Positions 1 through 64,000 of a DNA stretch of 64,000 nucleotides are shown here, piece after piece; position 1 is the first letter of the stretch, and each line of letters begins with the position of its first letter. The position numbers and the translations under genes are program-made. The notes under the pieces were generated by a model. That model was not told the origin of the DNA and did not search any database. It saw only the letters and a program-made list of their open reading frames with translations. The stretch is from a virus: positions 1-64,000 of the IMG/VR virus record IMGVR_UViG_3300047548_001372, one strand, 5' to 3'.

Positions 1-291
1 TTGTAATAGCGTTGTTCTTTTCTTTGTATGAATGTATAAATAACGTAGTGTAATTTTATTGTTACCTTACCCCCGCAAGGTGTAATCTGGAATTGCGGAT
101 AGATCACACACGCTACAATACCTCTGTGGCTTTACAGGAGCCATTTTCAGGCATTGTAGATCGATTCTGGTGTAATATGACCTGAAACGATTTTCAGAGC
201 CTTAAAATCGATTTTAGCCTATAAAAGTATTTTATGGATTAAATATGCTTTTCAGGATATTGCAATACAGTTATAGAATTGTTTATCAAAA

Positions 292-328
292 CAAAAAAAA
301 GAAGCTATCAGGATTTTCCTGATAGCTT
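292..328 (-). terminator. Rho-independent terminator ending the leftward transcripts
   Basis: A perfect 12-bp stem (302-313 with 317-328) has a 3-base loop. On the minus strand it is followed by C and a run of eight T. It lies downstream of the leftmost gene (441-953). Confidence 0.88.
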
Positions 329-339
329 GCGCGGGAATT

Positions 340-407
340 ATAAAATCTATACGATAAAAATCCTGAAAATAGAATTATAAGTAAAAATGCTATCGTATAG
401 GTTTTAT
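340..407. repeat. 17-bp inverted repeat between the last gene and the terminator
   Basis: Arms 340-356 and 391-407 pair over 17 bp with one non-Watson-Crick position (U-G if read as plus-strand RNA). The loop holds the word AAAATCCTGAAAATAGAATT, close copies of which occur near 6637-6656 and 16684-16702. Confidence 0.6.
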
Positions 408-426
408 CCTACCTAATGTATTTATA

Positions 427-452
427 TTTATACTTCTAGTTTATACTTCTAG
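427..452. repeat. Two tandem copies of a 13-bp unit
   Basis: TTTATACTTCTAG occurs twice back to back (427-439, 440-452). The stop codon of the 441-953 gene lies in the second copy. The related word TATACTTCTA also lies at the 3' ends of the genes at 12487 and 22834, all of which end in Val-Glu-Val or Leu-Glu-Val. Confidence 0.7.
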
Positions 453-953
453 CGCGCTAAACTTTAGGAAAGCATAAAGCTTTCCATCCTGTAAATGAAA
501 ACCGTTATACAATGCGTTGATGTGATCAGCTTCCCGCAATGCCATATTGTGCTGATGTGCTAAACGCTCTGTCAAGTATGTGTTATCAATATACTCCTTT
601 TCTAAGAACGTATATACTACCCACGCCATCACGTGTCCCAAACCTGTCCATCGATATGATACCATGTTGTGAGAAAACACGGTATATTGTACATTGTTTA
701 GGTATTGCTTCACACCATGCAAGCCCCTTTGCTCGTAAGCAAGATTCAATTCAACTTTGTTATAGTTTGTGTGGTATTGTAGCATACTGTATCCCAGCTT
801 GTAATCAACACAGGATGCAACATAGTAATGCACAGTATCAAGCTCTTCTACCAATTCACAATACTTTACAAAATCCATACGATCGCTATAGTACAGAGTG
901 TCAAGCGCCTTGAAATATGCTTGCTGTGCGATCTTAGCGTTCGTGGTTGTCAT
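441..953 (-). CDS. Unknown protein, YHTN paralogue family, copy 1
   Basis: A 170-residue protein not matched to a known family. It is one of five related proteins in this window (others at 3178, 3831, 12487, 13022). Shared features: a helical N-terminal third, a YHTN-like motif (here residues 60-63), a QYTVF segment, then an R-W pair followed by a hydrophobic helix with W/Y, and a short C-terminal strand. It starts at ATG 953, about 38 bases downstream of its own -10 (991-996), with AAGGAAAG ahead of the start at rather long spacing. It is the last gene before the terminator. The repeated duplication suggests an accessory phage-host function, but nothing visible identifies it. Confidence 0.8.
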   Translation of the reverse strand: MTTTNAKIAQQAYFKALDTLYYSDRMDFVKYCELVEELDTVHYYVASCVDYKLGYSMLQYHTNYNKVELNLAYEQRGLHGVKQYLNNVQYTVFSHNMVSYRWTGLGHVMAWVVYTFLEKEYIDNTYLTERLAHQHNMALREADHINALYNGFHLQDGKLYAFLKFSALEV

Positions 954-990
954 GGTTGTTTTACTTTCCTTGTTAACTGATTACTTTGGT

Positions 991-1057
991 ATTATATCAC
1001 TTGCCGCGCACGATGTCAAGAGCTTTGTGTTAGAGAAGCATTAACATCGTGCGCGGG
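991..1057 (-). promoter_or_regulatory. Promoter-hairpin module for the gene at 441-953
   Basis: TATAAT (991-996) and TTGACA (1014-1019) are 17 bp apart. The box of two TAACA-like words with 11-bp period sits at 1028-1046. Perfect 12-bp arms CGCGCACGATGT (1005-1016) / ACATCGTGCGCG (1044-1055) enclose the box. This is the CACGATG arm type. Confidence 0.85.
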
Positions 1058-1063
1058 AATAGC

Positions 1064-1408
1064 CTACCATAGATCTACAGACACATCCCAATTCTTAGGA
1101 AAGAACTGATCTACAAACACTCCTACAGACCTAACATCATCTTGCGTAACAGTACTACGCTCTGTAAGAGCTTCACTATTTACAAAGACTCTGTTATTAA
1201 AACTATCAAAAACTACATTACAGTTACAGACATTGCCTACAATCTCAAAATCTAAACACGCATCATCATTATCCATACCCTGCATGAAAACGCTTACCAG
1301 AATATCATTATGAATAAACCAAAGCCTACCATGCAAATCGTTTACCAAATCGCCTAGAAACGTCGTGTTGTTCTTGAGGATGTTACGAACTGAGGTAACG
1401 TTGTTCAT
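1064..1408 (-). CDS. Unknown small protein (114 aa)
   Basis: Not recognised. It is acidic and beta-rich in appearance, rich in Asn, Asp and Val, with two Cys near residues 77-79 (CNC) and no membrane segment. It has its own consensus promoter (1451-1479) about 40 bases upstream. It sits in the array of individually promoted small genes, so an early or accessory role is inferred from context only. Confidence 0.75.
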   Translation of the reverse strand: MNNVTSVRNILKNNTTFLGDLVNDLHGRLWFIHNDILVSVFMQGMDNDDACLDFEIVGNVCNCNVVFDSFNNRVFVNSEALTERSTVTQDDVRSVGVFVDQFFPKNWDVSVDLW

Positions 1409-1450
1409 TGTGGTTTATTCTTTCTTACTAACTTGCTTGATTACACCAGC

Positions 1451-1516
1451 ATTATACCACAGCCCGCACATCCTGTCAAGAGCTTTCTGTTAGATAAGTG
1501 TTAACAGGATGCGCGG
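1451..1516 (-). promoter_or_regulatory. Promoter-hairpin module for the gene at 1064-1408
   Basis: TATAAT (1451-1456), TTGACA (1474-1479), 17-bp spacer, TAACA box upstream. Arms CCCGCACATCCTGT / ACAGGATGCGCGGG pair over 14 bp with one non-Watson-Crick pair, which is U-G in the minus-strand RNA. Confidence 0.85.
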
Positions 1517-1528
1517 GAATATCTAATA

Positions 1529-1987
1529 CTACTTTACAAAAATTGTCTTAAGTGTTTCAAATAACTCATTTGCAACACTATTTGAAAAATCAATACGCAA
1601 TTCAGCAAATCCTAGTTGCTTTTTTCCAAAATCTGGTACCTTTACCGCATACCGTACCATAAAATAAAATGGTACACTGTTATTACTTAGCTGCGAATTA
1701 TTTACTACTATTTTTAGATAAGGGCTATTGTTGCGCCTATACCAATGATCATAGTACGTGTTATTACTATCTGTAGTGGTAAACCCGTGCCGATCATCAT
1801 CATCAAGCACATACGTATGCAAGTTGTGCGTGCACCGATCTACAGACACATTTACAATACTATCATCACGCTTTACACCGTAAAGCATAAACTTGGTTGG
1901 AGTAATTACAAACTTAGCAGGATTTGTAATTACATAATATACATAGCTTTTCACATACGACGTAGTACCATCGAATTGGGTTTTCAT
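1529..1987 (-). CDS. Unknown protein, paralogue of the 8982-9458 protein
   Basis: A 152-residue protein not matched to a known family. It is clearly related to the protein at 8982: both have P-A-K-F-(V/L)-I-T-P near the N-terminus, a VNxSVDRxTH motif, a DH...FT(T/A)TD segment, and VPFYFxxxxxxxxxxF near the C-terminus. ATG 1987 is chosen because the open frame upstream of it is translated promoter sequence; AGAGAAAAAG precedes this ATG. Expressed from the promoter at 2024-2052. Probably a beta-rich cytoplasmic protein; function unknown. Confidence 0.78.
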   Translation of the reverse strand: MKTQFDGTTSYVKSYVYYVITNPAKFVITPTKFMLYGVKRDDSIVNVSVDRCTHNLHTYVLDDDDRHGFTTTDSNNTYYDHWYRRNNSPYLKIVVNNSQLSNNSVPFYFMVRYAVKVPDFGKKQLGFAELRIDFSNSVANELFETLKTIFVK

Positions 1988-2023
1988 TACTTTTTCTCTA
2001 TCTACTTGCTTGACTACACTGGT

Positions 2024-2090
2024 ATTATACCACTTGCCGCGCATCCTGTCAAGAGCTTTTTGTTAGAAGATCGTTAGCAGGATGCGCGGC
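2024..2090 (-). promoter_or_regulatory. Promoter-hairpin module for the gene at 1529-1987
   Basis: TATAAT (2024-2029), TTGACA (2047-2052), 17-bp spacer, box GTTAG/GTTAG upstream. 13-bp perfect arms GCCGCGCATCCTG / CAGGATGCGCGGC. Confidence 0.85.
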
Positions 2091-2095
2091 TAATG

Positions 2096-2365
2096 TTATT
2101 GCATATGACTAATGATAAAATCGTTAAACCAGCTCTTGGTATACTCCTTTACCTCACTACCATTATATACAATAGTAATCAAATCATCACTATAAAAATC
2201 TGTACCCCATGGTACAACTGCATGTAGTTTGAATTGCATATTTGTTTTACAATAACTCCCTAGCACACACTCACCATGATGCTCAAACGCAAACCAACAA
2301 GTGTTGTCATTATTGAAAACTACGTGCATACCAAAATCTTTTAGTGTTGTTGTTACTTCTGACAT
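2096..2365 (-). CDS. Unknown small protein (89 aa)
   Basis: Not recognised. Two Cys-containing segments (CVLGSYC) lie in a predicted beta-rich core, followed by a C-terminal W-F-x-D-F-I-I helix. Own promoter at 2403-2431. No signal peptide or membrane helix. Confidence 0.72.
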   Translation of the reverse strand: MSEVTTTLKDFGMHVVFNNDNTCWFAFEHHGECVLGSYCKTNMQFKLHAVVPWGTDFYSDDLITIVYNGSEVKEYTKSWFNDFIISHMQ

Positions 2366-2402
2366 TGTCTGTTTCTTTCTAGCTAGCTTCGATTACATTT
2401 GT

Positions 2403-2470
2403 ATTATACCACTTGCCGCGCATCCTGTCAAGAGCTTTTTGTTAGAAAAGTGTTAACATCGTGCGCGAGA
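2403..2470 (-). promoter_or_regulatory. Promoter module with mismatched (mosaic) arms
   Basis: TATAAT (2403-2408) and TTGACA (2426-2431), 17-bp spacer, TAACA box. The promoter-side arm is the CATCCTG type, but the arm after the upstream gene is the CACGATG type, so the middle three positions do not pair. Promoter for 2096-2365. Confidence 0.82.
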
Positions 2471-2498
2471 ATAGTTAATTACTCTTTTACATAAAATA

Positions 2499-2744
2499 TC
2501 ATGTGCGGGGGTTTTGGTCTAATAGCCGTGCCACCATCACATACCGCGCATAGAACGCAGTATGCACGCACAGATCATCTAATGCGTGTAAAACGTTATT
2601 ATGTTCTGATTCTGGAATTAAAGCCAGAATAGATTTTACTACATTTTCCACATACTCCTTGTCACCTTCAGAAACAGCACACATGTTCGCAAGGATTGAA
2701 CGATGGTGTGCTGGAGTTACGTTTGGATAAAGATTGTCAAACAT
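2499..2744 (-). CDS. Unknown small helical protein (81 aa)
   Basis: Not recognised. It looks largely alpha-helical (HHRSILANMCAV, VKSILALIPES, ARYVMVARLL) and soluble. Own promoter at 2783-2811. The leftward message ends near the next module at 2403-2470. Confidence 0.72.
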   Translation of the reverse strand: MFDNLYPNVTPAHHRSILANMCAVSEGDKEYVENVVKSILALIPESEHNNVLHALDDLCVHTAFYARYVMVARLLDQNPRT

Positions 2745-2782
2745 TGTGTTATCCTTCTTTCTATAACTTCGATTACACTAGT

Positions 2783-2836
2783 ATTATACCATACCCGCCC
2801 AACATTGTCTACTGGTTTTTGTTAGAGATGTGCTAA
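2783..2836 (-). promoter_or_regulatory. Promoter module for the gene at 2499-2744
   Basis: TATAAT (2783-2788) and TAGACA (2806-2811), 17-bp spacer, TAACA box present. The promoter-side arm is CCCGCCCAACATTG, with no matching far arm; the upstream gene (2833) ends inside the module. Confidence 0.78.
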
Positions 2837-3054
2837 CGAGTGTTATCTACCCAAATAGCACTAGTGTTGAGAATACGCTTTATATAGTTGTACGCATCCC
2901 AATCGCAAAACTCCCATTTACTCTCGTCGTTATACTTTTCTACCGATAAAATACCGTCGTATTTTCGTATATACACACGATATACATCATCCGGACTTGT
3001 TATTATTAACTCTTCTACACCATCTATACGAGAAACCAGAATAATTGTATACAT
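2833..3054 (-). CDS. Unknown small protein (73 aa)
   Basis: Not recognised. ATG 3054 is preceded by a strong AAGGAGGG ribosome-binding site at 8-base spacing; the longer frame upstream is translated promoter. A compact alpha/beta-looking sequence ending W-V-D-N-T-R. Own promoter at 3091-3119. Confidence 0.76.
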   Translation of the reverse strand: MYTIILVSRIDGVEELIITSPDDVYRVYIRKYDGILSVEKYNDESKWEFCDWDAYNYIKRILNTSAIWVDNTR

Positions 3055-3090
3055 TGTTTTGCCCTCCTTGTTAACTCTGATTACACCAGT

Positions 3091-3156
3091 ATTATACCAC
3101 AGCCCGCGCATCCTGTCAATAGGTTTGTGTTAGAAAAGTGTTAACAGGATGCGCGG
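3091..3156 (-). promoter_or_regulatory. Promoter-hairpin module for the gene at 2833-3054
   Basis: TATAAT (3091-3096), TTGACA (3114-3119), 17-bp spacer, TAACA box. Perfect 13-bp arms CCGCGCATCCTGT / ACAGGATGCGCGG. Confidence 0.86.
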
Positions 3157-3177
3157 CAATTATAAACACCTTAGAAA

Positions 3178-3729
3178 TTAGAAAATAGCTACCCTACTCT
3201 CTCTGGGAAAAGCATACAGCGTGTCATCTTTAATGTGAAACGATGTATACTTTTCTGTCAAAGCAGCGCCACTGTCAAGCGCCATTTTTAAGTTATGTTC
3301 CGCATAATTCTCAAAAACAAAATCATAGGTTGGATTCCTTTTGTAATCGCAATATTGCCATGTTATCCATTGGATAACATGATTTGCCGATGCCCATCGG
3401 CAAATCATAGATTCATTTGTAAAAACATAGAATTGCGTAGCTTTCAGGTAACTTTGCAAGCCATACACACCAGCTACTGCAAGCGCATGTTCCGCATCTG
3501 TACTGACAAAATTGGTATGGTATTTTGCGTACACTGCTACCATAGGGTGTGATTCTACAGAGTCTTTAATATACCAAAAAAGATCCTGTAATTGTGTTGC
3601 AATTTCTCTGTAATCATCCTGATCCATGTCAACAGCGTTTGTTAAATTGGCCAAACGAGGGGCATTAAACAGCCCCATAAGGCGCGTATAGGCATCTAGT
3701 GCTCGTGTGCCGCAATTTACTTCTGTCAT
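3178..3729 (-). CDS. Unknown protein, YHTN paralogue family, copy 2
   Basis: A 183-residue member of the five-copy family and the closest relative of the neighbour at 3831; the first 25 residues (MTEVNCGTRALDAYTRL...) are nearly identical. Motifs: F-W-Y-I-K in the first third, YHTNF, YLKATQFYVFTN, then C-R-W-A and a hydrophobic Trp-rich helix (VIQWITWQYCDY). ATG 3729 is chosen, with GAGAGGAAAG upstream; the frame before it is promoter DNA. Own promoter 3772-3800. The tandem pair implies a recent local duplication. Confidence 0.8.
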   Translation of the reverse strand: MTEVNCGTRALDAYTRLMGLFNAPRLANLTNAVDMDQDDYREIATQLQDLFWYIKDSVESHPMVAVYAKYHTNFVSTDAEHALAVAGVYGLQSYLKATQFYVFTNESMICRWASANHVIQWITWQYCDYKRNPTYDFVFENYAEHNLKMALDSGAALTEKYTSFHIKDDTLYAFPRESRVAIF

Positions 3730-3771
3730 TACTTTCCTCTCTCTCTCTCTCGTTAACTTGATTACACTGGT

Positions 3772-3836
3772 ATTATACCACTTCCCGCGCATCCTGTCAA
3801 GAGCTTTCTGTTAGAAAAGTGTTAACAAAATCACGG
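3772..3836 (-). promoter_or_regulatory. Promoter module for the gene at 3178-3729
   Basis: TATAAT (3772-3777), TTGACA (3795-3800), 17-bp spacer, TAACA box. The far arm is degenerate because the upstream gene's stop codon (3831-3833) falls inside it. Confidence 0.83.
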
Positions 3837-4424
3837 GTATATTACAACTATTTTAGAAAATGGTATTGATATAGGTACGATATTACTACGTGAAAAAGCA
3901 CACAGCACATTGTTATTAATGTGAAAAGAAGTATACTTTTTTGTCATGGAACTACCATCATCAAGTGCCATTTTGAAATTATCTTCTGCATAATTCTGAA
4001 AAGACGTATCATAAATTGGATTCTTTTTCCAATCGCAATATTGCCAAACAATCCAATTCATAATGTGATCTAATGATGCCCACCGACAAATAATAGACTT
4101 ATTTGTAAAAGTGTAAAATTGGCAAGCTTTCAAGTAAGTATGCAAACCATGCATACCTGCCAACTCACACGCATGTTCTGCATCAGCATATACAAAATTA
4201 GTATGATATCTCTCAACATCTTGATACGCCAGCATCATAGGATGCGTTTCTACAGATTCTTTGATATACCAGAAGAGATCTTTGAGCTGGGTAAAAATCT
4301 CTTTGTAATCATCCTGATCTATCTGATCCACGTTAGTAACATTTACCAAACGAGGGGCATTAAACAGCCCCACAAGGCGCGTATAGGCATCTAGCGCACG
4401 TGTCCCACAATTTACTTCTGTCAT
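3831..4424 (-). CDS. Unknown protein, YHTN paralogue family, copy 3
   Basis: A 197-residue tandem paralogue of the 3178 gene. N-terminus and motifs (FWYIK, YHTNF, LKACQFYTFTN, CRWASLDHI) are conserved, but the C-terminus is longer (ending IPFSKIVVIYP) and reads into what is normally the far hairpin arm of the next module, suggesting loss of an earlier stop codon. Own promoter at 4461-4489. Function unknown. Confidence 0.8.
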   Translation of the reverse strand: MTEVNCGTRALDAYTRLVGLFNAPRLVNVTNVDQIDQDDYKEIFTQLKDLFWYIKESVETHPMMLAYQDVERYHTNFVYADAEHACELAGMHGLHTYLKACQFYTFTNKSIICRWASLDHIMNWIVWQYCDWKKNPIYDTSFQNYAEDNFKMALDDGSSMTKKYTSFHINNNVLCAFSRSNIVPISIPFSKIVVIYP

Positions 4425-4460
4425 TTTTATCTCTTTCTTTCGCTAGCTTATTACACTAGT

Positions 4461-4526
4461 ATTATACCACTTACCGCGCACGATGTCAAGAGCTTTCTGT
4501 TAGAAAAGTGTTAACATCGTGCACGG
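4461..4526 (-). promoter_or_regulatory. Promoter-hairpin module for the gene at 3831-4424
   Basis: TATAAT (4461-4466), TTGACA (4484-4489), 17-bp spacer, TAACA box. Arms CCGCGCACGATGT / ACATCGTGCACGG, 13 bp with one G-U pair in the minus-strand RNA. Confidence 0.86.
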
Positions 4527-4539
4527 CAGGTGCTAGGAT

Positions 4540-4737
4540 TCACTCCATCACAGACTCATACATAGCTACCGCATCCAAATATTCACACGCAGTAATAAAA
4601 TCACGAACAGGGCGATATTCAAACGCATGTACCATACCATACACAGGATGCTCTTCTGATCGTACATACTTACCAATTCCTGGTAGTTCTAGCCGCTCAT
4701 CTGCTTGACGATCATGAAACCATACTAGAAACTTCAT
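4540..4737 (-). CDS. Unknown small protein (65 aa)
   Basis: Not recognised. Short, mixed charge, no membrane segment; own promoter at 4766-4794 and a ribosome-binding AAAGGAT ahead of ATG 4737. Confidence 0.7.
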   Translation of the reverse strand: MKFLVWFHDRQADERLELPGIGKYVRSEEHPVYGMVHAFEYRPVRDFITACEYLDAVAMYESVME

Positions 4738-4765
4738 ACTTGTATCCTTTCTTGATTACACTAGC

Positions 4766-4832
4766 ATTATACCACGTGCCGCGCATCCTGTCAACTACTT
4801 TTTGTTAGAAGATCATTAACAGAATGCGCGGT
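4766..4832 (-). promoter_or_regulatory. Promoter-hairpin module for the gene at 4540-4737
   Basis: TATAAT (4766-4771), TTGACA (4789-4794), 17-bp spacer, TAACA box. Arms CCGCGCATCCTGT / ACAGAATGCGCGG pair with one G-U in the minus-strand RNA. Confidence 0.85.
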
Positions 4833-4840
4833 AAGAATTA

Positions 4841-5098
4841 TTACAAGTACATCTCAAAATCTTCGATAGCGATCAATCCCCGCTTCGAAGAGATCACGCG
4901 ATTCACGTGCGCAAGGAACTTCTTGGCGAACTTCTCATCAAAGAAGCTGATCCAATCGTTGGTAAGGGAGTCATGGCGGAAGTTGTAAATCTTCCCTCCC
5001 GGCTTCTTTTCCTGCATAACCTTGTAGGCTACGCCATCATACTCCACATAGTAGCTAACGTACGCACCGCCAATGTCCTGCATGAAGATGTTACGCAT
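4841..5098 (-). CDS. Unknown small protein (85 aa)
   Basis: Not recognised. Its codon use is more GC-rich than its neighbours, which may point to separate acquisition. An aromatic, basic core (VSYYVEYDGVAYKVMQ; W-x-S-F-F-D) precedes a basic helix and an acidic tail. Own promoter 5136-5164. Confidence 0.72.
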   Translation of the reverse strand: MRNIFMQDIGGAYVSYYVEYDGVAYKVMQEKKPGGKIYNFRHDSLTNDWISFFDEKFAKKFLAHVNRVISSKRGLIAIEDFEMYL

Positions 5099-5135
5099 TG
5101 GGTTTTGCTTTCTAGTTAACTTCGATTACATTCGT

Positions 5136-5202
5136 ATTATAGCACAGCCGCGCATATTTGTCTACAGGTTTTTGTTAGAGAAGTGTTAACGTTATGCGCG
5201 GG
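5136..5202 (-). promoter_or_regulatory. Promoter-hairpin module for the gene at 4841-5098
   Basis: TATAAT (5136-5141), TAGACA (5159-5164), 17-bp spacer, TAACA box. Arms share CCGCGCATA / TATGCGCGG (9 bp). Confidence 0.82.
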
Positions 5203-5204
5203 TA

Positions 5205-5591
5205 TTACATAACCTTCACATCAGGATTACACAAACCATTTATCCATAATCCCAATATCAAAGAGTCTGCAAAAGACAGCTCCACATGGCTATGCTCCAC
5301 ACCGCCAAACCTCACATACCAGACCGCTTTGTAATCTTCTGTATAATGTTTGAATTGTGCTATTAGTAAAGGATTCTCAACACTAAAGGCAGCGTTTGCA
5401 TAACTGTAATTAAATACATACGTTGGATTCTCTTCTGCATTTTTTAAGAACGAAGTTGCTTTACGGAAGCCATGCGCATGGAACATTTGAGCGTGTGCGT
5501 TTATACATACTGTCTTGTGATCCATGTATAACGACAGTAATGTTAAACTATCTTTACTATCGCCCTTGATAAAAATATGATCTCTTTCCAT
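5205..5591 (-). CDS. Unknown protein (128 aa)
   Basis: Not recognised. Alpha/beta-looking soluble protein with several His (AHAQMFHAHGF) and a ribosome-binding GAAGGTT directly before ATG 5591. It has its own promoter module, one of the few without GC-rich arms. The YVFNYSYAN segment faintly recalls the QYTVF segment of the YHTN family, but similarity is too weak to assign it. Confidence 0.73.
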   Translation of the reverse strand: MERDHIFIKGDSKDSLTLLSLYMDHKTVCINAHAQMFHAHGFRKATSFLKNAEENPTYVFNYSYANAAFSVENPLLIAQFKHYTEDYKAVWYVRFGGVEHSHVELSFADSLILGLWINGLCNPDVKVM

Positions 5592-5629
5592 AACCTTCGG
5601 CTCTTTCTATTTCAATTGATTACACAAGC

Positions 5630-5686
5630 ATCATACCATACTGAAAGCTACTCTGTCAACTAGTTTGTGTTAGAGAAACGTTAACA
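5630..5686 (-). promoter_or_regulatory. Promoter module (18-bp spacer, no GC arms) for 5205-5591
   Basis: TATGAT (5630-5635) and TTGACA (5654-5659) are 18 bp apart. The TAACA box is kept upstream of the -35. No GC-rich inverted repeat. Confidence 0.75.
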
Positions 5687-6058
5687 TACCTTCATCTTGA
5701 CAAGCTCTATCCCATTGTGGTATACTACGTAGGCTATACCTGCCTCATATATCAAATCATAACATGATTGACAAGGTTTTGATATTGTAGGTTTATTATT
5801 TCTATCTATTCTAGCGCTATAACATATAGTGTTTGTAATATCAGCCCGCGCACGTATGATAGCGCGTGCTTCGGCATGGATTGTACAAACACTTGATCTA
5901 TAACGCTGCTGCACAGGATGCGTGCGATAACAATTGCACGCAACAGAAAAGACACGCTTTCCAGAAGCTATAATACTACCGTGTTTATAATTACATTGCG
6001 ATAATTCCGCAACTTTGAGCGCTAGTTGAAAATTGGTATAATCTCTGTTAGTAAGCAT
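5681..6058 (-). CDS. Cytidine/deoxycytidylate deaminase-family protein
   Basis: 125 residues with the zinc-binding signature of the CMP/dCMP deaminase superfamily: H61-A-E63 and P95-C96-x-x-C99, where Glu63 is the expected proton shuttle. In phages such enzymes convert dCMP to dUMP, the substrate for thymidylate synthase, fitting the ThyX at 15969; free-cytidine or RNA/DNA deamination cannot be excluded. The start codon at 6058 directly follows the T-run of the upstream gene's terminator and no Shine-Dalgarno lies at normal spacing (the nearest, AGGGA, is in the terminator stem), so translation or expression looks unusual. Confidence 0.82.
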   Translation of the reverse strand: MLTNRDYTNFQLALKVAELSQCNYKHGSIIASGKRVFSVACNCYRTHPVQQRYRSSVCTIHAEARAIIRARADITNTICYSARIDRNNKPTISKPCQSCYDLIYEAGIAYVVYHNGIELVKMKVC

Positions 6059-6098
6059 AAAAAAAAAATAATCCCTATATGTTTGTATAGGGATTATT
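6059..6098 (-). terminator. Rho-independent terminator after the 6106-6618 gene
   Basis: A perfect 13-bp stem (6067-6079 with 6086-6098) and 6-base loop are followed on the minus strand by a run of about ten T, immediately before the ATG of the deaminase gene. Confidence 0.88.
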
Positions 6099-6105
6099 GT
6101 AAAAA

Positions 6106-6618
6106 CTACTTATCTACTGCTACGTAAAACTTTCCTACTTGCCCCAAATTTACTTCATAATTCCAAAACGTTTCACCATCATGCACCATTTCAATACTTG
6201 CTTTTACTTTACATCGTGTAGTGATAATTCCTCCAATCCGATACACTCCCACAGTACCAGTATGAACGCTACCATACAGTACCGAAGTATTACGCTGCAC
6301 AGCAGCATCATACTCTTCTTTTGTAATTTGCTTTTCTAAAAGCTGTTTGTCTAGCTTATTAGCCTCATACGTACTATTGTATTTGAAGACACGCAAATCT
6401 AAGGTGTCTTGCTTTTCGCCAAGATATTCAAAACCATCTTCGAATATCTGATTTAGATAAACTGTTGGCTTTTGTAGTTTCCACACAAGCCATCCTGTTT
6501 CACGATCTACAATATAATAATTTCCCTTCTGCTCTTTACCATCACACTTGATAATCAAAAACCGTGATAGAAAACTAGCCTTGCGATCCTTCTTAGCCTT
6601 TGCTGCTGCTGATGGCAT
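6106..6618 (-). CDS. Unknown protein (170 aa) with basic N-terminus
   Basis: Not recognised. Residues 1-16 are Ala/Lys-rich and basic. The rest looks beta-rich (GNYYIVDRETGWLVWKL, VGVYRIGGIITTRCKV) with a central lysine-rich helix. It ends at a strong terminator. The promoter region upstream (6685-6740) is a rearranged form of the usual module. Confidence 0.75.
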   Translation of the reverse strand: MPSAAAKAKKDRKASFLSRFLIIKCDGKEQKGNYYIVDRETGWLVWKLQKPTVYLNQIFEDGFEYLGEKQDTLDLRVFKYNSTYEANKLDKQLLEKQITKEEYDAAVQRNTSVLYGSVHTGTVGVYRIGGIITTRCKVKASIEMVHDGETFWNYEVNLGQVGKFYVAVDK

Positions 6619-6684
6619 GAAACATTCCTTTGCTAAAAATCCTGAAAAGAGAATTGCTTACCTAGTTGCTTACCTTATGGTTTT

Positions 6685-6740
6685 ATTATACCATACGTTG
6701 CGCGGGAATAGTGTTAGAGAAGTATTATACTTACCCCCGC
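6685..6740 (-). promoter_or_regulatory. Degenerate promoter module for the gene at 6106-6618
   Basis: TATAAT at 6685-6690 is kept, but no -35 match is found 17 bp upstream and the TAACA-like box abuts the spacer. A second TATAAT is at 6724-6729. GC-rich words (GCGCGGG, CCCCCGCGC) remain in rearranged order. It looks like a module that has lost part of its core. Confidence 0.5.
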
Positions 6741-6750
6741 GCAATATCAG

Positions 6751-6999
6751 TTACTTTGTTACAATATTAAACTCATAAATAGAATAGTCATCACGTAGAT
6801 CATCGATGTCCATAGAATATCCTAATGACTTACTGATATTCTTTAGCACATCATAGATCGTAGCTACACAACGATCGTATGTGAAGTTAGGGTTAGATGA
6901 CCAGTACAAGTTATCTGAACCTGGAGTATGATATAGCGCCATGTCATTGTCATACAATGATGCTAGCTTGCATCCTGAAATAAAAAACGTGTTATTCAT
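6751..6999 (-). CDS. Unknown small protein (82 aa)
   Basis: Not recognised; aromatic and acidic. It starts at ATG 6999, four bases after the stop of the 30-residue membrane peptide gene, whose last codons GAGGAG form the ribosome-binding site. The two are translationally coupled and share the promoter at 7128-7156. Confidence 0.75.
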   Translation of the reverse strand: MNNTFFISGCKLASLYDNDMALYHTPGSDNLYWSSNPNFTYDRCVATIYDVLKNISKSLGYSMDIDDLRDDYSIYEFNIVTK

Positions 7000-7002
7000 T
7001 AT

Positions 7003-7095
7003 TTACTCCTCAAAGCTCTTCATTACAAGCCAAAGCACATACAAAATCACCAGTGTACCAAGGATCACCATAATGCTGCTGCCTAATCCATCCAT
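7003..7095 (-). CDS. 30-residue single-pass membrane peptide
   Basis: A short frame with good evidence: ATG 7095 preceded by AAAGGAGTAAAAACCT, its own consensus promoter 33 bases upstream, and direct coupling to the next gene. The peptide starts MDGLGSSIMV and is one hydrophobic helix (residues about 8-25) ending in the charged tail KSFEE. Small phage membrane peptides of this kind can act on host membrane proteins or in lysis or exclusion; which applies here is not visible. Confidence 0.72.
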   Translation of the reverse strand: MDGLGSSIMVILGTLVILYVLWLVMKSFEE

Positions 7096-7127
7096 AGGTT
7101 TTTACTCCTTTGCTTGATTACGTTTGT

Positions 7128-7180
7128 ATTATACCACTTCCCGCGCATCCTGTCAAGAGCTTTGTGTTAGAAAAGTGTTA
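7128..7180 (-). promoter_or_regulatory. Promoter module for the membrane-peptide operon
   Basis: TATAAT (7128-7133), TTGACA (7151-7156), 17-bp spacer, TAACA box. The promoter-side arm CCCGCGCATCCTGT has no partner because the upstream gene (stop at 7182) ends in the box. Confidence 0.83.
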
Positions 7181-7181
7181 G

Positions 7182-7514
7182 CTATACCATATATACAATA
7201 TTTTTTGAAAATCCTACAATAGACAATTCAAAAACATCCTTGATTTTCTCAAAAATATTATTGCTACAATCACGAACTTCTACTTGTAGCGTGTCATTAT
7301 TAAACTGACAATACAAATCTACCAACACACTATCAATAACTATGTAGAAAATACACCCATCCTGAAACTTATAAGTAATTTTGTAATCAGGATCTACCCA
7401 AGGACTATTGTCATACATATATACATACTGATGCGTGGTGTGGTTTAGTGGTACCGTTTTTACAATAGTACCAATCTTTTCCAAACCGCTCTTAATACTA
7501 TCTGCTGCGTTCAT
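7182..7514 (-). CDS. Unknown protein (110 aa)
   Basis: Not recognised. Beta-rich middle (VYMYDNSPWVDPDYKITYKF, FYIVIDSVLVDLY) and a C-terminal helix. Its layout loosely recalls other small proteins of the array (8476, 10873, 11858), but no convincing alignment was made. Own promoter at 7542-7570. Confidence 0.72.
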   Translation of the reverse strand: MNAADSIKSGLEKIGTIVKTVPLNHTTHQYVYMYDNSPWVDPDYKITYKFQDGCIFYIVIDSVLVDLYCQFNNDTLQVEVRDCSNNIFEKIKDVFELSIVGFSKNIVYMV

Positions 7515-7541
7515 AGTTTTTGTTTTCTTGATTACTCTGTC

Positions 7542-7613
7542 ATTATACCATTAGCCGCGCAAGATGTCAAGAGCTTTTTGTTAAAAACCCGTTAACACCT
7601 TGCGCGGCTAATG
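7542..7613 (-). promoter_or_regulatory. Promoter-hairpin module with the longest arms
   Basis: TATAAT (7542-7547), TTGACA (7565-7570), 17-bp spacer. Arms 7549-7567 and 7595-7613 pair over 19 bp, extended by CATTAG/CTAATG, with one non-Watson-Crick pair (U-G in minus-strand RNA). CAAGATG/CACCTTG arm type. Promoter for 7182-7514. Confidence 0.87.
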
Positions 7614-7615
7614 TA

Positions 7616-8131
7616 TTACTTAATACAATTGATCCATCTACACTCATCAAATGTACTAGTGTTCTTAATAACTACACTCATATCAGCTTCACGAAACACA
7701 GACCTAGTAAACTCATTTTCCTCTAACTTCACGCTAAAAAACCATGGTGAAGTAATATCACATACAGTAAAATAATTGCGCAAGAATTGCGCATTTGTTA
7801 AGTTACACTGAAACAGATGTGCTCTGTTGAAAGAGCAGTTAATAAAGATACAATCACTAAACTCTACGTACCGTGCTTGCACAAAATCAAAATGACAGTT
7901 GACAAACACGGTACCAGAAAAACTGCTACCAGAAAAATCACTACCGTTGAAAGACGCCTTATTAAACACACACCCACGCATGTTATCCGGCATCCTACAT
8001 TCGTGAAACGCTACGCTTGTCGTAGTAAGGTTATCAAACGTTAGGCCGTAAAACGACACACCAAGAAACGTATCGTATGGAGTAGGATTGGTAAGGCTGT
8101 CAATCTGTGCACTGGTAGGGTTGGTAAGCAC
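7616..8131 (-). CDS. Pentapeptide-repeat protein
   Basis: 171 residues. From about residue 45 to 130 a five-residue periodicity is clear (FNKASFNGSDFSGSSFSGTV, then CIFINCSFNRAHLFQCNL), with Phe/Leu at the centre and small residues before it, the pattern that folds as a right-handed quadrilateral beta-helix. Some members mimic DNA and shield or inhibit gyrase; that role here is inference. The frame opens with GTG at 8131 after AGAAAGAA. It has no promoter of its own and probably shares that of the lipoprotein gene upstream. Confidence 0.82.
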   Translation of the reverse strand: MLTNPTSAQIDSLTNPTPYDTFLGVSFYGLTFDNLTTTSVAFHECRMPDNMRGCVFNKASFNGSDFSGSSFSGTVFVNCHFDFVQARYVEFSDCIFINCSFNRAHLFQCNLTNAQFLRNYFTVCDITSPWFFSVKLEENEFTRSVFREADMSVVIKNTSTFDECRWINCIK

Positions 8132-8166
8132 TGTTTTTATTCTTTCTATTTTAGATTACTTTTAGA

Positions 8167-8361
8167 TTACTTTTCAAATCGATTGTTTAATGCTTGAGCT
8201 GTAGCAGCATACTCCGCCCTCGTGACGCATTTAGGATCTTTCCGACAAGCCTCTTCTACTTGCTGCTGTGTCATATTTCTGTGTGGCATATCAGCAGCAC
8301 CACATGCCAGAATAAACAGTAACATTCCGATTGACAGACCTACTACAATAATTCGCTTCAC
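8167..8361 (-). CDS. Small predicted lipoprotein (64 aa)
   Basis: A signal peptide with two basic residues (MKR), a hydrophobic stretch (residues 4-18) and the lipobox L-A-C with Cys20 as the lipidation site; the mature part is about 45 residues with two further Cys. Phage lipoproteins often act in superinfection exclusion or as lysis (Rz1-like) proteins; the mature part is not proline-rich as in Rz1, so exclusion or another envelope role is more likely. Promoter at 8399-8427. Confidence 0.8.
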   Translation of the reverse strand: MKRIIVVGLSIGMLLFILACGAADMPHRNMTQQQVEEACRKDPKCVTRAEYAATAQALNNRFEK

Positions 8362-8398
8362 GATTAGTTTACTTTCTAACTAACTTGATTACTCCACT

Positions 8399-8464
8399 AT
8401 TATACCATACCCGCCCAACGTTGTCTACTGGTTTTTGTTAGAAAAACGTTAACATTGGGCGGGT
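8399..8464 (-). promoter_or_regulatory. Promoter-hairpin module (CCGCCC arm type)
   Basis: TATAAT (8399-8404), TAGACA (8422-8427), 17-bp spacer, TAACA box. Arms ACCCGCCCAACGTT / AACATTGGGCGGGT: 14 bp with one G-U in the minus RNA. Both arms have changed together from the usual GCGCGG form. Promoter for 8167-8361 and probably 7616-8131. Confidence 0.86.
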
Positions 8465-8475
8465 TTAGGGAAACG

Positions 8476-8862
8476 TTAGATCTGGTATACCTCTACACCA
8501 TTACAAATACTATTTAGCTTTTCCTTTAACTTTTGTAAACCACTTTCTGATAACGGATTACACTCTGCCCCTATTTGCAAACGTACGCTACCATCAGCAG
8601 TGTAAAAGTTATCTGTAGCGCTGTTATACATAATATCAATATCTATTTCACCATATACTGCAATGCTCATAATGTCTTCATCGAAACATGCACAGAGGAG
8701 TTTTTTACCAAACATAAAGTAAATCCATGTTTGATCATACTTATCCCATCGACCAAACCCTAACACTTTTACATTACGACGTGTGATAAACGGCTCAAAT
8801 GCTCTGATTACATCCTTGTTTTGCAAATTGTGAAGCATTGTCCTGTTATACGTGCTGCTCAT
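8476..8862 (-). CDS. Unknown protein (128 aa)
   Basis: Not recognised. A W-x-x-Y-x-x-W-I-Y-F core, a repeated-looking beta segment (DIMSIAVYGEIDIDIMYN), then an amphipathic C-terminal helix. Own promoter 8909-8937; the leader contains a TAGT tetranucleotide repeat (about 8876-8895). Confidence 0.72.
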   Translation of the reverse strand: MSSTYNRTMLHNLQNKDVIRAFEPFITRRNVKVLGFGRWDKYDQTWIYFMFGKKLLCACFDEDIMSIAVYGEIDIDIMYNSATDNFYTADGSVRLQIGAECNPLSESGLQKLKEKLNSICNGVEVYQI

Positions 8863-8908
8863 TGTGTTGTTTCCTAGCTAACTAACTAACTAACTTGATT
8901 ACTTTGTT

Positions 8909-8974
8909 ATTATACCACAGCCCGCGCATCCTGTCAATAGGTTTTTGTTAGAACTTTGTTAACAGGATGCGCGG
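8909..8974 (-). promoter_or_regulatory. Promoter-hairpin module for the gene at 8476-8862
   Basis: TATAAT (8909-8914), TTGACA (8932-8937), 17-bp spacer, TAACA box, perfect arms CCGCGCATCCTGT / ACAGGATGCGCGG. Confidence 0.86.
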
Positions 8975-8981
8975 CAATTAT

Positions 8982-9458
8982 TTAATAACGATATACAAAA
9001 GCATCCTTTAACATCCTGAAAATCTCTCTCCCTTCATCATTAGGAAAATAGATACAAGCTCCAATAGATTGTAGCTGTCTTTCCCGAAAGCCTCTAATAC
9101 GTGTTGGCACGTGTGCTGTGAAGTAAAATGGTACGTTATCATCATCTAACTGTGAATCATATACCGTAATCATTAAACTAGGATTATCCAAACGATTATG
9201 GATAGAATGATAGTATTGTGATGTGATGTCTGTAGCAGTAAAGTTATTCATATGATCATAAATAACATCATGATCATCAGACAACGTACGTGAAACCCGT
9301 GTACATGTGGTATGCGTGCGCCTATCTACAGACGCATTGACAATATCACCATACTTTGTAGCAGTAAATGAAAACCTGTTTGGAGTAATCAGAAACTTAG
9401 CAGGGTAGTTTTCCCAAACGCCATCTACGATACGCTTTGAAAATCCTTCGAATTGCAT
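8982..9458 (-). CDS. Unknown protein, paralogue of the 1529-1987 protein
   Basis: 158 residues. It shares with the 1529 protein the PAKFLITP segment, VNASVDRRTH, the DH...FTATDI segment and VPFYFTA...F. The region upstream of its ATG keeps the hairpin arms but its -35 and -10 are decayed (see 9486-9532), so it probably depends on read-through from the 9544-9915 gene. Function unknown. Confidence 0.78.
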   Translation of the reverse strand: MQFEGFSKRIVDGVWENYPAKFLITPNRFSFTATKYGDIVNASVDRRTHTTCTRVSRTLSDDHDVIYDHMNNFTATDITSQYYHSIHNRLDNPSLMITVYDSQLDDDNVPFYFTAHVPTRIRGFRERQLQSIGACIYFPNDEGREIFRMLKDAFVYRY

Positions 9459-9485
9459 GATAGTTGTTCTTTCTATTTACTAACT

Positions 9486-9532
9486 CCCGCGCATCGTTTC
9501 TAAAACATATAGTTATTAAAGCGATGCGCGGG
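9486..9532 (-). repeat. Hairpin kept where the promoter has decayed
   Basis: Perfect 11-bp arms CCCGCGCATCG (9486-9496) / CGATGCGCGGG (9522-9532) stand at the usual module position. The aligned -35 reads TAGAAA and the -10 TAAATA, and the TAACA box is not recognisable. The arm type differs from all others. Confidence 0.75.
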
Positions 9533-9543
9533 AATACTAAGCA

Positions 9544-9915
9544 CTATCCAATATAATACCCGTACAATCCACTCAAATCATTCGTATATTTGATAAGCGC
9601 AACTTCGATCGTGTCCAGTGTTACTGGAGTATCACCAACAGCGCCAGCGCCACGTACGCCACCAGCAGGACGAACACCTAGCGCTAACGTGTTACCATCC
9701 CAGAAGCCACGCTTGGCTTCTGGCAAACTAGGACAGAGATCACGCAACACGTTTACTGTTGCTGCGTGTCCGTTTAGGTTTTCCGTAACACGTGCTAGCA
9801 TAGCTGGAAGCTCTGCGATAGAGATACGCTTCCATACCAACATACCATCATCAAACGAGGGTGAAACGATCGTGCTAATCAGCGTGAGCTTGGTATCCTT
9901 GTGTAGTGAGAACAT
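9544..9915 (-). CDS. Possible AcrIII-1 (DUF1874-like) ring nuclease, anti-CRISPR candidate
   Basis: 123 residues, GC-richer than its neighbours. The layout resembles the DUF1874/AcrIII-1 family: an N-terminal strand (LTLISTIVSPSF), a short loop, R-I-S-I-A-E-L-P helix, then G49-H50-A-A-T leading a helix (conserved GH-x-x-T, whose His is catalytic in AcrIII-1), a W-D-G-N-T-L-A-L strand resembling the family's GD-x-A strand, and a C-terminal V-T-L-D-x-I-E element. Known members cleave cyclic tetra-adenylate and so switch off type III CRISPR signalling. The match is by eye and moderate; the GH-x-x-T motif is its strongest part. Own promoter at 9950-9978. Confidence 0.5.
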   Translation of the reverse strand: MFSLHKDTKLTLISTIVSPSFDDGMLVWKRISIAELPAMLARVTENLNGHAATVNVLRDLCPSLPEAKRGFWDGNTLALGVRPAGGVRGAGAVGDTPVTLDTIEVALIKYTNDLSGLYGYYIG

Positions 9916-9949
9916 GGTGTATTGTCCTTTCTTGATTACTTACATTGGT

Positions 9950-10003
9950 ATTATACCACTTCCCGCGTAACTTGTCTATAGACTTTTGTTAGAAGATCGT
10001 TAA
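9950..10003 (-). promoter_or_regulatory. Promoter module for the gene at 9544-9915
   Basis: TATAAT (9950-9955), TAGACA (9973-9978), 17-bp spacer, TAACA box; the upstream small gene ends in the GTTAAC word, so the far arm is missing. Confidence 0.8.
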
Positions 10004-10125
10004 CAAAAATCGCTGTAATCAATACCAGTATGTGTTGGATATTGCCTACTGTTATTGATTTTTGCTAGCTCATTCCGCTGCGTGCGTGCGAGAATATAAA
10101 ACATAACCATCTTGATAAACTTCAT
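10000..10125 (-). CDS. Small protein (41 aa), unknown
   Basis: A short frame from ATG 10125 (preceded by GAAAGAGTGTATACA) to TAA in the GTTAAC box of the next module. N-terminus MKFIKMVMFYILA is hydrophobic and basic; the rest is polar. It follows the 10153 gene by 27 bases with no promoter between, so it is probably the third gene of that operon. Confidence 0.55.
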   Translation of the reverse strand: MKFIKMVMFYILARTQRNELAKINNSRQYPTHTGIDYSDFC

Positions 10126-10152
10126 TGTATACACTCTTTCTAATTAGTTAGC

Positions 10153-10377
10153 CTATCGTGCTAGTACATCTTCCTTGACACCATCATACTCAAATTGCCA
10201 AGCCAAGATTGTAGGAAAATCTTCACACTTTTTGATAAAAGAAGGTAAATCAATGTTCTTAAATTTTTCTGGTGCTACCTTCCACACCGCAAATGATCCA
10301 CAATCTTTTATTTTGTCTAATCCCTTGATAGCCAACGTTTCCTTATTATCAATATATAGTTTAATTCCTACAATCAT
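10153..10377 (-). CDS. Unknown small protein (74 aa)
   Basis: Not recognised; alpha/beta-looking (IVGIKLYID, FAVWKVAPEKF, ILAWQFEYDG). Preceded by AAGGAATAACT and by a TAA/ATT triplet repeat that separates it from the 10414 gene, with which it shares a promoter. Confidence 0.72.
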   Translation of the reverse strand: MIVGIKLYIDNKETLAIKGLDKIKDCGSFAVWKVAPEKFKNIDLPSFIKKCEDFPTILAWQFEYDGVKEDVLAR

Positions 10378-10389
10378 GATAGTTATTCC

Positions 10390-10416
10390 TTGTTATTATT
10401 ATTATTATTATTATTA
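10390..10416. repeat. Triplet repeat (TAA)n after a stop codon
   Basis: Seven to nine uninterrupted TAA units on the minus strand begin with the stop codon of the 10414 gene, giving in-frame tandem stops, and end just before the ribosome-binding site of the 10153 gene. Confidence 0.8.
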
Positions 10417-10761
10417 CACTGCGTGATATACGTGATCGTCAAAGTATTCTTCCATACATTCATCATAATCACGATTATACCAATCGTTACTACATTCGCC
10501 ATCAGCCAGCAACTCCTGCATACATTCATGATCATACGTTCGCCAAAACCTACCATTGGTAACGTCAAACGTATGTTCACGAAAATCCGATCTACCGCGT
10601 GTTTCAAGAAACATAATAGCAAAATCTAGCGCATCGTTCGCGGTGTGGAAGATTCTGCTGTGATACTTCTCAAGATTTTCATCAACTCCAATTACAATAA
10701 AGCTGTTATTTTCCGTGCTTGCGGTATGGATGTAACACGCTGGCATACCTGGAGTAAGCAT
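10414..10761 (-). CDS. Unknown acidic protein (115 aa)
   Basis: Not recognised. First half beta-rich with N-N-S-F-I-V-I-G, a helix H-T-A-N-D-A-L-D-F-A, then a very acidic C-terminal third (YDHECMQELLADGEC, YDECMEEYFDDH). Acidic small phage proteins can be DNA mimics; that is a possibility only. First gene of a three-gene operon from the promoter at 10799-10827. Confidence 0.75.
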   Translation of the reverse strand: MLTPGMPACYIHTASTENNSFIVIGVDENLEKYHSRIFHTANDALDFAIMFLETRGRSDFREHTFDVTNGRFWRTYDHECMQELLADGECSNDWYNRDYDECMEEYFDDHVYHAV

Positions 10762-10798
10762 TGGTAACTTCTTTCTATGTAAATTCGATTACACTGGT

Positions 10799-10864
10799 AT
10801 TATACCACTTCCCGCGCAAGGTGTCAAGAGCTTTTTGTTAGAGAAGTGTTAACACCTTGCGCGG
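10799..10864 (-). promoter_or_regulatory. Promoter-hairpin module for the 10761-10000 operon
   Basis: TATAAT (10799-10804), TTGACA (10822-10827), 17-bp spacer, TAACA box. Perfect arms CCGCGCAAGGTGT (10812-10824) / ACACCTTGCGCGG (10852-10864): the CAAGGTG type, changed in both arms. Confidence 0.87.
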
Positions 10865-10872
10865 ATAATGTA

Positions 10873-11259
10873 TTACGCAAAATTGTTATACATAACACCC
10901 AGTTGCTCTTGAAGCAAAATACCAAAAGCAGCGCTATGTGTGAAGTATACTTCTAGGTGTGTGCTGTTGGAGTCTGCTTTTGCGTACATCCCATCAGCCA
11001 TCTTTTCAGGATTGAAAATCATTTCCCAACTACGATCACTCCAAAATAACAACACTGTTCCGTTTTTGTACGTAATGCGATAGCCGTTCTGACATTCACG
11101 TACAATCTTTACTAATCCCTGCAAATTGTGCTTCTCATTCACACCATACTTCGAATTGTAAAACGATACGTCAAAAAACTCTAGCCCTAGTACAAACGTA
11201 CCCTTATAGTGTACGGAGTAATCATCCTGTCCGTGAACTACCATGTCTGACATCAGCAT
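10873..11259 (-). CDS. Unknown protein (128 aa)
   Basis: Not recognised. A beta-rich domain with N-G-Y-R-I-T-Y-K, then W-E-M-I-F-N-P-E-K-M and a C-terminal V-Y-F-T-H-x-x-A helix. The protein at 11858 has a similar order (D-G-Y-V-I-K-Y-K, W-I-F-S-P-K-I-M, V-V-F-S-D-E-E), so the two may be distant paralogues. Own promoter 11298-11326. Confidence 0.74.
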   Translation of the reverse strand: MLMSDMVVHGQDDYSVHYKGTFVLGLEFFDVSFYNSKYGVNEKHNLQGLVKIVRECQNGYRITYKNGTVLLFWSDRSWEMIFNPEKMADGMYAKADSNSTHLEVYFTHSAAFGILLQEQLGVMYNNFA

Positions 11260-11297
11260 TGCGTTTGTTCTTTCTAACTAACTTCGATTACATTCGT

Positions 11298-11363
11298 ATT
11301 ATATCACAGCCGCGCACCATTGTCTACTGGTTTTTGTTAGAGTAGCGTTAACGTTATGCGCGG
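11298..11363 (-). promoter_or_regulatory. Promoter-hairpin module for the gene at 10873-11259
   Basis: TATAAT (11298-11303), TAGACA (11321-11326), 17-bp spacer, TAACA box; arms pair only over CCGCGCA / TGCGCGG. Confidence 0.8.
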
Positions 11364-11839
11364 ATATTTATACTTGCATTTGTATAAAAATATCGAATAA
11401 GGTTTTTAATTTCTGGAATATACTTTGTAGCATCTGTCACAAGGCTTGCGCTTGCTACCAGCTGCTCAAATGTACATGTGTTTGTAATTGGATTATCACT
11501 CTTGTGATATGAAAACACACCATCAGCAAAGGTGAAATTACACAACGAACTAATATCACCAATAATAATAAAGCGTGTATATTTTCCTGCATCCTGCTGC
11601 TCTTCTGCTGCAAGATTTGTACAAACTTGTTTGATTAAAATCTGATCTGGCAAAGTAAACATACTTCTGCTATAGATCCAATATAGCACAGCCTCATTAT
11701 CAGTAATTGTGTATCCAATACACTTTGTACAATACCAATCTTCTTTTAATTTTGAAAACGTAGTTGGAAAACTACCTAAAACATCACGACTATGCAACAC
11801 ACGATACGTAAAACCAGGACTAACTTCTCTTACCTTCAT
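11354..11839 (-). CDS. Unknown protein (161 aa)
   Basis: Not recognised. Contains a W-Y-C-T-K-C motif (one C-x-x-C pair), beta-rich segments and a C-terminal helix. It follows the 11858 gene by 18 bases and appears to be the second gene of that operon. Confidence 0.74.
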   Translation of the reverse strand: MKVREVSPGFTYRVLHSRDVLGSFPTTFSKLKEDWYCTKCIGYTITDNEAVLYWIYSRSMFTLPDQILIKQVCTNLAAEEQQDAGKYTRFIIIGDISSLCNFTFADGVFSYHKSDNPITNTCTFEQLVASASLVTDATKYIPEIKNLIRYFYTNASINIRA

Positions 11840-11857
11840 AGGTACATTTTACTCTTT

Positions 11858-12220
11858 CTAAATTACTTGTAGATTTTCTCGAATTGCACACACTTCTTCA
11901 TCGGAGAAAACTACATACATGTGCTGGGTAGGATTGCCATCAAATATACGAATATACCAAATATTTAGATCGTTTTTTGCTACAGTCATCATAATTTTAG
12001 GAGAAAATATCCAATCTTTAGGATATTTGTATTTAATAACATAACCATCAGGATAATTTGTAAGACGAATACTCTGTAAGCAAAGATACTGTCTTTCTAT
12101 ATTTTTAAAATTAAATATAAACGAAGTTTTATCGATACCTATGTTTGCATAAAGGTCTACTGATGAAAGATCAACATCAAAATACTGCACTACTCTTGGC
12201 ATAAGATGTAAACTTTTCAT
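11858..12220 (-). CDS. Unknown protein (120 aa), possible relative of 10873
   Basis: Not recognised. Beta-rich with D-G-Y-V-I-K-Y-K and W-I-F-S-P-K-I-M segments resembling those of the 10873 protein. Good AAGGAGAAAAT ribosome-binding site before ATG 12220. First gene after the promoter at 12273-12301. Confidence 0.75.
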   Translation of the reverse strand: MKSLHLMPRVVQYFDVDLSSVDLYANIGIDKTSFIFNFKNIERQYLCLQSIRLTNYPDGYVIKYKYPKDWIFSPKIMMTVAKNDLNIWYIRIFDGNPTQHMYVVFSDEEVCAIRENLQVI

Positions 12221-12272
12221 ATTTTCTCCTTATTCTGTATTTAGATATGCGGTGTGCTTTTGGTATATTGGT

Positions 12273-12339
12273 ATTTTACCATACCCCGCGCATCCTGTCA
12301 ACTACTTTTTGTTAGAAGATTGCTAACAGTTTGCGCGGG
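12273..12339 (-). promoter_or_regulatory. Promoter-hairpin module for the 12220-11354 operon
   Basis: TAAAAT (12273-12278), TTGACA (12296-12301), 17-bp spacer, TAACA box; arms CCCGCGCA...TGT / ACA...TGCGCGGG with two central mismatches. Confidence 0.82.
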
Positions 12340-12343
12340 AATA

Positions 12344-12484
12344 CTATATCACTTTACACAACACCCAACTACCAGCTACAAACTTATAGACTAATCCAAC
12401 ACTATCTTGATATACCGCCTTATATTGCATACCAAGCAGAGTATAGTAGTATACTGTTGTTGCTTGTTTTTTAACACATACCAT
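12344..12484 (-). CDS. Small protein (46 aa), unknown
   Basis: A short frame from ATG 12484, two bases after the stop of the 12487 gene, to TAG 12344. Basic N-terminus MVCVKKQ, then an aromatic, valine-rich sequence (TTVYYYTLLGM; YKFVAGSWVLCKVI) with beta character. No clear ribosome-binding site of its own; coupling to the upstream gene is likely. Function unknown. Confidence 0.5.
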   Translation of the reverse strand: MVCVKKQATTVYYYTLLGMQYKAVYQDSVGLVYKFVAGSWVLCKVI

Positions 12485-12486
12485 AA

Positions 12487-12993
12487 TTATACTTCTACAT
12501 AATTACATAGAGGCTTAGCAACAAGCCTACCAGTGTAATTTATTGTAAAGTTACAATACTTATTGCTAATATCAGCACCAGCATATTCACCCCTACGAAT
12601 AATATCACGATTGTTAGAATCAATGGATTCATCTGGCAAATAAAGCAGGATAATAACATCCATTAGTGCTTCTAAACCTACCCAACGAAAAAACACATAA
12701 TCCATATGAAATACAGTGTAACGAAGATTTGCAATACAATATTCCAAATCCTCGTTATCACGGAAATAATCAAATGTGTCATGAAAATATAGTGGGAGCT
12801 CTTTTGCTATCGCTTCTCGATTCTGCACCATCATACAAAGTTTACCATTGTTTTCTAAATCATTCTTAAATAAGAGCTCTGCATGATAGTGAAACCTTGC
12901 TAGACTAAGCCATATATCACTAGAACTATAATCATTTTCTAACATATCCATAATACGATTGTATTGCCGCAATGCCTCTTGTGCGTGATTCAT
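12487..12993 (-). CDS. Unknown protein, YHTN paralogue family, copy 4
   Basis: 168 residues from ATG 12993, chosen because AAAGGAG precedes it. Close tandem relative of the 13022 protein (shared QYNRIMDML, FHY, Y-F-H, F-F-R-W-V-G and Y-L-P-(D/N)-E-S-I-D-S) and a more distant relative of the proteins at 441, 3178 and 3831 by the order of F-H-Y, YFH, RYTVFH and RW-plus-helix elements. Ends in Val-Glu-Val within TAGAAGTATAA, as do 441 and 22834. Confidence 0.8.
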   Translation of the reverse strand: MNHAQEALRQYNRIMDMLENDYSSSDIWLSLARFHYHAELLFKNDLENNGKLCMMVQNREAIAKELPLYFHDTFDYFRDNEDLEYCIANLRYTVFHMDYVFFRWVGLEALMDVIILLYLPDESIDSNNRDIIRRGEYAGADISNKYCNFTINYTGRLVAKPLCNYVEV

Positions 12994-13021
12994 TAAACGC
13001 TCCTTTTGCATATTATATAAT

Positions 13022-13558
13022 TTATACGTCTACACAAACCATCAGCCTACCAAAGTATGTTTTAGCAAAATAACTATACTTATCGGCAATATACTTATCA
13101 GTAAGGTTTTTACCTGCAATTTTACCAGTATGAATAATATCACGATTCTCAGAATCAATGGATTCATTTGGTAAATAAAGCAAAATAATAACATCTATAA
13201 TTTTTTCAATACCTACCCAGCGGAAAAATGCGCGTTTAGTATGAAACACTGTATATTGAATATTTGCAAGATACTCTTTACTTTCTCCAAGAAGTAAACT
13301 ACCGTCGAAATTATAGCTTTCATAATTCGTATGAAAATATACAGGATATATAATTCCAGTAGATGCCTCATTCTGTGCTAGTGTATACAACGTGCCGTCG
13401 TTTTCCAAATCATACTTAAATAATGATTCTACTGTATAATGAAATGCTGCTACGTTATTTGACATATCATCATCACTAAAACTACCATCAGCTAGCATAT
13501 CCATAATACGATTGTATTGTAGCAATGCCTCTTGTGCGTACATTTGTGCGTAGTTCAT
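13022..13558 (-). CDS. Unknown protein, YHTN paralogue family, copy 5
   Basis: 178 residues. Conserved segments include YFHTNY (the YHTN equivalent), IQYTVFH, FFRWVG and the conserved Y-L-P-N-E-S-I-D-S. It leads an operon with the 12487 and 12344 genes from the atypical promoter at 13579-13607. Function unknown; the repeated duplication is the main clue to importance. Confidence 0.8.
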   Translation of the reverse strand: MNYAQMYAQEALLQYNRIMDMLADGSFSDDDMSNNVAAFHYTVESLFKYDLENDGTLYTLAQNEASTGIIYPVYFHTNYESYNFDGSLLLGESKEYLANIQYTVFHTKRAFFRWVGIEKIIDVIILLYLPNESIDSENRDIIHTGKIAGKNLTDKYIADKYSYFAKTYFGRLMVCVDV

Positions 13559-13578
13559 TAAATACCTCTTTCATACGT

Positions 13579-13633
13579 AGTATAGCACATTGTTACCCAA
13601 TGTGCTATACTTTTTTGCTAGAATATTGTTAGA
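13579..13633 (-). promoter_or_regulatory. Variant promoter with 13-bp operator-like inverted repeat
   Basis: TGC-TATACT (extended -10, 13579-13584) lies 17 bp from a weak -35 TAGCAC (13602-13607). The TAACA-like box is kept at its normal distance. The GC arms are replaced by a perfect inverted repeat GTATAGCACATTG / CAATGTGCTATAC (13580-13592 / 13598-13610) covering both hexamers, as an operator would. Drives 13558 to 12344. Confidence 0.75.
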
Positions 13634-13635
13634 AC

Positions 13636-14046
13636 TTATACCGGCCAATAGTACTTACGTTCTGGTTTTTCTTCCCAGTTGTATTTACTATAGAATGTAT
13701 AATCCTTGTGTAGTAATGCTGCTCTGTGCGTGGTGTGAATATCCTTCCCCCACCATGGGGGAATGTAGGTTTTTGTAAAGCTGTTATGGAATGCTTGGAT
13801 TTTTTCTAGGCAGGTATCCTTAAAGCCACGATCAACCCATGCTTCACACATATACACACCATATTCTACTAACGCATTAGTATAACCCTTCCACATTTTT
13901 GTAGCAGGATGGTTTACCCATCCTTTTGACAGCCCATGCAGCGTATTGAGAATTTGAAGCGTTTCTACACGCTGCTTACCTAAACGCTTGTCATCAAGCA
14001 CAGACGCACACAAAGGCATATCAGGATACGGTACAAAGGTTTGCAT
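13636..14046 (-). CDS. MSMEG_6728-type / pyrimidine-dimer-glycosylase-like protein
   Basis: 136 residues with the conserved opening M-Q-T-F-x-P-Y-P-D, D-x-x-R-L-G-K-Q-R-V-E-x-L-Q, H-P-A-x-x-M-W-x-G-Y, and W-W-G...H-x-x-H-R-A-A-L-L-x-K-D-x-x-F-Y. This is the pattern of a small protein family seen in actinobacteria and phages and often labelled MSMEG_6728 family or pyrimidine dimer DNA glycosylase-like; DNA-repair activity is family annotation, not shown here. It overlaps the stop of the 14046-14258 gene and shares its promoter. Confidence 0.7.
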   Translation of the reverse strand: MQTFVPYPDMPLCASVLDDKRLGKQRVETLQILNTLHGLSKGWVNHPATKMWKGYTNALVEYGVYMCEAWVDRGFKDTCLEKIQAFHNSFTKTYIPPWWGKDIHTTHRAALLHKDYTFYSKYNWEEKPERKYYWPV

Positions 14047-14258
14047 TAGTCAATGCTTTCTACTACGTCACGCAGCGATTTTACATGACGCAAATTGATT
14101 TTGGTATCATCATCGGAAAGAATAACGTTTGTGTATTTTGGCTGTTTGATAATAGGCTTTTCTGCCTTTGGCATATTGCGCTGTGCCTTGTCTTTTAGTT
14201 TTCGCGCACGTCGTTTTGCTAGTTCCGACTTTACTTCGCTTGTGGACTTATCGTACAT
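14046..14258 (-). CDS. Small basic protein (70 aa)
   Basis: Not recognised. The N-terminal 36 residues are strongly basic (KRRARKLKDKAQR), the C-terminal part acidic. Could bind nucleic acid. First gene from the promoter at 14304-14332; its end overlaps the next start by one base. Confidence 0.72.
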   Translation of the reverse strand: MYDKSTSEVKSELAKRRARKLKDKAQRNMPKAEKPIIKQPKYTNVILSDDDTKINLRHVKSLRDVVESID

Positions 14259-14303
14259 GATGTGATTCCTTGTCTAATTGATTACGCTGCTGATTACTTT
14301 GCT

Positions 14304-14356
14304 AGTATACCACACGTTGTTTAATCTGTCAAGAGCTTTTTGTTAGAGAAACGTTA
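14304..14356 (-). promoter_or_regulatory. Promoter module without GC arms for 14258-13636
   Basis: TATACT (14304-14309), TTGACA (14327-14332), 17-bp spacer, TAACA box at the usual distance. No GC-rich inverted repeat. Confidence 0.82.
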
Positions 14357-14800
14357 ACGCGGCATCCATCGTACTTCTTTACCATGTGCAACTACAAGAG
14401 AGCCAAGAGCGCGTACAAATGACTCATGCTCTACATGCGTGAACATAATACGAACAATTGTTGTTCTATTTTTAGAATCTGCTATTACAATCTCCCAGAT
14501 AGGATTTCCTATATCAGCCCTACGAAAAATCGTAACATCAGATGTATAAACATTCCTATTTGTATATCTAAATTCAAAACGATTATCTACATAGTTAGCA
14601 TATTCCATAGTAGCTAAATTATGTTCATGTGTATATCCTTCTCGAATGACGCTTAGCTCAAATGTGTCTTTATCAACTTCAATTTGTACTTGCGAAGAAG
14701 TTAAATCATAGTAGTCTACTGTTGTACCGGCATGCAGCATTGAACTATATGCAAACGTAGAATACTTTACTGGTTTACCAGTAAACACTTTTGTTTCCAT
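14354..14800 (-). CDS. Unknown protein (148 aa)
   Basis: Not recognised. ATG 14800 is chosen, as earlier in-frame starts read the promoter. Beta-rich throughout (VQIEVDKDTFELSVI, YVDNRFEFRYTNRNVY, WEIVIADSKNRTTIVRIMF) with a C-terminal helix. Promoter 14838-14866. Confidence 0.74.
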   Translation of the reverse strand: METKVFTGKPVKYSTFAYSSMLHAGTTVDYYDLTSSQVQIEVDKDTFELSVIREGYTHEHNLATMEYANYVDNRFEFRYTNRNVYTSDVTIFRRADIGNPIWEIVIADSKNRTTIVRIMFTHVEHESFVRALGSLVVAHGKEVRWMPR

Positions 14801-14837
14801 TGTTGTTATTCTTTCTGTATGTTTTTGATATGCTGTG

Positions 14838-14904
14838 ATTATACCAATTGCCGCGCAAAATATCAAGATGTTTGTGTTAGAAAATCGTTAACATCTTGCG
14901 CGGC
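14838..14904 (-). promoter_or_regulatory. Promoter-hairpin module for the gene at 14354-14800
   Basis: TATAAT (14838-14843), TTGATA (14861-14866), 17-bp spacer, TAACA box. Arms GCCGCGCAAAATAT (14850-14863) / ACATCTTGCGCGGC (14891-14904): 14 bp including two non-Watson-Crick pairs, both U-G in the minus RNA. Confidence 0.85.
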
Positions 14905-14914
14905 TAATGTATAA

Positions 14915-15154
14915 CTAATTTAACTTTGACACATTACGCAATTCTGCATTAAGATCTAAATACACATCAGCTTTAGTTACCGCATCATCACGTAACATAC
15001 GCAATTCTGGAGTAGCACGATTCAGCACAGAGTCATACCGCGCATCCTGTGCTTTTCGCCCATACACTGCTACCAATTGATGCGCATATCGCTTATCGGC
15101 TTCCATGGCTTCCACAAACGCTTTTACCACACGATTATACAAATCAGTGCTCAT
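14915..15154 (-). CDS. Unknown small helical protein (79 aa)
   Basis: Not recognised. Start at ATG 15154 with TAGGAG six bases upstream; the TAG is the stop of the preceding gene. Helical, charged sequence with R-x-x-P-E-L-R-M-L-R-D-D near the middle. Third gene of an operon from 15714. Confidence 0.72.
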   Translation of the reverse strand: MSTDLYNRVVKAFVEAMEADKRYAHQLVAVYGRKAQDARYDSVLNRATPELRMLRDDAVTKADVYLDLNAELRNVSKLN

Positions 15155-15162
15155 AACTACTC

Positions 15163-15369
15163 CTAGTCTACAATCCCTACTGGTACCAATTCCGATCGCT
15201 TTACCCATCCATAATAGTATTTAATTCCAGGATAGGTTTCTATCAATACATCATCTGAGGTAATTCCATACTCATGTTCTTTTGGCTCTTCACGTACAAT
15301 TACGACAGGATACTGTACTCCATATTTTGTATACAGGTATAGCTGTTGTGGTTTTTGTGGTGGGTGCAT
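15163..15369 (-). CDS. Unknown small protein (68 aa)
   Basis: Not recognised. Basic Pro-rich start (MHPPQKPQ), then a small beta-rich domain with Y-Y-G-W-V. Three bases separate it from the 15373 gene; its stop forms part of the next ribosome-binding site. Confidence 0.72.
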   Translation of the reverse strand: MHPPQKPQQLYLYTKYGVQYPVVIVREEPKEHEYGITSDDVLIETYPGIKYYYGWVKRSELVPVGIVD

Positions 15370-15372
15370 TAT

Positions 15373-15669
15373 CTATACTTTCTTTTCAAAAGCTCGTGGG
15401 CTTGCCAAGTATTTGATCAGTGTTTCCACATCATCCTCTCGCATCCACCAGTAATATCCGTTGGAGCGCTGATCAGGATGTGACGCTGTGAATAGACTCT
15501 GTCTGGGCATCTCTAAGCCACCCCAAAGTTGAACTAAATACCAGTTAAATTGATTATTAAAATCTGTATTTTTTGATGGGTCTGCTTCCTTCACGTGGTA
15601 AAGCGTTACCCCATGATGTTCCAGAAAATCTAAATCACTCTGTGAAAAACTACTTTTGAAGCGCTTCAT
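15373..15669 (-). CDS. Unknown protein (98 aa)
   Basis: Not recognised. Aromatic-rich centre (FNWYLVQLWGG; YYWWMREDDVETL) and a basic C-terminus. Good AAAGGCAAAATAGT site before ATG 15669. First gene of the operon from the promoter at 15714-15742. Confidence 0.74.
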   Translation of the reverse strand: MKRFKSSFSQSDLDFLEHHGVTLYHVKEADPSKNTDFNNQFNWYLVQLWGGLEMPRQSLFTASHPDQRSNGYYWWMREDDVETLIKYLASPRAFEKKV

Positions 15670-15713
15670 ACTATTTTGCCTTTCTGTTTCGTCTCATTGC
15701 TTCACACATATGC

Positions 15714-15770
15714 AGTATAGCACAGGCTATGCTGCTAGTCAACTAGGTTTTGTTAGAGCATTGTTAACGT
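15714..15770 (-). promoter_or_regulatory. Promoter module without GC arms for 15669-14915
   Basis: TATACT (15714-15719), TTGACT (15737-15742), 17-bp spacer, TAACA box at usual distance. Confidence 0.8.
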
Positions 15771-15968
15771 TTTTGTTCTTGTGTATAGGTTTTTGTATAT
15801 ACATAGAACGCGCACGCATGCATGCGCGATCTTATTGCATACGTGCGTGTGCATGCGCCTATGTATTATGCACTCACGGAATATAGCAGATAACTCATAA
15901 CACTAGTACATTATCCCTGATAGCTGCTGTAATGTACTAGTGTTATGAATTATTCTACCTACTACAGC
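15771..15968. other. Non-coding gap with alternating Pu/Py tract and an 18-bp inverted repeat
   Basis: About 200 bases without a supported gene between ThyX and the small-gene array. It holds a run of alternating purine/pyrimidine words (CGCGCACGCATGCATGCGCG near 15809-15828, then GTGCGTGTGCATGCGC), followed by a perfect 18-bp inverted repeat with a 16-base loop (15896-15913 / 15930-15947). There is no T-run after the stem on either strand. Confidence 0.75.
15896..15947. repeat. Perfect 18-bp inverted repeat downstream of ThyX
   Basis: CATAACACTAGTACATTA (15896-15913) pairs completely with 15930-15947. It follows the end of the ThyX gene by 22 bases, so it may stabilise or stop the replication-operon message although it lacks a U-tract. 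Confidence 0.85.
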
Positions 15969-16661
15969 CTATAGACGCTGCCGGTGTTGCCAAGTCTTAG
16001 GCCATAGCTGCTCCATGATTCCACCTATAATGTGCGCATACTTTTTAATTTCTTGCTGAGCTTCTTCATGATCTCGAAGATTGACAAAATGTGCTACCGC
16101 TTGAAAACTTGCTGTCCAATAAAAATTAGTGTACATTGCCATTCCAAGCATCGCTCTTGCTTGCTCTGGTGCAATACCATCTTCCACCATATCATTGTAC
16201 AGATCAATCTGCATCTTCATTAGATGTTCATACTGATCTAACCAGAAGGATGAATTAGGATGCGCTGTGTCAATACTTCCCTGCTTTTTGTTTTCTGCTG
16301 CAACTCGGAAGTAAGAAGGCTTCCAGTATCCATCATACTCAATGTACCTACCACTCTGCTCACTCCATGGAGCATCTTTGTACTGTTCATGACTCCATTC
16401 ACAGCCTACAAGGTGTTTTTGCCATTGCCGCGCAACAAACAGTGGAGCTTTTACCTGAAAGGTAATCATTGCGTGTCGGAATGGTGTGGTGTGTGCTGGT
16501 TCTGCTTCTGCTAGGAACTTGATAAGACGCTCATCTTTACTGTCTAGTGTTTCTTTCTGTTTATTAAAACTTGCCCGCGCAGCGTTTACCGCAGTAAGAT
16601 CGCTTCCCATATAGTCAATAACACGAACAAACCCTACTTCATCATCTAGAAAATACTGCAT
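15969..16661 (-). CDS. thyX: FAD-dependent thymidylate synthase ThyX
   Basis: 230 residues. Makes dTMP from dUMP with FAD, NADPH and methylene-tetrahydrofolate. Visible family features: H-T-T-P-F-R-H (57-63), ITFQVKAPLFVARQW (66-80), K-H (82-83) where the ThyX motif RHR normally begins, and S-E-Q-S-G-R-Y (100-106) closing the signature; the spacing between the two halves is longer than the simple RHRx7S pattern, as in some other ThyX proteins. ATG 16661 follows AAAAGGAGAAAG. Last gene of the replication operon; works with the deaminase (5681), ribonucleotide reductase (56774) and MazG-like protein (54523) in dTTP supply. Confidence 0.93.
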   Translation of the reverse strand: MQYFLDDEVGFVRVIDYMGSDLTAVNAARASFNKQKETLDSKDERLIKFLAEAEPAHTTPFRHAMITFQVKAPLFVARQWQKHLVGCEWSHEQYKDAPWSEQSGRYIEYDGYWKPSYFRVAAENKKQGSIDTAHPNSSFWLDQYEHLMKMQIDLYNDMVEDGIAPEQARAMLGMAMYTNFYWTASFQAVAHFVNLRDHEEAQQEIKKYAHIIGGIMEQLWPKTWQHRQRL

Positions 16662-16704
16662 AAACTTTCTCCTTTTTTTATTTTCAAAAATTCTGAAAAT
16701 AGAA

Positions 16705-17205
16705 CTACACGATATTTCCCTGTGCGTCAAGTTTTATCTCACCCCACACAACCCTGCCTTCCTGAATTGCACGCTGTACTGCACGTTGATGCTTTGATAG
16801 TTTTGATTCACCAGTCTTAATTTCCAGAAATACAATCTCTTTTACTTCAGAAGCAACTCCATCTTTTACATCAGTGTATCCATCAATAACAATATAGTCT
16901 GCAAAATCACCAAGGAAGCGATAGTCATACGGATTATACTTTCCTGTAAGTGTAGGAATGAATTGTTGTAGTACTTGCCCTCGAATAGCATTACGTGCTG
17001 CATCATTACTCTTCTTTGCCTTCTGTGCATATGCAGCCTCATACTCCTTCCGAATACTCTCTTTGCTAGCAGAAAGCTGATCCTCGTAGCGCTTCTTATA
17101 GGTTTCCTCCAGGTATTGCTTTGTGCGGCGAATAAAATACACATAACCTACAATACATACGATAACAATACACCCTGTAATGATAATCTCTACTAGCATA
17201 TCCAT
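16705..17205 (-). CDS. Membrane-anchored Holliday-junction-resolvase-like endonuclease
   Basis: 166 residues. Residues 6-26 form a transmembrane helix, followed by a charged coiled stretch (28-80) and a PD-(D/E)xK nuclease core: F-L-G-D100-F-A-D103-Y-I-V and F-L-E128-I-K130-T-G, then the conserved L-S-K-H-Q-R. This matches the family described as predicted endonuclease related to Holliday junction resolvase (Endonuc_Holl). AAAGGAGT precedes ATG 17205. It lies among recombination genes; a role in branched-DNA processing or host DNA cleavage is inference. Confidence 0.8.
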   Translation of the reverse strand: MDMLVEIIITGCIVIVCIVGYVYFIRRTKQYLEETYKKRYEDQLSASKESIRKEYEAAYAQKAKKSNDAARNAIRGQVLQQFIPTLTGKYNPYDYRFLGDFADYIVIDGYTDVKDGVASEVKEIVFLEIKTGESKLSKHQRAVQRAIQEGRVVWGEIKLDAQGNIV

Positions 17206-17223
17206 AATGAGTACTCCTTTTGT

Positions 17224-17562
17224 TTAGTGGTTTTGTGCGTGGTGTTTTAAATACCGCGCAAACTCTTCCAGCTTCGACCAAGCATACCGCTGCTTTGCAC
17301 GCATCATCAACTGATTATCAGATATACGTAGCATTGTAGCAATATCTTCAATGCTAATGGTAAGCATTGCACTAATATGCTCAACAGTTCTATTAGTAGC
17401 AGCAGCCAACTCATCCACAGTAAATCCATACGCATAGAGTAAGAGTAGTCGTTTACGAAACGGTGGGATTTGTGTGAGGGCAACATCAATATCACACCGT
17501 GTTTCTACATCTACTTTATTATCTACATAATCAATAAGCAACTCCTTCATATATGCTGACAT
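17224..17562 (-). CDS. Sigma-region-4-like helix-turn-helix protein
   Basis: 112 residues from ATG 17562 (AAAGGT upstream). Central segment I-P-P-F-R-K-R-L-L-L-L-Y-A-Y-G-F-T-V-D-E-L resembles sigma factor region 4 (P-x-x-x-R-x-x-L-x-L-x-x-x-x-G-x-x-x-x-E-I-A), followed by a second L-R-I-S-D-N-Q-L helix pair. A DNA-binding transcription protein is plausible; region 2 is absent, so it is not a complete sigma factor. It is a candidate regulator of the phage promoters here, without direct evidence. Could also be a terminase-small-like HTH protein. Confidence 0.5.
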   Translation of the reverse strand: MSAYMKELLIDYVDNKVDVETRCDIDVALTQIPPFRKRLLLLYAYGFTVDELAAATNRTVEHISAMLTISIEDIATMLRISDNQLMMRAKQRYAWSKLEEFARYLKHHAQNH

Positions 17563-17572
17563 AGTTGTACCT

Positions 17573-18364
17573 TTAATAACATGTTGAGAAGAACATACAC
17601 TGCTTACACTCCTGATCAAGCAGCCTGCGTGCGGGGGGAATAGTAAATACTCTGCTCACCAAATCTTGTACATCACCAGTAAACCGATCAAGTAGTACAT
17701 CATAGTTTGAGAGATCTACAGGAAAAAACTCACCAGTCTTTAAATGATGCCAAACGACACGGTATGGAGCACTACCATAGATCTGCTCGTATGCCCATCG
17801 ATACACAAGAAATTGTGGATCTTGCTTGAGATCTTTTTCTGAAGGAGCTTTACTGTTACTCTTGTGATCTACAATGGTACCATCTTTGGTAATCATATCA
17901 ATAATTCCTTCCATCCAGCAGGTTGGTGATTCTGCATTTGGAAATGGAAGAGCGAAGCGATACTCCATAACATCTGGAACGAGGGTGTGATAGGATAGTT
18001 TGCGTAGGATTTCTTTTCCGTCTTTTAGTGCTGCCCCCGCATACTCCTCGCCTACTACGGGTGCTTCTTCCTGCCATGTGCTGAGTGTGGTAAGAAGTGT
18101 TTCCTGATACATTGCGAGCGCTTTGTTCAACGCTTTTACTTCATCTGCATCTTTGTTGTACATTGTGTAATAGGCTTCAATTGAAGCATGTAGTGCAGTA
18201 CCTTTAAGTGCGTAGATATTCTTCTGTTCTTCTGGACGTTGATCTTTTGGTAGGATGTAGCGTAGGTAATACTTCCGCGCACACGTTCGATACATCTTCA
18301 CCCGGGAGACAGAAAGTGTAGGAAGATCGTGAACATTAGGAACAATTGCTGGTTGTTTATACAT
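17573..18364 (-). CDS. RecB/Cas4-like PD-(D/E)xK exonuclease with Fe-S cysteines
   Basis: 263 residues from ATG 18364 (GAAAGGTT upstream). Order of motifs: L-S-V-S-R-V-K-M-Y-R-T-C28, G-T-A-L-H59, an E-G-I-I-D-M-I strand with D-H-K about residue 160, then Q-F-L-V-Y-R-W-A-Y, and a C-terminal C253-x-x-C256-x5-C262. The four Cys are placed as in the iron-sulphur-bound nucleases of the AddB/Cas4 group (PDDEXK_1). Probably a 5'-3' or end-processing exonuclease in phage recombination. Overlaps by 3-16 bases with the SLOG gene upstream, depending on start. Confidence 0.88.
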   Translation of the reverse strand: MYKQPAIVPNVHDLPTLSVSRVKMYRTCARKYYLRYILPKDQRPEEQKNIYALKGTALHASIEAYYTMYNKDADEVKALNKALAMYQETLLTTLSTWQEEAPVVGEEYAGAALKDGKEILRKLSYHTLVPDVMEYRFALPFPNAESPTCWMEGIIDMITKDGTIVDHKSNSKAPSEKDLKQDPQFLVYRWAYEQIYGSAPYRVVWHHLKTGEFFPVDLSNYDVLLDRFTGDVQDLVSRVFTIPPARRLLDQECKQCMFFSTCY

Positions 18365-18375
18365 TGTGTAACCTT

Positions 18376-18816
18376 TCAATATAGTCTTTCATCTAACTCA
18401 ACACCGTCTTCAGTATACCACACTCTTGGTAATCCTGCAAGTCTCGCAATGTCAAACATGTGCTTTACCCCAGTATCATATGGTAGGTAGTTATGAAATA
18501 CTATTACAAGATCTGGCCTACCTTCAGAAAGCATTTGCTTATTGCGATATATTCCAGCAACTTTACCAAACCTATCCCAGTTTGCTGGAAACTTCTTTAC
18601 TGGTATTTTAAAAACCACATCACATAGATGAATTACAATGGTATCTAATCCACGAGAACAACCACTTACTACAACAAAGTGATTGTAACGATCTTTACAC
18701 TCCTGGAGTACTTGTCGAACTAATCCTACATTCTTCCAATCAAGATCGCCGCAAAACAGAATAGTATATGGTGCTGAAGGATCTCTTGGTACTGGTGGTA
18801 ACGTAGTTGGTAACAT
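18376..18816 (-). CDS. SLOG/DUF2493-type nucleotide-binding protein
   Basis: 146 residues with I-L-F-C-G-D-x-D-W at the N-terminus, V-V-V-S-G-C-S-R-G-L-D-T, F-P-A-N-W-D-R-F-G-K-x-A-G-x-x-R-N-x-x-M-L and P-D-L-V-I-V-F-H. This is the DUF2493 (YAcAr) arrangement of the SLOG superfamily, Rossmann-like proteins thought to bind nucleotide derivatives. Ligand unknown. It lies in the recombination part of the operon. Confidence 0.82.
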   Translation of the reverse strand: MLPTTLPPVPRDPSAPYTILFCGDLDWKNVGLVRQVLQECKDRYNHFVVVSGCSRGLDTIVIHLCDVVFKIPVKKFPANWDRFGKVAGIYRNKQMLSEGRPDLVIVFHNYLPYDTGVKHMFDIARLAGLPRVWYTEDGVELDERLY

Positions 18817-18818
18817 AA

Positions 18819-19211
18819 TTACTTCATATCCGTTTTTGCTTTCAATGCGAATGTACTAGATGCGTACATATGACGAATATACTCCAGCTTTTTTACACGT
18901 ACATCGTATACTTCAATCTCTGCTTCAATAGCTGCTAGCTCTTCTTGAAGATCTTGGGTGTGGATAATGATTTGTTTCTTTACCTCAGCCCCACGCGGTT
19001 TATCAGCATCGATTGTTAACTTATCCTCTATCTCTGTAATTTGCCTACGTAATACTCTTGCTTGCTTTCGCAAGTTACCCAGTGTATCAAAAGCATTTAC
19101 TACTGTATAGTAATCTGGAGGATTTTCAAGCCAAGAATTAAGACGATCTTCAATCACTTGGTTAGGTGTTTTTTCCTGCTGTGCGCGGCCAGTTACAAGA
19201 TCTAATTTCAT
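18819..19211 (-). CDS. Coiled-coil protein next to RecA (130 aa)
   Basis: Not recognised. Residues about 45-110 form a long charged coiled coil (LRKQARVLRRQITEIEDKL; LQEELAAIEAEIEVYDVRV). Its start overlaps the stop of the 59-residue gene upstream, and AGGAGTGAAAA supplies its ribosome-binding site. Position beside RecA and nucleases suggests a recombination accessory protein; this is context only. Confidence 0.75.
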   Translation of the reverse strand: MKLDLVTGRAQQEKTPNQVIEDRLNSWLENPPDYYTVVNAFDTLGNLRKQARVLRRQITEIEDKLTIDADKPRGAEVKKQIIIHTQDLQEELAAIEAEIEVYDVRVKKLEYIRHMYASSTFALKAKTDMK

Positions 19212-19387
19212 TTTTCACTCCTACACTGTGTAAGAATATCAGTAAGCCCTACAAGAAGCGTACGCAGCTCATTGATCTCTACACGGATCTCTTTCTTATC
19301 AAATGTATCTACAATAAAAATCCACCACGTATTACCAACATACACACGGCTAAGCTGAAAACGATCATTGACAATAATTGGCTGCAT
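19208..19387 (-). CDS. Small protein (59 aa), unknown
   Basis: A short frame from ATG 19387 (GAAAGGATAG upstream) to TGA overlapping the next ATG. First half beta-like (VNDRFQLSRVYVGNTWWIFI), second half a helix (EIRVEINELRTLLVGLTDIL). It fits the gap between RecA and the coiled-coil gene and is translationally coupled, so it is very probably real. Confidence 0.75.
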   Translation of the reverse strand: MQPIIVNDRFQLSRVYVGNTWWIFIVDTFDKKEIRVEINELRTLLVGLTDILTQCRSEK

Positions 19388-19417
19388 AGCACTATCCTTT
19401 CTAACCAGCTCTAATTT

Positions 19418-20386
19418 TTAACTAATTCCTAGCTTTTCAATAACAAGTGTACGTAGACGATTTATGTCGAATGTTTGCATTGCTTTTTCCATACCGTGTG
19501 CTTTGGTTTCTTCAAATGTATACCTTGCCCCCGCACGTTCTACAATACCCAACTCTTCACCCATTGCAATAAGATGTTGTTTGTAGTTAATTCCTTCACC
19601 ATACTCTAATTGGAAATGTACCTGTCTACCTTCTGGGCCTAGCTTGGTTTTTTCTACAGTAGCAACAACTTCTGCTTTTGTATCTTCATTCTTCACTCGC
19701 ACCAGCTCAATAGTTACTCGTGATACGTACTGTACAATACGTGCACCGTATGCTTTCTTTTCCTTCCTACTCATCGTAGAAATATTTGCGCGGTATTGAT
19801 TAATAAGAATAACTAACGCATCAGCAGCAGATACGAGATGAATAAGCCTTCGTAGAATACGAGTAAGAGGATTAGCGCTAGAGCTCATCTTTTCTGGATC
19901 AGTAAGCGCTTTGTCTTCTTCGCTTTTCGGCTCAAACATTGGAATACTATCGACAATAACAAGCTGTAATCCTTCAGTAAGAAATGCTTCTACCAGTGCA
20001 AATGCTTCCTCACCATAGCGTGATTCAACTACCAGTAACTTGTCAAGATCAATACCAATCTTTTTTGCATATACTGGATCAAAGCTATGCTCAAAGTCAA
20101 GCCAAATAGCATTGACAAAACGTGTTGCTTTCTGGTATGGGATCTCTATTCCTTTAATATCGGTCTCTTGTGCGCGGGCTACAAAATCCGCAGCAAGAGT
20201 GCTCTTCCCATGCTTCGGCTCTCCAATCAACTGAATAATACTTCCACCAGGAATATATCCACCAATACCAAGAGCTGCGTTTAGTCCAGGTAAACCTGTA
20301 CGAAACTTGTGATGATCTACATGCTCATTACCAAAGCGAATGGTATCTTTTTGATCTGCTAATAGTTTTGAAATAAGTTGGCTCAT
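19418..20386 (-). CDS. recA: RecA/UvsX-like recombinase
   Basis: 322 residues. Walker A G-E-P-K-H-G-K-S-T (55-63), Walker B hydrophobic strand L-Q-L-V-I-V-D-S about 140-147, V-I-L-I-N-Q-Y-R-A-N (the RecA N-Q region before L2) and a C-terminal lid domain. Shorter than bacterial RecA (about 350) as in many phage recombinases. Forms the presynaptic filament with ssDNA for repair and recombination-dependent replication. Operon partners: DNA polymerase upstream, nucleases downstream. Confidence 0.9.
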   Translation of the reverse strand: MSQLISKLLADQKDTIRFGNEHVDHHKFRTGLPGLNAALGIGGYIPGGSIIQLIGEPKHGKSTLAADFVARAQETDIKGIEIPYQKATRFVNAIWLDFEHSFDPVYAKKIGIDLDKLLVVESRYGEEAFALVEAFLTEGLQLVIVDSIPMFEPKSEEDKALTDPEKMSSSANPLTRILRRLIHLVSAADALVILINQYRANISTMSRKEKKAYGARIVQYVSRVTIELVRVKNEDTKAEVVATVEKTKLGPEGRQVHFQLEYGEGINYKQHLIAMGEELGIVERAGARYTFEETKAHGMEKAMQTFDINRLRTLVIEKLGIS

Positions 20387-20407
20387 AGAGTATCCTTGTC
20401 TGTATCC

Positions 20408-22393
20408 TTATTTATCATACCTGCTGCTAACCTTTGGATCTACTGATGTACCTTCATACTTTCCTACTTCATGTGCTACGTTTGGTAATACTTCTGCGAT
20501 AGATTGTTCCATAGTGGTTTTTAGTAGTAGCGCGCATGCTTCTACATAATCATCATCACATTCTACCACAATTTCATCATGAACGCAAATGATCATTGCT
20601 GCTTTGCTACGATCAACCTGCTCCCAAAACAATTGAATTGCACGCTTGGTCATGGTAGCAGAACTGCTCTGAATACTTGCATTCTTCCCTTCACGCTCTG
20701 CTGCAAGCCTCTTCCATTTATCAAAGAATGTATTCTGATCCCAGTTTCTACGTCTACCCCAAGCATCAACTACATATCCGTCACGTACCGCTTTACGAGC
20801 GTTACCATTCAGATACCCAGCAGTAGTAGGGAAGAGAGAATACCAGCGTTCAATAAGATCATCACCATCTTGAGGGGTAATCTTATATCCTTGTGATGCA
20901 AGCATGACGTTTAACGTTTCAGCTAGGTTTCTACCAGTTGTACCATAGGCAATTCCATAACTCAATGTCTTTGCTGCATCTCTCCAGTACTTGTGTGGTT
21001 CTTTCTTCTTGTTTTGTGGAGTAATGTCAGTGTATTTTAGTACCTCGCGCACTACATACGTATGCACATCACCACGTAAGATCTCATCTAGTAGGTTCTT
21101 GTCGTTACTTAGTGCAGCAAGGATAACTAACTCAATACTTGCAAAGTCTGCAATAAGTAGCTTTCTTCCAGGTGGTGCTTCAATACAGTTGCGAATTGAA
21201 TACTTTCCTAATCCTAACAGTTGTAGTTTCTTATCTGTAGGAACATTCTGGAAGTTCGGTCGGGTAGAAGAGTATCTTCCAGTAGCCATTGCACCAAGGC
21301 TGTTGAAGGATGGATGTACTCTACTAGTTTTTGGATTAACTGCATCAAGAATACCATGGATAAACGTACTAAGCAAGATGCGTGCGCCCTTCAAAAACCC
21401 TAATGCACGCAAATACTTATTCTCAATACCAGGATACCCATCAATAGCAGAAGCAATCTCTTCATCATCAACAAAATCACTGTAGTTAAAGTCAAACTTT
21501 GTATTCTTCTTTTTCTTTTTACGCTGCTCTAATTCCCATCGTTGAACGTCCTTCACATTCAATGACGGAACATCTACACCAACTTTTAGTAGCATAGCCT
21601 TGAGCTGATCATTACTACTTGTGTTTACACAACTATAACCATCTTTGGTAAAGACAATAGTGTCTGCTGCTCCTTGACTGATAAAGAGATCTTGTAAAAC
21701 TTTATCAGCCACGCGCACATATTCACTGAATGGGCCAATCATCGCAGAGAGCATTTCAGTATTTACATACACACCAGTATATTCCATCATTGCGGTAGGA
21801 GCAATGATAGCCATCTCTAAGTGATAGACACGAGTAAGTCCCTTCTCCTTAATTTCTTTCATCTGTTGATCATAGATTGGTAGAAGATAGGTTGTATCAT
21901 CTGCTGCATATTGTAGTTCTTCATTACTGAAGAATGATTCTGTGCGATTGATAAAACCCTCGCGCACACTCTTATCTCTAGTAATATTGAGACGACGCTT
22001 GCTTACATCAGCAAGACTAAAACCAACCTTATATCCTACTGCCCAGATAAGACGATCTGCAATCATGGTATCGTGCATTGATACCATAGCAATACCATGG
22101 TGATAGAAGATCTTATAATCATACGTAAGGTTATGACCAATCTTAAGAATATGTGGATTTTCCAATACTTCCTTAAAAATACTCATCGGTAGTTTTGTCA
22201 TATCAAAGACAAAGCTATCATCACCATCAATTGGTGCGCGGGTACTTAAAGACACCAACAACGGTCTAGCCTGATACGGATCAAGAGATGTCGTTTCAGT
22301 ATCCACCCCAAGAATAGTATCATCCATCCAAGAGAGATCCTGTATTGCTGATAGGATAATAGCTGCTTGTGATTTGTTTGTAATATACTTCAT
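20408..22393 (-). CDS. polA: Family A DNA polymerase with 3'-5' exonuclease
   Basis: 661 residues. Exonuclease domain first: Exo I D31-x-E33 and H-N-L-T-Y-D-Y (Exo II), Y-x-x-x-D (Exo III). Polymerase motifs: A at about 415 (L-L-I-A-D-F-A-S-I-E-L, where D-Y-S-Q-I-E-L-R is usual), B about 475-485 (K-T-L-S-Y-G-I-A-Y-G), C V-H-D-E at 604-607. No 5'-nuclease domain, so it is Klenow-like, as typical for phage replicases. In motif A the usual Arg after IEL is Val. ATG overlaps the stop of the 22390 gene by ATGA. Confidence 0.93.
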   Translation of the reverse strand: MKYITNKSQAAIILSAIQDLSWMDDTILGVDTETTSLDPYQARPLLVSLSTRAPIDGDDSFVFDMTKLPMSIFKEVLENPHILKIGHNLTYDYKIFYHHGIAMVSMHDTMIADRLIWAVGYKVGFSLADVSKRRLNITRDKSVREGFINRTESFFSNEELQYAADDTTYLLPIYDQQMKEIKEKGLTRVYHLEMAIIAPTAMMEYTGVYVNTEMLSAMIGPFSEYVRVADKVLQDLFISQGAADTIVFTKDGYSCVNTSSNDQLKAMLLKVGVDVPSLNVKDVQRWELEQRKKKKKNTKFDFNYSDFVDDEEIASAIDGYPGIENKYLRALGFLKGARILLSTFIHGILDAVNPKTSRVHPSFNSLGAMATGRYSSTRPNFQNVPTDKKLQLLGLGKYSIRNCIEAPPGRKLLIADFASIELVILAALSNDKNLLDEILRGDVHTYVVREVLKYTDITPQNKKKEPHKYWRDAAKTLSYGIAYGTTGRNLAETLNVMLASQGYKITPQDGDDLIERWYSLFPTTAGYLNGNARKAVRDGYVVDAWGRRRNWDQNTFFDKWKRLAAEREGKNASIQSSSATMTKRAIQLFWEQVDRSKAAMIICVHDEIVVECDDDYVEACALLLKTTMEQSIAEVLPNVAHEVGKYEGTSVDPKVSSRYDK

Positions 22394-22791
22394 ACGCGCA
22401 CAAAACTTTCTTTATCAACGCTAGTTACAGCTGATCCAGCAATCTTCACGACAAACGACCCAGTAGCCGACCCAGTCTCCGACCCAGTTACATTTGGTCT
22501 AATAGTAACACATGCGACGCCAATTGTCCAATCAACATCTTCATCTACAAAAACCAACTCATTCTGATTATCAAAGACTAGTTTGATAAGTGTGGGTGAA
22601 TAGGCTTTACCATCTTCACCCACACGCTTCTCTGGAGCTAGTTTAAAACCTGTTGTTTTCTGTATGGCAATGTCAGTAAGTATACCACAAAACTCATGTG
22701 TGTCAAATGTGATTATACACGCATGACCTAACAGTGTATAAAATAAACTACGAATAGCTTCAACTCTCTGCTGCTGTCCTTTTGTTGCCAT
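22390..22791 (-). CDS. Unknown protein upstream of the polymerase (133 aa)
   Basis: Not recognised. N-terminal basic helix, small beta-barrel-like middle (ACIITFDTHEFCGILTDI; LVFVDEDVDWTIGVACVTI), then a T-G-S-E-T-G-S-A-T-G-S repeat linker before the C-terminus. Preceded by three 13-bp tandem repeats (22802-22840) that include its leader. Coupled to the polymerase by ATGA. Confidence 0.75.
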   Translation of the reverse strand: MATKGQQQRVEAIRSLFYTLLGHACIITFDTHEFCGILTDIAIQKTTGFKLAPEKRVGEDGKAYSPTLIKLVFDNQNELVFVDEDVDWTIGVACVTIRPNVTGSETGSATGSFVVKIAGSAVTSVDKESFVRV

Positions 22792-22801
22792 ACATACTCC
22801 T

Positions 22802-22840
22802 AACTGATTATACTAACTGTTTATACTAGCTGTTTATACT
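22802..22840. repeat. Three tandem 13-bp repeats between two replication genes
   Basis: AACTGATTATACT, AACTGTTTATACT and AGCTGTTTATACT follow each other without gaps. The third overlaps the 3' end of the 22834 gene. Confidence 0.85.
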
Positions 22841-23934
22841 TCTACTGCTGATAGTACTTTATACATAAGATCTCGTAGGAAGTATAAAGGCATAAAGTAT
22901 ATCGTCTTTTCAGCCTTATTGATATAGAGTGAGATCTTTGCAAATCGTACGCTTATACTTTCCCCCGCACTATCTTGAATAAACTGAACTTTCATAGCGT
23001 TCTCAATTGCATCGAGAAACATCATGATATTTGGTGAATACTTTACTGAATTATCTTTTCTCATACTAGGATTACCACGATGCGTAGAGATGTATGACCA
23101 ATTCTCTGTAGTAGGTGATGAAAGCATATACTCTAGTATAGCACGATCACAGTCATATGTCAAGAGCTTTCGTACAGCCTCTTCTGTCAGCAATGCACAG
23201 TAAAATGGTGTGTCATGAAAATGCAATACAATAGTACCTAGCTTTGCGCGGGTAACGTATACCTCATTCTCTAACTGATCAAACCATTCATCACCTTTAA
23301 AAATAATAGCAGGACGATTGTAACGTAGCTTTGCGGTCATCTTACATTCAACAATCATCATCCCATCTTCATACCGCTTATCATCTACCTGAACGTATAA
23401 AGGAACCATAACATCACCCTTCCAACTTCTTCCTGCTCCTGATAACGGTACCCTTTTCCCTTTCAGGTATTTTGCTACATAGTTTTCCATTCTCCGCGCA
23501 CGATCTTTATTTAATCTATTTGTTTTTGCACGATCTTCCATAATTTCCTTTCTTCCAGCATTGCCTGATTTTGTCAGCTGCTTGGACGGCTTTCCTCGTA
23601 CAAGCACCCTTGCTACAGACTGCTGGAATATGTATTCATGAATATTATCCTTTCCCACTAATCTATATCGCTCATCAACAAAGCCTGGCTTTGTTACTGG
23701 AATATCCTTTGTTCTTGCATTAAACGCCTTAGACACCCCAGGATCAATGTCCTGGAGTGTCTTTGGAAAGCGTAGTGTAGTATCTGCTGGTTTAGGTGCT
23801 CTGCTGTGCATTGAACGCTGTAGAGTGTATTTCCTTGAGCGCACAATACCCAACCTCTTTTCCAGTTTTTCTACTCCTAATAACCTTCCTTTAAATCTAC
23901 GTTTTACTTTTGTATGTACCTTTGTGCGCGGCAT
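22834..23934 (-). CDS. PD-(D/E)xK endonuclease, Holliday-junction-resolvase-like
   Basis: 366 residues. The first ~150 are very basic and Arg/Lys-rich. A nuclease core follows: R-V-P-L-S-G-A-G-R-S-W-K-G-D (about 162-175, D = metal ligand) and I-V-E-C-K (about 195-199, E-x-K). The G-x-x-x-x-K-G-D plus E-x-K layout is that of archaeal/phage resolvase and VRR-type nucleases. Likely resolves branched DNA before packaging. Ends in Val-Glu-Val within TAGAAGTATAA. Confidence 0.78.
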   Translation of the reverse strand: MPRTKVHTKVKRRFKGRLLGVEKLEKRLGIVRSRKYTLQRSMHSRAPKPADTTLRFPKTLQDIDPGVSKAFNARTKDIPVTKPGFVDERYRLVGKDNIHEYIFQQSVARVLVRGKPSKQLTKSGNAGRKEIMEDRAKTNRLNKDRARRMENYVAKYLKGKRVPLSGAGRSWKGDVMVPLYVQVDDKRYEDGMMIVECKMTAKLRYNRPAIIFKGDEWFDQLENEVYVTRAKLGTIVLHFHDTPFYCALLTEEAVRKLLTYDCDRAILEYMLSSPTTENWSYISTHRGNPSMRKDNSVKYSPNIMMFLDAIENAMKVQFIQDSAGESISVRFAKISLYINKAEKTIYFMPLYFLRDLMYKVLSAVEV

Positions 23935-23936
23935 GC

Positions 23937-25184
23937 CTATACATCCATTCCCTTAAACCGCTGATATGGCCCACAGAAAAGGATAGACGTTGTACCAATA
24001 GGCCCAAAGCGATTCTTTAAGAAGTTCACTTCTACATTACGAACTTCTGTGTTGGTATCATCAGGATTAAGCAGAAACACCACATCTGCTACCTGTGCAA
24101 TCTCACCACTATCACGAATACCATCAAGCCCCTGACCATTGCGATTAAGTTGCGAGAGTGCTACAATGGTGATGTTTAATTCCTTGGCAAGAGCTTTTAG
24201 CGTTTCTGCTACTTCGCCAAGATCACTATTGGTATTTCCTGTTGGATTATGATTTACGATCTGAATATAGTCAAGGAATACTACACGTACACCATTCTGG
24301 ATGACATGCTCCCTAATTTCCTTTACCATCTTATAGAGCGTAATCTTTCCATTATCAATAACATACATTGGTAACTTTTGCAGTGTGGTAACAACACGCT
24401 CAATATCCTGTGTCTGCTCTGGTGTCAACCTACCACTTGCAATGTATCGGCTATCGATACTGAGTGTATCAGCAATCCATTTGACAAAGAGATCTTCTTT
24501 TGACATCTCAAGACTAAAGAATAGGCTTGGTGTAGGATCGTGATCACCATTGGTGTTAACCTGCCTTGCCATCTCTAGCATACTGTTCGCTACCAGTGTT
24601 GTCTTACCACCACCTGGCCCTGCTGCAAGTACAATAAAAGCCTTTGGCTTCCACTCACCACCCATTCGGATGTCCAACCAAGGCATACCAGTAGAAGCAA
24701 AACGATACTTCTTACCTAGCTTTGCGTGAAGATTACCAAGAAACTCTACAGCACCACCAGTAGTTGAACTATCTTCACCAGCACCTACTGCATGGAAGGA
24801 TAGTGATCGCATAATATCACCATCGCTAGGACTAAACTGGCTTGCAATAAACTCAAACTCTTCTGCTTTCTGCCGTGCAACACGCTTCGTAGCTAGACGC
24901 ACACAGTCATCAAATACCGCTGCAATAGATGTTGTGTGAGATGCAAGAAGCTCTCCTGGAACTTCACCCTTGAGATGCAGTGATAGACCTCTAAGATCAA
25001 GAGAGCCATACTGAGTAAAAGTATCACGTAGTGCGCGAAAGACAATAACACGCTCTTCAGTAAACATCACCTCATTAATACGATGAAGATAGACAGCGTT
25101 CTTTGGATCAAGAAGAGCTGCAAGTAGCTTCCACTCACTTACCTCATCAACGAACACATTGCTGAAAGAAATACTTTTTGTCAT
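23937..25184 (-). CDS. dnaB: Replicative DNA helicase, DnaB-like
   Basis: 415 residues from ATG 25184 (AAAGGTTC upstream; a longer frame starts in the previous gene). N-terminal helical domain, then a RecA-type ATPase with Walker A G-P-G-G-G-K-T-T (about 188-195), F-F-S-L-E-M-S (H1a region), V-V-F-L-D-Y-I-Q-I (Walker B), A-L-S-Q-L-N-R and K-N-R-F-G-P-x-G-T-T. Hexameric 5'-3' helicase at the phage fork, partner of the primase directly upstream. Confidence 0.92.
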   Translation of the reverse strand: MTKSISFSNVFVDEVSEWKLLAALLDPKNAVYLHRINEVMFTEERVIVFRALRDTFTQYGSLDLRGLSLHLKGEVPGELLASHTTSIAAVFDDCVRLATKRVARQKAEEFEFIASQFSPSDGDIMRSLSFHAVGAGEDSSTTGGAVEFLGNLHAKLGKKYRFASTGMPWLDIRMGGEWKPKAFIVLAAGPGGGKTTLVANSMLEMARQVNTNGDHDPTPSLFFSLEMSKEDLFVKWIADTLSIDSRYIASGRLTPEQTQDIERVVTTLQKLPMYVIDNGKITLYKMVKEIREHVIQNGVRVVFLDYIQIVNHNPTGNTNSDLGEVAETLKALAKELNITIVALSQLNRNGQGLDGIRDSGEIAQVADVVFLLNPDDTNTEVRNVEVNFLKNRFGPIGTTSILFCGPYQRFKGMDV

Positions 25185-25219
25185 AAAGAACCTTTCTAAT
25201 AGAGATACTGGTAGAGAGA

Positions 25220-26092
25220 TTAATAGCGAAATTGTAGCCACGTTTCATAAGGAAGCGCAGCTTGAAGAATACAGGGGAATAAGTCTGGTGCTTCTAGTAG
25301 GAATGAATCAATATCCATCTTCTCTTTACCTAATGACGGTAGTGTTGCTACTCGGCAGGTGTCGAAGTTGGATGCAATGTTTATCACTGCCCGCGCAATA
25401 GTATACCGCTGCTCTGGTTGTGTGTCAAATAGAATAATCACATCTTGACCATACTGCTGTCGAAAGCCTTTCCTCCATGTATTCATACCTGGAAGTGCTA
25501 TAGTAGGATATCCATGTTGAAATGCAATAGCGGCTTTAATTTCACCCTCTGTAAGAATGAGTGTTTTATTTTTTGATAGAAAGTAATTGTATGGATAATC
25601 TGCTCCTCTGAAGTATGTACTATGTCGTGGTGATTTGTATTTTTGTTCAGCTGTTTTTTCTAGTGTGCGCGCACGAATATCAGAAACCACACCATCAAAA
25701 CCTATATAAGGAAACGTAACACGATTAGCAAAAAATGCTTTTCCCTGAACTGCTAATCCAGCATGCCGTGCTACATCCGTACGATACCAGATAGCAGAAT
25801 CATCTGGACAATATCCAATACGTAGTTGAACAATTGTAGTATCTGTAAAGCCTCGTTGATATAACCATGCAGTAACTTCTGGTGTTAAGCAACTATGATA
25901 GTAGTTACTCATACGATCATAGTAATCACGAATATGATCAAGTAATGGGCTTCTAGTAAGTGTGGTTGTTTTTTCTACACCATCAATATAGGCTTTATAA
26001 CTACAACTAAAACAATACCCAAGATTATTATGACTAGTAATGTAAAAATTACTTTTACCACAATGTGGGCATTCCTCTTTTTTTCCAGACAT
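25220..26092 (-). CDS. dnaG: DNA primase, DnaG-type
   Basis: 290 residues from ATG 26092 (AAAGGTATATATT upstream). Zinc ribbon C8-x-x-C11 / C27-x-x-C30, then a catalytic core with Toprim motif L-T-E-G-E-I-K-A-A about residue 180 and I-I-L-F-D-T-Q (about 222) where a D-x-D is usual; the second Asp is Gln here. Short form lacking the DnaB-binding C-terminal domain. Makes RNA primers for the lagging strand. Confidence 0.9.
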   Translation of the reverse strand: MSGKKEECPHCGKSNFYITSHNNLGYCFSCSYKAYIDGVEKTTTLTRSPLLDHIRDYYDRMSNYYHSCLTPEVTAWLYQRGFTDTTIVQLRIGYCPDDSAIWYRTDVARHAGLAVQGKAFFANRVTFPYIGFDGVVSDIRARTLEKTAEQKYKSPRHSTYFRGADYPYNYFLSKNKTLILTEGEIKAAIAFQHGYPTIALPGMNTWRKGFRQQYGQDVIILFDTQPEQRYTIARAVINIASNFDTCRVATLPSLGKEKMDIDSFLLEAPDLFPCILQAALPYETWLQFRY

Positions 26093-26105
26093 AATATATA
26101 CCTTT

Positions 26106-26156
26106 ATAACAAAGAGTATAACAAAAAGTATAACAGAAAGATATAACAAAAAAGAT
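26106..26156. repeat. Four tandem ATAACA repeats in the primase leader
   Basis: ATAACAAAGAGT, ATAACAAAAAGT, ATAACAGAAAGAT and ATAACAAAAAAGAT lie in tandem (period 12-13) just upstream of the primase start. On the minus strand they create two TG-T-TATACT words, i.e. extended -10 elements, so this may be the promoter of the replication operon (26092 to 15969). Confidence 0.65.
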
Positions 26157-26182
26157 AGGGCATAGCCGAAACTATGCCCTAT
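26148..26182 (-). terminator. Terminator after the ssDNA-binding protein gene
   Basis: An 11-bp stem (26155-26165 with 26172-26182), 6-base loop, then ATC and six T on the minus strand. Separates the 26200 gene from the replication operon. Confidence 0.87.
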
Positions 26183-26199
26183 TTTCTATCTACCCTTAA

Positions 26200-27066
26200 C
26201 TACTCGCCGTCTTCTTCAGTTGCCCCTTCTAGTTGCGGGAAGAGTACAATACCAGAGTCCTTCATCACCTCATCAAAATCTTCACCGTCAAGCAGTGCGT
26301 TGATCACGCTATGTGGCCAAGGCTTCACCCAACTCTTCAGATCGTAGCGAGGAAGATTGACGTGCTCCTCTGCAAGAGGACGAAAATCACCAGCCACCTG
26401 AAACGCACGACGAGTATCAGTACCATCACCAGTTACACGCAGTGCAATATCAAACTCATACAACTGAAGCACACGATCCTCGTTATCTGGTGCGGTAACA
26501 CTACCTACAAGATCATTGAGTCCTTGCAGCATATGCTTACCACCAGGCTTACCATTACTGCCCTCTAGGATGCGCACCTGAAGCAATGGTGAAGGAGTAC
26601 CGTCTAGCTTTGTCGTAGTACCGTTGACTTCGACATAGTACTGATTATTCTCTGAAGGATAGGCAACCTTATTGTTTGGTAGCTTAATCACCTTCGTCTT
26701 ATCCAACACATTGATCGCAAAACGCTGCTTTGCCAGTACACGATCACGGTTAGGCTTACCATTTACCTCACGAGGAAGATCGTGGTACAGACGCTCCCAG
26801 ATAGGATTACTGAACGGCTTGTACGGATCAACCATCACGCGCTGCTGCCGCTGCTGTCCCTGCTTCATCACTGGGATCCAGTACTCTGCAAATGGTACTT
26901 CATCCTGCATCGCCATACCAGCTGACGTAACGTGCGGGAGAATACGAAACACACGACGCCCAGTACGATAAATACCACGCAGAGGATCAATCCATGGATT
27001 AACAAAATCTTCCGTAGAACCAGTACTAGCACCACGAGTGTTCTTCATGCTGTCACCAAATGCCAT
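26200..27066 (-). CDS. Probable single-stranded DNA-binding protein (gp32-like)
   Basis: 288 residues. Low-complexity N-terminus, then R-R-V-F-R-I-L-P, R-F-A-I-N-V-L-D-K (typical of gp32-like OB-fold cores), F-D-I-A-L-R-V-T-G-D-G, and a strongly acidic tail (EGATEEDGE) as in SSB and gp32 proteins that recruit partners. No zinc Cys set is seen, unlike T4 gp32. It stands alone between its own promoter and terminator, as expected for an abundant protein. GC-richer codon use than the neighbours. Confidence 0.68.
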   Translation of the reverse strand: MAFGDSMKNTRGASTGSTEDFVNPWIDPLRGIYRTGRRVFRILPHVTSAGMAMQDEVPFAEYWIPVMKQGQQRQQRVMVDPYKPFSNPIWERLYHDLPREVNGKPNRDRVLAKQRFAINVLDKTKVIKLPNNKVAYPSENNQYYVEVNGTTTKLDGTPSPLLQVRILEGSNGKPGGKHMLQGLNDLVGSVTAPDNEDRVLQLYEFDIALRVTGDGTDTRRAFQVAGDFRPLAEEHVNLPRYDLKSWVKPWPHSVINALLDGEDFDEVMKDSGIVLFPQLEGATEEDGE

Positions 27067-27124
27067 AGTAGACCTCCATTCAGTATTGTCTAGCTGCTGT
27101 ACATCAGCTGCTCTTCATATTGTC

Positions 27125-27179
27125 AGTATATCACGAGTAATGCTTGTTGTCAAGTGGTTTATGTTAGCGTTGTGTTAGC
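27125..27179 (-). promoter_or_regulatory. TAACA-box promoter without hairpin arms, for the SSB-like gene
   Basis: TATACT (27125-27130), TTGACA (27148-27153), 17-bp spacer, then 8 bp and two CTAACA words with 11-bp period (27162-27178). Same architecture as the small-gene modules 11 kb away but with no GC-rich inverted repeat. Confidence 0.85.
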
Positions 27180-27489
27180 GAATTAGTTTTGTTGTTGTTG
27201 TTGTGTGTGGATTGTAATCTTCTGCCTGCATAACCCTCTGTATAAACTGCTCAAACTCTTTAGGATCAACACGGTTAATGGTAAGATCCACAGAGTCCCA
27301 TGGCATCTGTAGAAGAATTGGCCCATTTGTTGCTACAATCCCTGTAAGAATCTCTTGCACTTCAGGATTCCAAATAATGATAGACTGCATATTAGAATCG
27401 ATAGCGATGTATACCTTTGCCTCTTCTCTAAATGATACCCTCTGCGTTTCTTGCTCTTGTACTGGTTCTTGTGTCATGTCTTGTGTCAT
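27175..27489 (-). CDS. Unknown protein (104 aa)
   Basis: Not recognised. Gln/Glu-rich N-terminus, beta-rich middle (KVYIAIDSNMQSIIIWNP, ILLQMPWDSVDLTI), helix, then a poly-Thr tail (TTTTT) encoded by a GTT repeat. The stop falls in the TAACA box of the next promoter. Confidence 0.72.
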   Translation of the reverse strand: MTQDMTQEPVQEQETQRVSFREEAKVYIAIDSNMQSIIIWNPEVQEILTGIVATNGPILLQMPWDSVDLTINRVDPKEFEQFIQRVMQAEDYNPHTTTTTKLIR

Positions 27490-27519
27490 GTGTTACTCCT
27501 TTTTATTCTTGCCCGCGCA

Positions 27520-27738
27520 TTACGCACACCATCGTTCAAAGCTCATTGCATCAACCTTCATGATCTCTTGAGCCATCTCAATAAGATCTACCCGATCACA
27601 GTCCATGTGGTTTGCTACATAGTTTACAAACAGTTTAAGTAATTCATCTTCTACAATATGCGCCATTTCATGATCTCCGATTGATGCGTAAGTTGAGATC
27701 TCTTCGATACGTTCGCGCACATGCTCAATGGTTAGCAT
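27520..27738 (-). CDS. Unknown small helical protein (72 aa)
   Basis: Not recognised. Almost entirely helical and acidic, ending E-R-W-C-A. Part of a run of four small helical proteins (27520-28903) that are probably cotranscribed. Confidence 0.72.
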   Translation of the reverse strand: MLTIEHVRERIEEISTYASIGDHEMAHIVEDELLKLFVNYVANHMDCDRVDLIEMAQEIMKVDAMSFERWCA

Positions 27739-27750
27739 AAGTATGCTCCT

Positions 27751-28125
27751 TTACACTACATATCTAGAATCGTAACGATCTCCGATAGTTGTATCAGTAG
27801 CGATCTGTTTTGCATTGATAACTTCAATGTCTAGTATAGCAGATTCCCACATAGCGTAATAATGATCAAGTAAAACTACTTCTCGTAAACTTTGCTCTTC
27901 TCTTACATAGAAGATAAAGCTCTCTTGAATAAGATCCATGACTAATTCACGTGCGTGATGTACTGCTAAGCCTAGATGATGTAGTGCAAGTAGGTAACTA
28001 TGGTAGTTATTTTGATTACAGTTTTGAAATGTATTCAACTTATTTTTTAACAGTTGATACTGAATATACATTTTTCTAATAACTTCTATTGCTTGATCTT
28101 CGCTTGCTGTTCGTTCGTTACTCAT
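27751..28125 (-). CDS. Unknown helical protein (124 aa)
   Basis: Not recognised. Helical, with Y-H-S-Y-L-L-A-L-H-H-L-G and E-L-V-M-D-L-I-Q-E segments and a C-terminal W-E-S-A-I-L-D-I-E. Similar in size and helix order to the two proteins upstream; distant relation to the YHTN family cannot be judged by eye. Confidence 0.72.
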   Translation of the reverse strand: MSNERTASEDQAIEVIRKMYIQYQLLKNKLNTFQNCNQNNYHSYLLALHHLGLAVHHARELVMDLIQESFIFYVREEQSLREVVLLDHYYAMWESAILDIEVINAKQIATDTTIGDRYDSRYVV

Positions 28126-28136
28126 AGCGATCCTTT

Positions 28137-28508
28137 CTATTCTGTGCGCGCACAGTATACACTACTATACCACAACTCATAAATAATATGCAAAGATGAA
28201 AGGGGTGAGTAGGATACATTATTCCTTTCCAGACTAGCAAGAAGTAGATCACGAACAAACTCTTGTGACATAATCTTACCTGCGTTTATCGCAGAGATGC
28301 TATCGGATACGCGACGTGGTAGGCTGTATGGTGTGTAGATAAGTGCAGAATCAAACGCATCGATAGTTCGCTCTAATGCTACGTAGCAATGATAGATGTC
28401 CATAATCTCATTTGGATCTGCGTTATGGATAATCGATTCCTCAGGCTCATTCCGAAAAGCCTTTCGTTGATTATAAGCAATAGGTGTTGAAAGATCTTTG
28501 TTATTCAT
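28137..28508 (-). CDS. Unknown helical protein (123 aa)
   Basis: Not recognised. Contains D-I-Y-H-C-Y-V-A-L-E-R, F-V-R-D-L-L-L-A-S-L-E-R and I-I-Y-E-L-W-Y segments that align in order with the 27751 protein, suggesting an old duplication. Its ATG overlaps the stop of the 28508 gene. A perfect palindrome CTGTGCGCGCACAG sits at its 3' end. Confidence 0.72.
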   Translation of the reverse strand: MNNKDLSTPIAYNQRKAFRNEPEESIIHNADPNEIMDIYHCYVALERTIDAFDSALIYTPYSLPRRVSDSISAINAGKIMSQEFVRDLLLASLERNNVSYSPLSSLHIIYELWYSSVYCARTE

Positions 28509-28903
28509 TAAAATGCCTCAAAGCTATCAGAAGTATCACTAGGCGTGTCGAAGAACGCTGCCGAGTTGGTAAGCATAGCCAAATCAAGCGCAGCAAGTAC
28601 GTGATCGCCATCCTCGTCACGATCTACACCATGAAGTTTCCAAAAAAGTGACGTAAACTCAGCCTCCATATACCCAATAACATATTGGTATCCAATATGT
28701 TCCCAAGGTTGAAGATTGTGCGTGTTATTTTTTGCATTTGTAATAAACTTCTGCACAAAATCTAGAGCCTCCTCTAAAGCCTCATGGGACGATGCGTTAT
28801 GAACTGCTGCTGTTGCACCAATAAAACCTGAAAGAAGCAGTGTGCGTACATTCGCAATAAACGCATCCTTACGATCCTCAAGCATCTTAATATGATCTTC
28901 CAT
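28508..28903 (-). CDS. Unknown helical protein (131 aa)
   Basis: Not recognised. Starts with a coiled-coil-like helix (HIKMLEDRKDAFIANVRTLL), then further helices and an acidic/Ser tail. First gene after the promoter at 28954-28982. Confidence 0.73.
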   Translation of the reverse strand: MEDHIKMLEDRKDAFIANVRTLLLSGFIGATAAVHNASSHEALEEALDFVQKFITNAKNNTHNLQPWEHIGYQYVIGYMEAEFTSLFWKLHGVDRDEDGDHVLAALDLAMLTNSAAFFDTPSDTSDSFEAF

Positions 28904-28953
28904 AATGCTTCCTTTCTTGCTTTTCTTTATGCTTGCTTTTTCTTACCACGAAC

Positions 28954-28998
28954 ATCATAGCACAAGTCAAGCATCCTGTCAATAGGTAATTTTACCTA
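28954..28998 (-). promoter_or_regulatory. Promoter with TAGGTA/TACCTA operator-like palindrome
   Basis: TATGAT (28954-28959), TTGACA (28977-28982), 17-bp spacer. Directly upstream of the -35 lies TAGGTAAAATTACCTA (28983-28998), 6-bp arms around AAAT. The rightward promoter at 54099 carries the same kind of element in the same place. Confidence 0.82.
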
Positions 28999-29012
28999 TG
29001 TGTGCGCGAGTA

Positions 29013-29198
29013 CTAATACCCTAATTCCTTTTCCACATCACGAGTAAAATCATTCATCCCATCAAGAATAATCTTACGTAGTGTTGGTGTAACTAGATTT
29101 TGTTTTTCTAATTCTAAGAGCATACGCTTAATATACTTCCCGCGCAAATGTAGTAAAACCCTCTGAGTAATAGTTTTCTGTCGTAATTCTGTAAGCAT
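29013..29198 (-). CDS. Unknown small helical protein (61 aa)
   Basis: Not recognised. Basic helical peptide (RQKTITQRVLLHLRGKYIKR). Six bases after the stop of the glycosyltransferase gene, so cotranscribed with it. Confidence 0.68.
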   Translation of the reverse strand: MLTELRQKTITQRVLLHLRGKYIKRMLLELEKQNLVTPTLRKIILDGMNDFTRDVEKELGY

Positions 29199-29203
29199 TC
29201 CCT

Positions 29204-30388
29204 TTATTCCTTAATAAGATTGTTAAACACTGCTTCAAATTGTGCGGCTACGGTATCCCAAAGGTACTCCCTTTGCGTAACCAACGCATATCCAGATTCA
29301 GCAATATACTCACGATACAATGAATCAGTATACATTTTTTCTAAACCATCAATATAACTTTGCATACTTGCCTGTGCGTGAATAGTATTTAGTCCATTGG
29401 TAGTAACGTATGGAATATCTGAAGGTTCGATATAATGTACTCCCCCGCGAGCCCATTCAGATAGTGCAGCAGTATTGACTACCATATTAGCAGTTCGTGT
29501 AGCCATACTTTCCATCGTACATAAGCCCCATCCCTCACCACCACTGGTTGATACTCGTACATCAGCAGCATTGTAGACTGCATTTAGCACACTTGTACTA
29601 ACTCCATGTGCAGGATCAAGGTTCTTTACCGTATAGATCATACGATCGGTAATACCAAAAAACTCTGCAAGCTGGGCAATATCATATCCTACATCAAGCA
29701 AAGCACCATGATACCAGAGCTTTACATTTTTTGGTTTATTGTTTGACCAAAGAGCAAACCCATACATTGCAAGATCAATTCGTTTACGTTGTGAATTACG
29801 ATCTACTACTTGTACAATGAAATCTTCTGGATCTACATTATCTGTTAATGATTTGTTTTTAATCTCAGCCCGCACAGCTTTTTTATCCATTGGAAAAAAC
29901 TCCTGCAAATCAATTCCATGGGGAATAACTGCAAGATTTTTGCTATATCCAGATTGCTGAAGTACTGATCCACCAAAATAGGTGTAAACTACTCCTTGAG
30001 TAAAGGTATGGAGTGGTTCAACAAATACTGATTTTACATTTACTGCATCAACTGGAGTATAGAACACATGTGCTGTTGGATAGGCTTTTGGTATCTCTTT
30101 TGCATACTCTGATAAAATCCAAGGATCGTTAAGATAAAAAACCACATCAGGTTTAATTTTTGTAGTAAGTTCTACAATACGTGTTAATCCATATACATCA
30201 TTAAAATCACGTAACCTGGGATTAAATAGTTTTGCTACTTGAGAAATTGGATGATAATCTCCATCGTAGTTTACTCCAAGAATATATAAATCCCAGTTAT
30301 TAGCCCAACGGTATGCAAGACTGTGGAGTACTTTTGCAAAGCCTGTATCAGCTGCTGCATCACCAACAAGAAGTAGTTTCTTTTTCAT
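29204..30388 (-). CDS. GT-B fold glycosyltransferase (family GT4-like)
   Basis: 394 residues. N-terminal Rossmann domain (KKLLLVGDAAADTGFAKV), V-I-P-H-G-I-D at about 160-170, and the nucleotide-sugar site G-G-E-G-W-G-L-C-T-M-E-S near residue 281 (the E-x7-E motif of retaining GT-B enzymes). Transfers a sugar from an activated donor; in phages the acceptor can be modified DNA bases, virion proteins or host surface sugars. Located between small genes and tail genes; the acceptor cannot be told. Confidence 0.87.
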   Translation of the reverse strand: MKKKLLLVGDAAADTGFAKVLHSLAYRWANNWDLYILGVNYDGDYHPISQVAKLFNPRLRDFNDVYGLTRIVELTTKIKPDVVFYLNDPWILSEYAKEIPKAYPTAHVFYTPVDAVNVKSVFVEPLHTFTQGVVYTYFGGSVLQQSGYSKNLAVIPHGIDLQEFFPMDKKAVRAEIKNKSLTDNVDPEDFIVQVVDRNSQRKRIDLAMYGFALWSNNKPKNVKLWYHGALLDVGYDIAQLAEFFGITDRMIYTVKNLDPAHGVSTSVLNAVYNAADVRVSTSGGEGWGLCTMESMATRTANMVVNTAALSEWARGGVHYIEPSDIPYVTTNGLNTIHAQASMQSYIDGLEKMYTDSLYREYIAESGYALVTQREYLWDTVAAQFEAVFNNLIKE

Positions 30389-30406
30389 AAAATATCCTTG
30401 TATAGA

Positions 30407-30440
30407 GTGGTATTATATGTGCGCGCACATATAATACCAC
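30407..30440. repeat. Perfect 34-bp palindrome upstream of the glycosyltransferase
   Basis: Half-site GTGGTATTATATGTGCG is followed by its exact complement with no loop. TATAAT words occur on both strands. It fills the 65-base gap between 30454 and 30388. Confidence 0.92.
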
Positions 30441-30453
30441 ACATCCATCCTAA

Positions 30454-31095
30454 TTACAACTCACGAGAAACCAACACTGTATCAGTAATCTCTGAAAGAT
30501 AAATATCATGCAAGCCTGGAATATATCCAATAGGATACTCCAGACGAACAGGAGATGCTAGTTTCTTTCGGAAATAATCATCAAGAGCTTTAATATCAGC
30601 ATCTAGCAAGCGCTGAAGTGATCGCTCTTTACTAAGATTGGTAAAACGAATATCTTCAGTTGACCACGATACTAATTCCTCTGATGAACTAGAAACCCTC
30701 GCTTTACGCAGCAGGTAGGTTGCAGCAAGAACGATTGGTGTTTCATCATCAGACAGTAATACTGGTTGTGGTACTGAAAAATCAAGATAGGGATTACGAA
30801 ACACATCACCAGATGTTAAACCTGAAGGAATGTAGGCTTGACCATCAACGGTGTTTGCTAACACATATCCAGCAGGTACATTTGGTGGTTGTGGTGAAAC
30901 AACAATTGCAGATTCAAACACTTGATATTTTGATGACCACTTCTTCTGAAGATAGCGGATAGCATTAACTAATGCTGTGCGCACTGTGGTATCGGTGAAG
31001 ATTGATCCATCAAGATCACCAAAGTTTAAACGAATCTGCGATAGTAAGTACTCAATGTTAATTGGAGTACTGTAATACGTAACAGAAGTTGGCAT
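30454..31095 (-). CDS. Putative virion-associated protein (213 aa)
   Basis: Not firmly recognised. Starts with D-L-D-G-S-I-F-T-D-T-T-V-R-T-A-L-V-N-A-I-R-Y-L-Q, as in phage adaptor-type structural proteins, with a Pro-rich middle and C-terminal helix. Last gene of the tail region; its ATG overlaps the stop of the 54-residue gene. Confidence 0.6.
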   Translation of the reverse strand: MPTSVTYYSTPINIEYLLSQIRLNFGDLDGSIFTDTTVRTALVNAIRYLQKKWSSKYQVFESAIVVSPQPPNVPAGYVLANTVDGQAYIPSGLTSGDVFRNPYLDFSVPQPVLLSDDETPIVLAATYLLRKARVSSSSEELVSWSTEDIRFTNLSKERSLQRLLDADIKALDDYFRKKLASPVRLEYPIGYIPGLHDIYLSEITDTVLVSREL

Positions 31096-31259
31096 TATGC
31101 CTCCTCTGACTGTTTTGTAAGTTTTTCTGTAAGTTTTTCTAACTCATTTGCAGCAGTAAGTAATGCAGTAATTTGTGTTTCTGCTTGTCGTTTTACTTCT
31201 TCTGCTTGTTGTTTTAATTCTTGCACGCGCTTTAAAATAGTTCCCTGTGGTACGTTCAT
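31095..31259 (-). CDS. Small coiled-coil protein (54 aa)
   Basis: A short frame from ATG 31259 (GGAGTATAATAA upstream) to TAA overlapping the next ATG (TAATG). Starts MNVPQGTILK, then one continuous Gln/Glu/Lys-rich amphipathic helix with heptad spacing. Coupled to the 30454 gene. Probably a small tail accessory or oligomerisation protein; function not visible. Confidence 0.72.
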   Translation of the reverse strand: MNVPQGTILKRVQELKQQAEEVKRQAETQITALLTAANELEKLTEKLTKQSEEA

Positions 31260-31313
31260 TTATTATACTCCATGAGCTGACAGCATAATTTAACTACTCG
31301 TTACATGACACAG

Positions 31314-31574
31314 CTACACACCACTCCCCCCTCCTGCGGCACTCATCTGCGCTTGGTAATCTGCAATTACCTCCGGTGTGTGGATAACATTACACACAGC
31401 CCTTACTTTTTCTGCCTCTTTGCTATAATCTTGGCCTGGAGCAATGGTGTGGCGGTGATAGAATCTGCTTAGCTCTTTACCATCTTCGACGATTTTGGTG
31501 GCTGTCCTGACCTGTACAATACCGCTTTCCACAACTTCAATCTGATCAACCATCGTTAGTTTTTCTAGTGGCAT
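31314..31574 (-). CDS. Conserved phage tail-region protein (86 aa)
   Basis: The pattern M-V-D-Q-I-E-V-x-E-x-G-x-V-Q-V-R-T-A-T-x-I-V-E-D-G-x-x-x-x-x-x-Y-H-R-H and a C-terminal H-T-P-E-V-I-A is found in small proteins next to tail fibre genes in many phages. Role not known; possibly a fibre accessory protein. AGGGAG lies ahead of ATG 31574. Confidence 0.68.
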   Translation of the reverse strand: MPLEKLTMVDQIEVVESGIVQVRTATKIVEDGKELSRFYHRHTIAPGQDYSKEAEKVRAVCNVIHTPEVIADYQAQMSAAGGGSGV

Positions 31575-31594
31575 GTTTAACTCCCTGTGATGTA

Positions 31595-32335
31595 TTAAAC
31601 AAAGTAAGACATTGAAAACATAATAGCAGAGTTGTTAGCAAAATCTGCATTTGTCAACGCTGTAAGTGCTCCAGCGTTAGTTGTTTCACCTAAAGCAATA
31701 TTTGTACTGTTAATAACAGCGTATGCCTGCGGAAAGTCCGCAAATGTGATGTTTTGAAACAATCCTATTGATGCTGAAGGATATGCTGAAGCTAAGTTTA
31801 GCACTGCAAATGGCAGTCCTGTTATTGTAGCAGATCCAGTAGAAGTTCCTTTGTTTGAAAGAATTACATAACCAGAAACCGTGACTTGTCTGCCAATTTT
31901 TGTATATGTTCCTGCATTGATCGTGTAAGTCACACCAACACTCGCCCCACCAAACGCAATACCAATCGTCCAGGTACCCTCCTCATAATCATTAAGTATT
32001 TCTGATGTCATCCCGGTCGCTTCTGACGTAGCAGCAAAGCTGAGACCAATACCGCTTGGAAAAACAATATTTTGATTGAATGTATTTATACCAGTAAATG
32101 TCTGATTTGCGTTCAGCCTAGCTGCTGTTCCTGTACCATCAACAGTTAGTGTATAGTTTCCTGTTGCGGGGGAAGTGGTAATTTTTATACCTCCGCCCCC
32201 GCCTTTTACTGTCGCAATATCTCCATTTGTATCTGCATAGAGATTGATAAAGTTAGTTGCTACACCCGTGGGTGGGGTAACTTGATCTGCAAGTCGAATA
32301 CTCGTAATATTCGCTGCATTAATATTTACTGTCAT
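31595..32335 (-). CDS. Tail fibre / receptor-binding protein with shared C-terminal module
   Basis: 246 residues from ATG 32335 (AGGAGAAAATTAC upstream). N-terminal short beta repeats, Gly-rich loop (VKGGGGGIKI), a fibre-like section, then a C-terminal module from D-Y-E-E-G-T-W-T to the end with Y-T-K-I-G-R-Q-V-T. The same module ends the 1278-residue protein upstream (D-Y-E-E-G-N-W-T; Y-T-K-I-G-N-M-V-T). Such DYEEGxW domains occur at tips of phage fibres, so this is probably a second receptor-binding protein. Confidence 0.82.
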   Translation of the reverse strand: MTVNINAANITSIRLADQVTPPTGVATNFINLYADTNGDIATVKGGGGGIKITTSPATGNYTLTVDGTGTAARLNANQTFTGINTFNQNIVFPSGIGLSFAATSEATGMTSEILNDYEEGTWTIGIAFGGASVGVTYTINAGTYTKIGRQVTVSGYVILSNKGTSTGSATITGLPFAVLNLASAYPSASIGLFQNITFADFPQAYAVINSTNIALGETTNAGALTALTNADFANNSAIMFSMSYFV

Positions 32336-32346
32336 GTAATTTTCTC

Positions 32347-35300
32347 CTAAACACAATAGCTAATAGTTGCTTCAAGAATATTAGCAACAAATCCAGTCGC
32401 CATATCTGCTGGTGCAAGAACAAGAGTATCTCCGTCAGCTGTATTTCTAAAGTACAGATTTGCGTATTTTGTATTTGGTTGCACTGCAATTGCGCTTGGT
32501 CGATCGTCGGCAAAGTCTACTGATCGTGCAATAGATCCTGCTGCACTGGCATTAAGCACGTTTGCTGCTGTAAAAGGTAATCCTTCAACACATACTGTTC
32601 CTGAAGCACTGCCTATTGTCATAGCAGAAGTAGAAAGTACAAACCAGGCAGTAACCATATTACCAATTTTGGTATATCTACCGTATCTAATCGCGTATGT
32701 TACTGATGTAAAATTAGTTCCAGTAGTTGTGTATGTTGGTGTCCAATTACCTTCTTCATAATCAACAAGCACTTTTGATGTCATTCCAATAGCACCGCTA
32801 TTACTGGAAAAATCAATACCATTTCCAGATGAAAATGACACATTATTTGTTACAATAGAAACTGGTGCACTAATGATAAAATTGTCTGACCATAACCTAA
32901 CCTCATTATCAGCAGTCATCCATAAATCTTCTGCATCTAGCCTCAAAGTATAAGTAGAGCGTATGTCAATTTCTTGTGGAAAAAATGTTGAACCACTTAC
33001 ATATGCTGGTGTAGCAGTAATTTCTCCGATTTGTACAATATTATTTGATTCATAAAATGAAATACGATTAAACCTACCACCCGCAACTTCTATAAATCGT
33101 ATCTCATCATTCTCCATACGAATACCTGCGCTAGCAGTTGTAATTACTGCATTTGTAGCAAACAAAGTACCGTCAGCTTCTACACGGAATGGTGCGGTGT
33201 TTGGATCTACGTTACCAGCATAAATACGCCATGTGTTACCTCTGATAAGTGCACCATTTTCATCAATCAGATCATTAGTACCATCTGTTACAACTCCAGC
33301 AGATCCGTTTAGTGCTGCAATTGAATTGTCGCTACCAGCGGTGATTGTTGTTGCTGATGAAATACGATCACCAGTAATAGTACCTGCTTGAATCTGTAAT
33401 GCAGTAATACTACCAGTAGTAATCTTACCCCCACTAATAGTAGTAACGTTAGCATTAACATCGGCAGCAGCTCCACCAGTGGTAATTTTAGTGCTTGGAT
33501 CATAACTTGCCGCAAACGTAACATCACCATCTATTGTAATTCTATTTCCAGCAATACGAATACCTTCTGTTGATGCGTTAATAGAAGTTACTACATTACC
33601 AGTTTGTACAGGGGTGAAGTTAAGATTTGTTACGGTGATAGTATTTACATCTATCTCATCACCAGTAATGCTTCTTGCAGATATTTGCGCAGCGCTGATT
33701 GTTTTTGCTGCAATGTTAATAGCTTTAATTGATTCTGCTTCAATATCATCTGACTGCACTAACCTGCGTGGATAGAACTCTGCTATGGTGTAATTGCTTG
33801 TTGTGTTTCTATGATAGAGCCGCACAAAACGAGCCTCCACAATAACTGGTAAATCCCAGCGTGTGGTTAAACTTGCTGAGCTAGCACTAATCGCATTACT
33901 TGCTGCCGCGGGTTGATCTGGTTGTTCAGTGAGTGTTGCTCCAGCAGCGCTTACATTTATTAAATCTCCAGCAAACCACCTCCAATTACTACCATCAATA
34001 GATGTAGCAAAATAAAATTGTGTATTTGTTGGACTAAATAATCCAGCAGTAATGGTACGATAGCGCTCTAAAAGAGCCCTACTCATTTGAGTCCAGCGAT
34101 ATGTTGAACCTACTGTATACGCTACTTCAGGAGATGTAAGATTGTTATCTGCTAGTACTTGTTTTAGTTGTTGATCTGGTGTTGGTGGTGTAAGGCTGTC
34201 GGTGTATTTTGCTTCAGCGCGCAACTCTTCAAGTGTTAGTGCATCCGCAATTGCGATGTTGCTTGATGTTTCAGCAGATGTTCTGCCAAACACATCAACT
34301 TCAGCAACATGCACTTGATATGATCCATCAGTAATAATTGCAACAGAATAAATACTTTGAGGAATAAGTGCATTGTAATTACTACCTGTTTCATACCCTA
34401 ATTGCTGTGCTGGAGAGCTGCTATCAAGAAGAATATTTGAACTATCTGTTAAAACAGTAATTGCTGATGGATCAGTTGTTGTAGTACCGCCAATAGTTAC
34501 TCGATATTGATAAAACTCAGTAAATACAGTACGTGTATGTGCAACTGTTGCAGTTAGCACATCAAAATACACTTGCAGTGTAACTGCATCTGGTTGTGTA
34601 GGTGCTGGTGCTGTAGCACTTGCAGTAGCAGCTGATGTGGATATTTGTCCTAGCGCATCAATTGCCCATAACTCAACATTCAGCGTTGCATCCGCTGCAC
34701 CACTATGTTCGATCCTGTTTTGTGCTAGTGTATACACATACCTATTTGTGTATCCTATCTCTCTAGAAAGATTATCTACCTCCATCCTGTAACCGACTAC
34801 ACTTGTTGAGACAGTCCAATTGACAACCAAGTCTGGTGCAGTAAAGTTTAACGTTAAATTTTCTGGTTGTGCAGGAGGGCTTAACGTAGCAGTTCCAGTT
34901 ACCGCAGTAGGTGATACTCTGCCCAAACCATTCACACCTACAATATTCCATGATAATGTAGGATCAGCAGTAGTGTTATGTTCTGCGCGGTTTTGATCAA
35001 GTGTATAGGTATAGGATGTACCAGTAACGGTGCGGGCTACATTGTCAATTGTCAAACGATAGCTAGTAGTATTTGCGAGAGGATCCCATTTCCATGTACA
35101 CTCACCAGTTGCACCATTCCAAGTAGCACTTACATTCTGTACTGTTCCAGGATCATTCAGTGTAGCGGTATCTGATGTAGCGGTAGTAGATACTTGACCG
35201 AAAGCATCAACACCAACGATATTCCATGATAATACATTATCTGCTGTACCGTTGTGCTCTGATGCGTTCTGTTGAACACTGTAGGTATAGGTAGTGCTGT

Positions 35301-36183
35301 ATACATCTCTGGTGATGTTATCAATAGTGAGTCTATAGTAACTTGCCCGCGCAGCAGCATTCCAGCGCCATGTTGCACTGCCTGTAACAAAATCAAATGT
35401 AGGAGATCCAGCTACCAATGTAACATTTGCAGGAGTACTAAGCGTTGTAGTTAGGTTGACAGGAGTGCTATAAACGGTACCACTTGAAGCCCAACTACGT
35501 GCTTCAAGGATAACGTAGACTGATGGATCACCTCCCGTAGAATCACTTATATTTTGTGCGCGAGTATAGATATATGATTGACCACTAACAAACACTGTTC
35601 TGTAAAGTGTAGTTTGTGCGGAACTGTTAAATATACGTAGCCTCACATCACGAAAGTTTACATCAGTAGGATTAGTCCAGGTAATAGTAAGATCACCAGT
35701 AAGACTATCCCATGTACCAGCGGGTGAACTTACTGGTGCTGTTGCAACTGCATCATCTTCGCTCTCTATTTGTACGGTGTCTGTCCATTGGCTAACGACG
35801 TTTCTATGCACAGCCCGCACACGAAAACGATAAAATGTTTTTAGCCCAACAGAAATGGTAGCAGCAATATTATACGAAATTACACGCTGTGGATCAGAGA
35901 ATGTTTTTGTCGTATTGTTCCATTCACTACTTCTACCATACTCAATTTCATAGTAGGTTGGAACAATTCCTACAGGAGAACGCCATGTAAGATTGATGTA
36001 TGCTTCAGGTTTTACTGGAGACCGCGCAATACCACCATTTGCTGCTTGTAGGTTTGTTGGTTTTGCAATATTTCCTACTGGTGGTGGTACAACAGTCACG
36101 GACTGACTACGTAATGATCCACCGCCAGTTATATCTGGTTTTGTATCAATGATACGTACGGTATCTTTTTTTGATCTTGGCAT
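32347..36183 (-). CDS. Large tail fibre / tip protein with FN3 repeats
   Basis: 1278 residues. Basic N-terminus, then several fibronectin-III-like beta domains (about residues 40-560; repeated W-N and Y-x-x-x-x-x-N motifs), a discoidin-like segment (about 690-810) with F-x-x-S-x-D-G-x-x-W-R-W-F and R-F-V-R-L-Y-H-R-N, a helical I-S-A-x-x-I-x-A-x-x-I linker, a beta fibre section, and the C-terminal D-Y-E-E-G-x-W module. The I-x-A/S-A-x-x-I linker is typical of siphovirus central fibre (J-like) proteins. The discoidin-like part is shared with the long tail-tube protein at 44747. Confidence 0.85.
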   Translation of the reverse strand: MPRSKKDTVRIIDTKPDITGGGSLRSQSVTVVPPPVGNIAKPTNLQAANGGIARSPVKPEAYINLTWRSPVGIVPTYYEIEYGRSSEWNNTTKTFSDPQRVISYNIAATISVGLKTFYRFRVRAVHRNVVSQWTDTVQIESEDDAVATAPVSSPAGTWDSLTGDLTITWTNPTDVNFRDVRLRIFNSSAQTTLYRTVFVSGQSYIYTRAQNISDSTGGDPSVYVILEARSWASSGTVYSTPVNLTTTLSTPANVTLVAGSPTFDFVTGSATWRWNAAARASYYRLTIDNITRDVYSTTYTYSVQQNASEHNGTADNVLSWNIVGVDAFGQVSTTATSDTATLNDPGTVQNVSATWNGATGECTWKWDPLANTTSYRLTIDNVARTVTGTSYTYTLDQNRAEHNTTADPTLSWNIVGVNGLGRVSPTAVTGTATLSPPAQPENLTLNFTAPDLVVNWTVSTSVVGYRMEVDNLSREIGYTNRYVYTLAQNRIEHSGAADATLNVELWAIDALGQISTSAATASATAPAPTQPDAVTLQVYFDVLTATVAHTRTVFTEFYQYRVTIGGTTTTDPSAITVLTDSSNILLDSSSPAQQLGYETGSNYNALIPQSIYSVAIITDGSYQVHVAEVDVFGRTSAETSSNIAIADALTLEELRAEAKYTDSLTPPTPDQQLKQVLADNNLTSPEVAYTVGSTYRWTQMSRALLERYRTITAGLFSPTNTQFYFATSIDGSNWRWFAGDLINVSAAGATLTEQPDQPAAASNAISASSASLTTRWDLPVIVEARFVRLYHRNTTSNYTIAEFYPRRLVQSDDIEAESIKAINIAAKTISAAQISARSITGDEIDVNTITVTNLNFTPVQTGNVVTSINASTEGIRIAGNRITIDGDVTFAASYDPSTKITTGGAAADVNANVTTISGGKITTGSITALQIQAGTITGDRISSATTITAGSDNSIAALNGSAGVVTDGTNDLIDENGALIRGNTWRIYAGNVDPNTAPFRVEADGTLFATNAVITTASAGIRMENDEIRFIEVAGGRFNRISFYESNNIVQIGEITATPAYVSGSTFFPQEIDIRSTYTLRLDAEDLWMTADNEVRLWSDNFIISAPVSIVTNNVSFSSGNGIDFSSNSGAIGMTSKVLVDYEEGNWTPTYTTTGTNFTSVTYAIRYGRYTKIGNMVTAWFVLSTSAMTIGSASGTVCVEGLPFTAANVLNASAAGSIARSVDFADDRPSAIAVQPNTKYANLYFRNTADGDTLVLAPADMATGFVANILEATISYCV

Positions 36184-36208
36184 TGATTTTTACCTTTGTG
36201 CGCGAATG

Positions 36209-37732
36209 TTATACATCACTCAAAAACTCAGCAGCATATACTACATCACCACGTAAGAAATACTCTACCCCAGGAAATAGTCCTTCAAATTGGTTAAGAG
36301 AAAACACCTTTGTTTCTAAATCATTACTAGTTAGCGTATGCTCATAATCATACGTAATATCAATATCTACTTCATCACCACTGATTGGTTTATATGCTGT
36401 TGTACCATATCCTAGTTTTATATTTCTTCCGCGCACCCAAAGAACATCACCAACACGTACTTTTCGATGCTGATATTCTTCTTCAAAGAAATCTAACTGA
36501 AAATCATCCACCGCAAATGATGAACGAAATATTTCTGCTTTATTCCAGACATTGGTATTGGTATTAATCAGCGTTTCAGCCGCATTTGCAATAGAAATAT
36601 AGGTATTTAGTGAAGGAATAATTGTATCATAACCACTATTTGCTAGTGAAGTAAATGTTGTTACCGAAGTTACTGCGGTTTCTGTAGCTTTATATACTTC
36701 TACACCACTTAAAATAACACGATCTGCTCGTGTAGATGTGCCGTTATCAAAATCTTGATCAATGCGTACAAATAAATCACTGTTTGCTGCCGGAGGATTA
36801 CCAGTTGATGGATTAACAAACGTGTTTAATGGAAGTTCGATTACACCATTCGTTGGGTATGATGTATCTTGCGGTATTGTATAGGATTCAATATGACCGT
36901 TTACGTTAATACGCAGCCTGGTACTTGTGTGATAGCAAAAGTACGTAATGTATATTCGTAGGTGTGTTGCATCTCCAGTGTTAATTTTTGTATAATATAA
37001 TTCTAATGTTGCTGGTCCACCATTATTTTCATACCGCGCACACATTACCATTTTGTAACATGGTTGTGGATTCATCGGAACAATAGACATCCTGTCAACT
37101 AACCAGTCTAATTTATTTGAAAGATCATTTAACTTTGATGTGTTTAACGTAACTGGTGTAGTAGGCCCTGGAGTAGCAAATGCAGTGAGTGTGGGGTTAA
37201 CAATCGGTAAACTTACTGTATTTAACGGGAATACATATGCGTCAAACACAGTAATAAGACCAGTAAGGTCATTTGGATCAGCAGTATTGGCAGGATCATA
37301 AGAAACCTTTACAAGTACTGTTACAATTTCTCTATCAGTAAAACCATATGTATTGATAGGTAAATCAATAGAGAATGGATATGGGACAGATGTATTTGGT
37401 GGAACTCCGACAATATCTGCACGCTGTGAATGACGTACGGTATCATTAAGTAAAATCTGTAATTGATTTCCAGATCCCATGTTTCCTGGTGTGAGAATGT
37501 TTATAACAAATCGCGCAGTAGTCATCCCTGTGCGATACTGAAATGCTCCACGAAAAATCCATGTCTCTGTAACCCATGGCCCTGATATTCGTGCAAACGG
37601 AACAACTCCAGGATACCTTCTGCTCATTGACTCGACGATTGTAGCATTCGTTGCAAGTGTATTTAGGTTTGTTGCAGAAAGTGGTGTGTTTGCATAAAAT
37701 GTAGGGCTATCAGTGTATGCTTGAATTGCCAT
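36209..37732 (-). CDS. Minor tail protein (507 aa)
   Basis: Beta-rich, Asn/Thr-rich structural protein with no recognised catalytic motif. Contains two similar jelly-roll-like halves (VTETWIFRGAFQYRTG and CYKMVMCARYENNGG start comparable stretches). Start overlaps the stop of the 37732 gene (TAATG). Order suggests a tail-tip component. Confidence 0.68.
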   Translation of the reverse strand: MAIQAYTDSPTFYANTPLSATNLNTLATNATIVESMSRRYPGVVPFARISGPWVTETWIFRGAFQYRTGMTTARFVINILTPGNMGSGNQLQILLNDTVRHSQRADIVGVPPNTSVPYPFSIDLPINTYGFTDREIVTVLVKVSYDPANTADPNDLTGLITVFDAYVFPLNTVSLPIVNPTLTAFATPGPTTPVTLNTSKLNDLSNKLDWLVDRMSIVPMNPQPCYKMVMCARYENNGGPATLELYYTKINTGDATHLRIYITYFCYHTSTRLRINVNGHIESYTIPQDTSYPTNGVIELPLNTFVNPSTGNPPAANSDLFVRIDQDFDNGTSTRADRVILSGVEVYKATETAVTSVTTFTSLANSGYDTIIPSLNTYISIANAAETLINTNTNVWNKAEIFRSSFAVDDFQLDFFEEEYQHRKVRVGDVLWVRGRNIKLGYGTTAYKPISGDEVDIDITYDYEHTLTSNDLETKVFSLNQFEGLFPGVEYFLRGDVVYAAEFLSDV

Positions 37733-39303
37733 TAGAATGACACCTTTTTGTTATCTGTAGAAACATAGCTGTTTCCAACAATATACATGTCATTTGTTTG
37801 TAACATACCATCAACCGTAATAAGATCAATATCCATAGATGTACCAGTTGCATTATGGCCTATTCTGATAATACGATAGAGTGTGCTGTCTGTAACAAAA
37901 GATGTACCATTGTATGTCATATTATCAGAGTTGAAGATTTGTACTAATTCCCCCACAAATCGATCTGGATCATAAATGCAATTTGACAGGGTAATAATTC
38001 TTCGCGCACTACTAAAAAACGTGTGTACCATAGTTGCTAACTGAAGCGCATGTGATCTACTTTGAATGTACGGGTTGTCTTCTACAGTCTGTACTGGGGT
38101 GGTAGATCCAACCTCAACCTCGCCTTCCTCATCTACGGCCAATGGCTTTCCTCGTAATGTGATGCCAGTCATTACTACAGGAAAACTACCACTATTCGTG
38201 ATGCTGAGTGTAACTTGGCCAGCATATTGACTCGTTACTGTTACCGTAAGTGTAGCAGAAGCACTTGTAATTGTTTGAAATGCAGAAGCTACACTGTTAG
38301 TAATTGGTTCATACTCAAACACTGGTAACGATGTATTACATGTAAATGTTTTTGTTTCAGAAGGAAGAAACAAATAGGGAGTTTTATCAGAATACACGTC
38401 CTGTAATGGCTGTATTCTACGAGTTGCAAACTTACACGTTACTTTTCCAGCAATATTTTCAATAGATAATGATTTAGAAAAACTAGTATACGTACTTTCA
38501 CTAAAGTTATAGTATCCTGTATACCCAGTTGTATCAGCAAAAGCTAATGGATTAATAAACCGAAGAACGGAATACCCTACCCCACCATTAATATCTACGG
38601 ATTCATAAATCTGCCCACCTGTTGCGCGGGCAAGAAGAAACATCTCATCTACTAAGTTTTCACCAGAAACCCACAGCCACTCTGGATTGATAAGGCTTTG
38701 ATTACAAGAGTACCAGAATGGAGGATTAGAAGCACTGTAATCAACAAATCTTTCCCAGGGTCTACCGCCAGCTTCCCAGAAAATCCTGTTGATAATACCA
38801 GCAGCATATCCAGGAGCAGAGGGATCTTCGATACTTGAAGCAGTAGTTAGTGTAGCAATTGGCCTATTATAAAAAATTGTAGTGTAAAACTTAATATTTC
38901 GAAAATACTCAAGCACACCTACAATTTCATAGGTGAGATCTTGACCAGTAATAGTGTATGATTTAATTACTCCAACAAAAATTGGTTTATACGCACTTGT
39001 TTCAAATGCTTGAGAAATGCGAATACGTCGGTTAATCCAGTAACTATTGTCATAGCCTTGAGTGATAGCTGGATACGTAGTTTTTAATACTAAAAAACGC
39101 AGAAGTATTACTGATGCAGATGGTTCAACATACGATCCAAAAGAAAGTCCATTTTGAATATTACCAGAACTAATCATACTTCCATTAATACTAAGGATAT
39201 GATCATCTGGTATTTGATAAAATGTTCCTTGATGATCTATTTCTACACGATACTTTGGTTGATTAAAGTTTCGTGTGATTTGTGCTCTTGTTGGTAATGT
39301 CAT
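37732..39303 (-). CDS. Tail hub / tip protein (523 aa)
   Basis: Starts T-R-N-F-N-Q-P-K-Y-R-V-E-I-D; residues about 100-330 include F-V-G-V-I-K-S-Y and E-N-L-V-D-E-M-F-L-L-A-R-A-T-G-G, comparable with tail-hub (gp27/Tal-like) proteins of siphoviruses. No peptidase or lysozyme motif is seen. Located after the tape measure and a small Dit-sized protein, as expected for a tip hub. Confidence 0.62.
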   Translation of the reverse strand: MTLPTRAQITRNFNQPKYRVEIDHQGTFYQIPDDHILSINGSMISSGNIQNGLSFGSYVEPSASVILLRFLVLKTTYPAITQGYDNSYWINRRIRISQAFETSAYKPIFVGVIKSYTITGQDLTYEIVGVLEYFRNIKFYTTIFYNRPIATLTTASSIEDPSAPGYAAGIINRIFWEAGGRPWERFVDYSASNPPFWYSCNQSLINPEWLWVSGENLVDEMFLLARATGGQIYESVDINGGVGYSVLRFINPLAFADTTGYTGYYNFSESTYTSFSKSLSIENIAGKVTCKFATRRIQPLQDVYSDKTPYLFLPSETKTFTCNTSLPVFEYEPITNSVASAFQTITSASATLTVTVTSQYAGQVTLSITNSGSFPVVMTGITLRGKPLAVDEEGEVEVGSTTPVQTVEDNPYIQSRSHALQLATMVHTFFSSARRIITLSNCIYDPDRFVGELVQIFNSDNMTYNGTSFVTDSTLYRIIRIGHNATGTSMDIDLITVDGMLQTNDMYIVGNSYVSTDNKKVSF

Positions 39304-39324
39304 GATGTTTCCTTGTTCTACATA

Positions 39325-39381
39325 ACGCGCACATTATTCTACTTTTTAACAAGCTCTTTTCTAACAAAATAATGTGCGCGT
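39325..39381 (-). repeat. Promoterless hairpin in the tail operon
   Basis: Perfect 13-bp arms ACGCGCACATTAT (39325-39337) / ATAATGTGCGCGT (39369-39381) enclose a 31-base loop containing TTAACA and CTAACA words. It resembles the small-gene module hairpins, but no -35/-10 pair is found. Confidence 0.75.
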
Positions 39382-39385
39382 CATA

Positions 39386-39736
39386 TTATACTTGCTCTAA
39401 CCTCAACGTAACATCATAATAGAAAAACCCATCTCTACGCATCTTATCAGCAGCTAATGTTACTTCAAAGCCACCAGGAGGAACAAGGACAGTATAATTG
39501 GTACTGTTTTCATCAGTAAATGTAAAACTACTCGTAAGCTCTGCAATTGTTCTAATTCCTGATAAATCAGTCTCTGGTAAACTTGTCCACACAAGCTCCC
39601 AGTTACGTTTATTTGCGCGGTGATAGTAGTATAGTGTACCATTCGCCGCACGCTTGAGATCACCAATTTTATCCAATGAAGACGTAATAGCAGTTGGATA
39701 AAAATTAGTACTGTTTAATACAATATAATTATTCAT
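39386..39736 (-). CDS. Small tail protein (116 aa)
   Basis: Beta-rich structural protein with E-L-V-W-T-S-L-P and F-T-F-T-D-E-N segments and a C-terminal F-Y-Y-D-V-T-L-R-L-E-Q, a typical ending of tail-tip or distal-tail-like proteins. Lies between tape measure and hub, the usual place of a distal tail protein. Confidence 0.62.
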   Translation of the reverse strand: MNNYIVLNSTNFYPTAITSSLDKIGDLKRAANGTLYYYHRANKRNWELVWTSLPETDLSGIRTIAELTSSFTFTDENSTNYTVLVPPGGFEVTLAADKMRRDGFFYYDVTLRLEQV

Positions 39737-39743
39737 AATTTAT

Positions 39744-41657
39744 TTATCTTGAAACAATCTGAGGAGCAGGCATACGAATCTTACCAATAGCATCTACTGT
39801 TGTTCCTGCACTATCGTATACTGCGGTAATAACTTCAGCTAGTTTATTTTCTAGCCGCGCACCAATAGTCTGTAGTGTTGCAGTAAGTACACGATCGTGT
39901 ACTTCAGATAGTGCTTGCATTGATGTTACCGCAGTAGGGGTTGCGTTTGATGGCGCTACTGCTGAAGGTTGTGGGGCTTGAATAACAACATTTGGTGTGT
40001 CAATCTTCAACTCTGGTACTGTATACTCAGTAGCAGCAGGAGCTGTTGGTGTTTCTGGTGCTAATGCTGGTGGTGCCGAATTAGTCGTAATTCCTACTGC
40101 TTTATTTGCTGCATCCTTACCAAGCAATTTATAAATATCATAGTAAAGATCTAATTGCTTTTGTAGCAGTTGATTTTCTTCACCAATAACTTTCTTTGAT
40201 CGTTCAGCAGCAGTAATTTTTGCATCAGCTTGATCCTTTGCGGCAGTAGCAATTTTCTGCGTTTGCTCTCCATATTGCTTTGCTTCTTCAGCAAGTTGAT
40301 CGGCAAGCTCTGTCTGGTTTTTATCTCCGCCCTCCATAAGTTGCTTCAGCTCTTCAGCTTGTGCATCTTCAAGCAGCTTTTTAATACCTTGTAGATATTC
40401 TAGCTTTGCTTGCTTTGTTGTTTCTGGAAGATCCTTATCTGTGCGCACATCAGCCATTTCTTTTTCAAGATCAATCATCTCATTTAATTGATCTTGGCGC
40501 AGATCAAGAAACTCTTTTGAAAGTGCTGCTTTGCCTTCTTGTGCAATGCGCTGTGCTTCTAGAAAGATTTGCTCATATTGCGCGGAAAAGGTAGTAACAT
40601 CAATACCCTCTACATTAGTAAGTGATTGATAGAAGGATGCTCTACTACGTCGTTTATCACGTTCGTTGGTTTGTTCTGCTTCTTTCTGTTTCCGCGCAAA
40701 CTCTTTCTGGATATCCAACACATTTTGTTGGTATTCCTTCTCAGCATCCTCCATATCGCTATAAAACTCTGTGCGAATATCAGAAAGCTCATAAAGTAAC
40801 TTTTCCAGCTCGGTTACTTGCCCTTCCTTTGTAGCAGTACTACCACCCCCACCACCAGTACCCGCACGCTCTCGTGCTAGTTGTTCTTCTAGTTGTTTAA
40901 TTTGGCTAAGCGTTGACCAGTACTCTTTGTTGCTTGTAGTTAATCCTTGTAGCTTTGTGTTTAGTGATGCAATTTTACCAGCAGTACCTAATAAGCTAAA
41001 CTCATAATCAGCTTGTGCCTCTGCTGCATCAGCTGTTGCTTTTGCTGTATCTTCTAAAACAGTTGCGTACTCCTCCATCTGCGAGCCAATAGCCGCCCAA
41101 TCAAGAGACTCCAAACCACCAAACATGTCTACTGCACTTTCTGTAATAAGCGTTTGTAGTTTATCTGCACCCCCTTCAACTTCACCAGCAATATTTCTTG
41201 CGCTTACTTGAGCTTGCCAATTTTTTACTTGTTTAAGTGCATTTACAAGCAAAAGAGCATCAGCTTTTGCAATACCAAAGTTTGATCCCATAAGTGCAGC
41301 AGCTTCAGCAGTGCTTATTAGTCCAGAAGCAGCCATCTGTGCAATTTCTGCGAGGGTATTTTGTGCTTCGGAAAGCAGTGCTGTTTCAGCGCTAGCAACA
41401 ATTGTTGCGGAAGCATTTTCGTTTGCTTTGGTAGTAAGTTCTTGAAGTTTTATCCCTGCTTGAGCCATAGCGCTAACAGAATCATTGAGGGCTTGACGGC
41501 GGTTTTCTTCTCCTACAATAAGCGATTGAATTGATGCGTATGCTTGTTGCTCGGTTACAATACCAGAGTTCATTGCATCTACGTAATTTAAAATACCTGT
41601 ACTAATTTCTGGATATTTATTAATTAATCCTTGAATATAAACTTTCTCCTTGATCAA
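39744..41657 (-). CDS. Tape measure protein, second part
   Basis: 637 residues, Ala/Gln-rich and almost wholly helical, with coiled coil at about 290-430. It overlaps the end of the first tape-measure frame (41620) by 38 bases and lies one base further along (+1, equivalent to -2). The only start codon near the junction is TTG 41657 with no ribosome-binding site ahead of it; AAGGAG lies inside the overlap. Together the two frames give about 1230 codons, a plausible tape measure length. Confidence 0.78.
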   Translation of the reverse strand: MIKEKVYIQGLINKYPEISTGILNYVDAMNSGIVTEQQAYASIQSLIVGEENRRQALNDSVSAMAQAGIKLQELTTKANENASATIVASAETALLSEAQNTLAEIAQMAASGLISTAEAAALMGSNFGIAKADALLLVNALKQVKNWQAQVSARNIAGEVEGGADKLQTLITESAVDMFGGLESLDWAAIGSQMEEYATVLEDTAKATADAAEAQADYEFSLLGTAGKIASLNTKLQGLTTSNKEYWSTLSQIKQLEEQLARERAGTGGGGGSTATKEGQVTELEKLLYELSDIRTEFYSDMEDAEKEYQQNVLDIQKEFARKQKEAEQTNERDKRRSRASFYQSLTNVEGIDVTTFSAQYEQIFLEAQRIAQEGKAALSKEFLDLRQDQLNEMIDLEKEMADVRTDKDLPETTKQAKLEYLQGIKKLLEDAQAEELKQLMEGGDKNQTELADQLAEEAKQYGEQTQKIATAAKDQADAKITAAERSKKVIGEENQLLQKQLDLYYDIYKLLGKDAANKAVGITTNSAPPALAPETPTAPAATEYTVPELKIDTPNVVIQAPQPSAVAPSNATPTAVTSMQALSEVHDRVLTATLQTIGARLENKLAEVITAVYDSAGTTVDAIGKIRMPAPQIVSR

Positions 41658-43407
41658 GTTGAAATTTATCTATATCTTTAATACGATTAGAAAGATCGTC
41701 AATAGATAAACGGTACCTCTGCGCAAACTCTGCGGCTTGGTCAAAAGACATACCAGATTTTACAAGACTTTCTAAAACTCTATATTGAGCATCTGTAAAC
41801 ATACCTATATCTTCATCAAATGCTTGCAGCTGCCATCGGGCTTTATAAATATTGTTAGAATATTGTTGATATGCACCACCAGCTTCAATAGCAGCTTTTG
41901 CTGCGTTAAGGTTTGCAGTTTGCAGCTCAACAGTACGTTTTTCTAAAGCGTTTACCCTATCTAAAAGGTAGTCTGCTACCCCTCTAAAAGCAAAATCAGC
42001 AGCTCCTGCAGCAGGACGAGCTAGTTCTGCACTTAACCTACCAAATGCAGCAATTGTATCGTTAAAAGATCCAACAAGTTTATCATATGTAGTAGCGGCG
42101 AGCTGTGTTTTTTGATCAAGGATTTGCATCCCAATACCCATATCTTCTAACAACACATCAAGCCCTTCCAGACGTTCTATTTCCGACCCTAATGCTTTGA
42201 TACTATTAAGAGAGCTTCTACTAATTTCAAAGCGTCGTGAAAGTGACTGAATATCGCCGCTGAAAAATTCTTTTAATGCTACTGATGCACCTTTCATACC
42301 CTGAGCAGGATCAATAATAGCTAACCTACGAGCTGTGTTTGCTAAACGATCTACTGCAATACCAGTCTGATTTGAAACATAAATAAAACCTGAAAGATCT
42401 TCAAGATTTTCCTGCAAACTACCGCCATACAACTCTTGTTGATTACGAGCAGCTTGCATAATATCATTAAATCTTGCCTGTGACTTACTTAACGCTTCAA
42501 CAGTGCTTGTAATTTTTTCGAGCTCATTACCAGCAGTAATAACTGCTCCAATGTTTGTAAATACTGCATTAAGTGCATATGCTGCACCAACATATGAATT
42601 TAAACCTTTTACTAATGCAAATAATGTACCATTTAATCTACGTGAATCGGAGTCTGTTTGTTTCTGGTAACGCGCAAGTTGTGCTTGTGCGTTTGACCAT
42701 TGAATTGTTTTAGTAATAACATCTCCAAACTCTTTTTCAAGAGTATTAAGAGATGCTTGTAAATTATTTATAGCTTGAGCATGATTCTTTGCCGCTGCTT
42801 GCGCTCGTGCATCTGCCTGGGCTTTTTGTAAAATAGCTACCGCAGATTTTTGAACTTCCTGTTTTACACGTTCTTCAGCTTGTTTACGTTTATTTAATAC
42901 AGAGCTTTGTTGTTTTTCTAAGTCAATAATTTTTGCAATTATACCTTTATACTGAGCAAGAGTATTGTTGGAGTTTAATAATTCTATTTTTAACTTAGTG
43001 AGTGATGCCGAAAATTGATTTGTACCAATTGCAAGTTTTGCGTTAGCAACTGCTAGATCAATAGCTGCTTGCCTAGATGCTTGTAGTGTTGCTTGATAAA
43101 GCGCAGAGTATTTTGCTCCTGTAATTGTTTTATCAGTAAATTGCTCTGAGTTTTTCGTCAATATACCCATTGCATTGTTTAATTGACCAGCAGCAGCACG
43201 CTGCTTTACAATAGCACTAATATACGCTAGGTTGGCAGCTTTTGCACGTTCTTGTATAGCTTGCTGTCTGTCTAGGTTTTGCGTAAGTATCTGCGCTCCT
43301 TGAGCAGCCTGCTGCATAGCTTGTGATGCCTCACGCATCACTTGACCAAGTCCTACGTCTTTACCAGAAATAGTTACCTGAACTGTTCCTAAATCGGCTG
43401 TTGTCAT
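41620..43407 (-). CDS. Tape measure protein, first part
   Basis: 595 residues: V-Q-V-T-I-S-G-K-D at the N-terminus (tape-measure-type strand), then long helices rich in Ala and Gln (MQQAAQGAQILTQNLDRQQA). Ends in the overlap with the 39744 frame; the sequence reads smoothly from one frame into the other, so a fused product by frameshifting, or a split gene, are both possible. AAGGTG precedes ATG 43407. Follows the tail assembly chaperone genes, as in other siphoviruses. Confidence 0.85.
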   Translation of the reverse strand: MTTADLGTVQVTISGKDVGLGQVMREASQAMQQAAQGAQILTQNLDRQQAIQERAKAANLAYISAIVKQRAAAGQLNNAMGILTKNSEQFTDKTITGAKYSALYQATLQASRQAAIDLAVANAKLAIGTNQFSASLTKLKIELLNSNNTLAQYKGIIAKIIDLEKQQSSVLNKRKQAEERVKQEVQKSAVAILQKAQADARAQAAAKNHAQAINNLQASLNTLEKEFGDVITKTIQWSNAQAQLARYQKQTDSDSRRLNGTLFALVKGLNSYVGAAYALNAVFTNIGAVITAGNELEKITSTVEALSKSQARFNDIMQAARNQQELYGGSLQENLEDLSGFIYVSNQTGIAVDRLANTARRLAIIDPAQGMKGASVALKEFFSGDIQSLSRRFEISRSSLNSIKALGSEIERLEGLDVLLEDMGIGMQILDQKTQLAATTYDKLVGSFNDTIAAFGRLSAELARPAAGAADFAFRGVADYLLDRVNALEKRTVELQTANLNAAKAAIEAGGAYQQYSNNIYKARWQLQAFDEDIGMFTDAQYRVLESLVKSGMSFDQAAEFAQRYRLSIDDLSNRIKDIDKFQLDQGESLYSRIN

Positions 43408-43416
43408 GAGTACACC

Positions 43417-43884
43417 TTATTTTTGTTGTTGTTTAAGTAATTCGAGGATTTTTGCCTCGTTTTCTACCTGCCGCGCACGCTGATTCTCCTTTTTTGCATT
43501 TATCCTGCTTTCGATAACAAGCCTCCTTGCCACCAATTCACGTGCTAACATACCAGTTGTCATATAGCCAAACTGAGAAAGAGATTTTTCACCAGTTTCA
43601 ATTTGCTGTGAATAAAGAATAAGAAGAATAGAAAGCATTTCTGTAGTAAAAAACTTTCTATTTTCTCTCTGTATTGTAGTGTTTTTAAATTGTGTGGGCG
43701 GGGGTGTATTTCTTTTTTCGCGCACAGTAATAAACCCTTCACACATCATAGAAGGAATAACAGGAATAACAGGTAAAGTTGGAGCGTTCAATCTCCAACT
43801 TTTCCGCTGTTTAGTTATCTGGTTAAATACTGTTGAAAGATTATTATTTCTTTCGTTTCTCTTCAAGCTCTTTTTCCACATCAC
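43417..43884 (-). CDS. Tail assembly chaperone, second frame (T-like)
   Basis: 155 residues; charged, with R-K-F-F-T-T-E-M-L-S-I-L-L-I-L and a coiled C-terminus. It overlaps the upstream G-like frame by 41 bases in the +1 (= -2) frame. The classical arrangement makes a G-T fusion by ribosomal frameshifting; however, an AAGGAACTAAGTGATG start is present here, so independent initiation is possible too. Confidence 0.72.
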   Translation of the reverse strand: MMWKKSLKRNERNNNLSTVFNQITKQRKSWRLNAPTLPVIPVIPSMMCEGFITVREKRNTPPPTQFKNTTIQRENRKFFTTEMLSILLILYSQQIETGEKSLSQFGYMTTGMLARELVARRLVIESRINAKKENQRARQVENEAKILELLKQQQK

Positions 43885-44260
43885 TTAGTTCCTTTAGTTT
43901 TGCAATATAGTCATCAAATACCTGCTTTGGAATACGCCCAATATTCCAGATCTCATCAGCGAGTGTAGAAATAACTTGTCCGTTCTTACTAAGTAATTGT
44001 TTTGCTTGTGCGTATGTTACTGCTGGCCGCACAATACCATGCACCAATGTCCAAAGCACCCATTCTAAATGATTAAGATTTCCATCCTTATCAGTGCTTT
44101 TTTGATTAACTTCTTCCTGCTTCTCAAAAGAGAGTGCGCGAATACGAAACTTCTTTTTTAATCCAGTAACATGTACATCTGTTTCTACCAGATCACTTTC
44201 AATAAGATATTCTTCAATTGCATCGTAATAATCGACTGATGTGTTATGATGTTGTAGCAT
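43844..44260 (-). CDS. Tail assembly chaperone, first frame (G-like)
   Basis: 138 residues from ATG 44260 (GGAGGATAT upstream; the longer frame would read through the terminator). Small acidic/helical protein located between tail tube and tape measure, the conserved place of lambda gpG-type chaperones. Its end (EKELEEKRKK) overlaps the T-like frame. Confidence 0.78.
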   Translation of the reverse strand: MLQHHNTSVDYYDAIEEYLIESDLVETDVHVTGLKKKFRIRALSFEKQEEVNQKSTDKDGNLNHLEWVLWTLVHGIVRPAVTYAQAKQLLSKNGQVISTLADEIWNIGRIPKQVFDDYIAKLKELSDVEKELEEKRKK

Positions 44261-44274
44261 ATATCCTCCATAAT

Positions 44275-44310
44275 AAAAAAAAAATGCCCTACGGTATGTT
44301 GTAGGGCATT
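44275..44310 (-). terminator. Terminator after the tail tube gene
   Basis: 10-bp stem (44283-44292 with 44301-44310), 8-base loop, then a T-run on the minus strand. Placed after the tube gene it would raise tube relative to downstream tail messages. Confidence 0.88.
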
Positions 44311-44326
44311 TTCTCCTTATCACTGA

Positions 44327-44731
44327 TTACGCAATAGTAAAGTTGCCGTTAGCCATAAAATCAGCGCTAATGCTGGTTGTTTCACCAGCATCTTGACCAA
44401 GAGTTAGCGATGTAATTAGTCCGCTTGGTACAGTAATAGTGTATCCACCAGTAGTTGTTAATACAAGCTTCACATAGGTTGATCCTGTAGCGTTTGTTAC
44501 AAGCAATGTTTGACCTGCATTTTTACCAGAAGGAACTACACCATCAAATGATCCATTCAGCGATACAGCAGTGTTGTATGTATACATAGCACCACCGTCA
44601 TTGATAAATGGGCCAATTGTCTGATTGTCATTTTCTACACTTACTTCCCAAGAACTAATCCAGCCAACTGGAGTATCTGATGCCCCAATGGTAATAGTTC
44701 CAGCAAACCCACGAATAGGAGTACCGCTCAT
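44327..44731 (-). CDS. Major tail tube protein (short form)
   Basis: 134 residues, beta-rich: MSGTPIRGFAGTITIG, V-G-W-I-S-S-W-E, G-x-F-D-G-V-V-P, and T-I-S-A-D-F-type ending. The residues flanking position about 15-20 are nearly identical to both ends of the 451-residue protein upstream. Followed by a terminator; probably the abundant tube subunit. Confidence 0.8.
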   Translation of the reverse strand: MSGTPIRGFAGTITIGASDTPVGWISSWEVSVENDNQTIGPFINDGGAMYTYNTAVSLNGSFDGVVPSGKNAGQTLLVTNATGSTYVKLVLTTTGGYTITVPSGLITSLTLGQDAGETTSISADFMANGNFTIA

Positions 44732-44746
44732 AGTTACCTCTTTGTA

Positions 44747-46102
44747 TTATAGCACACTAAACGCATCATTTGAAACAAAATCTGCACTAATCGTAGCCGT
44801 CTCACTGGAGTCTTGACTTAGTGTGACTGAAGATAATAGGCATTGTGGAACACTTATTGTATAGCCATTTGTTGTTTCTAATGTTAAAGATAGATATGTT
44901 GAGCTAAGTGCACCACTTACAACTAGTGTTTGACCAGCATCTTTATTTGAAGGAATAACACCATCAAAAGAACCAGTCAATGACTTTGATGTTTTATAAA
45001 TATAGGATGTTCCGTTATCGTTAATAAATGGCCCTAGTGTCTGTGTATCGCTCTCAATAGAACCTTCCCAAGAACTAATCCAACCTACTAACGAGTTTCT
45101 ATTTGAATAAAATGTGCCGATTGTATAACTTACTGGTGAATAATGATGCACTCTAATATATCTAGCTTGCTTTTCGCTAGGAAAGTTAAACTTTTCTACT
45201 TGTAGCACGCTCAAATCTACAGCATTAGAATCGACAAGAAGAACTGGCTGTGCTTGTGCAGCAGCCTCACTTGCATAGCTTGTAAGAGAGAGTACATTAC
45301 CAAAATCAGCAATCGGATTAAATTCTGCTAAAAAACTACCATCAACAGTGTTTTGATGTAAAACTCTAATATATTTTACTGGCACATTATCATATTCAAT
45401 GTTCCATCGAATAGTATTTGCATAACTACCAGCAGTTACCGACTGAGTACGAGCATTGGTTTCGTTTGTCTGTTCAGTAAGCGTAGCAATGCTGGTAGTG
45501 ACAGTAGTTACCGGCCCAGAAAACCAACGCCAAGCTACACCATCTGCTGATAGTGCAATGTAAAACTTCGTAGCAGAAGCACCCTGAGATCCAATTTTCA
45601 TCAATACGCTGTTACATACTTTTGCTTCTGTAAGTTCAACCTGAGTCCATCTCCATCCAGCATCAGCTGTATAAGGTACTGCATAATCAGTACCGCCTGT
45701 TAATTGATAGGTATTATCTCGAAGAACAGAGAGTGTTGCTGTGCTGCTACTAATACTATCAGTATAGGTAAATGTGTTTGGAATAGAGAAAAAATCCCAG
45801 TTTGTGTTATCAGTTGATGTTGAAAAATATACAAAAATTGGTTTTTGATAATCAACATCTCCAATAGTTACTGATTGATAACCTTGAGTATTAGAACCAG
45901 CAACAGTTGTAGATCGGTAAATACCACCAGTACCAGGTGTAAAACCAGCTGATGTGTATGTGGCAACTGAGGATGGATCGTTGTCTCGCAGTACTGTTAG
46001 CAGGGATGGTGTTGTTGATACACTATCTGTATATGTTAGTAACGGAACTGCGTTATCTAACGTTATTCTACCAGCAAACCCACGAATAGGAGTACCGCTC
46101 AT
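44747..46102 (-). CDS. Tail tube protein, long form with inserted sugar-binding-like domains
   Basis: 451 residues. The first 12 (MSGTPIRGFAGR) and the last ~115 (from L-V-G-W-I-S-S-W-E) match the short tube protein at 44327. Between them, in the first loop, is an insert of about 310 residues of beta-rich repeats (T-Y-T-D-S-(V/I)-S twice, F-x-S-x-D-x-x-x-W) including a discoidin-like segment (A-L-S-A-D-G-V-A-W-R-W-F; Y-I-R-V-L-H-Q-N) closely similar to part of the large fibre at 32347. Likely a minor tube subunit displaying carbohydrate-binding domains on the tail. Confidence 0.82.
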   Translation of the reverse strand: MSGTPIRGFAGRITLDNAVPLLTYTDSVSTTPSLLTVLRDNDPSSVATYTSAGFTPGTGGIYRSTTVAGSNTQGYQSVTIGDVDYQKPIFVYFSTSTDNTNWDFFSIPNTFTYTDSISSSTATLSVLRDNTYQLTGGTDYAVPYTADAGWRWTQVELTEAKVCNSVLMKIGSQGASATKFYIALSADGVAWRWFSGPVTTVTTSIATLTEQTNETNARTQSVTAGSYANTIRWNIEYDNVPVKYIRVLHQNTVDGSFLAEFNPIADFGNVLSLTSYASEAAAQAQPVLLVDSNAVDLSVLQVEKFNFPSEKQARYIRVHHYSPVSYTIGTFYSNRNSLVGWISSWEGSIESDTQTLGPFINDNGTSYIYKTSKSLTGSFDGVIPSNKDAGQTLVVSGALSSTYLSLTLETTNGYTISVPQCLLSSVTLSQDSSETATISADFVSNDAFSVL

Positions 46103-46120
46103 AGGCTCCTCACTAGTTTA

Positions 46121-46534
46121 TTAGTTATATATTTCAACATCTGCTAATACTGCTGCGGTATAGTATGTTTGTGCAGATGATCGTTCAATTGGGAATTGTT
46201 GTGGGGTGCGTAGGGTGATTTGTACTGAATACCCCCCACTAATAGTTGTTAATCCTTGAAGTGCTTGCACTGCGGAAAGCAGCTTGTTCATTGCTCCACT
46301 TTGTGTCGTATCAATACTGCGAAATGCCATAAATCCTGTCCAACCATTTTGATCAAGAAAATCTGTTCGTTGTCCAAAAATATCTTGCTGTTGGTAAATC
46401 AGTAATGGAAAAGTTGCAGTAGGTGGAGCAGTGACAGAATATACACGACCACTGTATACAGGGCCTAGTGTTTGTGCTAATCCTTGTTGCAGTGCAGACA
46501 TGATTTTTGCTTGGAATGAGTGATCGTATGGCAT
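46121..46534 (-). CDS. Tail terminator-like protein (DUF3168 type)
   Basis: 137 residues with P-P-x-A-T-F-P-L-L-I-Y-Q and a helix-strand layout typical of DUF3168 tail completion/terminator proteins. Lies between the gp10-like protein and the tube genes, the expected order. Confidence 0.68.
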   Translation of the reverse strand: MPYDHSFQAKIMSALQQGLAQTLGPVYSGRVYSVTAPPTATFPLLIYQQQDIFGQRTDFLDQNGWTGFMAFRSIDTTQSGAMNKLLSAVQALQGLTTISGGYSVQITLRTPQQFPIERSSAQTYYTAAVLADVEIYN

Positions 46535-46537
46535 TGT

Positions 46538-47032
46538 TTATTTTTTCTTTTTACCTTTTCCGCGCATCCTACTTTTTATCGTTTTTTCTACAATGCGAAC
46601 AACAGGAACTCTGCGTGCCGCTGGATAAAGATATGGCTGTGCAGGATGATTAACTGTACCAAACTCCTGGAAAACTGCGCGGGCATCTGGTAGATCTCTT
46701 CCGAACATAACCATAAGCCCACCTTCAGCAGGACGAATCTCCCCACTTCTTTGCAAAGCACTAGTGTCTACAGGGGCGTCTTCTCTTGCCTGATCAAGTA
46801 TTTTCTTTGCTGCTTCGTAAATACCCTCCCCCATTGCTGCAAGTGCTTCATCGTAAAATGCAGCAAACGCATCAAGATTTACATCAACCTGTATTGTTCT
46901 TGTAGAATTAGGCCATGCTTTTCTACCTTTAGGAGGGAAAAGATTAATTCTACGATAGCGTACTTTACTGCCCTCAGCCTCAAGCATTGCTTCAGGTATT
47001 CCAGTAGGTACTTTTCTGCGTCTGCGTGCCAT
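46538..47032 (-). CDS. HK97 gp10-like neck/tail completion protein
   Basis: 164 residues with basic ends; A-P-V-D-T-S-A-L-x-R-S-G, F-G-R-D...Y/F-Q-E-F-G-T-x-x-x-P-A-Q-P-Y-L-Y-P-A are the signature of the HK97-gp10 family. Acts at the head-tail interface. Confidence 0.85.
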   Translation of the reverse strand: MARRRRKVPTGIPEAMLEAEGSKVRYRRINLFPPKGRKAWPNSTRTIQVDVNLDAFAAFYDEALAAMGEGIYEAAKKILDQAREDAPVDTSALQRSGEIRPAEGGLMVMFGRDLPDARAVFQEFGTVNHPAQPYLYPAARRVPVVRIVEKTIKSRMRGKGKKKK

Positions 47033-47034
47033 GA

Positions 47035-47436
47035 CTACACTATCTCCTCAGCACCAATAATAAACGCACCCATTAAATCGTGTTGTGTTGGTACAAACAC
47101 CACATCAAGAACATATGTTTTTACACTATCAGTATACTCTAATCGATCTCCAACTTTTATACCAGTGCCATAGGGAAGCTGGATACGATAGGTTGAGTCA
47201 AAGTAGCTGTACTTTGGTTGACGATACTGAGATGATGTAGTAACACGAGATTCACCAGATCGTACAATGACTCGACATCGTACAGTAACTGGTGAGGCAT
47301 ACTGTGTAACACTCTCACCATCGATAACGACATCAGGTAATCTGCGTTTGAGTGTTATTGTATCCGCGCAAAAAACATCAGCAGCAGTACGTATCTGTTG
47401 TACTTGTGAGAGTAGTTGTGCTTCAGTAAATGCCAC
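47035..47436 (-). CDS. Head-tail stopper/adaptor-like protein
   Basis: 133 residues. N-terminal helix, then small beta barrel (ITLKRRLPD, V-x-C-R-V-I-V, D-R-L-E-Y-T-D-S-V-K-T-Y-V-L-D-V), as in head-tail connector proteins of HK97-type phages. Placement supports this. Confidence 0.68.
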   Translation of the reverse strand: MAFTEAQLLSQVQQIRTAADVFCADTITLKRRLPDVVIDGESVTQYASPVTVRCRVIVRSGESRVTTSSQYRQPKYSYFDSTYRIQLPYGTGIKVGDRLEYTDSVKTYVLDVVFVPTQHDLMGAFIIGAEEIV

Positions 47437-47459
47437 AGGTTGTGTCCTTATTTATTTGT

Positions 47460-47990
47460 TTATTTGTTTAACGTAAGAAGATGTTCTTCTGCTGCTTTGA
47501 TGTATGATGCGCTTTTATCTAGCCGCGCAAGCACTGCAATAAGCCTTCCAACAGTTACTGGGCTGCTAATACCATACAACTGCTTTTTGTATGCAGTAAT
47601 TGGAGAAAGGTTTGCAATTGCTTCAAGATCAGCATCAGACATACTGTTGGTAGTATCTACTCCTGATGCTTCACCATCATACAAACGAATCAGTCCACGT
47701 TCAATAAGTGTTTTATTAAACCTTCGGAATAATCGAGCCTCATTATCGCTGTACAATTCCAATACTTCATCTTCATAGACCAGTGTAACTTTACTACTAC
47801 TGTCTGGAAAATCTTTCTTATTTAATTTTGTAAAATCAAAGTTTGTTGGATTGGTGCGAAGAACAAAGTCGATTGATTCCGAAGGTTTATAGGGATTAAG
47901 ACGTTTTCCACTTACCATATGAGAAACCGTCTTAATCCATCGTTCAACTACTTGTTGATCAAACTCAATAAATTGATGATTTTTTGACAT
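47460..47990 (-). CDS. Head-tail region protein (176 aa)
   Basis: From ATG 47990 (AAGGAATAGGT upstream). Contains F-D-Q-Q-V-V-E-R-W and a beta-strand K-V-T-L-V-Y-E-D-E-V-L-E-L-Y. Not matched to a named family; position after the capsid suggests a neck adaptor. Confidence 0.6.
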   Translation of the reverse strand: MSKNHQFIEFDQQVVERWIKTVSHMVSGKRLNPYKPSESIDFVLRTNPTNFDFTKLNKKDFPDSSSKVTLVYEDEVLELYSDNEARLFRRFNKTLIERGLIRLYDGEASGVDTTNSMSDADLEAIANLSPITAYKKQLYGISSPVTVGRLIAVLARLDKSASYIKAAEEHLLTLNK

Positions 47991-48004
47991 ACCTATTCCT
48001 TGCA

Positions 48005-48048
48005 GCAAACAAATGTTTGCCTCTATCGTATAGTTTCTAAAACTATAC
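48005..48048 (-). repeat. Two small hairpins downstream of the capsid gene
   Basis: GCAAACA/TGTTTGC (48005-48011 / 48014-48020) and GTATAGTTT/AAACTATAC (48028-48036 / 48040-48048). No T-run follows, so they may be mRNA 3'-end or processing structures rather than terminators. Confidence 0.6.
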
Positions 48049-48061
48049 TATCAATATACTG

Positions 48062-50059
48062 TTAGTGTGTGAGCTTTAGCACACCAATGCCTTCGGGATC
48101 ATCAACCATCATACCGTATGCCTGCCAGCAATGCAGCACATAGTTAGGTGGTTGAGTAGAAGGATCGGTGTAATCCTGAAACTCTGTTGCCCCGTAAAGA
48201 GCAATGATGCCAGGATTATCAGCAATAATCAGCACCTTGTCATCAGGGATAAGACGATCAGCGCGAAGATTACCGCTGTACGCATTTGCAGGTAGCAGGT
48301 TACGTGTTACCTGTGGTAGTTCGATAACAGGAATACCCGTGTAGCGAGTAACCTTGCGAGTGTTGGTAAACTCATTAAACGCAGACTCAATAGGAAATGC
48401 TACTGCATCCGTGTTGCTGCCGTTTAGCTCAAACTCACGAAACTGACCAAAGGTGTACATTGGTCGAAGAGCCTTGCGCGTACCCATAATAGCACGAACG
48501 TTCTGACCATTATCCAGCATACTTTCAATCATTGTATCCAGAGGAGTCTGGGTAAGAGGGCCAGCAAGATCCTCATAGTTGTTTGGCGTATCGCTTTCGT
48601 TCCAAGTCGTGGTAAGCAGGTTAAACACTTTGCTTACCAGATTGTCGAAAATATCAGCGCGAAGATCATTGCGCATCTGAGCAACACTACCAACTTCGCC
48701 CGAGTTAACTTCCCAGAGTGAGTGAGAAGTACCGGCGATAAGACGATCAAACACAAACGTATACTTGTCTACGAATGATGTCTGATCAGTGAGATGCTTT
48801 GAACCCAAAGATGTTCTGAATATATCGTTAAATATATTCCTTCCTATCACTAGGAAGATCAGACTATATCATCATCTCTTCGTATAGAAGAGAGCCTAAC
48901 ACGCGGTATGGTTATCTCTTGTGTTTACGGCTTCCCGCGCAGCGGTTTCGCGAAGAGCTTTTCGTTCCTTTAACCGATTGTACACGATAGTTTTATCAAC
49001 TTTATACGTAAAACTTGGTTGTACAAATGGAGTGACAATATCAAGCATGCGATCCACATCTTTTGTTGACAATTGCAGATAGTATAACAATGAACCAACT
49101 TTTGAACGATACTGCTTGACGTTCCAGTCTAAGTTAAACTTCTCTTTTAATGCACTGCGTAGTAACATTTGTTCTGCATAGCAGAATGATTCAGTGGAAA
49201 GTGCAATTTCATGACGAAAGGTATCTTTTCGGAATGATCCACTATGCCATCCATCTTGTACAAACCAGATAGCAAGAAACTCTGCATCTAGTAATGTAAG
49301 ATGATGTGGATCAATAACTTTACGTCCGATAGGATACATTCTCTCACGAAAGTTTGTGTAGAATGGATGATGTCGTGATCGTATGCGTATAGTTGGTTTG
49401 ATTGTTTTTGTTGCTGTTTTTACACCAGCCCGCACATCGTAACGAATACTTGTGATGTGTGATAAGCGATCTGCAATATAATCTAAATGATCAAGATGCT
49501 CTGATGTTTGTCCAAGTTCAAATCCGCTGTTTTCCTTATTCTTGCACGCAGTAACGTGCGCGTCTCCAAATAAACAAGCAGCTACAATCTTTGTAAGCTC
49601 TTTTCTATTTGGTGTAATGATAAGTGGTGCTTGAGTAACCACCTTCCTTGGTAGATTGACAGTAAGAACCTCTGTTTCTACTTCTTGTTCTAAACATACC
49701 ATAGTCGTTGCTCTTCTCCATCAGGAGTAAGATCAGGATTGTCAACAAAATACATAAATATTGTTGATGTTCCCTGAGTTCTGTTAGGTGAAACATACAG
49801 TATCACTACTGTACGGCCCAGTTCAGCAGCTAGGCACCATCGTGCGAACAGGATACATACCACGACGAACACGGCGAGCAATTTCATCACCAGGAGCAAT
49901 AGTCATGGTGGGCATGAAAGAACTAAACAGATCAAGCGTGAGCTTGTTTGGCTGAATAACGTCCATCATCACTTCTGCATAGCTACTGCGACGGTTAGGG
50001 GCATTACCAGCACCGCGTGCATGTTCCGCAAGTGCCTTGATATATTTCTCTTCTAGCAT
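48062..50059 (-). CDS. Major capsid protein, interrupted by a group I intron
   Basis: Two exons: 50059-49832 (76 codons) and 48805-48062 (247 codons), joined in frame P|G to give about 323 residues of HK97-fold size. Exon 2 has V-D-K-Y-T-F-V-F-D-R and a C-terminal D-D-P-E-G-I-G-V-L-K-L. It follows the decoration and protease/scaffold genes, as a capsid gene should. Start is ATG 50059 because GGAG lies six bases ahead; the frame is open from 50071. The junction GTGCCT|GGTTCA was fixed from pairing with the intron guide (see intron). Confidence 0.85.
48806..49831 (-). other. Group I intron in the capsid gene (1026 bp)
   Basis: On the minus strand, exon GCCT pairs with GGGC about 12 bases into the intron (P1, with U-G at the splice site). 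CUGAAC next to it pairs with exon-2 GGTTCA (P10). The core words GACAATCCTGA and AACGACTATGG and the 3' core GATGATATAGTCTGATC, then the hairpin CTTCCTA-GTGA-TAGGAAG with a GNRA loop, are typical of group I introns. The intron ends in G. It carries the endonuclease gene 48896-49702. Confidence 0.82.
48896..49702 (-). CDS. LAGLIDADG homing endonuclease inside the capsid intron
   Basis: 268 residues with two LAGLIDADG-like helices: L-T-K-I-V-A-A-C-L-F-G-D-A-H and L-L-D-A-E-F-L-A-I-W-F-V-Q-D-G. Related along the C-terminal half to the endonuclease in the ribonucleotide reductase intron (shared H-P-F-Y-T, R-E-R, D-P-H-x-L-x-L, Y-A-E-x-x-L-L). Start ATG overlaps the intron core (ACTATGG). First motif has Ala-His after G-D, so activity may be altered. 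Confidence 0.85.
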   Translation of the reverse strand: MVCLEQEVETEVLTVNLPRKVVTQAPLIITPNRKELTKIVAACLFGDAHVTACKNKENSGFELGQTSEHLDHLDYIADRLSHITSIRYDVRAGVKTATKTIKPTIRIRSRHHPFYTNFRERMYPIGRKVIDPHHLTLLDAEFLAIWFVQDGWHSGSFRKDTFRHEIALSTESFCYAEQMLLRSALKEKFNLDWNVKQYRSKVGSLLYYLQLSTKDVDRMLDIVTPFVQPSFTYKVDKTIVYNRLKERKALRETAAREAVNTRDNHTAC

Positions 50060-50084
50060 TGACTTCTCCATAATAGATTACTGA

Positions 50085-50624
50085 CTACTGGCTAAGAGTG
50101 AATACAAGCACGCCAAGCGAACTGTTATACTCTTCGGTATATCCGACAGCTTCAGATTCGGTAGCAGTATATTCCCACTTACCACTTGCACCAACCTTAA
50201 TCTTGTTACCAGGAACACGAATGTTTGAGCTATCAGTAAATGCACCGGAAGGTACGGCGTAGGTACCACCACGCTGTGCAGTGGCAAGAACACCAGAAGG
50301 AAGTGTGGGGTTCCACAGTGTGCTCATACCGACAAGATACTGATTGCCGAGGTTGCGAATAGGATCAGCGTACCCACTGTTACGATCCATCACCACACTG
50401 GGATTAGCAGTGTAGAAGGCTTCACGAGTAGGACGTGAAAAATCATCTGGCGCGGCGATAAGAATAAACACGTTCACCGTTTCACCAGCAGTTGCAAGCG
50501 TAGCAGTAGGAAGATCAGGCTTGAGTGCATTTGCTGCACCAAGTTTCACTGCAAGACCTTCCTGAAATGCACCACCTAGACGTACACCACGTGAAACGTC
50601 AGAAAGACGACTAACATAAGCCAT
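50085..50624 (-). CDS. Capsid decoration / head protein
   Basis: 179 residues, Ala/Gly/Thr-rich, GC-richer codons like the capsid gene. Located between protease/scaffold and capsid where decoration proteins usually lie; contains A-G-E-T-V-N-V-F-I-L-I-A and a beta-rich C-terminus. Family assignment rests on position and size. Confidence 0.62.
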   Translation of the reverse strand: MAYVSRLSDVSRGVRLGGAFQEGLAVKLGAANALKPDLPTATLATAGETVNVFILIAAPDDFSRPTREAFYTANPSVVMDRNSGYADPIRNLGNQYLVGMSTLWNPTLPSGVLATAQRGGTYAVPSGAFTDSSNIRVPGNKIKVGASGKWEYTATESEAVGYTEEYNSSLGVLVFTLSQ

Positions 50625-50642
50625 GGATAATCTCCTACAATG

Positions 50643-52277
50643 TTATACAATTTTACGTAATGCTTCAGCTAATGAAGCATGCGTGATAAGTGATTCGGTA
50701 AAGATTGGTTCTGGAATTGGTTGATGGATGGATGCTTGTGATTTACTTTTATCCCGCGCATAATCACGAACATACTGTTCAAATACGCGGTCTGTCATCT
50801 CAAGAATGACTTCTTCGCGCTCAGCCCATTCAGCTTCGCGCATTACGACACCAGCCGAACTAAGTTGCTGTTTGCGTTGAACGATAAGCAATGCCTTTCG
50901 TTCTGCTTCTGCTTTTACTCGTTCAATCTCTGCGAGGGTGAATTGTGCTTTATGTAGATCTTCGCGCACATTTACAAGCTCAGCTTGTGACTTACTAAGC
51001 TCTTGCTGAAGTGATGTAATTCGCTGAACAAGATCTTGTAAACTTGCAGAAAATGATTCAGCAAAGGGCTTCATATCTATGTACTTCTTTTTGTTCTTTT
51101 TGTAGGCTTCTACCTCTGGTAGTAAATTATCAAATACGCCTACCATGGATGTTTGAAGCTGATTCATCATCATAAAAAACAATTCAATAAGTGCTTCAAA
51201 CTCTTCTTCTAATGGATCTTCCATATCATTTTCAGGCATAGCACCAGGCATATCACCTGAATATGGTTCATCCATACTTGATTCTGCTTCAAGTACAGGA
51301 TCTACATTTTGATCTTCAATAATACCTTTTGTAGTATCTTCAGTAGTATTTGACATTGCTTCACTTTTTGGTTCTTCACTTTGGCTTTCTGCCCAACTCA
51401 TTGCACGTCGTGAGCTGGTAGAAGATCCACCACCCCAGAGCGCGTGAGCAACAACACCAGGTGAAGGATAATCTTTGTGTCCAGGCTTTGCAGACGGAGC
51501 AGTAAGATCAACCATGTGACGAGCAAACCATGCAGCCATACGTTTTGCTTTATCACGACTAATTGATCCAGAAGCCATCTGCCTTGCTTCACGCACAGTT
51601 TGTGCTGTTACTCCACCTCCGGATTTTCCTTCCTCGTGCCATTTTAATCCACGCCGCGCATTATTTCTAATCCATTGAGGAACACTTACTGCTGCAACTT
51701 CATGCTCTTGTTCAGCTTCTTGTTCAATATTTTGCTCTTTCTTTGCAATAGTTTCTGCAATAGCAAGAATACGTGTTCTGTTTGGGCCATATGCGGGGGT
51801 ATCAACAATACACGTTCCAGCAAGGATACAATCACTTAACCACTCAACACCAGATTCATCTACCGTTGAATCGCTGTGATAGATCTCCCAAGATGTTCCA
51901 ACACCTTCAGCAAACATTTCTTTAAGATAAGTAGCAATATCGGAATGATCTTCTGTCCAAATAACTGCTTCCCCTTTTACTACTTCCCGCCCATTATCGG
52001 TATCTTCATATACTCGTACAATTGGGCCTAAAGGGATTGCTCCAGAATGACCATGAAATTGCTCACCATCAAAGTTAATGCGAAGCGGCATGTTTAATGC
52101 AGATCGCATAATGTTTGCTTTTTCACGTAATGGAATAGCTTGATTGTTAATGTTTGGCTCAAAGTCGGTAAGAATAAGCCCTACTCTTGTCTGTAGTGGG
52201 TTGTTTGATTCACTCACTGCGGCTGATGATTGAATATACCCACGAGCGAGTGCTTTATGCACTCTGGCTTCTGTCAT
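50643..52277 (-). CDS. Prohead protease-scaffold fusion
   Basis: 544 residues. N-terminal part (about 1-190) resembles phage prohead protease-type domains: V-G-L-I-L-T-D-F-E-P-N, F-H-G-H-S-G, W-E-I-Y-H-S, and C-x-x-A-G-T-C-I-V-D-T-P-A-Y. Next is the phage motif V-P-Q-W-I-R-x-N-A-R-R-G-L...G-G-G-V-T-A-x-T-V-x-x-A-R-x-M-A...R-M-A-A-W-F-A-R-H. Residues about 400-480 form a coiled coil typical of scaffold. Combined protease and scaffold for prohead assembly is inferred. Confidence 0.72.
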   Translation of the reverse strand: MTEARVHKALARGYIQSSAAVSESNNPLQTRVGLILTDFEPNINNQAIPLREKANIMRSALNMPLRINFDGEQFHGHSGAIPLGPIVRVYEDTDNGREVVKGEAVIWTEDHSDIATYLKEMFAEGVGTSWEIYHSDSTVDESGVEWLSDCILAGTCIVDTPAYGPNRTRILAIAETIAKKEQNIEQEAEQEHEVAAVSVPQWIRNNARRGLKWHEEGKSGGGVTAQTVREARQMASGSISRDKAKRMAAWFARHMVDLTAPSAKPGHKDYPSPGVVAHALWGGGSSTSSRRAMSWAESQSEEPKSEAMSNTTEDTTKGIIEDQNVDPVLEAESSMDEPYSGDMPGAMPENDMEDPLEEEFEALIELFFMMMNQLQTSMVGVFDNLLPEVEAYKKNKKKYIDMKPFAESFSASLQDLVQRITSLQQELSKSQAELVNVREDLHKAQFTLAEIERVKAEAERKALLIVQRKQQLSSAGVVMREAEWAEREEVILEMTDRVFEQYVRDYARDKSKSQASIHQPIPEPIFTESLITHASLAEALRKIV

Positions 52278-52336
52278 AGCACACCCCTTGAGATAAAAAG
52301 TATCTCTATATAATATGTAATAGTTTTTTCACAAAA

Positions 52337-53110
52337 TTAAAATACCGTACTACAGATACCAACACATTCAGTACTTGGATCGTAAGAAAATAAATCTAAT
52401 TGAAGTGATTCATTTTCTATCTGAATACGTAAATCTTCTAAACTCATTGATGAGTGAAATGTACACTTTTTTCCAACTTCTTTAGAAAACTGTTTTTCTA
52501 CTCGTTCTCTTTCTGCATATACTTCTGGAAGTGTTTTATAGAGATGTTTCCAACTGTTTATACCTTGGCGCACACATCCACCAGCACAATTGTTATGAGT
52601 AAAACCTAATTTGTATAATAAAGGTTGTTCAATATTTGCATCTTTAAGAAATTGATCTATCTGTTTATCAGTAACATTTTCAGTTATTAAAGGAAAGCGT
52701 AAGTAACATGGTTTATTATTTCTAGCAGAAAGAGAAGCGTATACATCTGTTATTCTTTTTGCACGATGTGATTCGTGCGGGGCAATACCAAAAACAAGAA
52801 TATCATGTGGTTGATAGAACTCCTGTAATCTCTTACCTTTTAACGTTGAAGAGCAGAATGGATGACGATCTGAACCAAGCATACCTTGCTCAAAGAAAAG
52901 ATCTTCAGGAGTCCTACCATCTACATCATATATAATTTCTTTAGTAAAGTACGTAGAAAGATCTTGTAAAAATCGATATAGATCACTGTGTTCCCATTTT
53001 GTATCGTTAAAATACAGAATAACAGAATCTTTAGGATAGGTCTTTAATGCCCAGTCTGCACACCATGCACTTGCTTTTCCTCCACTAAGTGCGACGATAA
53101 CTCTTGACAT
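52337..53110 (-). CDS. PP-loop ATP pyrophosphatase, PAPS-reductase-like
   Basis: 257 residues. P-P-loop S9-G-G-K-A-S14, D-T-K-W-E-H strand, D-R-H-P-F-C-S-S-T-L-K, and a C-terminal N-N-C-A-G-G-C-V-R-Q-G (about 173). This is the phosphoadenosine-phosphosulfate-reductase-like branch common in phages, which adenylate a substrate, often for sulphur or nucleotide chemistry; substrate unknown. Overlaps the zinc-finger/HTH gene by 67 bases. Its presence far from metabolic genes may hint at nucleic-acid modification. Confidence 0.82.
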   Translation of the reverse strand: MSRVIVALSGGKASAWCADWALKTYPKDSVILYFNDTKWEHSDLYRFLQDLSTYFTKEIIYDVDGRTPEDLFFEQGMLGSDRHPFCSSTLKGKRLQEFYQPHDILVFGIAPHESHRAKRITDVYASLSARNNKPCYLRFPLITENVTDKQIDQFLKDANIEQPLLYKLGFTHNNCAGGCVRQGINSWKHLYKTLPEVYAERERVEKQFSKEVGKKCTFHSSMSLEDLRIQIENESLQLDLFSYDPSTECVGICSTVF

Positions 53111-53511
53111 GCTTCTCCTTTAGATCGATATTTTTTAACAATAGCGCGCACTGTTTGATAGCTTACTGGATCATCTAGTAGCTTTGCGAGGGAACGATAT
53201 GATAGATTCTTATTTTTCATTCCACGCACAACTAAATCTCTGTCTTGATCATACAGCGCTAAAATATCATTTACTATTTTCCAGGAAATAGGAGGTCTTC
53301 CATTACGTTTCTGTATTTCTATTAAATTACCAGTATGATCAGTATAAAGAGAATAACATTCTTTTTGATCAATTGCTTGTTGTACATTATCCATACGCAA
53401 TAAACTAGTAAACCATGATTCTTTCATTGAATTACCGTATTGAAGAAAACACGATTTACACAACTTCATCTTTGGTGCAATCTTTGTAGTACAAAGAATA
53501 CATGTTCTCAT
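53044..53511 (-). CDS. Zinc-ribbon plus helix-turn-helix protein (155 aa)
   Basis: C4-x-x-C7 / C18-x-x-C21 zinc ribbon, then G-R-P-P-I-S-W and a helix-turn-helix-like segment (S-Y-R-S-L-A-K-L-L-D-D-P-V-S-Y-Q-T-V-R). Probably DNA-binding and possibly regulatory. First gene of the leftward virion operon, 85 bases from its promoter; AAAGGAGT precedes ATG 53511. Confidence 0.72.
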   Translation of the reverse strand: MRTCILCTTKIAPKMKLCKSCFLQYGNSMKESWFTSLLRMDNVQQAIDQKECYSLYTDHTGNLIEIQKRNGRPPISWKIVNDILALYDQDRDLVVRGMKNKNLSYRSLAKLLDDPVSYQTVRAIVKKYRSKGEACQELSSHLVEEKQVHGVQTGH

Positions 53512-53595
53512 AGAGAAACTCCTTTACATGTATATAAGTAATAGTTTTTTCACACTTTTGTAGATACTTTTGCGCGCAAAAAGTATTACCCAGAT

Positions 53596-53624
53596 AGTAT
53601 ACCACAAAATACTATAGTTGTCAA
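53596..53624 (-). promoter_or_regulatory. Leftward promoter of the virion operon
   Basis: TATACT (53596-53601) and TTGACA (53619-53624), 17-bp spacer; the -35 is in the palindrome GTTGACAAC. No TAACA box, unlike the early promoters. Confidence 0.78.
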
Positions 53625-53907
53625 CTACTGCGTATTTTTAAAAACTCTTTACACTCTACCAGAAAGTTATCTGGTAAGCTACCCAGTAAGCTACCAGGTA
53701 TTATTTATGTATTTTTTTTTATATGCTTTCTGTACATGCTCTCTGTATATTCTTTCTGGTTATTCTTTCTGTATATAGCTATCTGGATGATCATGTATAT
53801 AGTATATAATATATACGCGCACACGCATGAGGGCATTATGTAAAGTTTTAATAGTGTGCGTGTTGATAAAAACTATCAATTATAGGCATATGCCCCTGTA
53901 AGCTCGT

Positions 53908-53931
53908 AGGAGCCATTCTCAGGCACTTTAG
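53908..53931 (+). repeat. Non-coding block shared with 136-159
   Basis: AGGAGCCATTCTCAGGCA here and AGGAGCCATTTTCAGGCA at 136 are the cores of 24-base blocks with few differences. Each has a short stem just before it (GCTC-gtag-GAGC here, TGGCT-ttacagg-AGCCA there). Same orientation, 53.8 kb apart, both in the only large gene-free regions. Confidence 0.6.
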
Positions 53932-54078
53932 GTAAAAACCCTAGTCAGGGTACCAAAAGCATCTTTCCGTCGCTCCTAGACCCCTTGTAGGCCCTCACAG
54001 AAGCATTGTAGAATATTGATAGTTGTCGGAGTAATTTGATGGATGGTTTTTGAGATAATTCACTCACCCGCACATAAA

Positions 54079-54127
54079 AATAGGGGAAAATTACCCTATT
54101 GACATTTGTCTATGTGCGTGCTATAAT
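54079..54127 (+). promoter_or_regulatory. Rightward promoter with AATAGGG/CCCTATT operator-like element
   Basis: TTGACA (54099-54104), 17-bp spacer, TATAAT (54122-54127). The inverted repeat AATAGGG (54079-54085) / CCCTATT (54094-54100) overlaps the -35, matching in place the palindrome at 28983. Confidence 0.87.
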
Positions 54128-54159
54128 AAAACCTGAAAGCAACAAACAAAGGAGGTGAT

Positions 54160-54501
54160 ATGGTACGAATTAAAGTTGCATCAAAAGAGTTCTATATCCC
54201 AAAAGAAATTATGTTCTACCCAGATCAAATCCTTGATGAACGTACAAATATGTGGAGGATTTCATTTAATAGCGTCACAGAGCCTAGCTTGACTCAAACA
54301 ATAGCAAACTTTGCAGCAAGTCTTAATTATAAGACAACACAAGTTGTTATTAATAGTCCAACCACTACAGTAAAGTATTACAATGTTACGATTTCTGTTG
54401 TTCGTGATACCGTATTGTTTGTAGATTTTGAAACAGAAGCTAAGCCATCAAATGTTGTTGTATCATTTAAATCAAAGCAGCAACATGCGGGGGTAGTGTA
54501 A
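54160..54501 (+). CDS. Unknown protein (113 aa)
   Basis: Not recognised. Beta-rich protein (KVASKEFYIPKEI, VVINSPTTTVKYYNVTISVV). Excellent AAAGGAGGTGAT ribosome-binding site before ATG 54160. First gene of the rightward unit. Confidence 0.76.
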   Translation: MVRIKVASKEFYIPKEIMFYPDQILDERTNMWRISFNSVTEPSLTQTIANFAASLNYKTTQVVINSPTTTVKYYNVTISVVRDTVLFVDFETEAKPSNVVVSFKSKQQHAGVV

Positions 54502-54522
54502 AACAATAATAAGGAGTATCGT

Positions 54523-55146
54523 ATGAAGATCAGTGACTACCCAACCCTAGCTATGCGAACCGCAGTATATCCTAAAGAGCATAGCTTGAGCTATCCAATT
54601 CTTGGACTTATCAGTGAGCTTACCGAACTACATGACAAGGCTTCACAGACTACGCCAAAGTATGCACAACACAATACACTTATCCGTGACAACATCCGTG
54701 CTGAACTTGGTGATGTGTATTGGTACATGGCTGCTATCTGTGTTCATTTTGATTGGAAGTTTGAAGAGCTTATTGATCCCGCGCACATGTCAAACACTGG
54801 ATATAATGCAAACTTCTATCTTCCTGATACTTATCTGCTTGGGCATATTGGAGATCTTGCTGGTAAAGCAAAGAAACTATTGCGCGGCGATTATACTCCC
54901 TATTCTGGAGCAGAAGATTACATCTGGCGATCACTACGATCCATTCACACTATTCTACTTGAGTGGATGTTGTACTTGTGTATTGATGAAGATCTGCCAG
55001 AAGCACCGCGAGATCTCTTTCCTGAGTCAAGCGTATGGCTCACTCGTGACTATGCGCTTATTTACGCAACATTGAATGAGAATATCGCAAAGCTATCACA
55101 GCGTCTAGATCGTGGAACCATTCAGGGTGATGGAGATAATCGGTAA
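54523..55146 (+). CDS. MazG-like nucleotide pyrophosphohydrolase
   Basis: 207 residues. Y-P-I-L-G-L-I-S-E32-L-T-E35-L-H-D-K and E61-L-G-D64-V-Y-W-Y-M-A-A match the Mg-binding E-x-x-E...E-x-x-D core of MazG-like hydrolases. These remove dNTPs, modified NTPs or alarmones; the substrate is not predictable. The helical C-terminal half is longer than minimal MazG and resembles a second degenerate repeat. Confidence 0.82.
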   Translation: MKISDYPTLAMRTAVYPKEHSLSYPILGLISELTELHDKASQTTPKYAQHNTLIRDNIRAELGDVYWYMAAICVHFDWKFEELIDPAHMSNTGYNANFYLPDTYLLGHIGDLAGKAKKLLRGDYTPYSGAEDYIWRSLRSIHTILLEWMLYLCIDEDLPEAPRDLFPESSVWLTRDYALIYATLNENIAKLSQRLDRGTIQGDGDNR

Positions 55147-55192
55147 CTATTGTGCGCGTGAACATTAACAACTACATATTATGTAAATAGGA

Positions 55193-55220
55193 GTGTGAAA
55201 AAAGTATATCCTATATATAC
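55193..55220 (+). promoter_or_regulatory. TGTGAAAAAA element, possible non-sigma70 promoter
   Basis: GTGTGAAAAAAGTATATCC here resembles TGTGAAAAAACTATTAC at 53531-53554 and 52308-52334 (both minus strand). Each lies in a gene-leader region and is followed by a TATATA word. Confidence 0.4.
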
Positions 55221-55243
55221 AGGATAAACAAGTACGTATGGAT

Positions 55244-55276
55244 GTTGGGCATATGAAAATATGCCCAACTATTTTT
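55244..55276 (+). terminator. Terminator after the MazG-like gene
   Basis: Perfect 11-bp stem GTTGGGCATAT / ATATGCCCAAC (55244-55254 / 55259-55269), GAAA loop, then TATTTTT. Confidence 0.88.
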
Positions 55277-55292
55277 CATGAAAGGGATGATC

Positions 55293-55637
55293 ATGCAATA
55301 CCTCTTAATTAATAACGCGAGCGTGCTAAAACAGATTGGCGATGGTATTCTTGTGCGCTACTCTGTTTCTGCGTATGAAGGATCTCCTACAATTACGAAT
55401 AGTGATTATTCTTCTGGTTTGTTTTTAGGTGATTATGACTTAGTTATTCTTGTGCGCGCACAAGATACTACAGAAATGATCAAAAATGCACTTATTGCTG
55501 CATTTCAAGCAATCACTATTTCTAACGACAAAGCACTTGCATTACGCGGTCAGCGTGTGGATTGTTTGCTTACTGAAACTGCAAAACCTAAGCTACCAAA
55601 TTACACATTAAGTTATGGTGATAGTAATGTCAGTTAA
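55293..55637 (+). CDS. Unknown protein (114 aa)
   Basis: Not recognised. Start ATG 55293 with GAAAGGGATGATC upstream. Alpha/beta, with D-L-V-I-L-V-R-A-Q-D-T-T-E-M-I-K. The next gene has a similar pattern, V-G-V-V-C-A-N-D-N-T-E-A-I, so the two neighbours may be distant paralogues. Confidence 0.74.
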   Translation: MQYLLINNASVLKQIGDGILVRYSVSAYEGSPTITNSDYSSGLFLGDYDLVILVRAQDTTEMIKNALIAAFQAITISNDKALALRGQRVDCLLTETAKPKLPNYTLSYGDSNVS

Positions 55638-55968
55638 AACGCTACCAAACCTTCGCGCATATTCTGTACGTAATGCAATTGTTGCTATGACAGATTTTAC
55701 GTACAAACATCGTCGTGTTGGAGTATTGTGGGTAGATAAAGATACTCACAAAAGCCTACAAGATTACTACGTAGGAGTAGTGTGCGCGAATGATAATACA
55801 GAGGCAATTCTTCACTTCATGATTAACACCAACGCTATTACAACATATGGGAAGGAGTATGTATTTGATGAACTAGTATTTTATTTTGAAAATTATCATC
55901 ATCAACTTCCAAAAATGTGTATATGGGATAATGATTCTTATTGTATTATTGATGAGTATGAGCAATGA
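55627..55968 (+). CDS. Unknown protein (113 aa)
   Basis: Not recognised. Overlaps the previous stop by 11 bases (ATG 55627; an ATG at 55615 is the alternative) and its own stop overlaps the methyltransferase start (ATGA). Acidic C-terminal end. Possibly related to the gene upstream by the (V/A)-(C/R)-A-x-D-x-T-E-x-I segment. Confidence 0.72.
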   Translation: MSVKTLPNLRAYSVRNAIVAMTDFTYKHRRVGVLWVDKDTHKSLQDYYVGVVCANDNTEAILHFMINTNAITTYGKEYVFDELVFYFENYHHQLPKMCIWDNDSYCIIDEYEQ

Positions 55969-56762
55969 TTACATTACACCACAAAGACTGTCTAGAAATA
56001 CTAAAAACACTACCAAATGCAAGTATTGATGCAGTAATTACCGATCCTCCATATCTTACTACTGATTTACACTTTGATAAAGCGGGTAATGCGTTACCTA
56101 ATCCTCTACAATGGATTCATGAGCTTCTACGAGTAGTTAAACCAAATGGCTATTTAGCACTCTTTTCACCAGTAGAAGTACAAGCACAAGTTGCACAGAT
56201 TTGGTCAATGCGCTTTAGTGGGGCTTGGGTAAAACCAGCTGGCTCTATGCGTACACACTCAGCAAAGAAGCCTATGAACCAATGGGAATTATACTGCGTT
56301 TTTGCTCATCCAAAACATAAAGTATCAGAGTTAACTTGGAATAAAGCAATGTATCCAGCAAAACCATATAAGAAAGTAAAAAGAAACCTTGGTTATAAGC
56401 GTGATGGAAAAGATCAACTAGATCGCTCTGATACTTCTGCTTGGACAAAGGAAGGATATGTAGTAGAAAATAATGGTACAAGGTACTACACTGATACGCT
56501 TTTTGGTGGTCAGAAAGCCTATATGCCAATGGCAGAACGTACTATTCATCCTACACAGAAACCAATTGCAGTAGTAGAAGTACTTGTACAGTGGTTAACG
56601 AATACTGGTGAAACAGTACTTGATCCGTTTATGGGGTCTGGTACTACAGGAGTTGCTGCAAAGAAGTTTGATCGTCAGTTTATTGGTGTGGAATGTAATC
56701 ATGAGTATTTTTGTATTGCGAGAGATCGTATTGAGAGTTATACTGTGCGCGCACAAGAATAA
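55965..56762 (+). CDS. DNA methyltransferase (N4/N6-type), DPPY
   Basis: 265 residues. Catalytic D27-P-P-Y30 near the N-terminus and D-P-F-M-G-S-G-T-T-G near 219-228 for AdoMet: the order catalytic motif first, AdoMet motif last is that of beta-class N4-cytosine/N6-adenine methyltransferases. No restriction enzyme adjoins it, so self-protection or regulation by DNA methylation is likely. Target unknown. Confidence 0.9.
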   Translation: MITLHHKDCLEILKTLPNASIDAVITDPPYLTTDLHFDKAGNALPNPLQWIHELLRVVKPNGYLALFSPVEVQAQVAQIWSMRFSGAWVKPAGSMRTHSAKKPMNQWELYCVFAHPKHKVSELTWNKAMYPAKPYKKVKRNLGYKRDGKDQLDRSDTSAWTKEGYVVENNGTRYYTDTLFGGQKAYMPMAERTIHPTQKPIAVVEVLVQWLTNTGETVLDPFMGSGTTGVAAKKFDRQFIGVECNHEYFCIARDRIESYTVRAQE

Positions 56763-56773
56763 GGGGAAATTAC

Positions 56774-59760
56774 ATGTCAACATTTAGTGATACTATTTTA
56801 GCTCATAAGTATTTAAACAAAGATCTTGGTGAAACATCATGGGATGATGTTGCTCGTCGTGTTGCTTGGGAGGTTGTGGGGAAGAATTATCCGAGGGCTT
56901 ACAAGGAAATCTACCAGATTATTAAAGATAAGAAGTTTATTCCTGGTGGACGTTACCTGTATGCTGCTGGACGTCCGTATCATCAGACACAAAACTGTTT
57001 TGCTGCTGAAACACGTGTTCCATTTTATGAAAATAGTCAATTCTGTGTAAAAACTGCACCAATTAAAGATCTTGTGGGAAAGCCAGATCTAGTGATTATG
57101 ACAACTGATGGCAAGTGGACACAGGCAGAGATTAAGTCATTTGGTGTGCAAAAGCTCTCAAAGATTACACTACAACGACAGATTAACATTTATATGATTT
57201 CTGATGGTGGTACGTTGGAGACGTATGAAGAGAAAGTGATTTATGCCACACCTGGTCATTCTTGGCGTGTGCGGGCTGTAAACACAGATACCAAAGAAGT
57301 AAAGAAGCAAGAAGTACAGACAAAGCATTTGAAGCCTAAGATGGAATTGTGGGATGTATATGATCGCGCACATCGTTGGGCTGTGATGTCTGTAGAAAAG
57401 ACAGATCGCGAAGAGGAAGTATTTTGCGCGGTAGTAGAAAATACTCATGAGTTTGTCATTGAAGGAGATATTCTCACAGGAAACTGTCTACTTCTTGATG
57501 TAGAAGATACTCGTCAAGCATGGGCTGATCTCTCTCGCAGATCGGTAGAAGGTCTTTCTACTGGTGCTGGTATTGGTGTGGTGTATTCAAAGATCCGCCC
57601 AAATGGAAGCCCTATCCGTGGTATGGGTGGTAAGGCTACTGGCCCTATTGCATTGATGCAGATGATCAATGAGCTTGGTAGGCATATTCAGCAGGGTGGA
57701 AGTAGGCGGTCGGCTCTTTGGGCTGGGCTTCACTGGAACCATGCAGATGTTCATGATTTTATTGCATTGAAGAATTGGATTCCTGAAGTGCGTGCGCTAA
57801 AGGAACAAGATTTTAATTTCCCCGCACCAATGGATGGTACGAACATTAGTGTTATTCTTGATGATGATTTCTTCAAAGCATATCATGATACCAATAATCC
57901 ACAACATGTTCATGCGCATGATGTGCATAAGAAGGTTGTGAGGAGTATGCTGAAGACTGGCGAGCCTAAATTCTGGGCCATTGTTAAGTAATTAACATTG
58001 TAAACTAATCTAAAAACGGTGAAAATCCTACTGGGAAAACACCGTGCTAATCCGATATGGAAAGCGTAACGACTATGATAGCTAATAAAAAAGAGTTCAC
58101 CAAACTTGTATCGTCGTTTGTGTTGGGTGACGGATATTTGTCTACCACAAAGTCTTACTATCTTGTTGAACAGCGTACTGTAGAGCGTTCGCAATATAAC
58201 AGAAAGAAGAACTCTGCTTATCGGTTAAAGCAGTTAAAAGTTCATCAAGATTATGTGGAGTGGCAAGTATCTATTTTGGAAGAGCTTACATCTGTACACT
58301 TGGTAGTGGTTCCACACAGTGTAGACAGCCGTGGACATAATTCTAATGAAAGATATCAACTGTCTACAAAAACACATCCATTCTACACAGCAATGCGCGA
58401 GCGATTGTATAACAGTGGTGTCAAGCAGTTAGATCCACATTATCTAAAACTGTTTGACTGGCAATCAGCAGCAATTCTGTATATGGATGATGGTTGGATT
58501 GATGTAGAACCAAGGCTAACAAAAGAAACATATGTGCGGGCTAGTATAGCTTCTCACAGTTACACCTATGCAGAAAACCTTTTACTTAAGCAAGTACTAA
58601 AAGAGAAGCTAGGTATTGAGTTTAATGTACGACGTCACAAACAACGATCTGGTGAATACAAGTGGTACTTGGAAGCTAAAAAAGATCACGCAAAGCGGTT
58701 TCTTTCTGGTATAGAAAGATACGTATTTCCAAGTTTTTATTATAAGCTGTCGTATGATTAGCTCCTACTATAGCGTAGGATGGTGATATAGTCTCATCTG
58801 TATGGTAACATGCAGGTATAGTTGGAAACTTCTATACATAAGATTTTGGGATTTAGCATTGACGTTGGTAAGAATGCAGGTGAGCATCTTCGGAACGCTT
58901 GCACCGAGGTAACAAGTGCTGATGATTCAGATGTCTGTAACATTAGCTCTATCAATCTTGCTCGTATTGAAACACTGGATGAGTTTAAGCATGTAGTCAA
59001 TCTTGCAATGATCTTCCTACTCTGCGGTACCTTATACAGTAAAGTACCATTTGCAGAAGTTGCAGCAACACGTGAGAAGAATAGACGTCTTGGATTAGGT
59101 TTGATGGGCATGCATGAATGGCTTCTTGTGCGCGGGAAGAAGTATGGCCCAGATCCAGAATTAGCCACATGGCTAGAACACTACGCTACATCAACAGACA
59201 TTGCAGCAGGATATGCTGATGAACTTGGTATCAGCCGTTCGGTAAAGACACGGGCTATTGCTCCAACAGGCACCATTAGTATTATTGCAGAAACAACATC
59301 TGGTATCGAACCATTGTTCTGCTCTGCATTTAAGCGCCGATACTTGAAGGGAAATACCTGGCATTACCAATATGTGGTCGATGCAACAGCACAGCGTATT
59401 ATTGAGCGTGGTGTTGATCCTGATAGCATTGAAGACGCATACTCACTGGCAAATGATGTAGAACGTCGATTGGCATTCCAGTCGTTTGTACAGCAGTATG
59501 TTGACCACGGTATTTCTAGTACGATCAATCTTCCTGCTTGGGGAAGTGATTTGAATAACGAAACACGGGTTGACTCATTCGCTGATATGTTGATGAAGTA
59601 CCTTCCAACACTGCGCGGTATTACGACGTATCCTGATGGTGCTCGTGGTGGGCAGCCGTTGGTAGCAGTACCATATCGTGAAGCAGTGAATCAAACTGGT
59701 ACTGAGTTTATTGAGTATGGGAATGAGAATGCGTGTGTAAGTGGGGTGTGTGGGATTTAG
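56774..59760 (+). CDS. nrdJ: Ribonucleotide reductase (NrdJ-like), with mini-intein and group I intron
   Basis: Exons 56774-57967 and 58849-59760; an in-frame intein occupies 56996-57484. The mature extein is about 540 residues. Features: G-A-G-I-G-V-V-Y region, Q-G-G-S-R-R-S-A, active-site N-A-C-T-E in exon 2, P-T-G-T-I-S-I-I-A...S-G-I-E-P (nucleotide-binding loop), and a C-terminal C-x-x-x-C (ACVSGVC). The small size and absence of a partner subunit here favour an adenosylcobalamin (class II) enzyme; class I alpha cannot be fully excluded. Reduces ribonucleotides for phage DNA synthesis. AAGGGGAAATTAC precedes ATG. Confidence 0.87.
56996..57484 (+). mobile_element. Mini-intein in ribonucleotide reductase (163 aa)
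   Basis: Starts at Cys (C-F-A-A-E-T-R-V, block A), has block B A-T-P-G-H-S-W-R-V, and ends V-V-E-N-T-H-E-F-V-I-E-G-D-I-L-T-G-N before extein Cys. Flanks join as T-Q-N|C-L-L-L-D. No endonuclease domain fits in 163 residues. The penultimate residue is Gly instead of the usual His. Confidence 0.88.
57968..58848 (+). other. Group I intron in the reductase gene (881 bp)
   Basis: Exon GCCT (ending 57967) pairs with GGGC in the intron start (AAATTCTGGGC) with U-G at the cut (P1). AAATTC pairs with exon-2 GGATTT over six positions (P10). Core words ACGGTGAAAATCC, GGGAAAACACCGTGCTAATCC, AACGACTATG and, near the 3' end, GGTGATATAGTCTCATC match group I structure. The last base is G (58848). Joining restores T-G-E-P|G-F-S-I-D. 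Confidence 0.87.
58057..58761 (+). CDS. LAGLIDADG homing endonuclease inside the reductase intron
   Basis: 234 residues (or 228 from ATG 58075). Two motifs: F-T-K-L-V-S-S-F-V-L-G-D-G-Y and L-K-L-F-D-W-Q-S-A-A-I-L-Y-M-D-D-G-W, both keeping the acidic residue. Homologous to the endonuclease in the capsid intron; both begin at an ATG within the intron core word ACTATG. Confidence 0.9.
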   Translation: MESVTTMIANKKEFTKLVSSFVLGDGYLSTTKSYYLVEQRTVERSQYNRKKNSAYRLKQLKVHQDYVEWQVSILEELTSVHLVVVPHSVDSRGHNSNERYQLSTKTHPFYTAMRERLYNSGVKQLDPHYLKLFDWQSAAILYMDDGWIDVEPRLTKETYVRASIASHSYTYAENLLLKQVLKEKLGIEFNVRRHKQRSGEYKWYLEAKKDHAKRFLSGIERYVFPSFYYKLSYD

Positions 59761-59769
59761 GGTTATACT

Positions 59770-59806
59770 ATTGGCGCACACAGGAATATAACTTGTGTGC
59801 GCCAAT
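59770..59806 (+). repeat. 13-bp hairpin after the reductase gene
   Basis: ATTGGCGCACACA (59770-59782) pairs perfectly with TGTGTGCGCCAAT (59794-59806) around an 11-base loop. No T-run follows. It sits 10 bases after the stop and just before the next gene, and recalls the GC-rich hairpins of the leftward genes. Confidence 0.78.
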
Positions 59807-59823
59807 TCATACAAGGAAAACCA

Positions 59824-60999
59824 ATGTATACACTACACCACGGAGATTGTTTAGAAGTATTACAAACATTACCAGACAACAGTGTTGATTCTATTGTTAC
59901 TGATCCACCAGCAGGTATTGCATTTATGAATATGCAGTGGGATAAAGATAAAGGTGGAAGAGATGTTTGGATCGCATGGATGGAGAAAGTAGCAAAACAG
60001 TGTTTACGAATTATAAAACCTGGTGGTCATGCACTGGTTTGGTCATTGCCTAGAACTAGCCACTGGACTGGTACTGCATGGGAGAATGCTGGATGGGAGC
60101 CAAGGGATAAGATCTATTTTCTTTTTGGAACAGGTTTTCCAAAAAGTATGAATATTGGAAAGCAGATTGATAAAATGCGCGGGGCTATTAAAATACCAAT
60201 CACAGCACCAGCAACAGAAGAAGCAAAACAATGGGATGGTTGGGGTACAGGATTGAAACCAGCATCAGAAGAATGGTGGCTTTTCAGGAAACCTATTTCT
60301 GAATCAACTATTACAGACAATGTACTTCACTGGGGTACTGGTGGGTTGAATATTGATGGGTGTAGGATTGAACTTGATGATGCCTCCAAAGAGAGGGCTG
60401 GTAAGTTGAAGCAGAGAACTAACAAACCTTCAGGGAGAGGACTTCATCACAATCCTAAATCAGATATTCAAAGAATAAGATTGGATCGAGAGATTGACAC
60501 TTTTAAGTTGTCTGGTCGATGGCCAGCAAATGTAGTGCATGATGGTAGTGATGAAGTGGTGGAGATGTTTCCAGATGTAAAAGCTGGTACTGCTGTAAGA
60601 AAGAATGTAGGAGTATCTGGAGCTGGTTGGAAGTCAGTAGGATATGCAGATACAAAAAATGATGTCTCTTATAATGACTCTGGTTCAGCAGCACGCTTCT
60701 TTTATGGGGCAAAGGCAAGTGTGCGCGATAGGGATGAGGGGTTGAGTAAATCTGATACTACTACTACTCGCGCAAATATTCATCCTACGGTAAAGAGTAC
60801 TGAGTTGATGCGGTATTTGTGTCGTTTAATTACTCCCCCGCACGGAATAGTCCTTGATCCATTTACTGGTAGTGGAAGTACTGGAAAGGGTGCATTGAAA
60901 GAAGGTTTCCAGTTTATTGGTATTGAGATGGATGAAGAGTATGTTACTATTGCCCGCGCAAGGCTGGAGCATGTACTTCAGCAGAAAGGATCTTCATGA
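59824..60999 (+). CDS. Second DNA methyltransferase (DPPA variant)
   Basis: 391 residues from ATG 59824 (CAAGGAAAACC upstream). T-D27-P-P-A30 in place of DPPY and D-P-F-T-G-S-G-S-T-G near 345, so the same beta-type order as the 55965 enzyme and a related opening (LHHGDCLEVLQTLPDNSVD). The large middle region (about 130-310) is a probable target recognition domain. Its stop overlaps the GMP reductase start. Confidence 0.85.
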   Translation: MYTLHHGDCLEVLQTLPDNSVDSIVTDPPAGIAFMNMQWDKDKGGRDVWIAWMEKVAKQCLRIIKPGGHALVWSLPRTSHWTGTAWENAGWEPRDKIYFLFGTGFPKSMNIGKQIDKMRGAIKIPITAPATEEAKQWDGWGTGLKPASEEWWLFRKPISESTITDNVLHWGTGGLNIDGCRIELDDASKERAGKLKQRTNKPSGRGLHHNPKSDIQRIRLDREIDTFKLSGRWPANVVHDGSDEVVEMFPDVKAGTAVRKNVGVSGAGWKSVGYADTKNDVSYNDSGSAARFFYGAKASVRDRDEGLSKSDTTTTRANIHPTVKSTELMRYLCRLITPPHGIVLDPFTGSGSTGKGALKEGFQFIGIEMDEEYVTIARARLEHVLQQKGSS

Positions 61000-61934
61000 G
61001 CTTTTATGCAGACTTTGAAGATGTGATGATCGTTCCAACGTTTAGCCATCTAACAAGTAGGAAAGATGCAGAACTTACTGTTACGTATAAGTTTCCTTAT
61101 TCAATGTATCCATTTACTGGTGTTCCAATTGTAGCTTCAAATATGGATGGTGTTGGTACTCCTCAGATGGCTGAAGCACTAGCATCACATGGTATGCTTA
61201 CGTGTCTTACAAAGTCATATACAAGCCCCGCACATGGAATACGAACATTTGGCTTACGCGAAGGTATTTCAGCGGTAGAGCAGTATATTCTACAACATAA
61301 TCCAGAAATAATCTGTCTTGATGTAGCAAATGGGTATATGAGTACATTTGTAGACTTTGTACGCAGTGCGCGGAATGTGTATAATGGAACAATCATTGCA
61401 GGAAACGTTGTAACTCCCTCAGGAGTAGAAGCACTAGCCAATGCTGGTGCAGATATTGTAAAAATTGGTATTGGATCTGGGAGCATGTGTACTACCAGGT
61501 TAAAGGCTGGTGTGGGTGTTCCACAACTCACAGCAATTATTACATGCGCTGAAGCACATCTAGGAGTACATCTTATGAGCGATGGAGGATGTAGAAATCC
61601 TGGTGATGTAGTAAAAGCATTTGCTGCTGGTGCATCTTTTGTGATGCTTGGTGGAATGTTTGCAGGTCATACAGAGGGTGGGCATGTGCAAGGAGATCCA
61701 TTCTACGGAATGTCTAGTCATGTGGCTATGGAAAAGCATTATGGTGGTGTTGATGACTATCGTACATCGGAGGGAAGAGTAGCGCTTATCGATCATAAAG
61801 GATCAGTACATGATACAGTGCGTGATATTCTTGGTGGGTTGAGGAGTGGGATGTCATACATCGGCGCACGCACAATTCCAGAGATTAAACAAAAAGCACG
61901 ATTTATTCAAGTTAATCGACAGGTTAATCATTAG
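60996..61934 (+). CDS. guaC: GMP reductase
   Basis: 312 residues. G-S-M-C165-T-T-R-L-K-A-G-V-G-V-P-Q carries the catalytic Cys loop of the IMPDH/GMP reductase family, followed by S-D-G-G-C and F-V-M-L-G-G-M-F-A-G-H-T-E, which matches GMP reductase rather than IMP dehydrogenase. No CBS domains. Converts GMP to IMP with NADPH; in a phage it may rebalance purines or supply a modified-base route. Directly follows the second methyltransferase with a 4-base overlap. Confidence 0.87.
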   Translation: MSFYADFEDVMIVPTFSHLTSRKDAELTVTYKFPYSMYPFTGVPIVASNMDGVGTPQMAEALASHGMLTCLTKSYTSPAHGIRTFGLREGISAVEQYILQHNPEIICLDVANGYMSTFVDFVRSARNVYNGTIIAGNVVTPSGVEALANAGADIVKIGIGSGSMCTTRLKAGVGVPQLTAIITCAEAHLGVHLMSDGGCRNPGDVVKAFAAGASFVMLGGMFAGHTEGGHVQGDPFYGMSSHVAMEKHYGGVDDYRTSEGRVALIDHKGSVHDTVRDILGGLRSGMSYIGARTIPEIKQKARFIQVNRQVNH

Positions 61935-61944
61935 GAGGCTGTCT

Positions 61945-62169
61945 ATGCCAATGCCTAAACCGCGTCCACGAGAGAATGAGCAGGATTTTATTACACGCTG
62001 TATGGGAAATGATACCATGGTAACTGATTTTCCAGAGAACAATCAGCGTGCTGCGGTGTGCTACCAGCAGTGGAGGGATAGACGTCGTCCACGTAGCCCT
62101 GCTGAAAAGACTGAGGCGAAAGCTCCTTCACGCTTTGATAGTTTGAATACTGGTGAAGTTGATCAATGA
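61945..62169 (+). CDS. Small conserved phage protein, CM...FPxxxQRxAVCxxxW motif
   Basis: 74 residues from ATG 61945 (TTAGGAGGCTGTCT upstream). P-K-P-R-P-x-E-x-E-x-D-F-I-x-R-C-M-G-N...D-F-P-E-N-N-Q-R-A-A-V-C-Y-Q-Q-W is a motif widespread in phage head-region proteins, alone or fused to proteases. Role unknown. Followed by a terminator. Confidence 0.78.
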   Translation: MPMPKPRPRENEQDFITRCMGNDTMVTDFPENNQRAAVCYQQWRDRRRPRSPAEKTEAKAPSRFDSLNTGEVDQ

Positions 62170-62187
62170 CAGTAATTTTTGATAAAA

Positions 62188-62225
62188 AACATCCTCTTAT
62201 ATAGATAGGAGGATGTTTTTTTTTA
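62188..62225 (+). terminator. Terminator before the packaging genes
   Basis: 9-bp stem AACATCCTC / GAGGATGTT (62188-62196 / 62209-62217), then nine T. Confidence 0.85.
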
Positions 62226-62227
62226 TT

Positions 62228-62304
62228 TAGTTTGTACATAGTTTACAAGCAGTTTACACCTACTTTACAGATAGTTTACGTATACTTTGTGCAATGTTTA
62301 CCAA
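62228..62304. repeat. Seven tandem 11-bp repeats, consensus TAGTTTACAnn
   Basis: Seven imperfect units in register fill the space between the terminator and the ribosome-binding site of the 62314 gene. The period equals about one helical turn, as in an array of protein-binding sites. Confidence 0.85.
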
Positions 62305-62313
62305 GGATATACT

Positions 62314-63105
62314 ATGGGAAGAAGAAAAATTACTCAAACACAGCAGACACAAGCTCCTCAACCAGCTGTGCGCGTGACAGAAAAAGAAGAAAAACCAACA
62401 CCACCACAATTCAGTACACTTACAAAAGATCAAATTATCGAAGAGTATAAACGATCGTACGACATCGATAACCTAACAACACCAAATGATAGAGCTAATC
62501 TTGATACGATGATTATGAACGCATTAGCTATTCGATCACTACAAGAAAAGCTCTTAGAGTTAGCAGTAGAAAACGTTATTGATAATGCTTCTGATATTAA
62601 ACGCATCAATGACAGTATTCGCGATCTTACACAAACCAATCTTGCTATTGAACGACAGTTAAGTATTGATCGCAAGACAAGAAGGTCAGAATCTGAACAA
62701 TCAGTACTTGAATATATTAACTGGTTAAAAGATGCAGCATCAGAGTTTCTCAGCGATACTCCACGTCTCACAAAGATCTCTTGTAAGCGCTGTAATATTA
62801 TGGTTGGCAGAATTAGCGGTGTGTATGATACCACATTCTTTTCTGCGGAGTTTCAATGTCCACAATGTAAAAAACATATCTATATTCGTAGAGATGAGCG
62901 TGACACATTCTATGACATCAGAGATCCAGATTGGCGTAGAAAGTATCCTATTGAAATTATTCAGCCAAATAACGCTATCCTGGATGCACCGTTGGATACT
63001 GCATTAGTAGAAGATGATGTGGTTATTAGTAATACGGTACAGGATGTTACAGAGTATGAGGATAAGGTAGTTGAGGTTTTTAGTGAGCCGCGCACACAGG
63101 AATAA
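62314..63105 (+). CDS. Zinc-ribbon protein before terminase, candidate small terminase
   Basis: 263 residues from ATG 62314 (AAGGATATACT upstream). Basic Gln/Pro-rich N-terminus, long helical middle (about 50-140), then a zinc ribbon C157-x-x-C160 / C182-x-x-C185, and an acidic tail. It directly precedes the terminase large subunit, where the small subunit often is. That assignment is positional; the zinc ribbon is not typical of small terminases. Confidence 0.6.
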   Translation: MGRRKITQTQQTQAPQPAVRVTEKEEKPTPPQFSTLTKDQIIEEYKRSYDIDNLTTPNDRANLDTMIMNALAIRSLQEKLLELAVENVIDNASDIKRINDSIRDLTQTNLAIERQLSIDRKTRRSESEQSVLEYINWLKDAASEFLSDTPRLTKISCKRCNIMVGRISGVYDTTFFSAEFQCPQCKKHIYIRRDERDTFYDIRDPDWRRKYPIEIIQPNNAILDAPLDTALVEDDVVISNTVQDVTEYEDKVVEVFSEPRTQE

Positions 63106-63107
63106 CT

Positions 63108-64000
63108 ATGCCTATACGAAAAAAATTAGATGAAAAGGATTTAGATCTTTTAGAAGTACTAGAAGATGAAGTTTGGCTAACTGAGTTTTTACGCAATACA
63201 TCAGACGGTGAACATAACCGTGCACTTTGGCCAGCACAACCATGGAAGTATCGAGACTATCAAAAACAACTACTTACTGATAAATCAAAATACATCTCAC
63301 TTACTGGGGGACGTGCTATTGGTAAGTGTGAGCCTGGTGAAGCAAAGATCCTTACCGTAGGGCGTGGATATATGATGTTGAAAGATCTGGTGAAAGAAAC
63401 ATCATTTCCAGTGTATGCACTAGATCAATACTCTAATCTTGTTCAGCGTAGAGCACGAGTTACACCAGATGACATGGCTCCAGTAAAAAAGATTTATACT
63501 CGTGCGGGGCATTTAATACACGTCACAGCAGAACATCCAATCCTTACACCAGATGGATGGGTAAAAGCAGAAAATATTGATGTAGGATCGTTGGTTGGTG
63601 TATTGACACAAATACCCAACGATATGATCAGTCAAACATTTGCCTGGCATGAATTACGGTTTTTTGGATATATCTTACTAGATCCTCCATTGCGCGAAAG
63701 TACTGTTTTTGTACCAAAGTATAAAAAGATTGGAGAAGAGTTTAAGTACATCTGTTCTCTTTTACCAGTAGATGTATTTCCTCGTGAGAATGGGTTTGGT
63801 GTGCGTAGGATTAAAGGTGGGTATTTTTCTACAATCCGCGCACTTTACAATGATGTAGGTTTTGATGATGACTACGTATTTTCCTTGCGTATGTCAAGTA
63901 TGCCAGAGCTGCTACTGTTAGAATGTAAAGAAAATCTTAAAGTATTTCTTGAAGCGCTGTTTGCTCAATTTGCAGAAGTATCTGCGCGGGAGATTAGTAT
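63108..64000 (+). CDS. terL: Terminase large subunit, N-terminal part, interrupted by an intein; runs off the window
   Basis: 297 codons are present. N-terminus has W-P-A-Q-P-W-K-Y-R-D-Y-Q-K-Q-L-L and S-L-T-G-G-R-A-I-G-K73, a terminase ATPase Walker A (G-G-R-x-x-G-K-S/T) cut exactly after Lys. The Ser/Thr must come from the C-extein beyond the right edge. Packages DNA into proheads using ATP. The frame remains open to base 64000. Confidence 0.87.
   Translation, partial: MPIRKKLDEKDLDLLEVLEDEVWLTEFLRNTSDGEHNRALWPAQPWKYRDYQKQLLTDKSKYISLTGGRAIGKCEPGEAKILTVGRGYMMLKDLVKETSFPVYALDQYSNLVQRRARVTPDDMAPVKKIYTRAGHLIHVTAEHPILTPDGWVKAENIDVGSLVGVLTQIPNDMISQTFAWHELRFFGYILLDPPLRESTVFVPKYKKIGEEFKYICSLLPVDVFPRENGFGVRRIKGGYFSTIRALYNDVGFDDDYVFSLRMSSMPELLLLECKENLKVFLEALFAQFAEVSAREIS
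63327..64000 (+). mobile_element. Intein at the terminase Walker A motif (partial)
   Basis: Begins at Cys74 (C-E-P-G-E-A-K-I-L-T, block A); block B is V-T-A-E-H-P-I-L-T-P-D-G-W. From about codon 190 a domain with F-F-G-Y-I-L-L-D-P-P-L follows, a degenerate LAGLIDADG helix (G-Y-I-L-G-D-G in active ones). The C-terminal splice site lies outside the window. Confidence 0.88.

Follow-up and report, generated by a model that had tools for sequence, protein, structure and literature searches.

RNase III processing sites are points at which an RNA duplex of roughly 20 bp or longer is cleaved. In phage T7 such sites are hairpins between the early genes, where they give rise to separate messages, leave structured 3' ends and adjoin promoters. 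Among the T4-like phages, promoter-early stem-loop (PeSL) cassettes, for which RB49 is the defining phage, were reportedly described by Arbiol et al. in 2010 and by Comeau et al. in 2014. In PeSLs the hairpin comes first and the promoter follows it (PMC4503421). The ESAS repeats of Cluster K mycobacteriophages are 17-bp elements, with a consensus for each subcluster and spacers of 4-13 bp, that lie beside translation starts (PMC3203893). Hairpins of the T4 gene e type have a late promoter inside the hairpin-encoding region, and the hairpin masks a downstream translation start (PMC3014915).

The DNA considered here, a window of 64,000 nucleotides from an 85-kb IMG/VR virus record, carries the genes and promoters of an array on its minus strand. 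Its likeness to PeSLs lies in a strong sigma-70, putatively early promoter joined to a stem-loop at the junctions of small non-essential genes, in the many copies, and perhaps in cassette shuffling. The strong stem-loops of RB49 are situated wholly upstream of -35 (none of 10 reaches the spacer) and mostly have a U-run, whereas in this phage the stem overlaps -35 and the spacer, lacks a U-run, and has arms that co-vary. A PeSL is marked by an effective terminator, with its U-run, ahead of the promoter; this is missing from these modules, nor is the phage a T4-like myovirus: it has a PolA-type DNA polymerase and a remote terminase and portal, and no T4-like core was seen. The T7 sites are likewise hairpins between early genes near promoters, but the hairpin at T7 promoter C lies after the start site and not over -35 and spacer. 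ESAS repeats share the many inverted-repeat copies tied to small non-structural genes, but are not described as overlapping promoters or as gene-end elements (PMC3203893). The gene e hairpins also place a promoter within hairpin-encoding DNA, so that only read-through RNA folds; in the present phage, unlike T4, neither arm reaches as far as the start site.

An array of overlapping hairpins and promoters

Modules are named by the plus-strand coordinate of the first -35 base, and all features given below lie on the minus strand. Gene calls rest on open reading frames alone, and the position of gene ends relative to promoters was judged by promoter-led and open-frame tests. Small genes are served by 21 near-identical promoters (TTGACA or TAGACA, 17 nt, TGnTATAAT), and the modules share an essentially gapless order: 5' arm, GTTAAC-N5-TCTAACA box, -35, 3' arm in the -35 and spacer, and TATAAT. 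Every junction with a module separates co-directional genes, each having its own promoter. The promoters are sigma-70-like, mostly with 11-12 of 12 consensus bases and TG before the -10, and are putatively early. The box is a direct repeat with invariant positions whose half-sites stand 11 bp apart upstream of -35, the spacing of OmpR/PhoB-type sites, and it is probably a regulator site; the virus record holds no Trans_reg_C protein or phage-encoded OmpR-type regulator. It sits between the arms, in the hairpin loop, where an earlier sequence-only reading had placed an activator-like element. The array also contains gene paralogues.

At about 14 of the 21 modules, an arm just 3' of the previous stop codon pairs, through a core of 7-16 bp, with an arm made up of the -35 end and the spacer; in clear cases the hairpin starts 0-21 nt past that stop codon. 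The second arm had been assigned to the interval between -35 and -10, which is correct for the spacer but leaves out the -35 end. In most modules the stem extends across the whole -35, whose partner is the TGTTAA of the first half-box; this pairing includes a G.U that is constant.

All of the arm types that the sequence-only reading listed were found. The CATCCTG type occurs in modules 2052 (2024-2099; core about 2037-2089), 3119 (3091-3156; hairpin 3104-3156) and 8937 (8909-8974; hairpin 8922-8974). The CACGATG type is that of module 1019 (991-1056), where the hairpin at 1004-1056 (CCGCGCACGATGTTAA/TTGACATCGTGCGCGG) accompanies a box at 1028-1045, a -35 at 1014-1019 and a -10 at 991-996, and of module 4489 (4461-4532), with a long hairpin at 4468-4532 and one G.U. 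The CAAGGTG/CAAGATG group comprises module 7570 (7542-7613), whose near-continuous 30-bp hairpin at 7549-7613 is predicted at -45.5 kcal/mol as sense RNA, module 10827 (10799-10870; hairpin 10806-10870, CAAGGTG) and module 14866 (14838-14904; hairpin 14850-14904, CAAGATG, two G.U in the stem). Module 8427 (8399-8468), listed as type CCCGCCCAA, pairs CCCGCCCAATGTT with AACGTTGGGCGGG in a register shifted by 3 and has TAGACA. The CATCG type is represented by a hairpin at 9483-9535 (ATTCCCGCGCATCG/CGATGCGCGGGAGT), between genes 9544-9915 and 8982-9458, that has no promoter. Further stems belong to modules 1479 (1451-1517; hairpin 1463-1517, one G.U), 4794 (4766-4831; hairpin 4779-4831, CATTCTG/CAGGATG, one G.U) and 5164 (5136-5201; TAGACA, hairpin 5148-5201, CCGCGCATA/TATGCGCGG, register shifted by 1). 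Only the outer part is kept in module 11326 (11298-11363; TAGACA, short stem CCGCGCA/TGCGCGG) and in module 12301 (12273-12339; CCCGCGCA/TGCGCGGG with an inner mismatch, TAAAAT as -10). At 6690-6744, a hairpin (6698-6744) has the GC block of its arms exchanged (TTGCGCGGGGGTA/TATTCCCGCGCAA), followed by CGTATGGTATAAT, and has no -35.

The proposal that such a hairpin links each gene to the next promoter does not extend to the whole array. In 5-7 of the 21 modules an arm is missing or the arms are mismatched mosaics, so not every module needs the stem. Module 2431 (2403-2468) sets a CACGATG-type 5' arm against a CAGGATG-type 3' arm, and module 3800 (3772-3838) retains promoter and box with a degenerate 5' arm, also a mismatched mosaic. 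No 5' arm accompanies the promoter and box of module 7156 (7128-7182) or of module 2811 (2783-2837; TAGACA), where the upstream gene (2833-3111) extends into the box. There is no real stem at module 5659, nor at modules 9978 (9950-10004; TAGACA) and 14332 (14304-14358), both of which keep promoter and box. The mosaic arms at 2431 and the missing arms elsewhere may reflect PeSL-like shuffling between copies, judged from the array of one genome.

Hairpin and promoter are thus separable in both directions. The promoter is kept where the arm has been lost; conversely, the copy at 9483-9535 is perfect, uniquely typed and promoterless, and two others have kept the hairpin and lost the -35 (6698-6744, and 84097-84146 of the record). 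Gene 8982-9458, downstream of the 9483-9535 hairpin, has no visible promoter.

Arm pairing, covariation and strand

The pairing that had been noticed in the sequence is real when set against controls. Cells of the stem pair in 88.3% of cases, versus 34-43% in slid controls, and the covariation score is 0.234 versus 0.114 for shuffled arms, with 0 of 500 shuffles as high. The modules' own arms pair at -16.5 kcal/mol versus -12.9 when permuted, a value matched by 0 of 20,000 permutations, and with six arm types the native pairing ranks 1 of 720. Matched arm pairs fall into at least eight distinct kinds, the exchanged pair at 6698-6744 among them. Since the compensatory changes cluster in three stem columns and the modules are related by duplication, independent compensatory events number about 5-8. 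The arms therefore change together beyond the controls used, as had been claimed; that pairing itself is selected, which had also been claimed, seems to be so but is less certain, because the paralogous modules recombine (as the mosaic arms indicate) and the arms could also become matched when imperfect inverted repeats are repaired by template switching.

One-sided changes within the stem (k 0-11) comprise eight G.U and zero A.C on the sense strand, changes under which pairing survives only in the sense RNA; strand-biased mutation could produce the same excess. Folding of the sense RNA is predicted at about -17 to -45 kcal/mol; the predicted stems measure 16 bp, to which inner stems are added, reaching up to 30 bp. 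In this phage alone, sense is more stable than antisense in 10 of 20 cases, which is not significant (Wilcoxon p = 0.15). The 8 nt that follow the stem contain only 2-3 T, hence no U-run and no intrinsic terminator by the usual definition, in agreement with the sequence-only reading. U-run hairpins do exist elsewhere in the phage: an ordinary intrinsic terminator at 302-328, after the array's last gene (441-953), and an intrinsic-terminator-like hairpin at 6067-6098, after gene 6106-6618. Rfam gave no match at the gathering threshold within the window.

Similar hairpins in other phages

In an unrelated IMG/VR group, G001-G005, covarying hairpins of a separate kind surround the -35 (covariation 0.398 versus 0.117 in the control; 0 of 500), with the -35 itself in a 5-nt loop. 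A long open frame ends within -57..+4 of the -35 at 32 of 32 hairpin promoters versus 93 of 152 others, and the sense RNA folds more stably than the antisense at 20 of 30 hairpin promoters versus 27 of 98 control promoters. The gapless count of 10 G.U and 12 A.C (a few A.C resemble bulges of one base) is even and so is not used as support.

RB49 has true terminators at gene/promoter junctions where room allows, and also a few hairpins within promoter spacers, directly after stop codons. Like the modules, these have a promoter directly behind a stop codon and arms that differ with compensation, all inside a 17-nt spacer; they differ in that their stems are short and do not extend beyond the interval from -35 to -10, and in having no box in the loop. 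Their conserved GGGGA/TCCCC core could also be an operator. No published description of the RB49 early-promoter spacer hairpins was found.

A proposed gene-end function and its alternatives

The reading we favour, at about even odds, is one that the sequence-only reading had also offered: the modules would be overlapping gene-end/promoter cassettes whose hairpin acts in the RNA of the upstream gene, in 3'-end protection or processing. Two elements would then share one DNA. As DNA, the module would serve as a sigma-70 promoter of the host type, close to consensus, that has an extended -10 as well as the upstream 11-bp direct-repeat box; as RNA, the read-through transcript of the preceding gene would fold the GC-rich hairpin just past its stop codon. 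Because the transcript of the downstream promoter would start after the hairpin, and so lack it, the hairpin would be part of the upstream message, at its 3' end. Most likely it would fix or protect that end, either by blocking 3' exonucleases or by offering a duplex that is cut in processing. Early genes that are closely packed but have a promoter each could in this way yield separate stable mRNAs, and placing the 3' arm in the spacer, little read for sequence by RNA polymerase, would save space.

From the observed anatomy, covariation, separability, position behind stop codons and lack of a U-run we infer action as RNA, and protection or processing rather than termination. A U-less intrinsic terminator or insulator, halting polymerase from the preceding gene and shielding the next promoter from read-through, would have given up its U-run because a -10 must follow. 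Such an insulator would be useful where co-directional genes have their own promoters at every junction; RB49 places true terminators at such junctions where it can, and hairpin-then-promoter is the logic of PeSLs (PMC4503421). U-less termination is possible, but we consider it rather unlikely, given the 2-3 T in 8 nt alongside real U-run terminators in the same region. Strong termination, and with it the suggested insulator acting as an efficient terminator, is further disfavoured because the 9483-9535 hairpin would silence gene 8982-9458.

Action as DNA, through a cruciform or a folded single strand by which the promoter, or a protein binding there, is tuned, would suit a stem overlapping -35 and spacer, extended arms that surround the promoter element, and the -35 in the loop of G001-G005. 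It seems very improbable in view of the promoterless 9483 hairpin, the constant position of the G001-G005 hairpin promoters behind a gene end, the variation of the arms, which cannot all be a single sequence-specific operator, and the 21-nt loops, which make extrusion unlikely here. If instead pairing were under no selection, recombination would spread the cassettes and their arms would be copied together or matched by template-switch (quasi-palindrome) repair. Exchange inside the loop in mosaic modules such as 2431 and the paralogous genes fit this, and switching across loops of 21-28 nt could occur; we regard it nonetheless as improbable, since copying cannot create new matched types, of which there are at least eight with the exchanged pair, and phages unrelated to this one have acquired matched hairpins of a similar sort. 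Recombination accounts for spread and mosaicism, not for arm matching.

Tentatively, and leaning slightly against it, we raise the broader idea that dual-coded promoters are recurrent in phages, the same 40-70 bp being a sigma-70 promoter as DNA and, as RNA, the hairpin that ends the message of the preceding gene. The design would have arisen independently in this phage, in G001-G005 and, in shorter form, in RB49. If true, gene-end signals and promoters of compact viral genomes would overlap base for base, so that annotation programs seeking a separate terminator or promoter would miss or misread such junctions, and there would be a testable account of how dozens of separately promoted small phage genes are packed end to end. 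The array offers natural variants within one genome, with arms matched, mismatched, missing or without a promoter, and the related form in RB49, which is grown on laboratory E. coli, puts the question within experimental reach.

Megablast against phages returned no close relatives, scans of viral and genome collections with the module DNA pattern gave no further true copies, and a ThyX query had no match. One relative by terminase (G007) is 99% identical in that protein, with the early region absent; another (G008), at 48% identity, has few promoters and no such modules or hairpins. A 7-bp repeat flanking a -35 at 54099 was dropped as chance, its outer arms not being kept in G007. Two further hairpins differ from the modules: one of another type at 13579-13611 (AGTATAGCACATTG/CAATGTGCTATACT), with a likely -10 within its 3' arm and a box-like sequence upstream, and a small one at 15712-15735 (GCAGCATAGC/GCTATACTGC) that lies within promoter 15742 (TTGACT/TATACT).

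Hairpins within early promoters

The record that holds the window is 85,328 bp long, the window being its first 64 kb; no near match to it was found among 50,697 phage records. By gene content it is a tailed phage, with a PolA-type polymerase, a DnaB-like helicase, a primase, ThyX and a remote terminase. Small genes, mostly of unknown function, lie in series on the minus strand between 0.4 and 15.7 kb, and most of these putatively early genes are preceded by a very high-quality promoter (TTGACA or TAGACA, 17 nt, and a TATAAT with TG before it). They include genes for a pentapeptide-repeat protein (7616-8131, minus strand) and a dCMP-deaminase-like protein (5681-6058, minus strand), the latter coming after a U-run terminator and having no visible promoter of its own. 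Three paralogous pairs (3178-3792 and 3831-4424; 12487-13011 and 13022-13558; 1529-2044 and 8982-9458) are evidence for duplication inside the array, at the border of which lies an inverted repeat (15890-15953; 24 bp, 96% complementary, 16-nt loop).

Twenty-one promoter modules, named here by the plus-strand coordinate of the first -35 base, can be aligned nearly without gaps. In the minus-strand direction, a full module has in succession the stop codon of the previous gene, the 5' arm, a GTTAAC-N5-TCTAACA box, about 9 nt, the -35, a spacer containing the 3' arm, TGn and TATAAT. In the core stem CCGCGCATCCTG pairs with CAGGATGCGCGG, and the first two bases of the latter arm are the last two of the -35. 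The stem of most modules extends across the entire -35, which pairs, by way of a single constant G.U, with TGTTAA at the first half-box, making 16 bp around a 21-nt loop; the sense RNA (the minus-strand reading) of the 14 stem-bearing modules has a predicted fold of about -17 to -45 kcal/mol. The box inside the loop has the appearance of an 11-bp direct repeat and looks like those bound by OmpR/PhoB-type regulators. Since the record encodes no regulator of this type, the putative box-binding factor may be a host protein or another type of regulator.

Arm pairing and separable hairpins

Pairing of the arms exceeds chance. In 16 modules sharing one register, 88.3% of arm cells are paired, versus 34-43% with the partner slid, and covariation is 0.234 versus 0.114 (0/500 shuffles); across modules of all registers, own-arm pairing beats all 20,000 permutations, and for six representative arm types it ranks first among 720 assignments. 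Matched types within modules are CATCCTG, CACGATG, CAAGGTG/CAAGATG, CCCGCCCAA and CATA; outside the modules, CATCG is matched in the hairpin at 9483-9535 and CAATTC in that at record positions 84097-84146, and a matched stem with exchanged arms lies at 6698-6744. The co-varying arms proposed in the sequence-only reading thus stand beyond slid, shuffled and permuted controls, but the modules are paralogues and their relatedness remains in all three; the stem changes fall mostly in three columns and represent about five to eight independent events. One-sided changes at stem positions 0-11 comprise eight G.U and zero A.C on the sense strand (a single A.C lies just beyond, in the box). This excess is weak evidence that fits pairing in the sense RNA; strand-biased mutation could also cause it, and in this phage alone the comparison of sense with antisense folding energy is not significant (10/20, p = 0.15).

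Between genes 9544-9915 and 8982-9458, the perfect stem at 9483-9535, with its unique arm type, has no -35, box or -10; two further stems, those at 6698-6744 and at record positions 84097-84146, are still perfect where the -35 is lost and only TATGGTATAAT remains. The persistence of perfect stems without promoter or -35 argues that the hairpin is maintained for its own sake. Conversely, modules 2811, 5659, 7156, 9978 and 14332 have promoter and box and no real arm; in all of these except 9978 the upstream gene enters the box, which provides its stop codon. In module 2431 the 5' arm is of the CACGATG type and the 3' arm of the CATCCTG type, a combination that exchange inside the loop would be expected to give. 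Given a stem that can be lost and this mosaic, the cassette appears to recombine, and the stem to be dispensable in some modules.

Promoter hairpins in other phages

Cassettes that combine a hairpin with a promoter are already known from phage gene junctions; PMC4503421 describes promoter-early stem-loop cassettes (PeSLs) only briefly. In the T4-like Escherichia phage RB49, unlike here, 10/10 strong stem-loops near early-type promoters stop upstream of the spacer, and most have U-runs. Hairpins confined to the 17-nt spacer, such as TTGACAGGGGATCGGTGATCCCCTATACT, occur at 7 of 42 RB49 promoters, versus 1.5% expected; an annotated stop codon directly precedes six of the seven, and the remaining one, which is in the late region, probably arose by chance. 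The early-type promoters concerned lie on the minus strand of NC_005066 at 43031, 33335, 25338, 58416, 158969 and 134549. In these six the entire 17-nt spacer forms a short, GC-rich hairpin with a GGGGA...TCCCC core, and the arms vary with compensation.

A pattern scan reached a separate group of IMG/VR contigs, G001-G006 (records L020, L088, L013, L023, L036 and L052); tblastx detects no similarity between these contigs and either this phage or its relative G008. They carry arrays of small, separately promoted genes with TTAAC direct repeats, and the TGA within TTGACA serves some as stop codon. This repeat is placed in the promoters in three ways: next to the -35; ahead of a hairpin that involves the -35; or in reverse, upstream of the -35 with some 20 nt between the two. 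G001-G005 have 32 hairpin promoters, whose -35 lies either in the loop or in the inner stem and whose spacer carries the 3' arm. Arm sequences vary between promoters, and covariation in 12 of the 32 is 0.398 versus 0.117 (0/500). At all 32, a reading frame open for 45 or more codons ends between -57 and +4 relative to the -35, in most of them between -23 and +4; such a frame end occurs at 93/152 other promoters. The sense strand gives the more stable RNA at 20/30 hairpin promoters versus 27/98 control promoters. A further, isolated case is L181:52. The literature searched, which left out most subscription journals, holds no description of the base-for-base overlap of stem, -35 and spacer, of co-varying promoter-hairpin arms or of recurrence in unrelated phages.

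Proposed role and other palindromes

We interpret the hairpin as a gene-end element that belongs to the message of the gene before it and overlaps the next promoter. Such overlap would save space, and the hairpin cannot be part of the transcript made from the downstream promoter. Its role in RNA may be protection, processing or weak termination. The sequence-only reading that it is not a standard terminator is borne out, no U-run following the module stems while true U-run terminators are present in the phage. For this reason, and because of the promoterless hairpin at 9483-9535, we place protection or processing ahead of termination; gene 8982-9458 has no visible promoter, so a strong terminator before it would be odd.

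Other paired elements occur in the record. Beyond the window, two promoters of plus-strand transcripts (68643-68681 and 74524-74563 of the record) have the -10 within a 5'-leader hairpin, and pairing in the first is kept in the relative G007 despite altered bases. A 24-bp hairpin, ATATGACGCGCACATTATTTTGTT/AGTAGAATAATGTGCGCGTTATGT, lies without a promoter between two structural-region genes (39320-39386, minus strand). Palindromes immediately upstream of a -35, TAGGTAAAATTACCTA at 28982 (minus strand) and TAGGGGAAAATTACCCTA at 54099 (plus strand; kept in G007), are possibly operators. A perfect 34-nt intergenic palindrome, GTGGTATTATATGTGCGCGCACATATAATACCAC (30407-30440), carries TATAAT on both strands.
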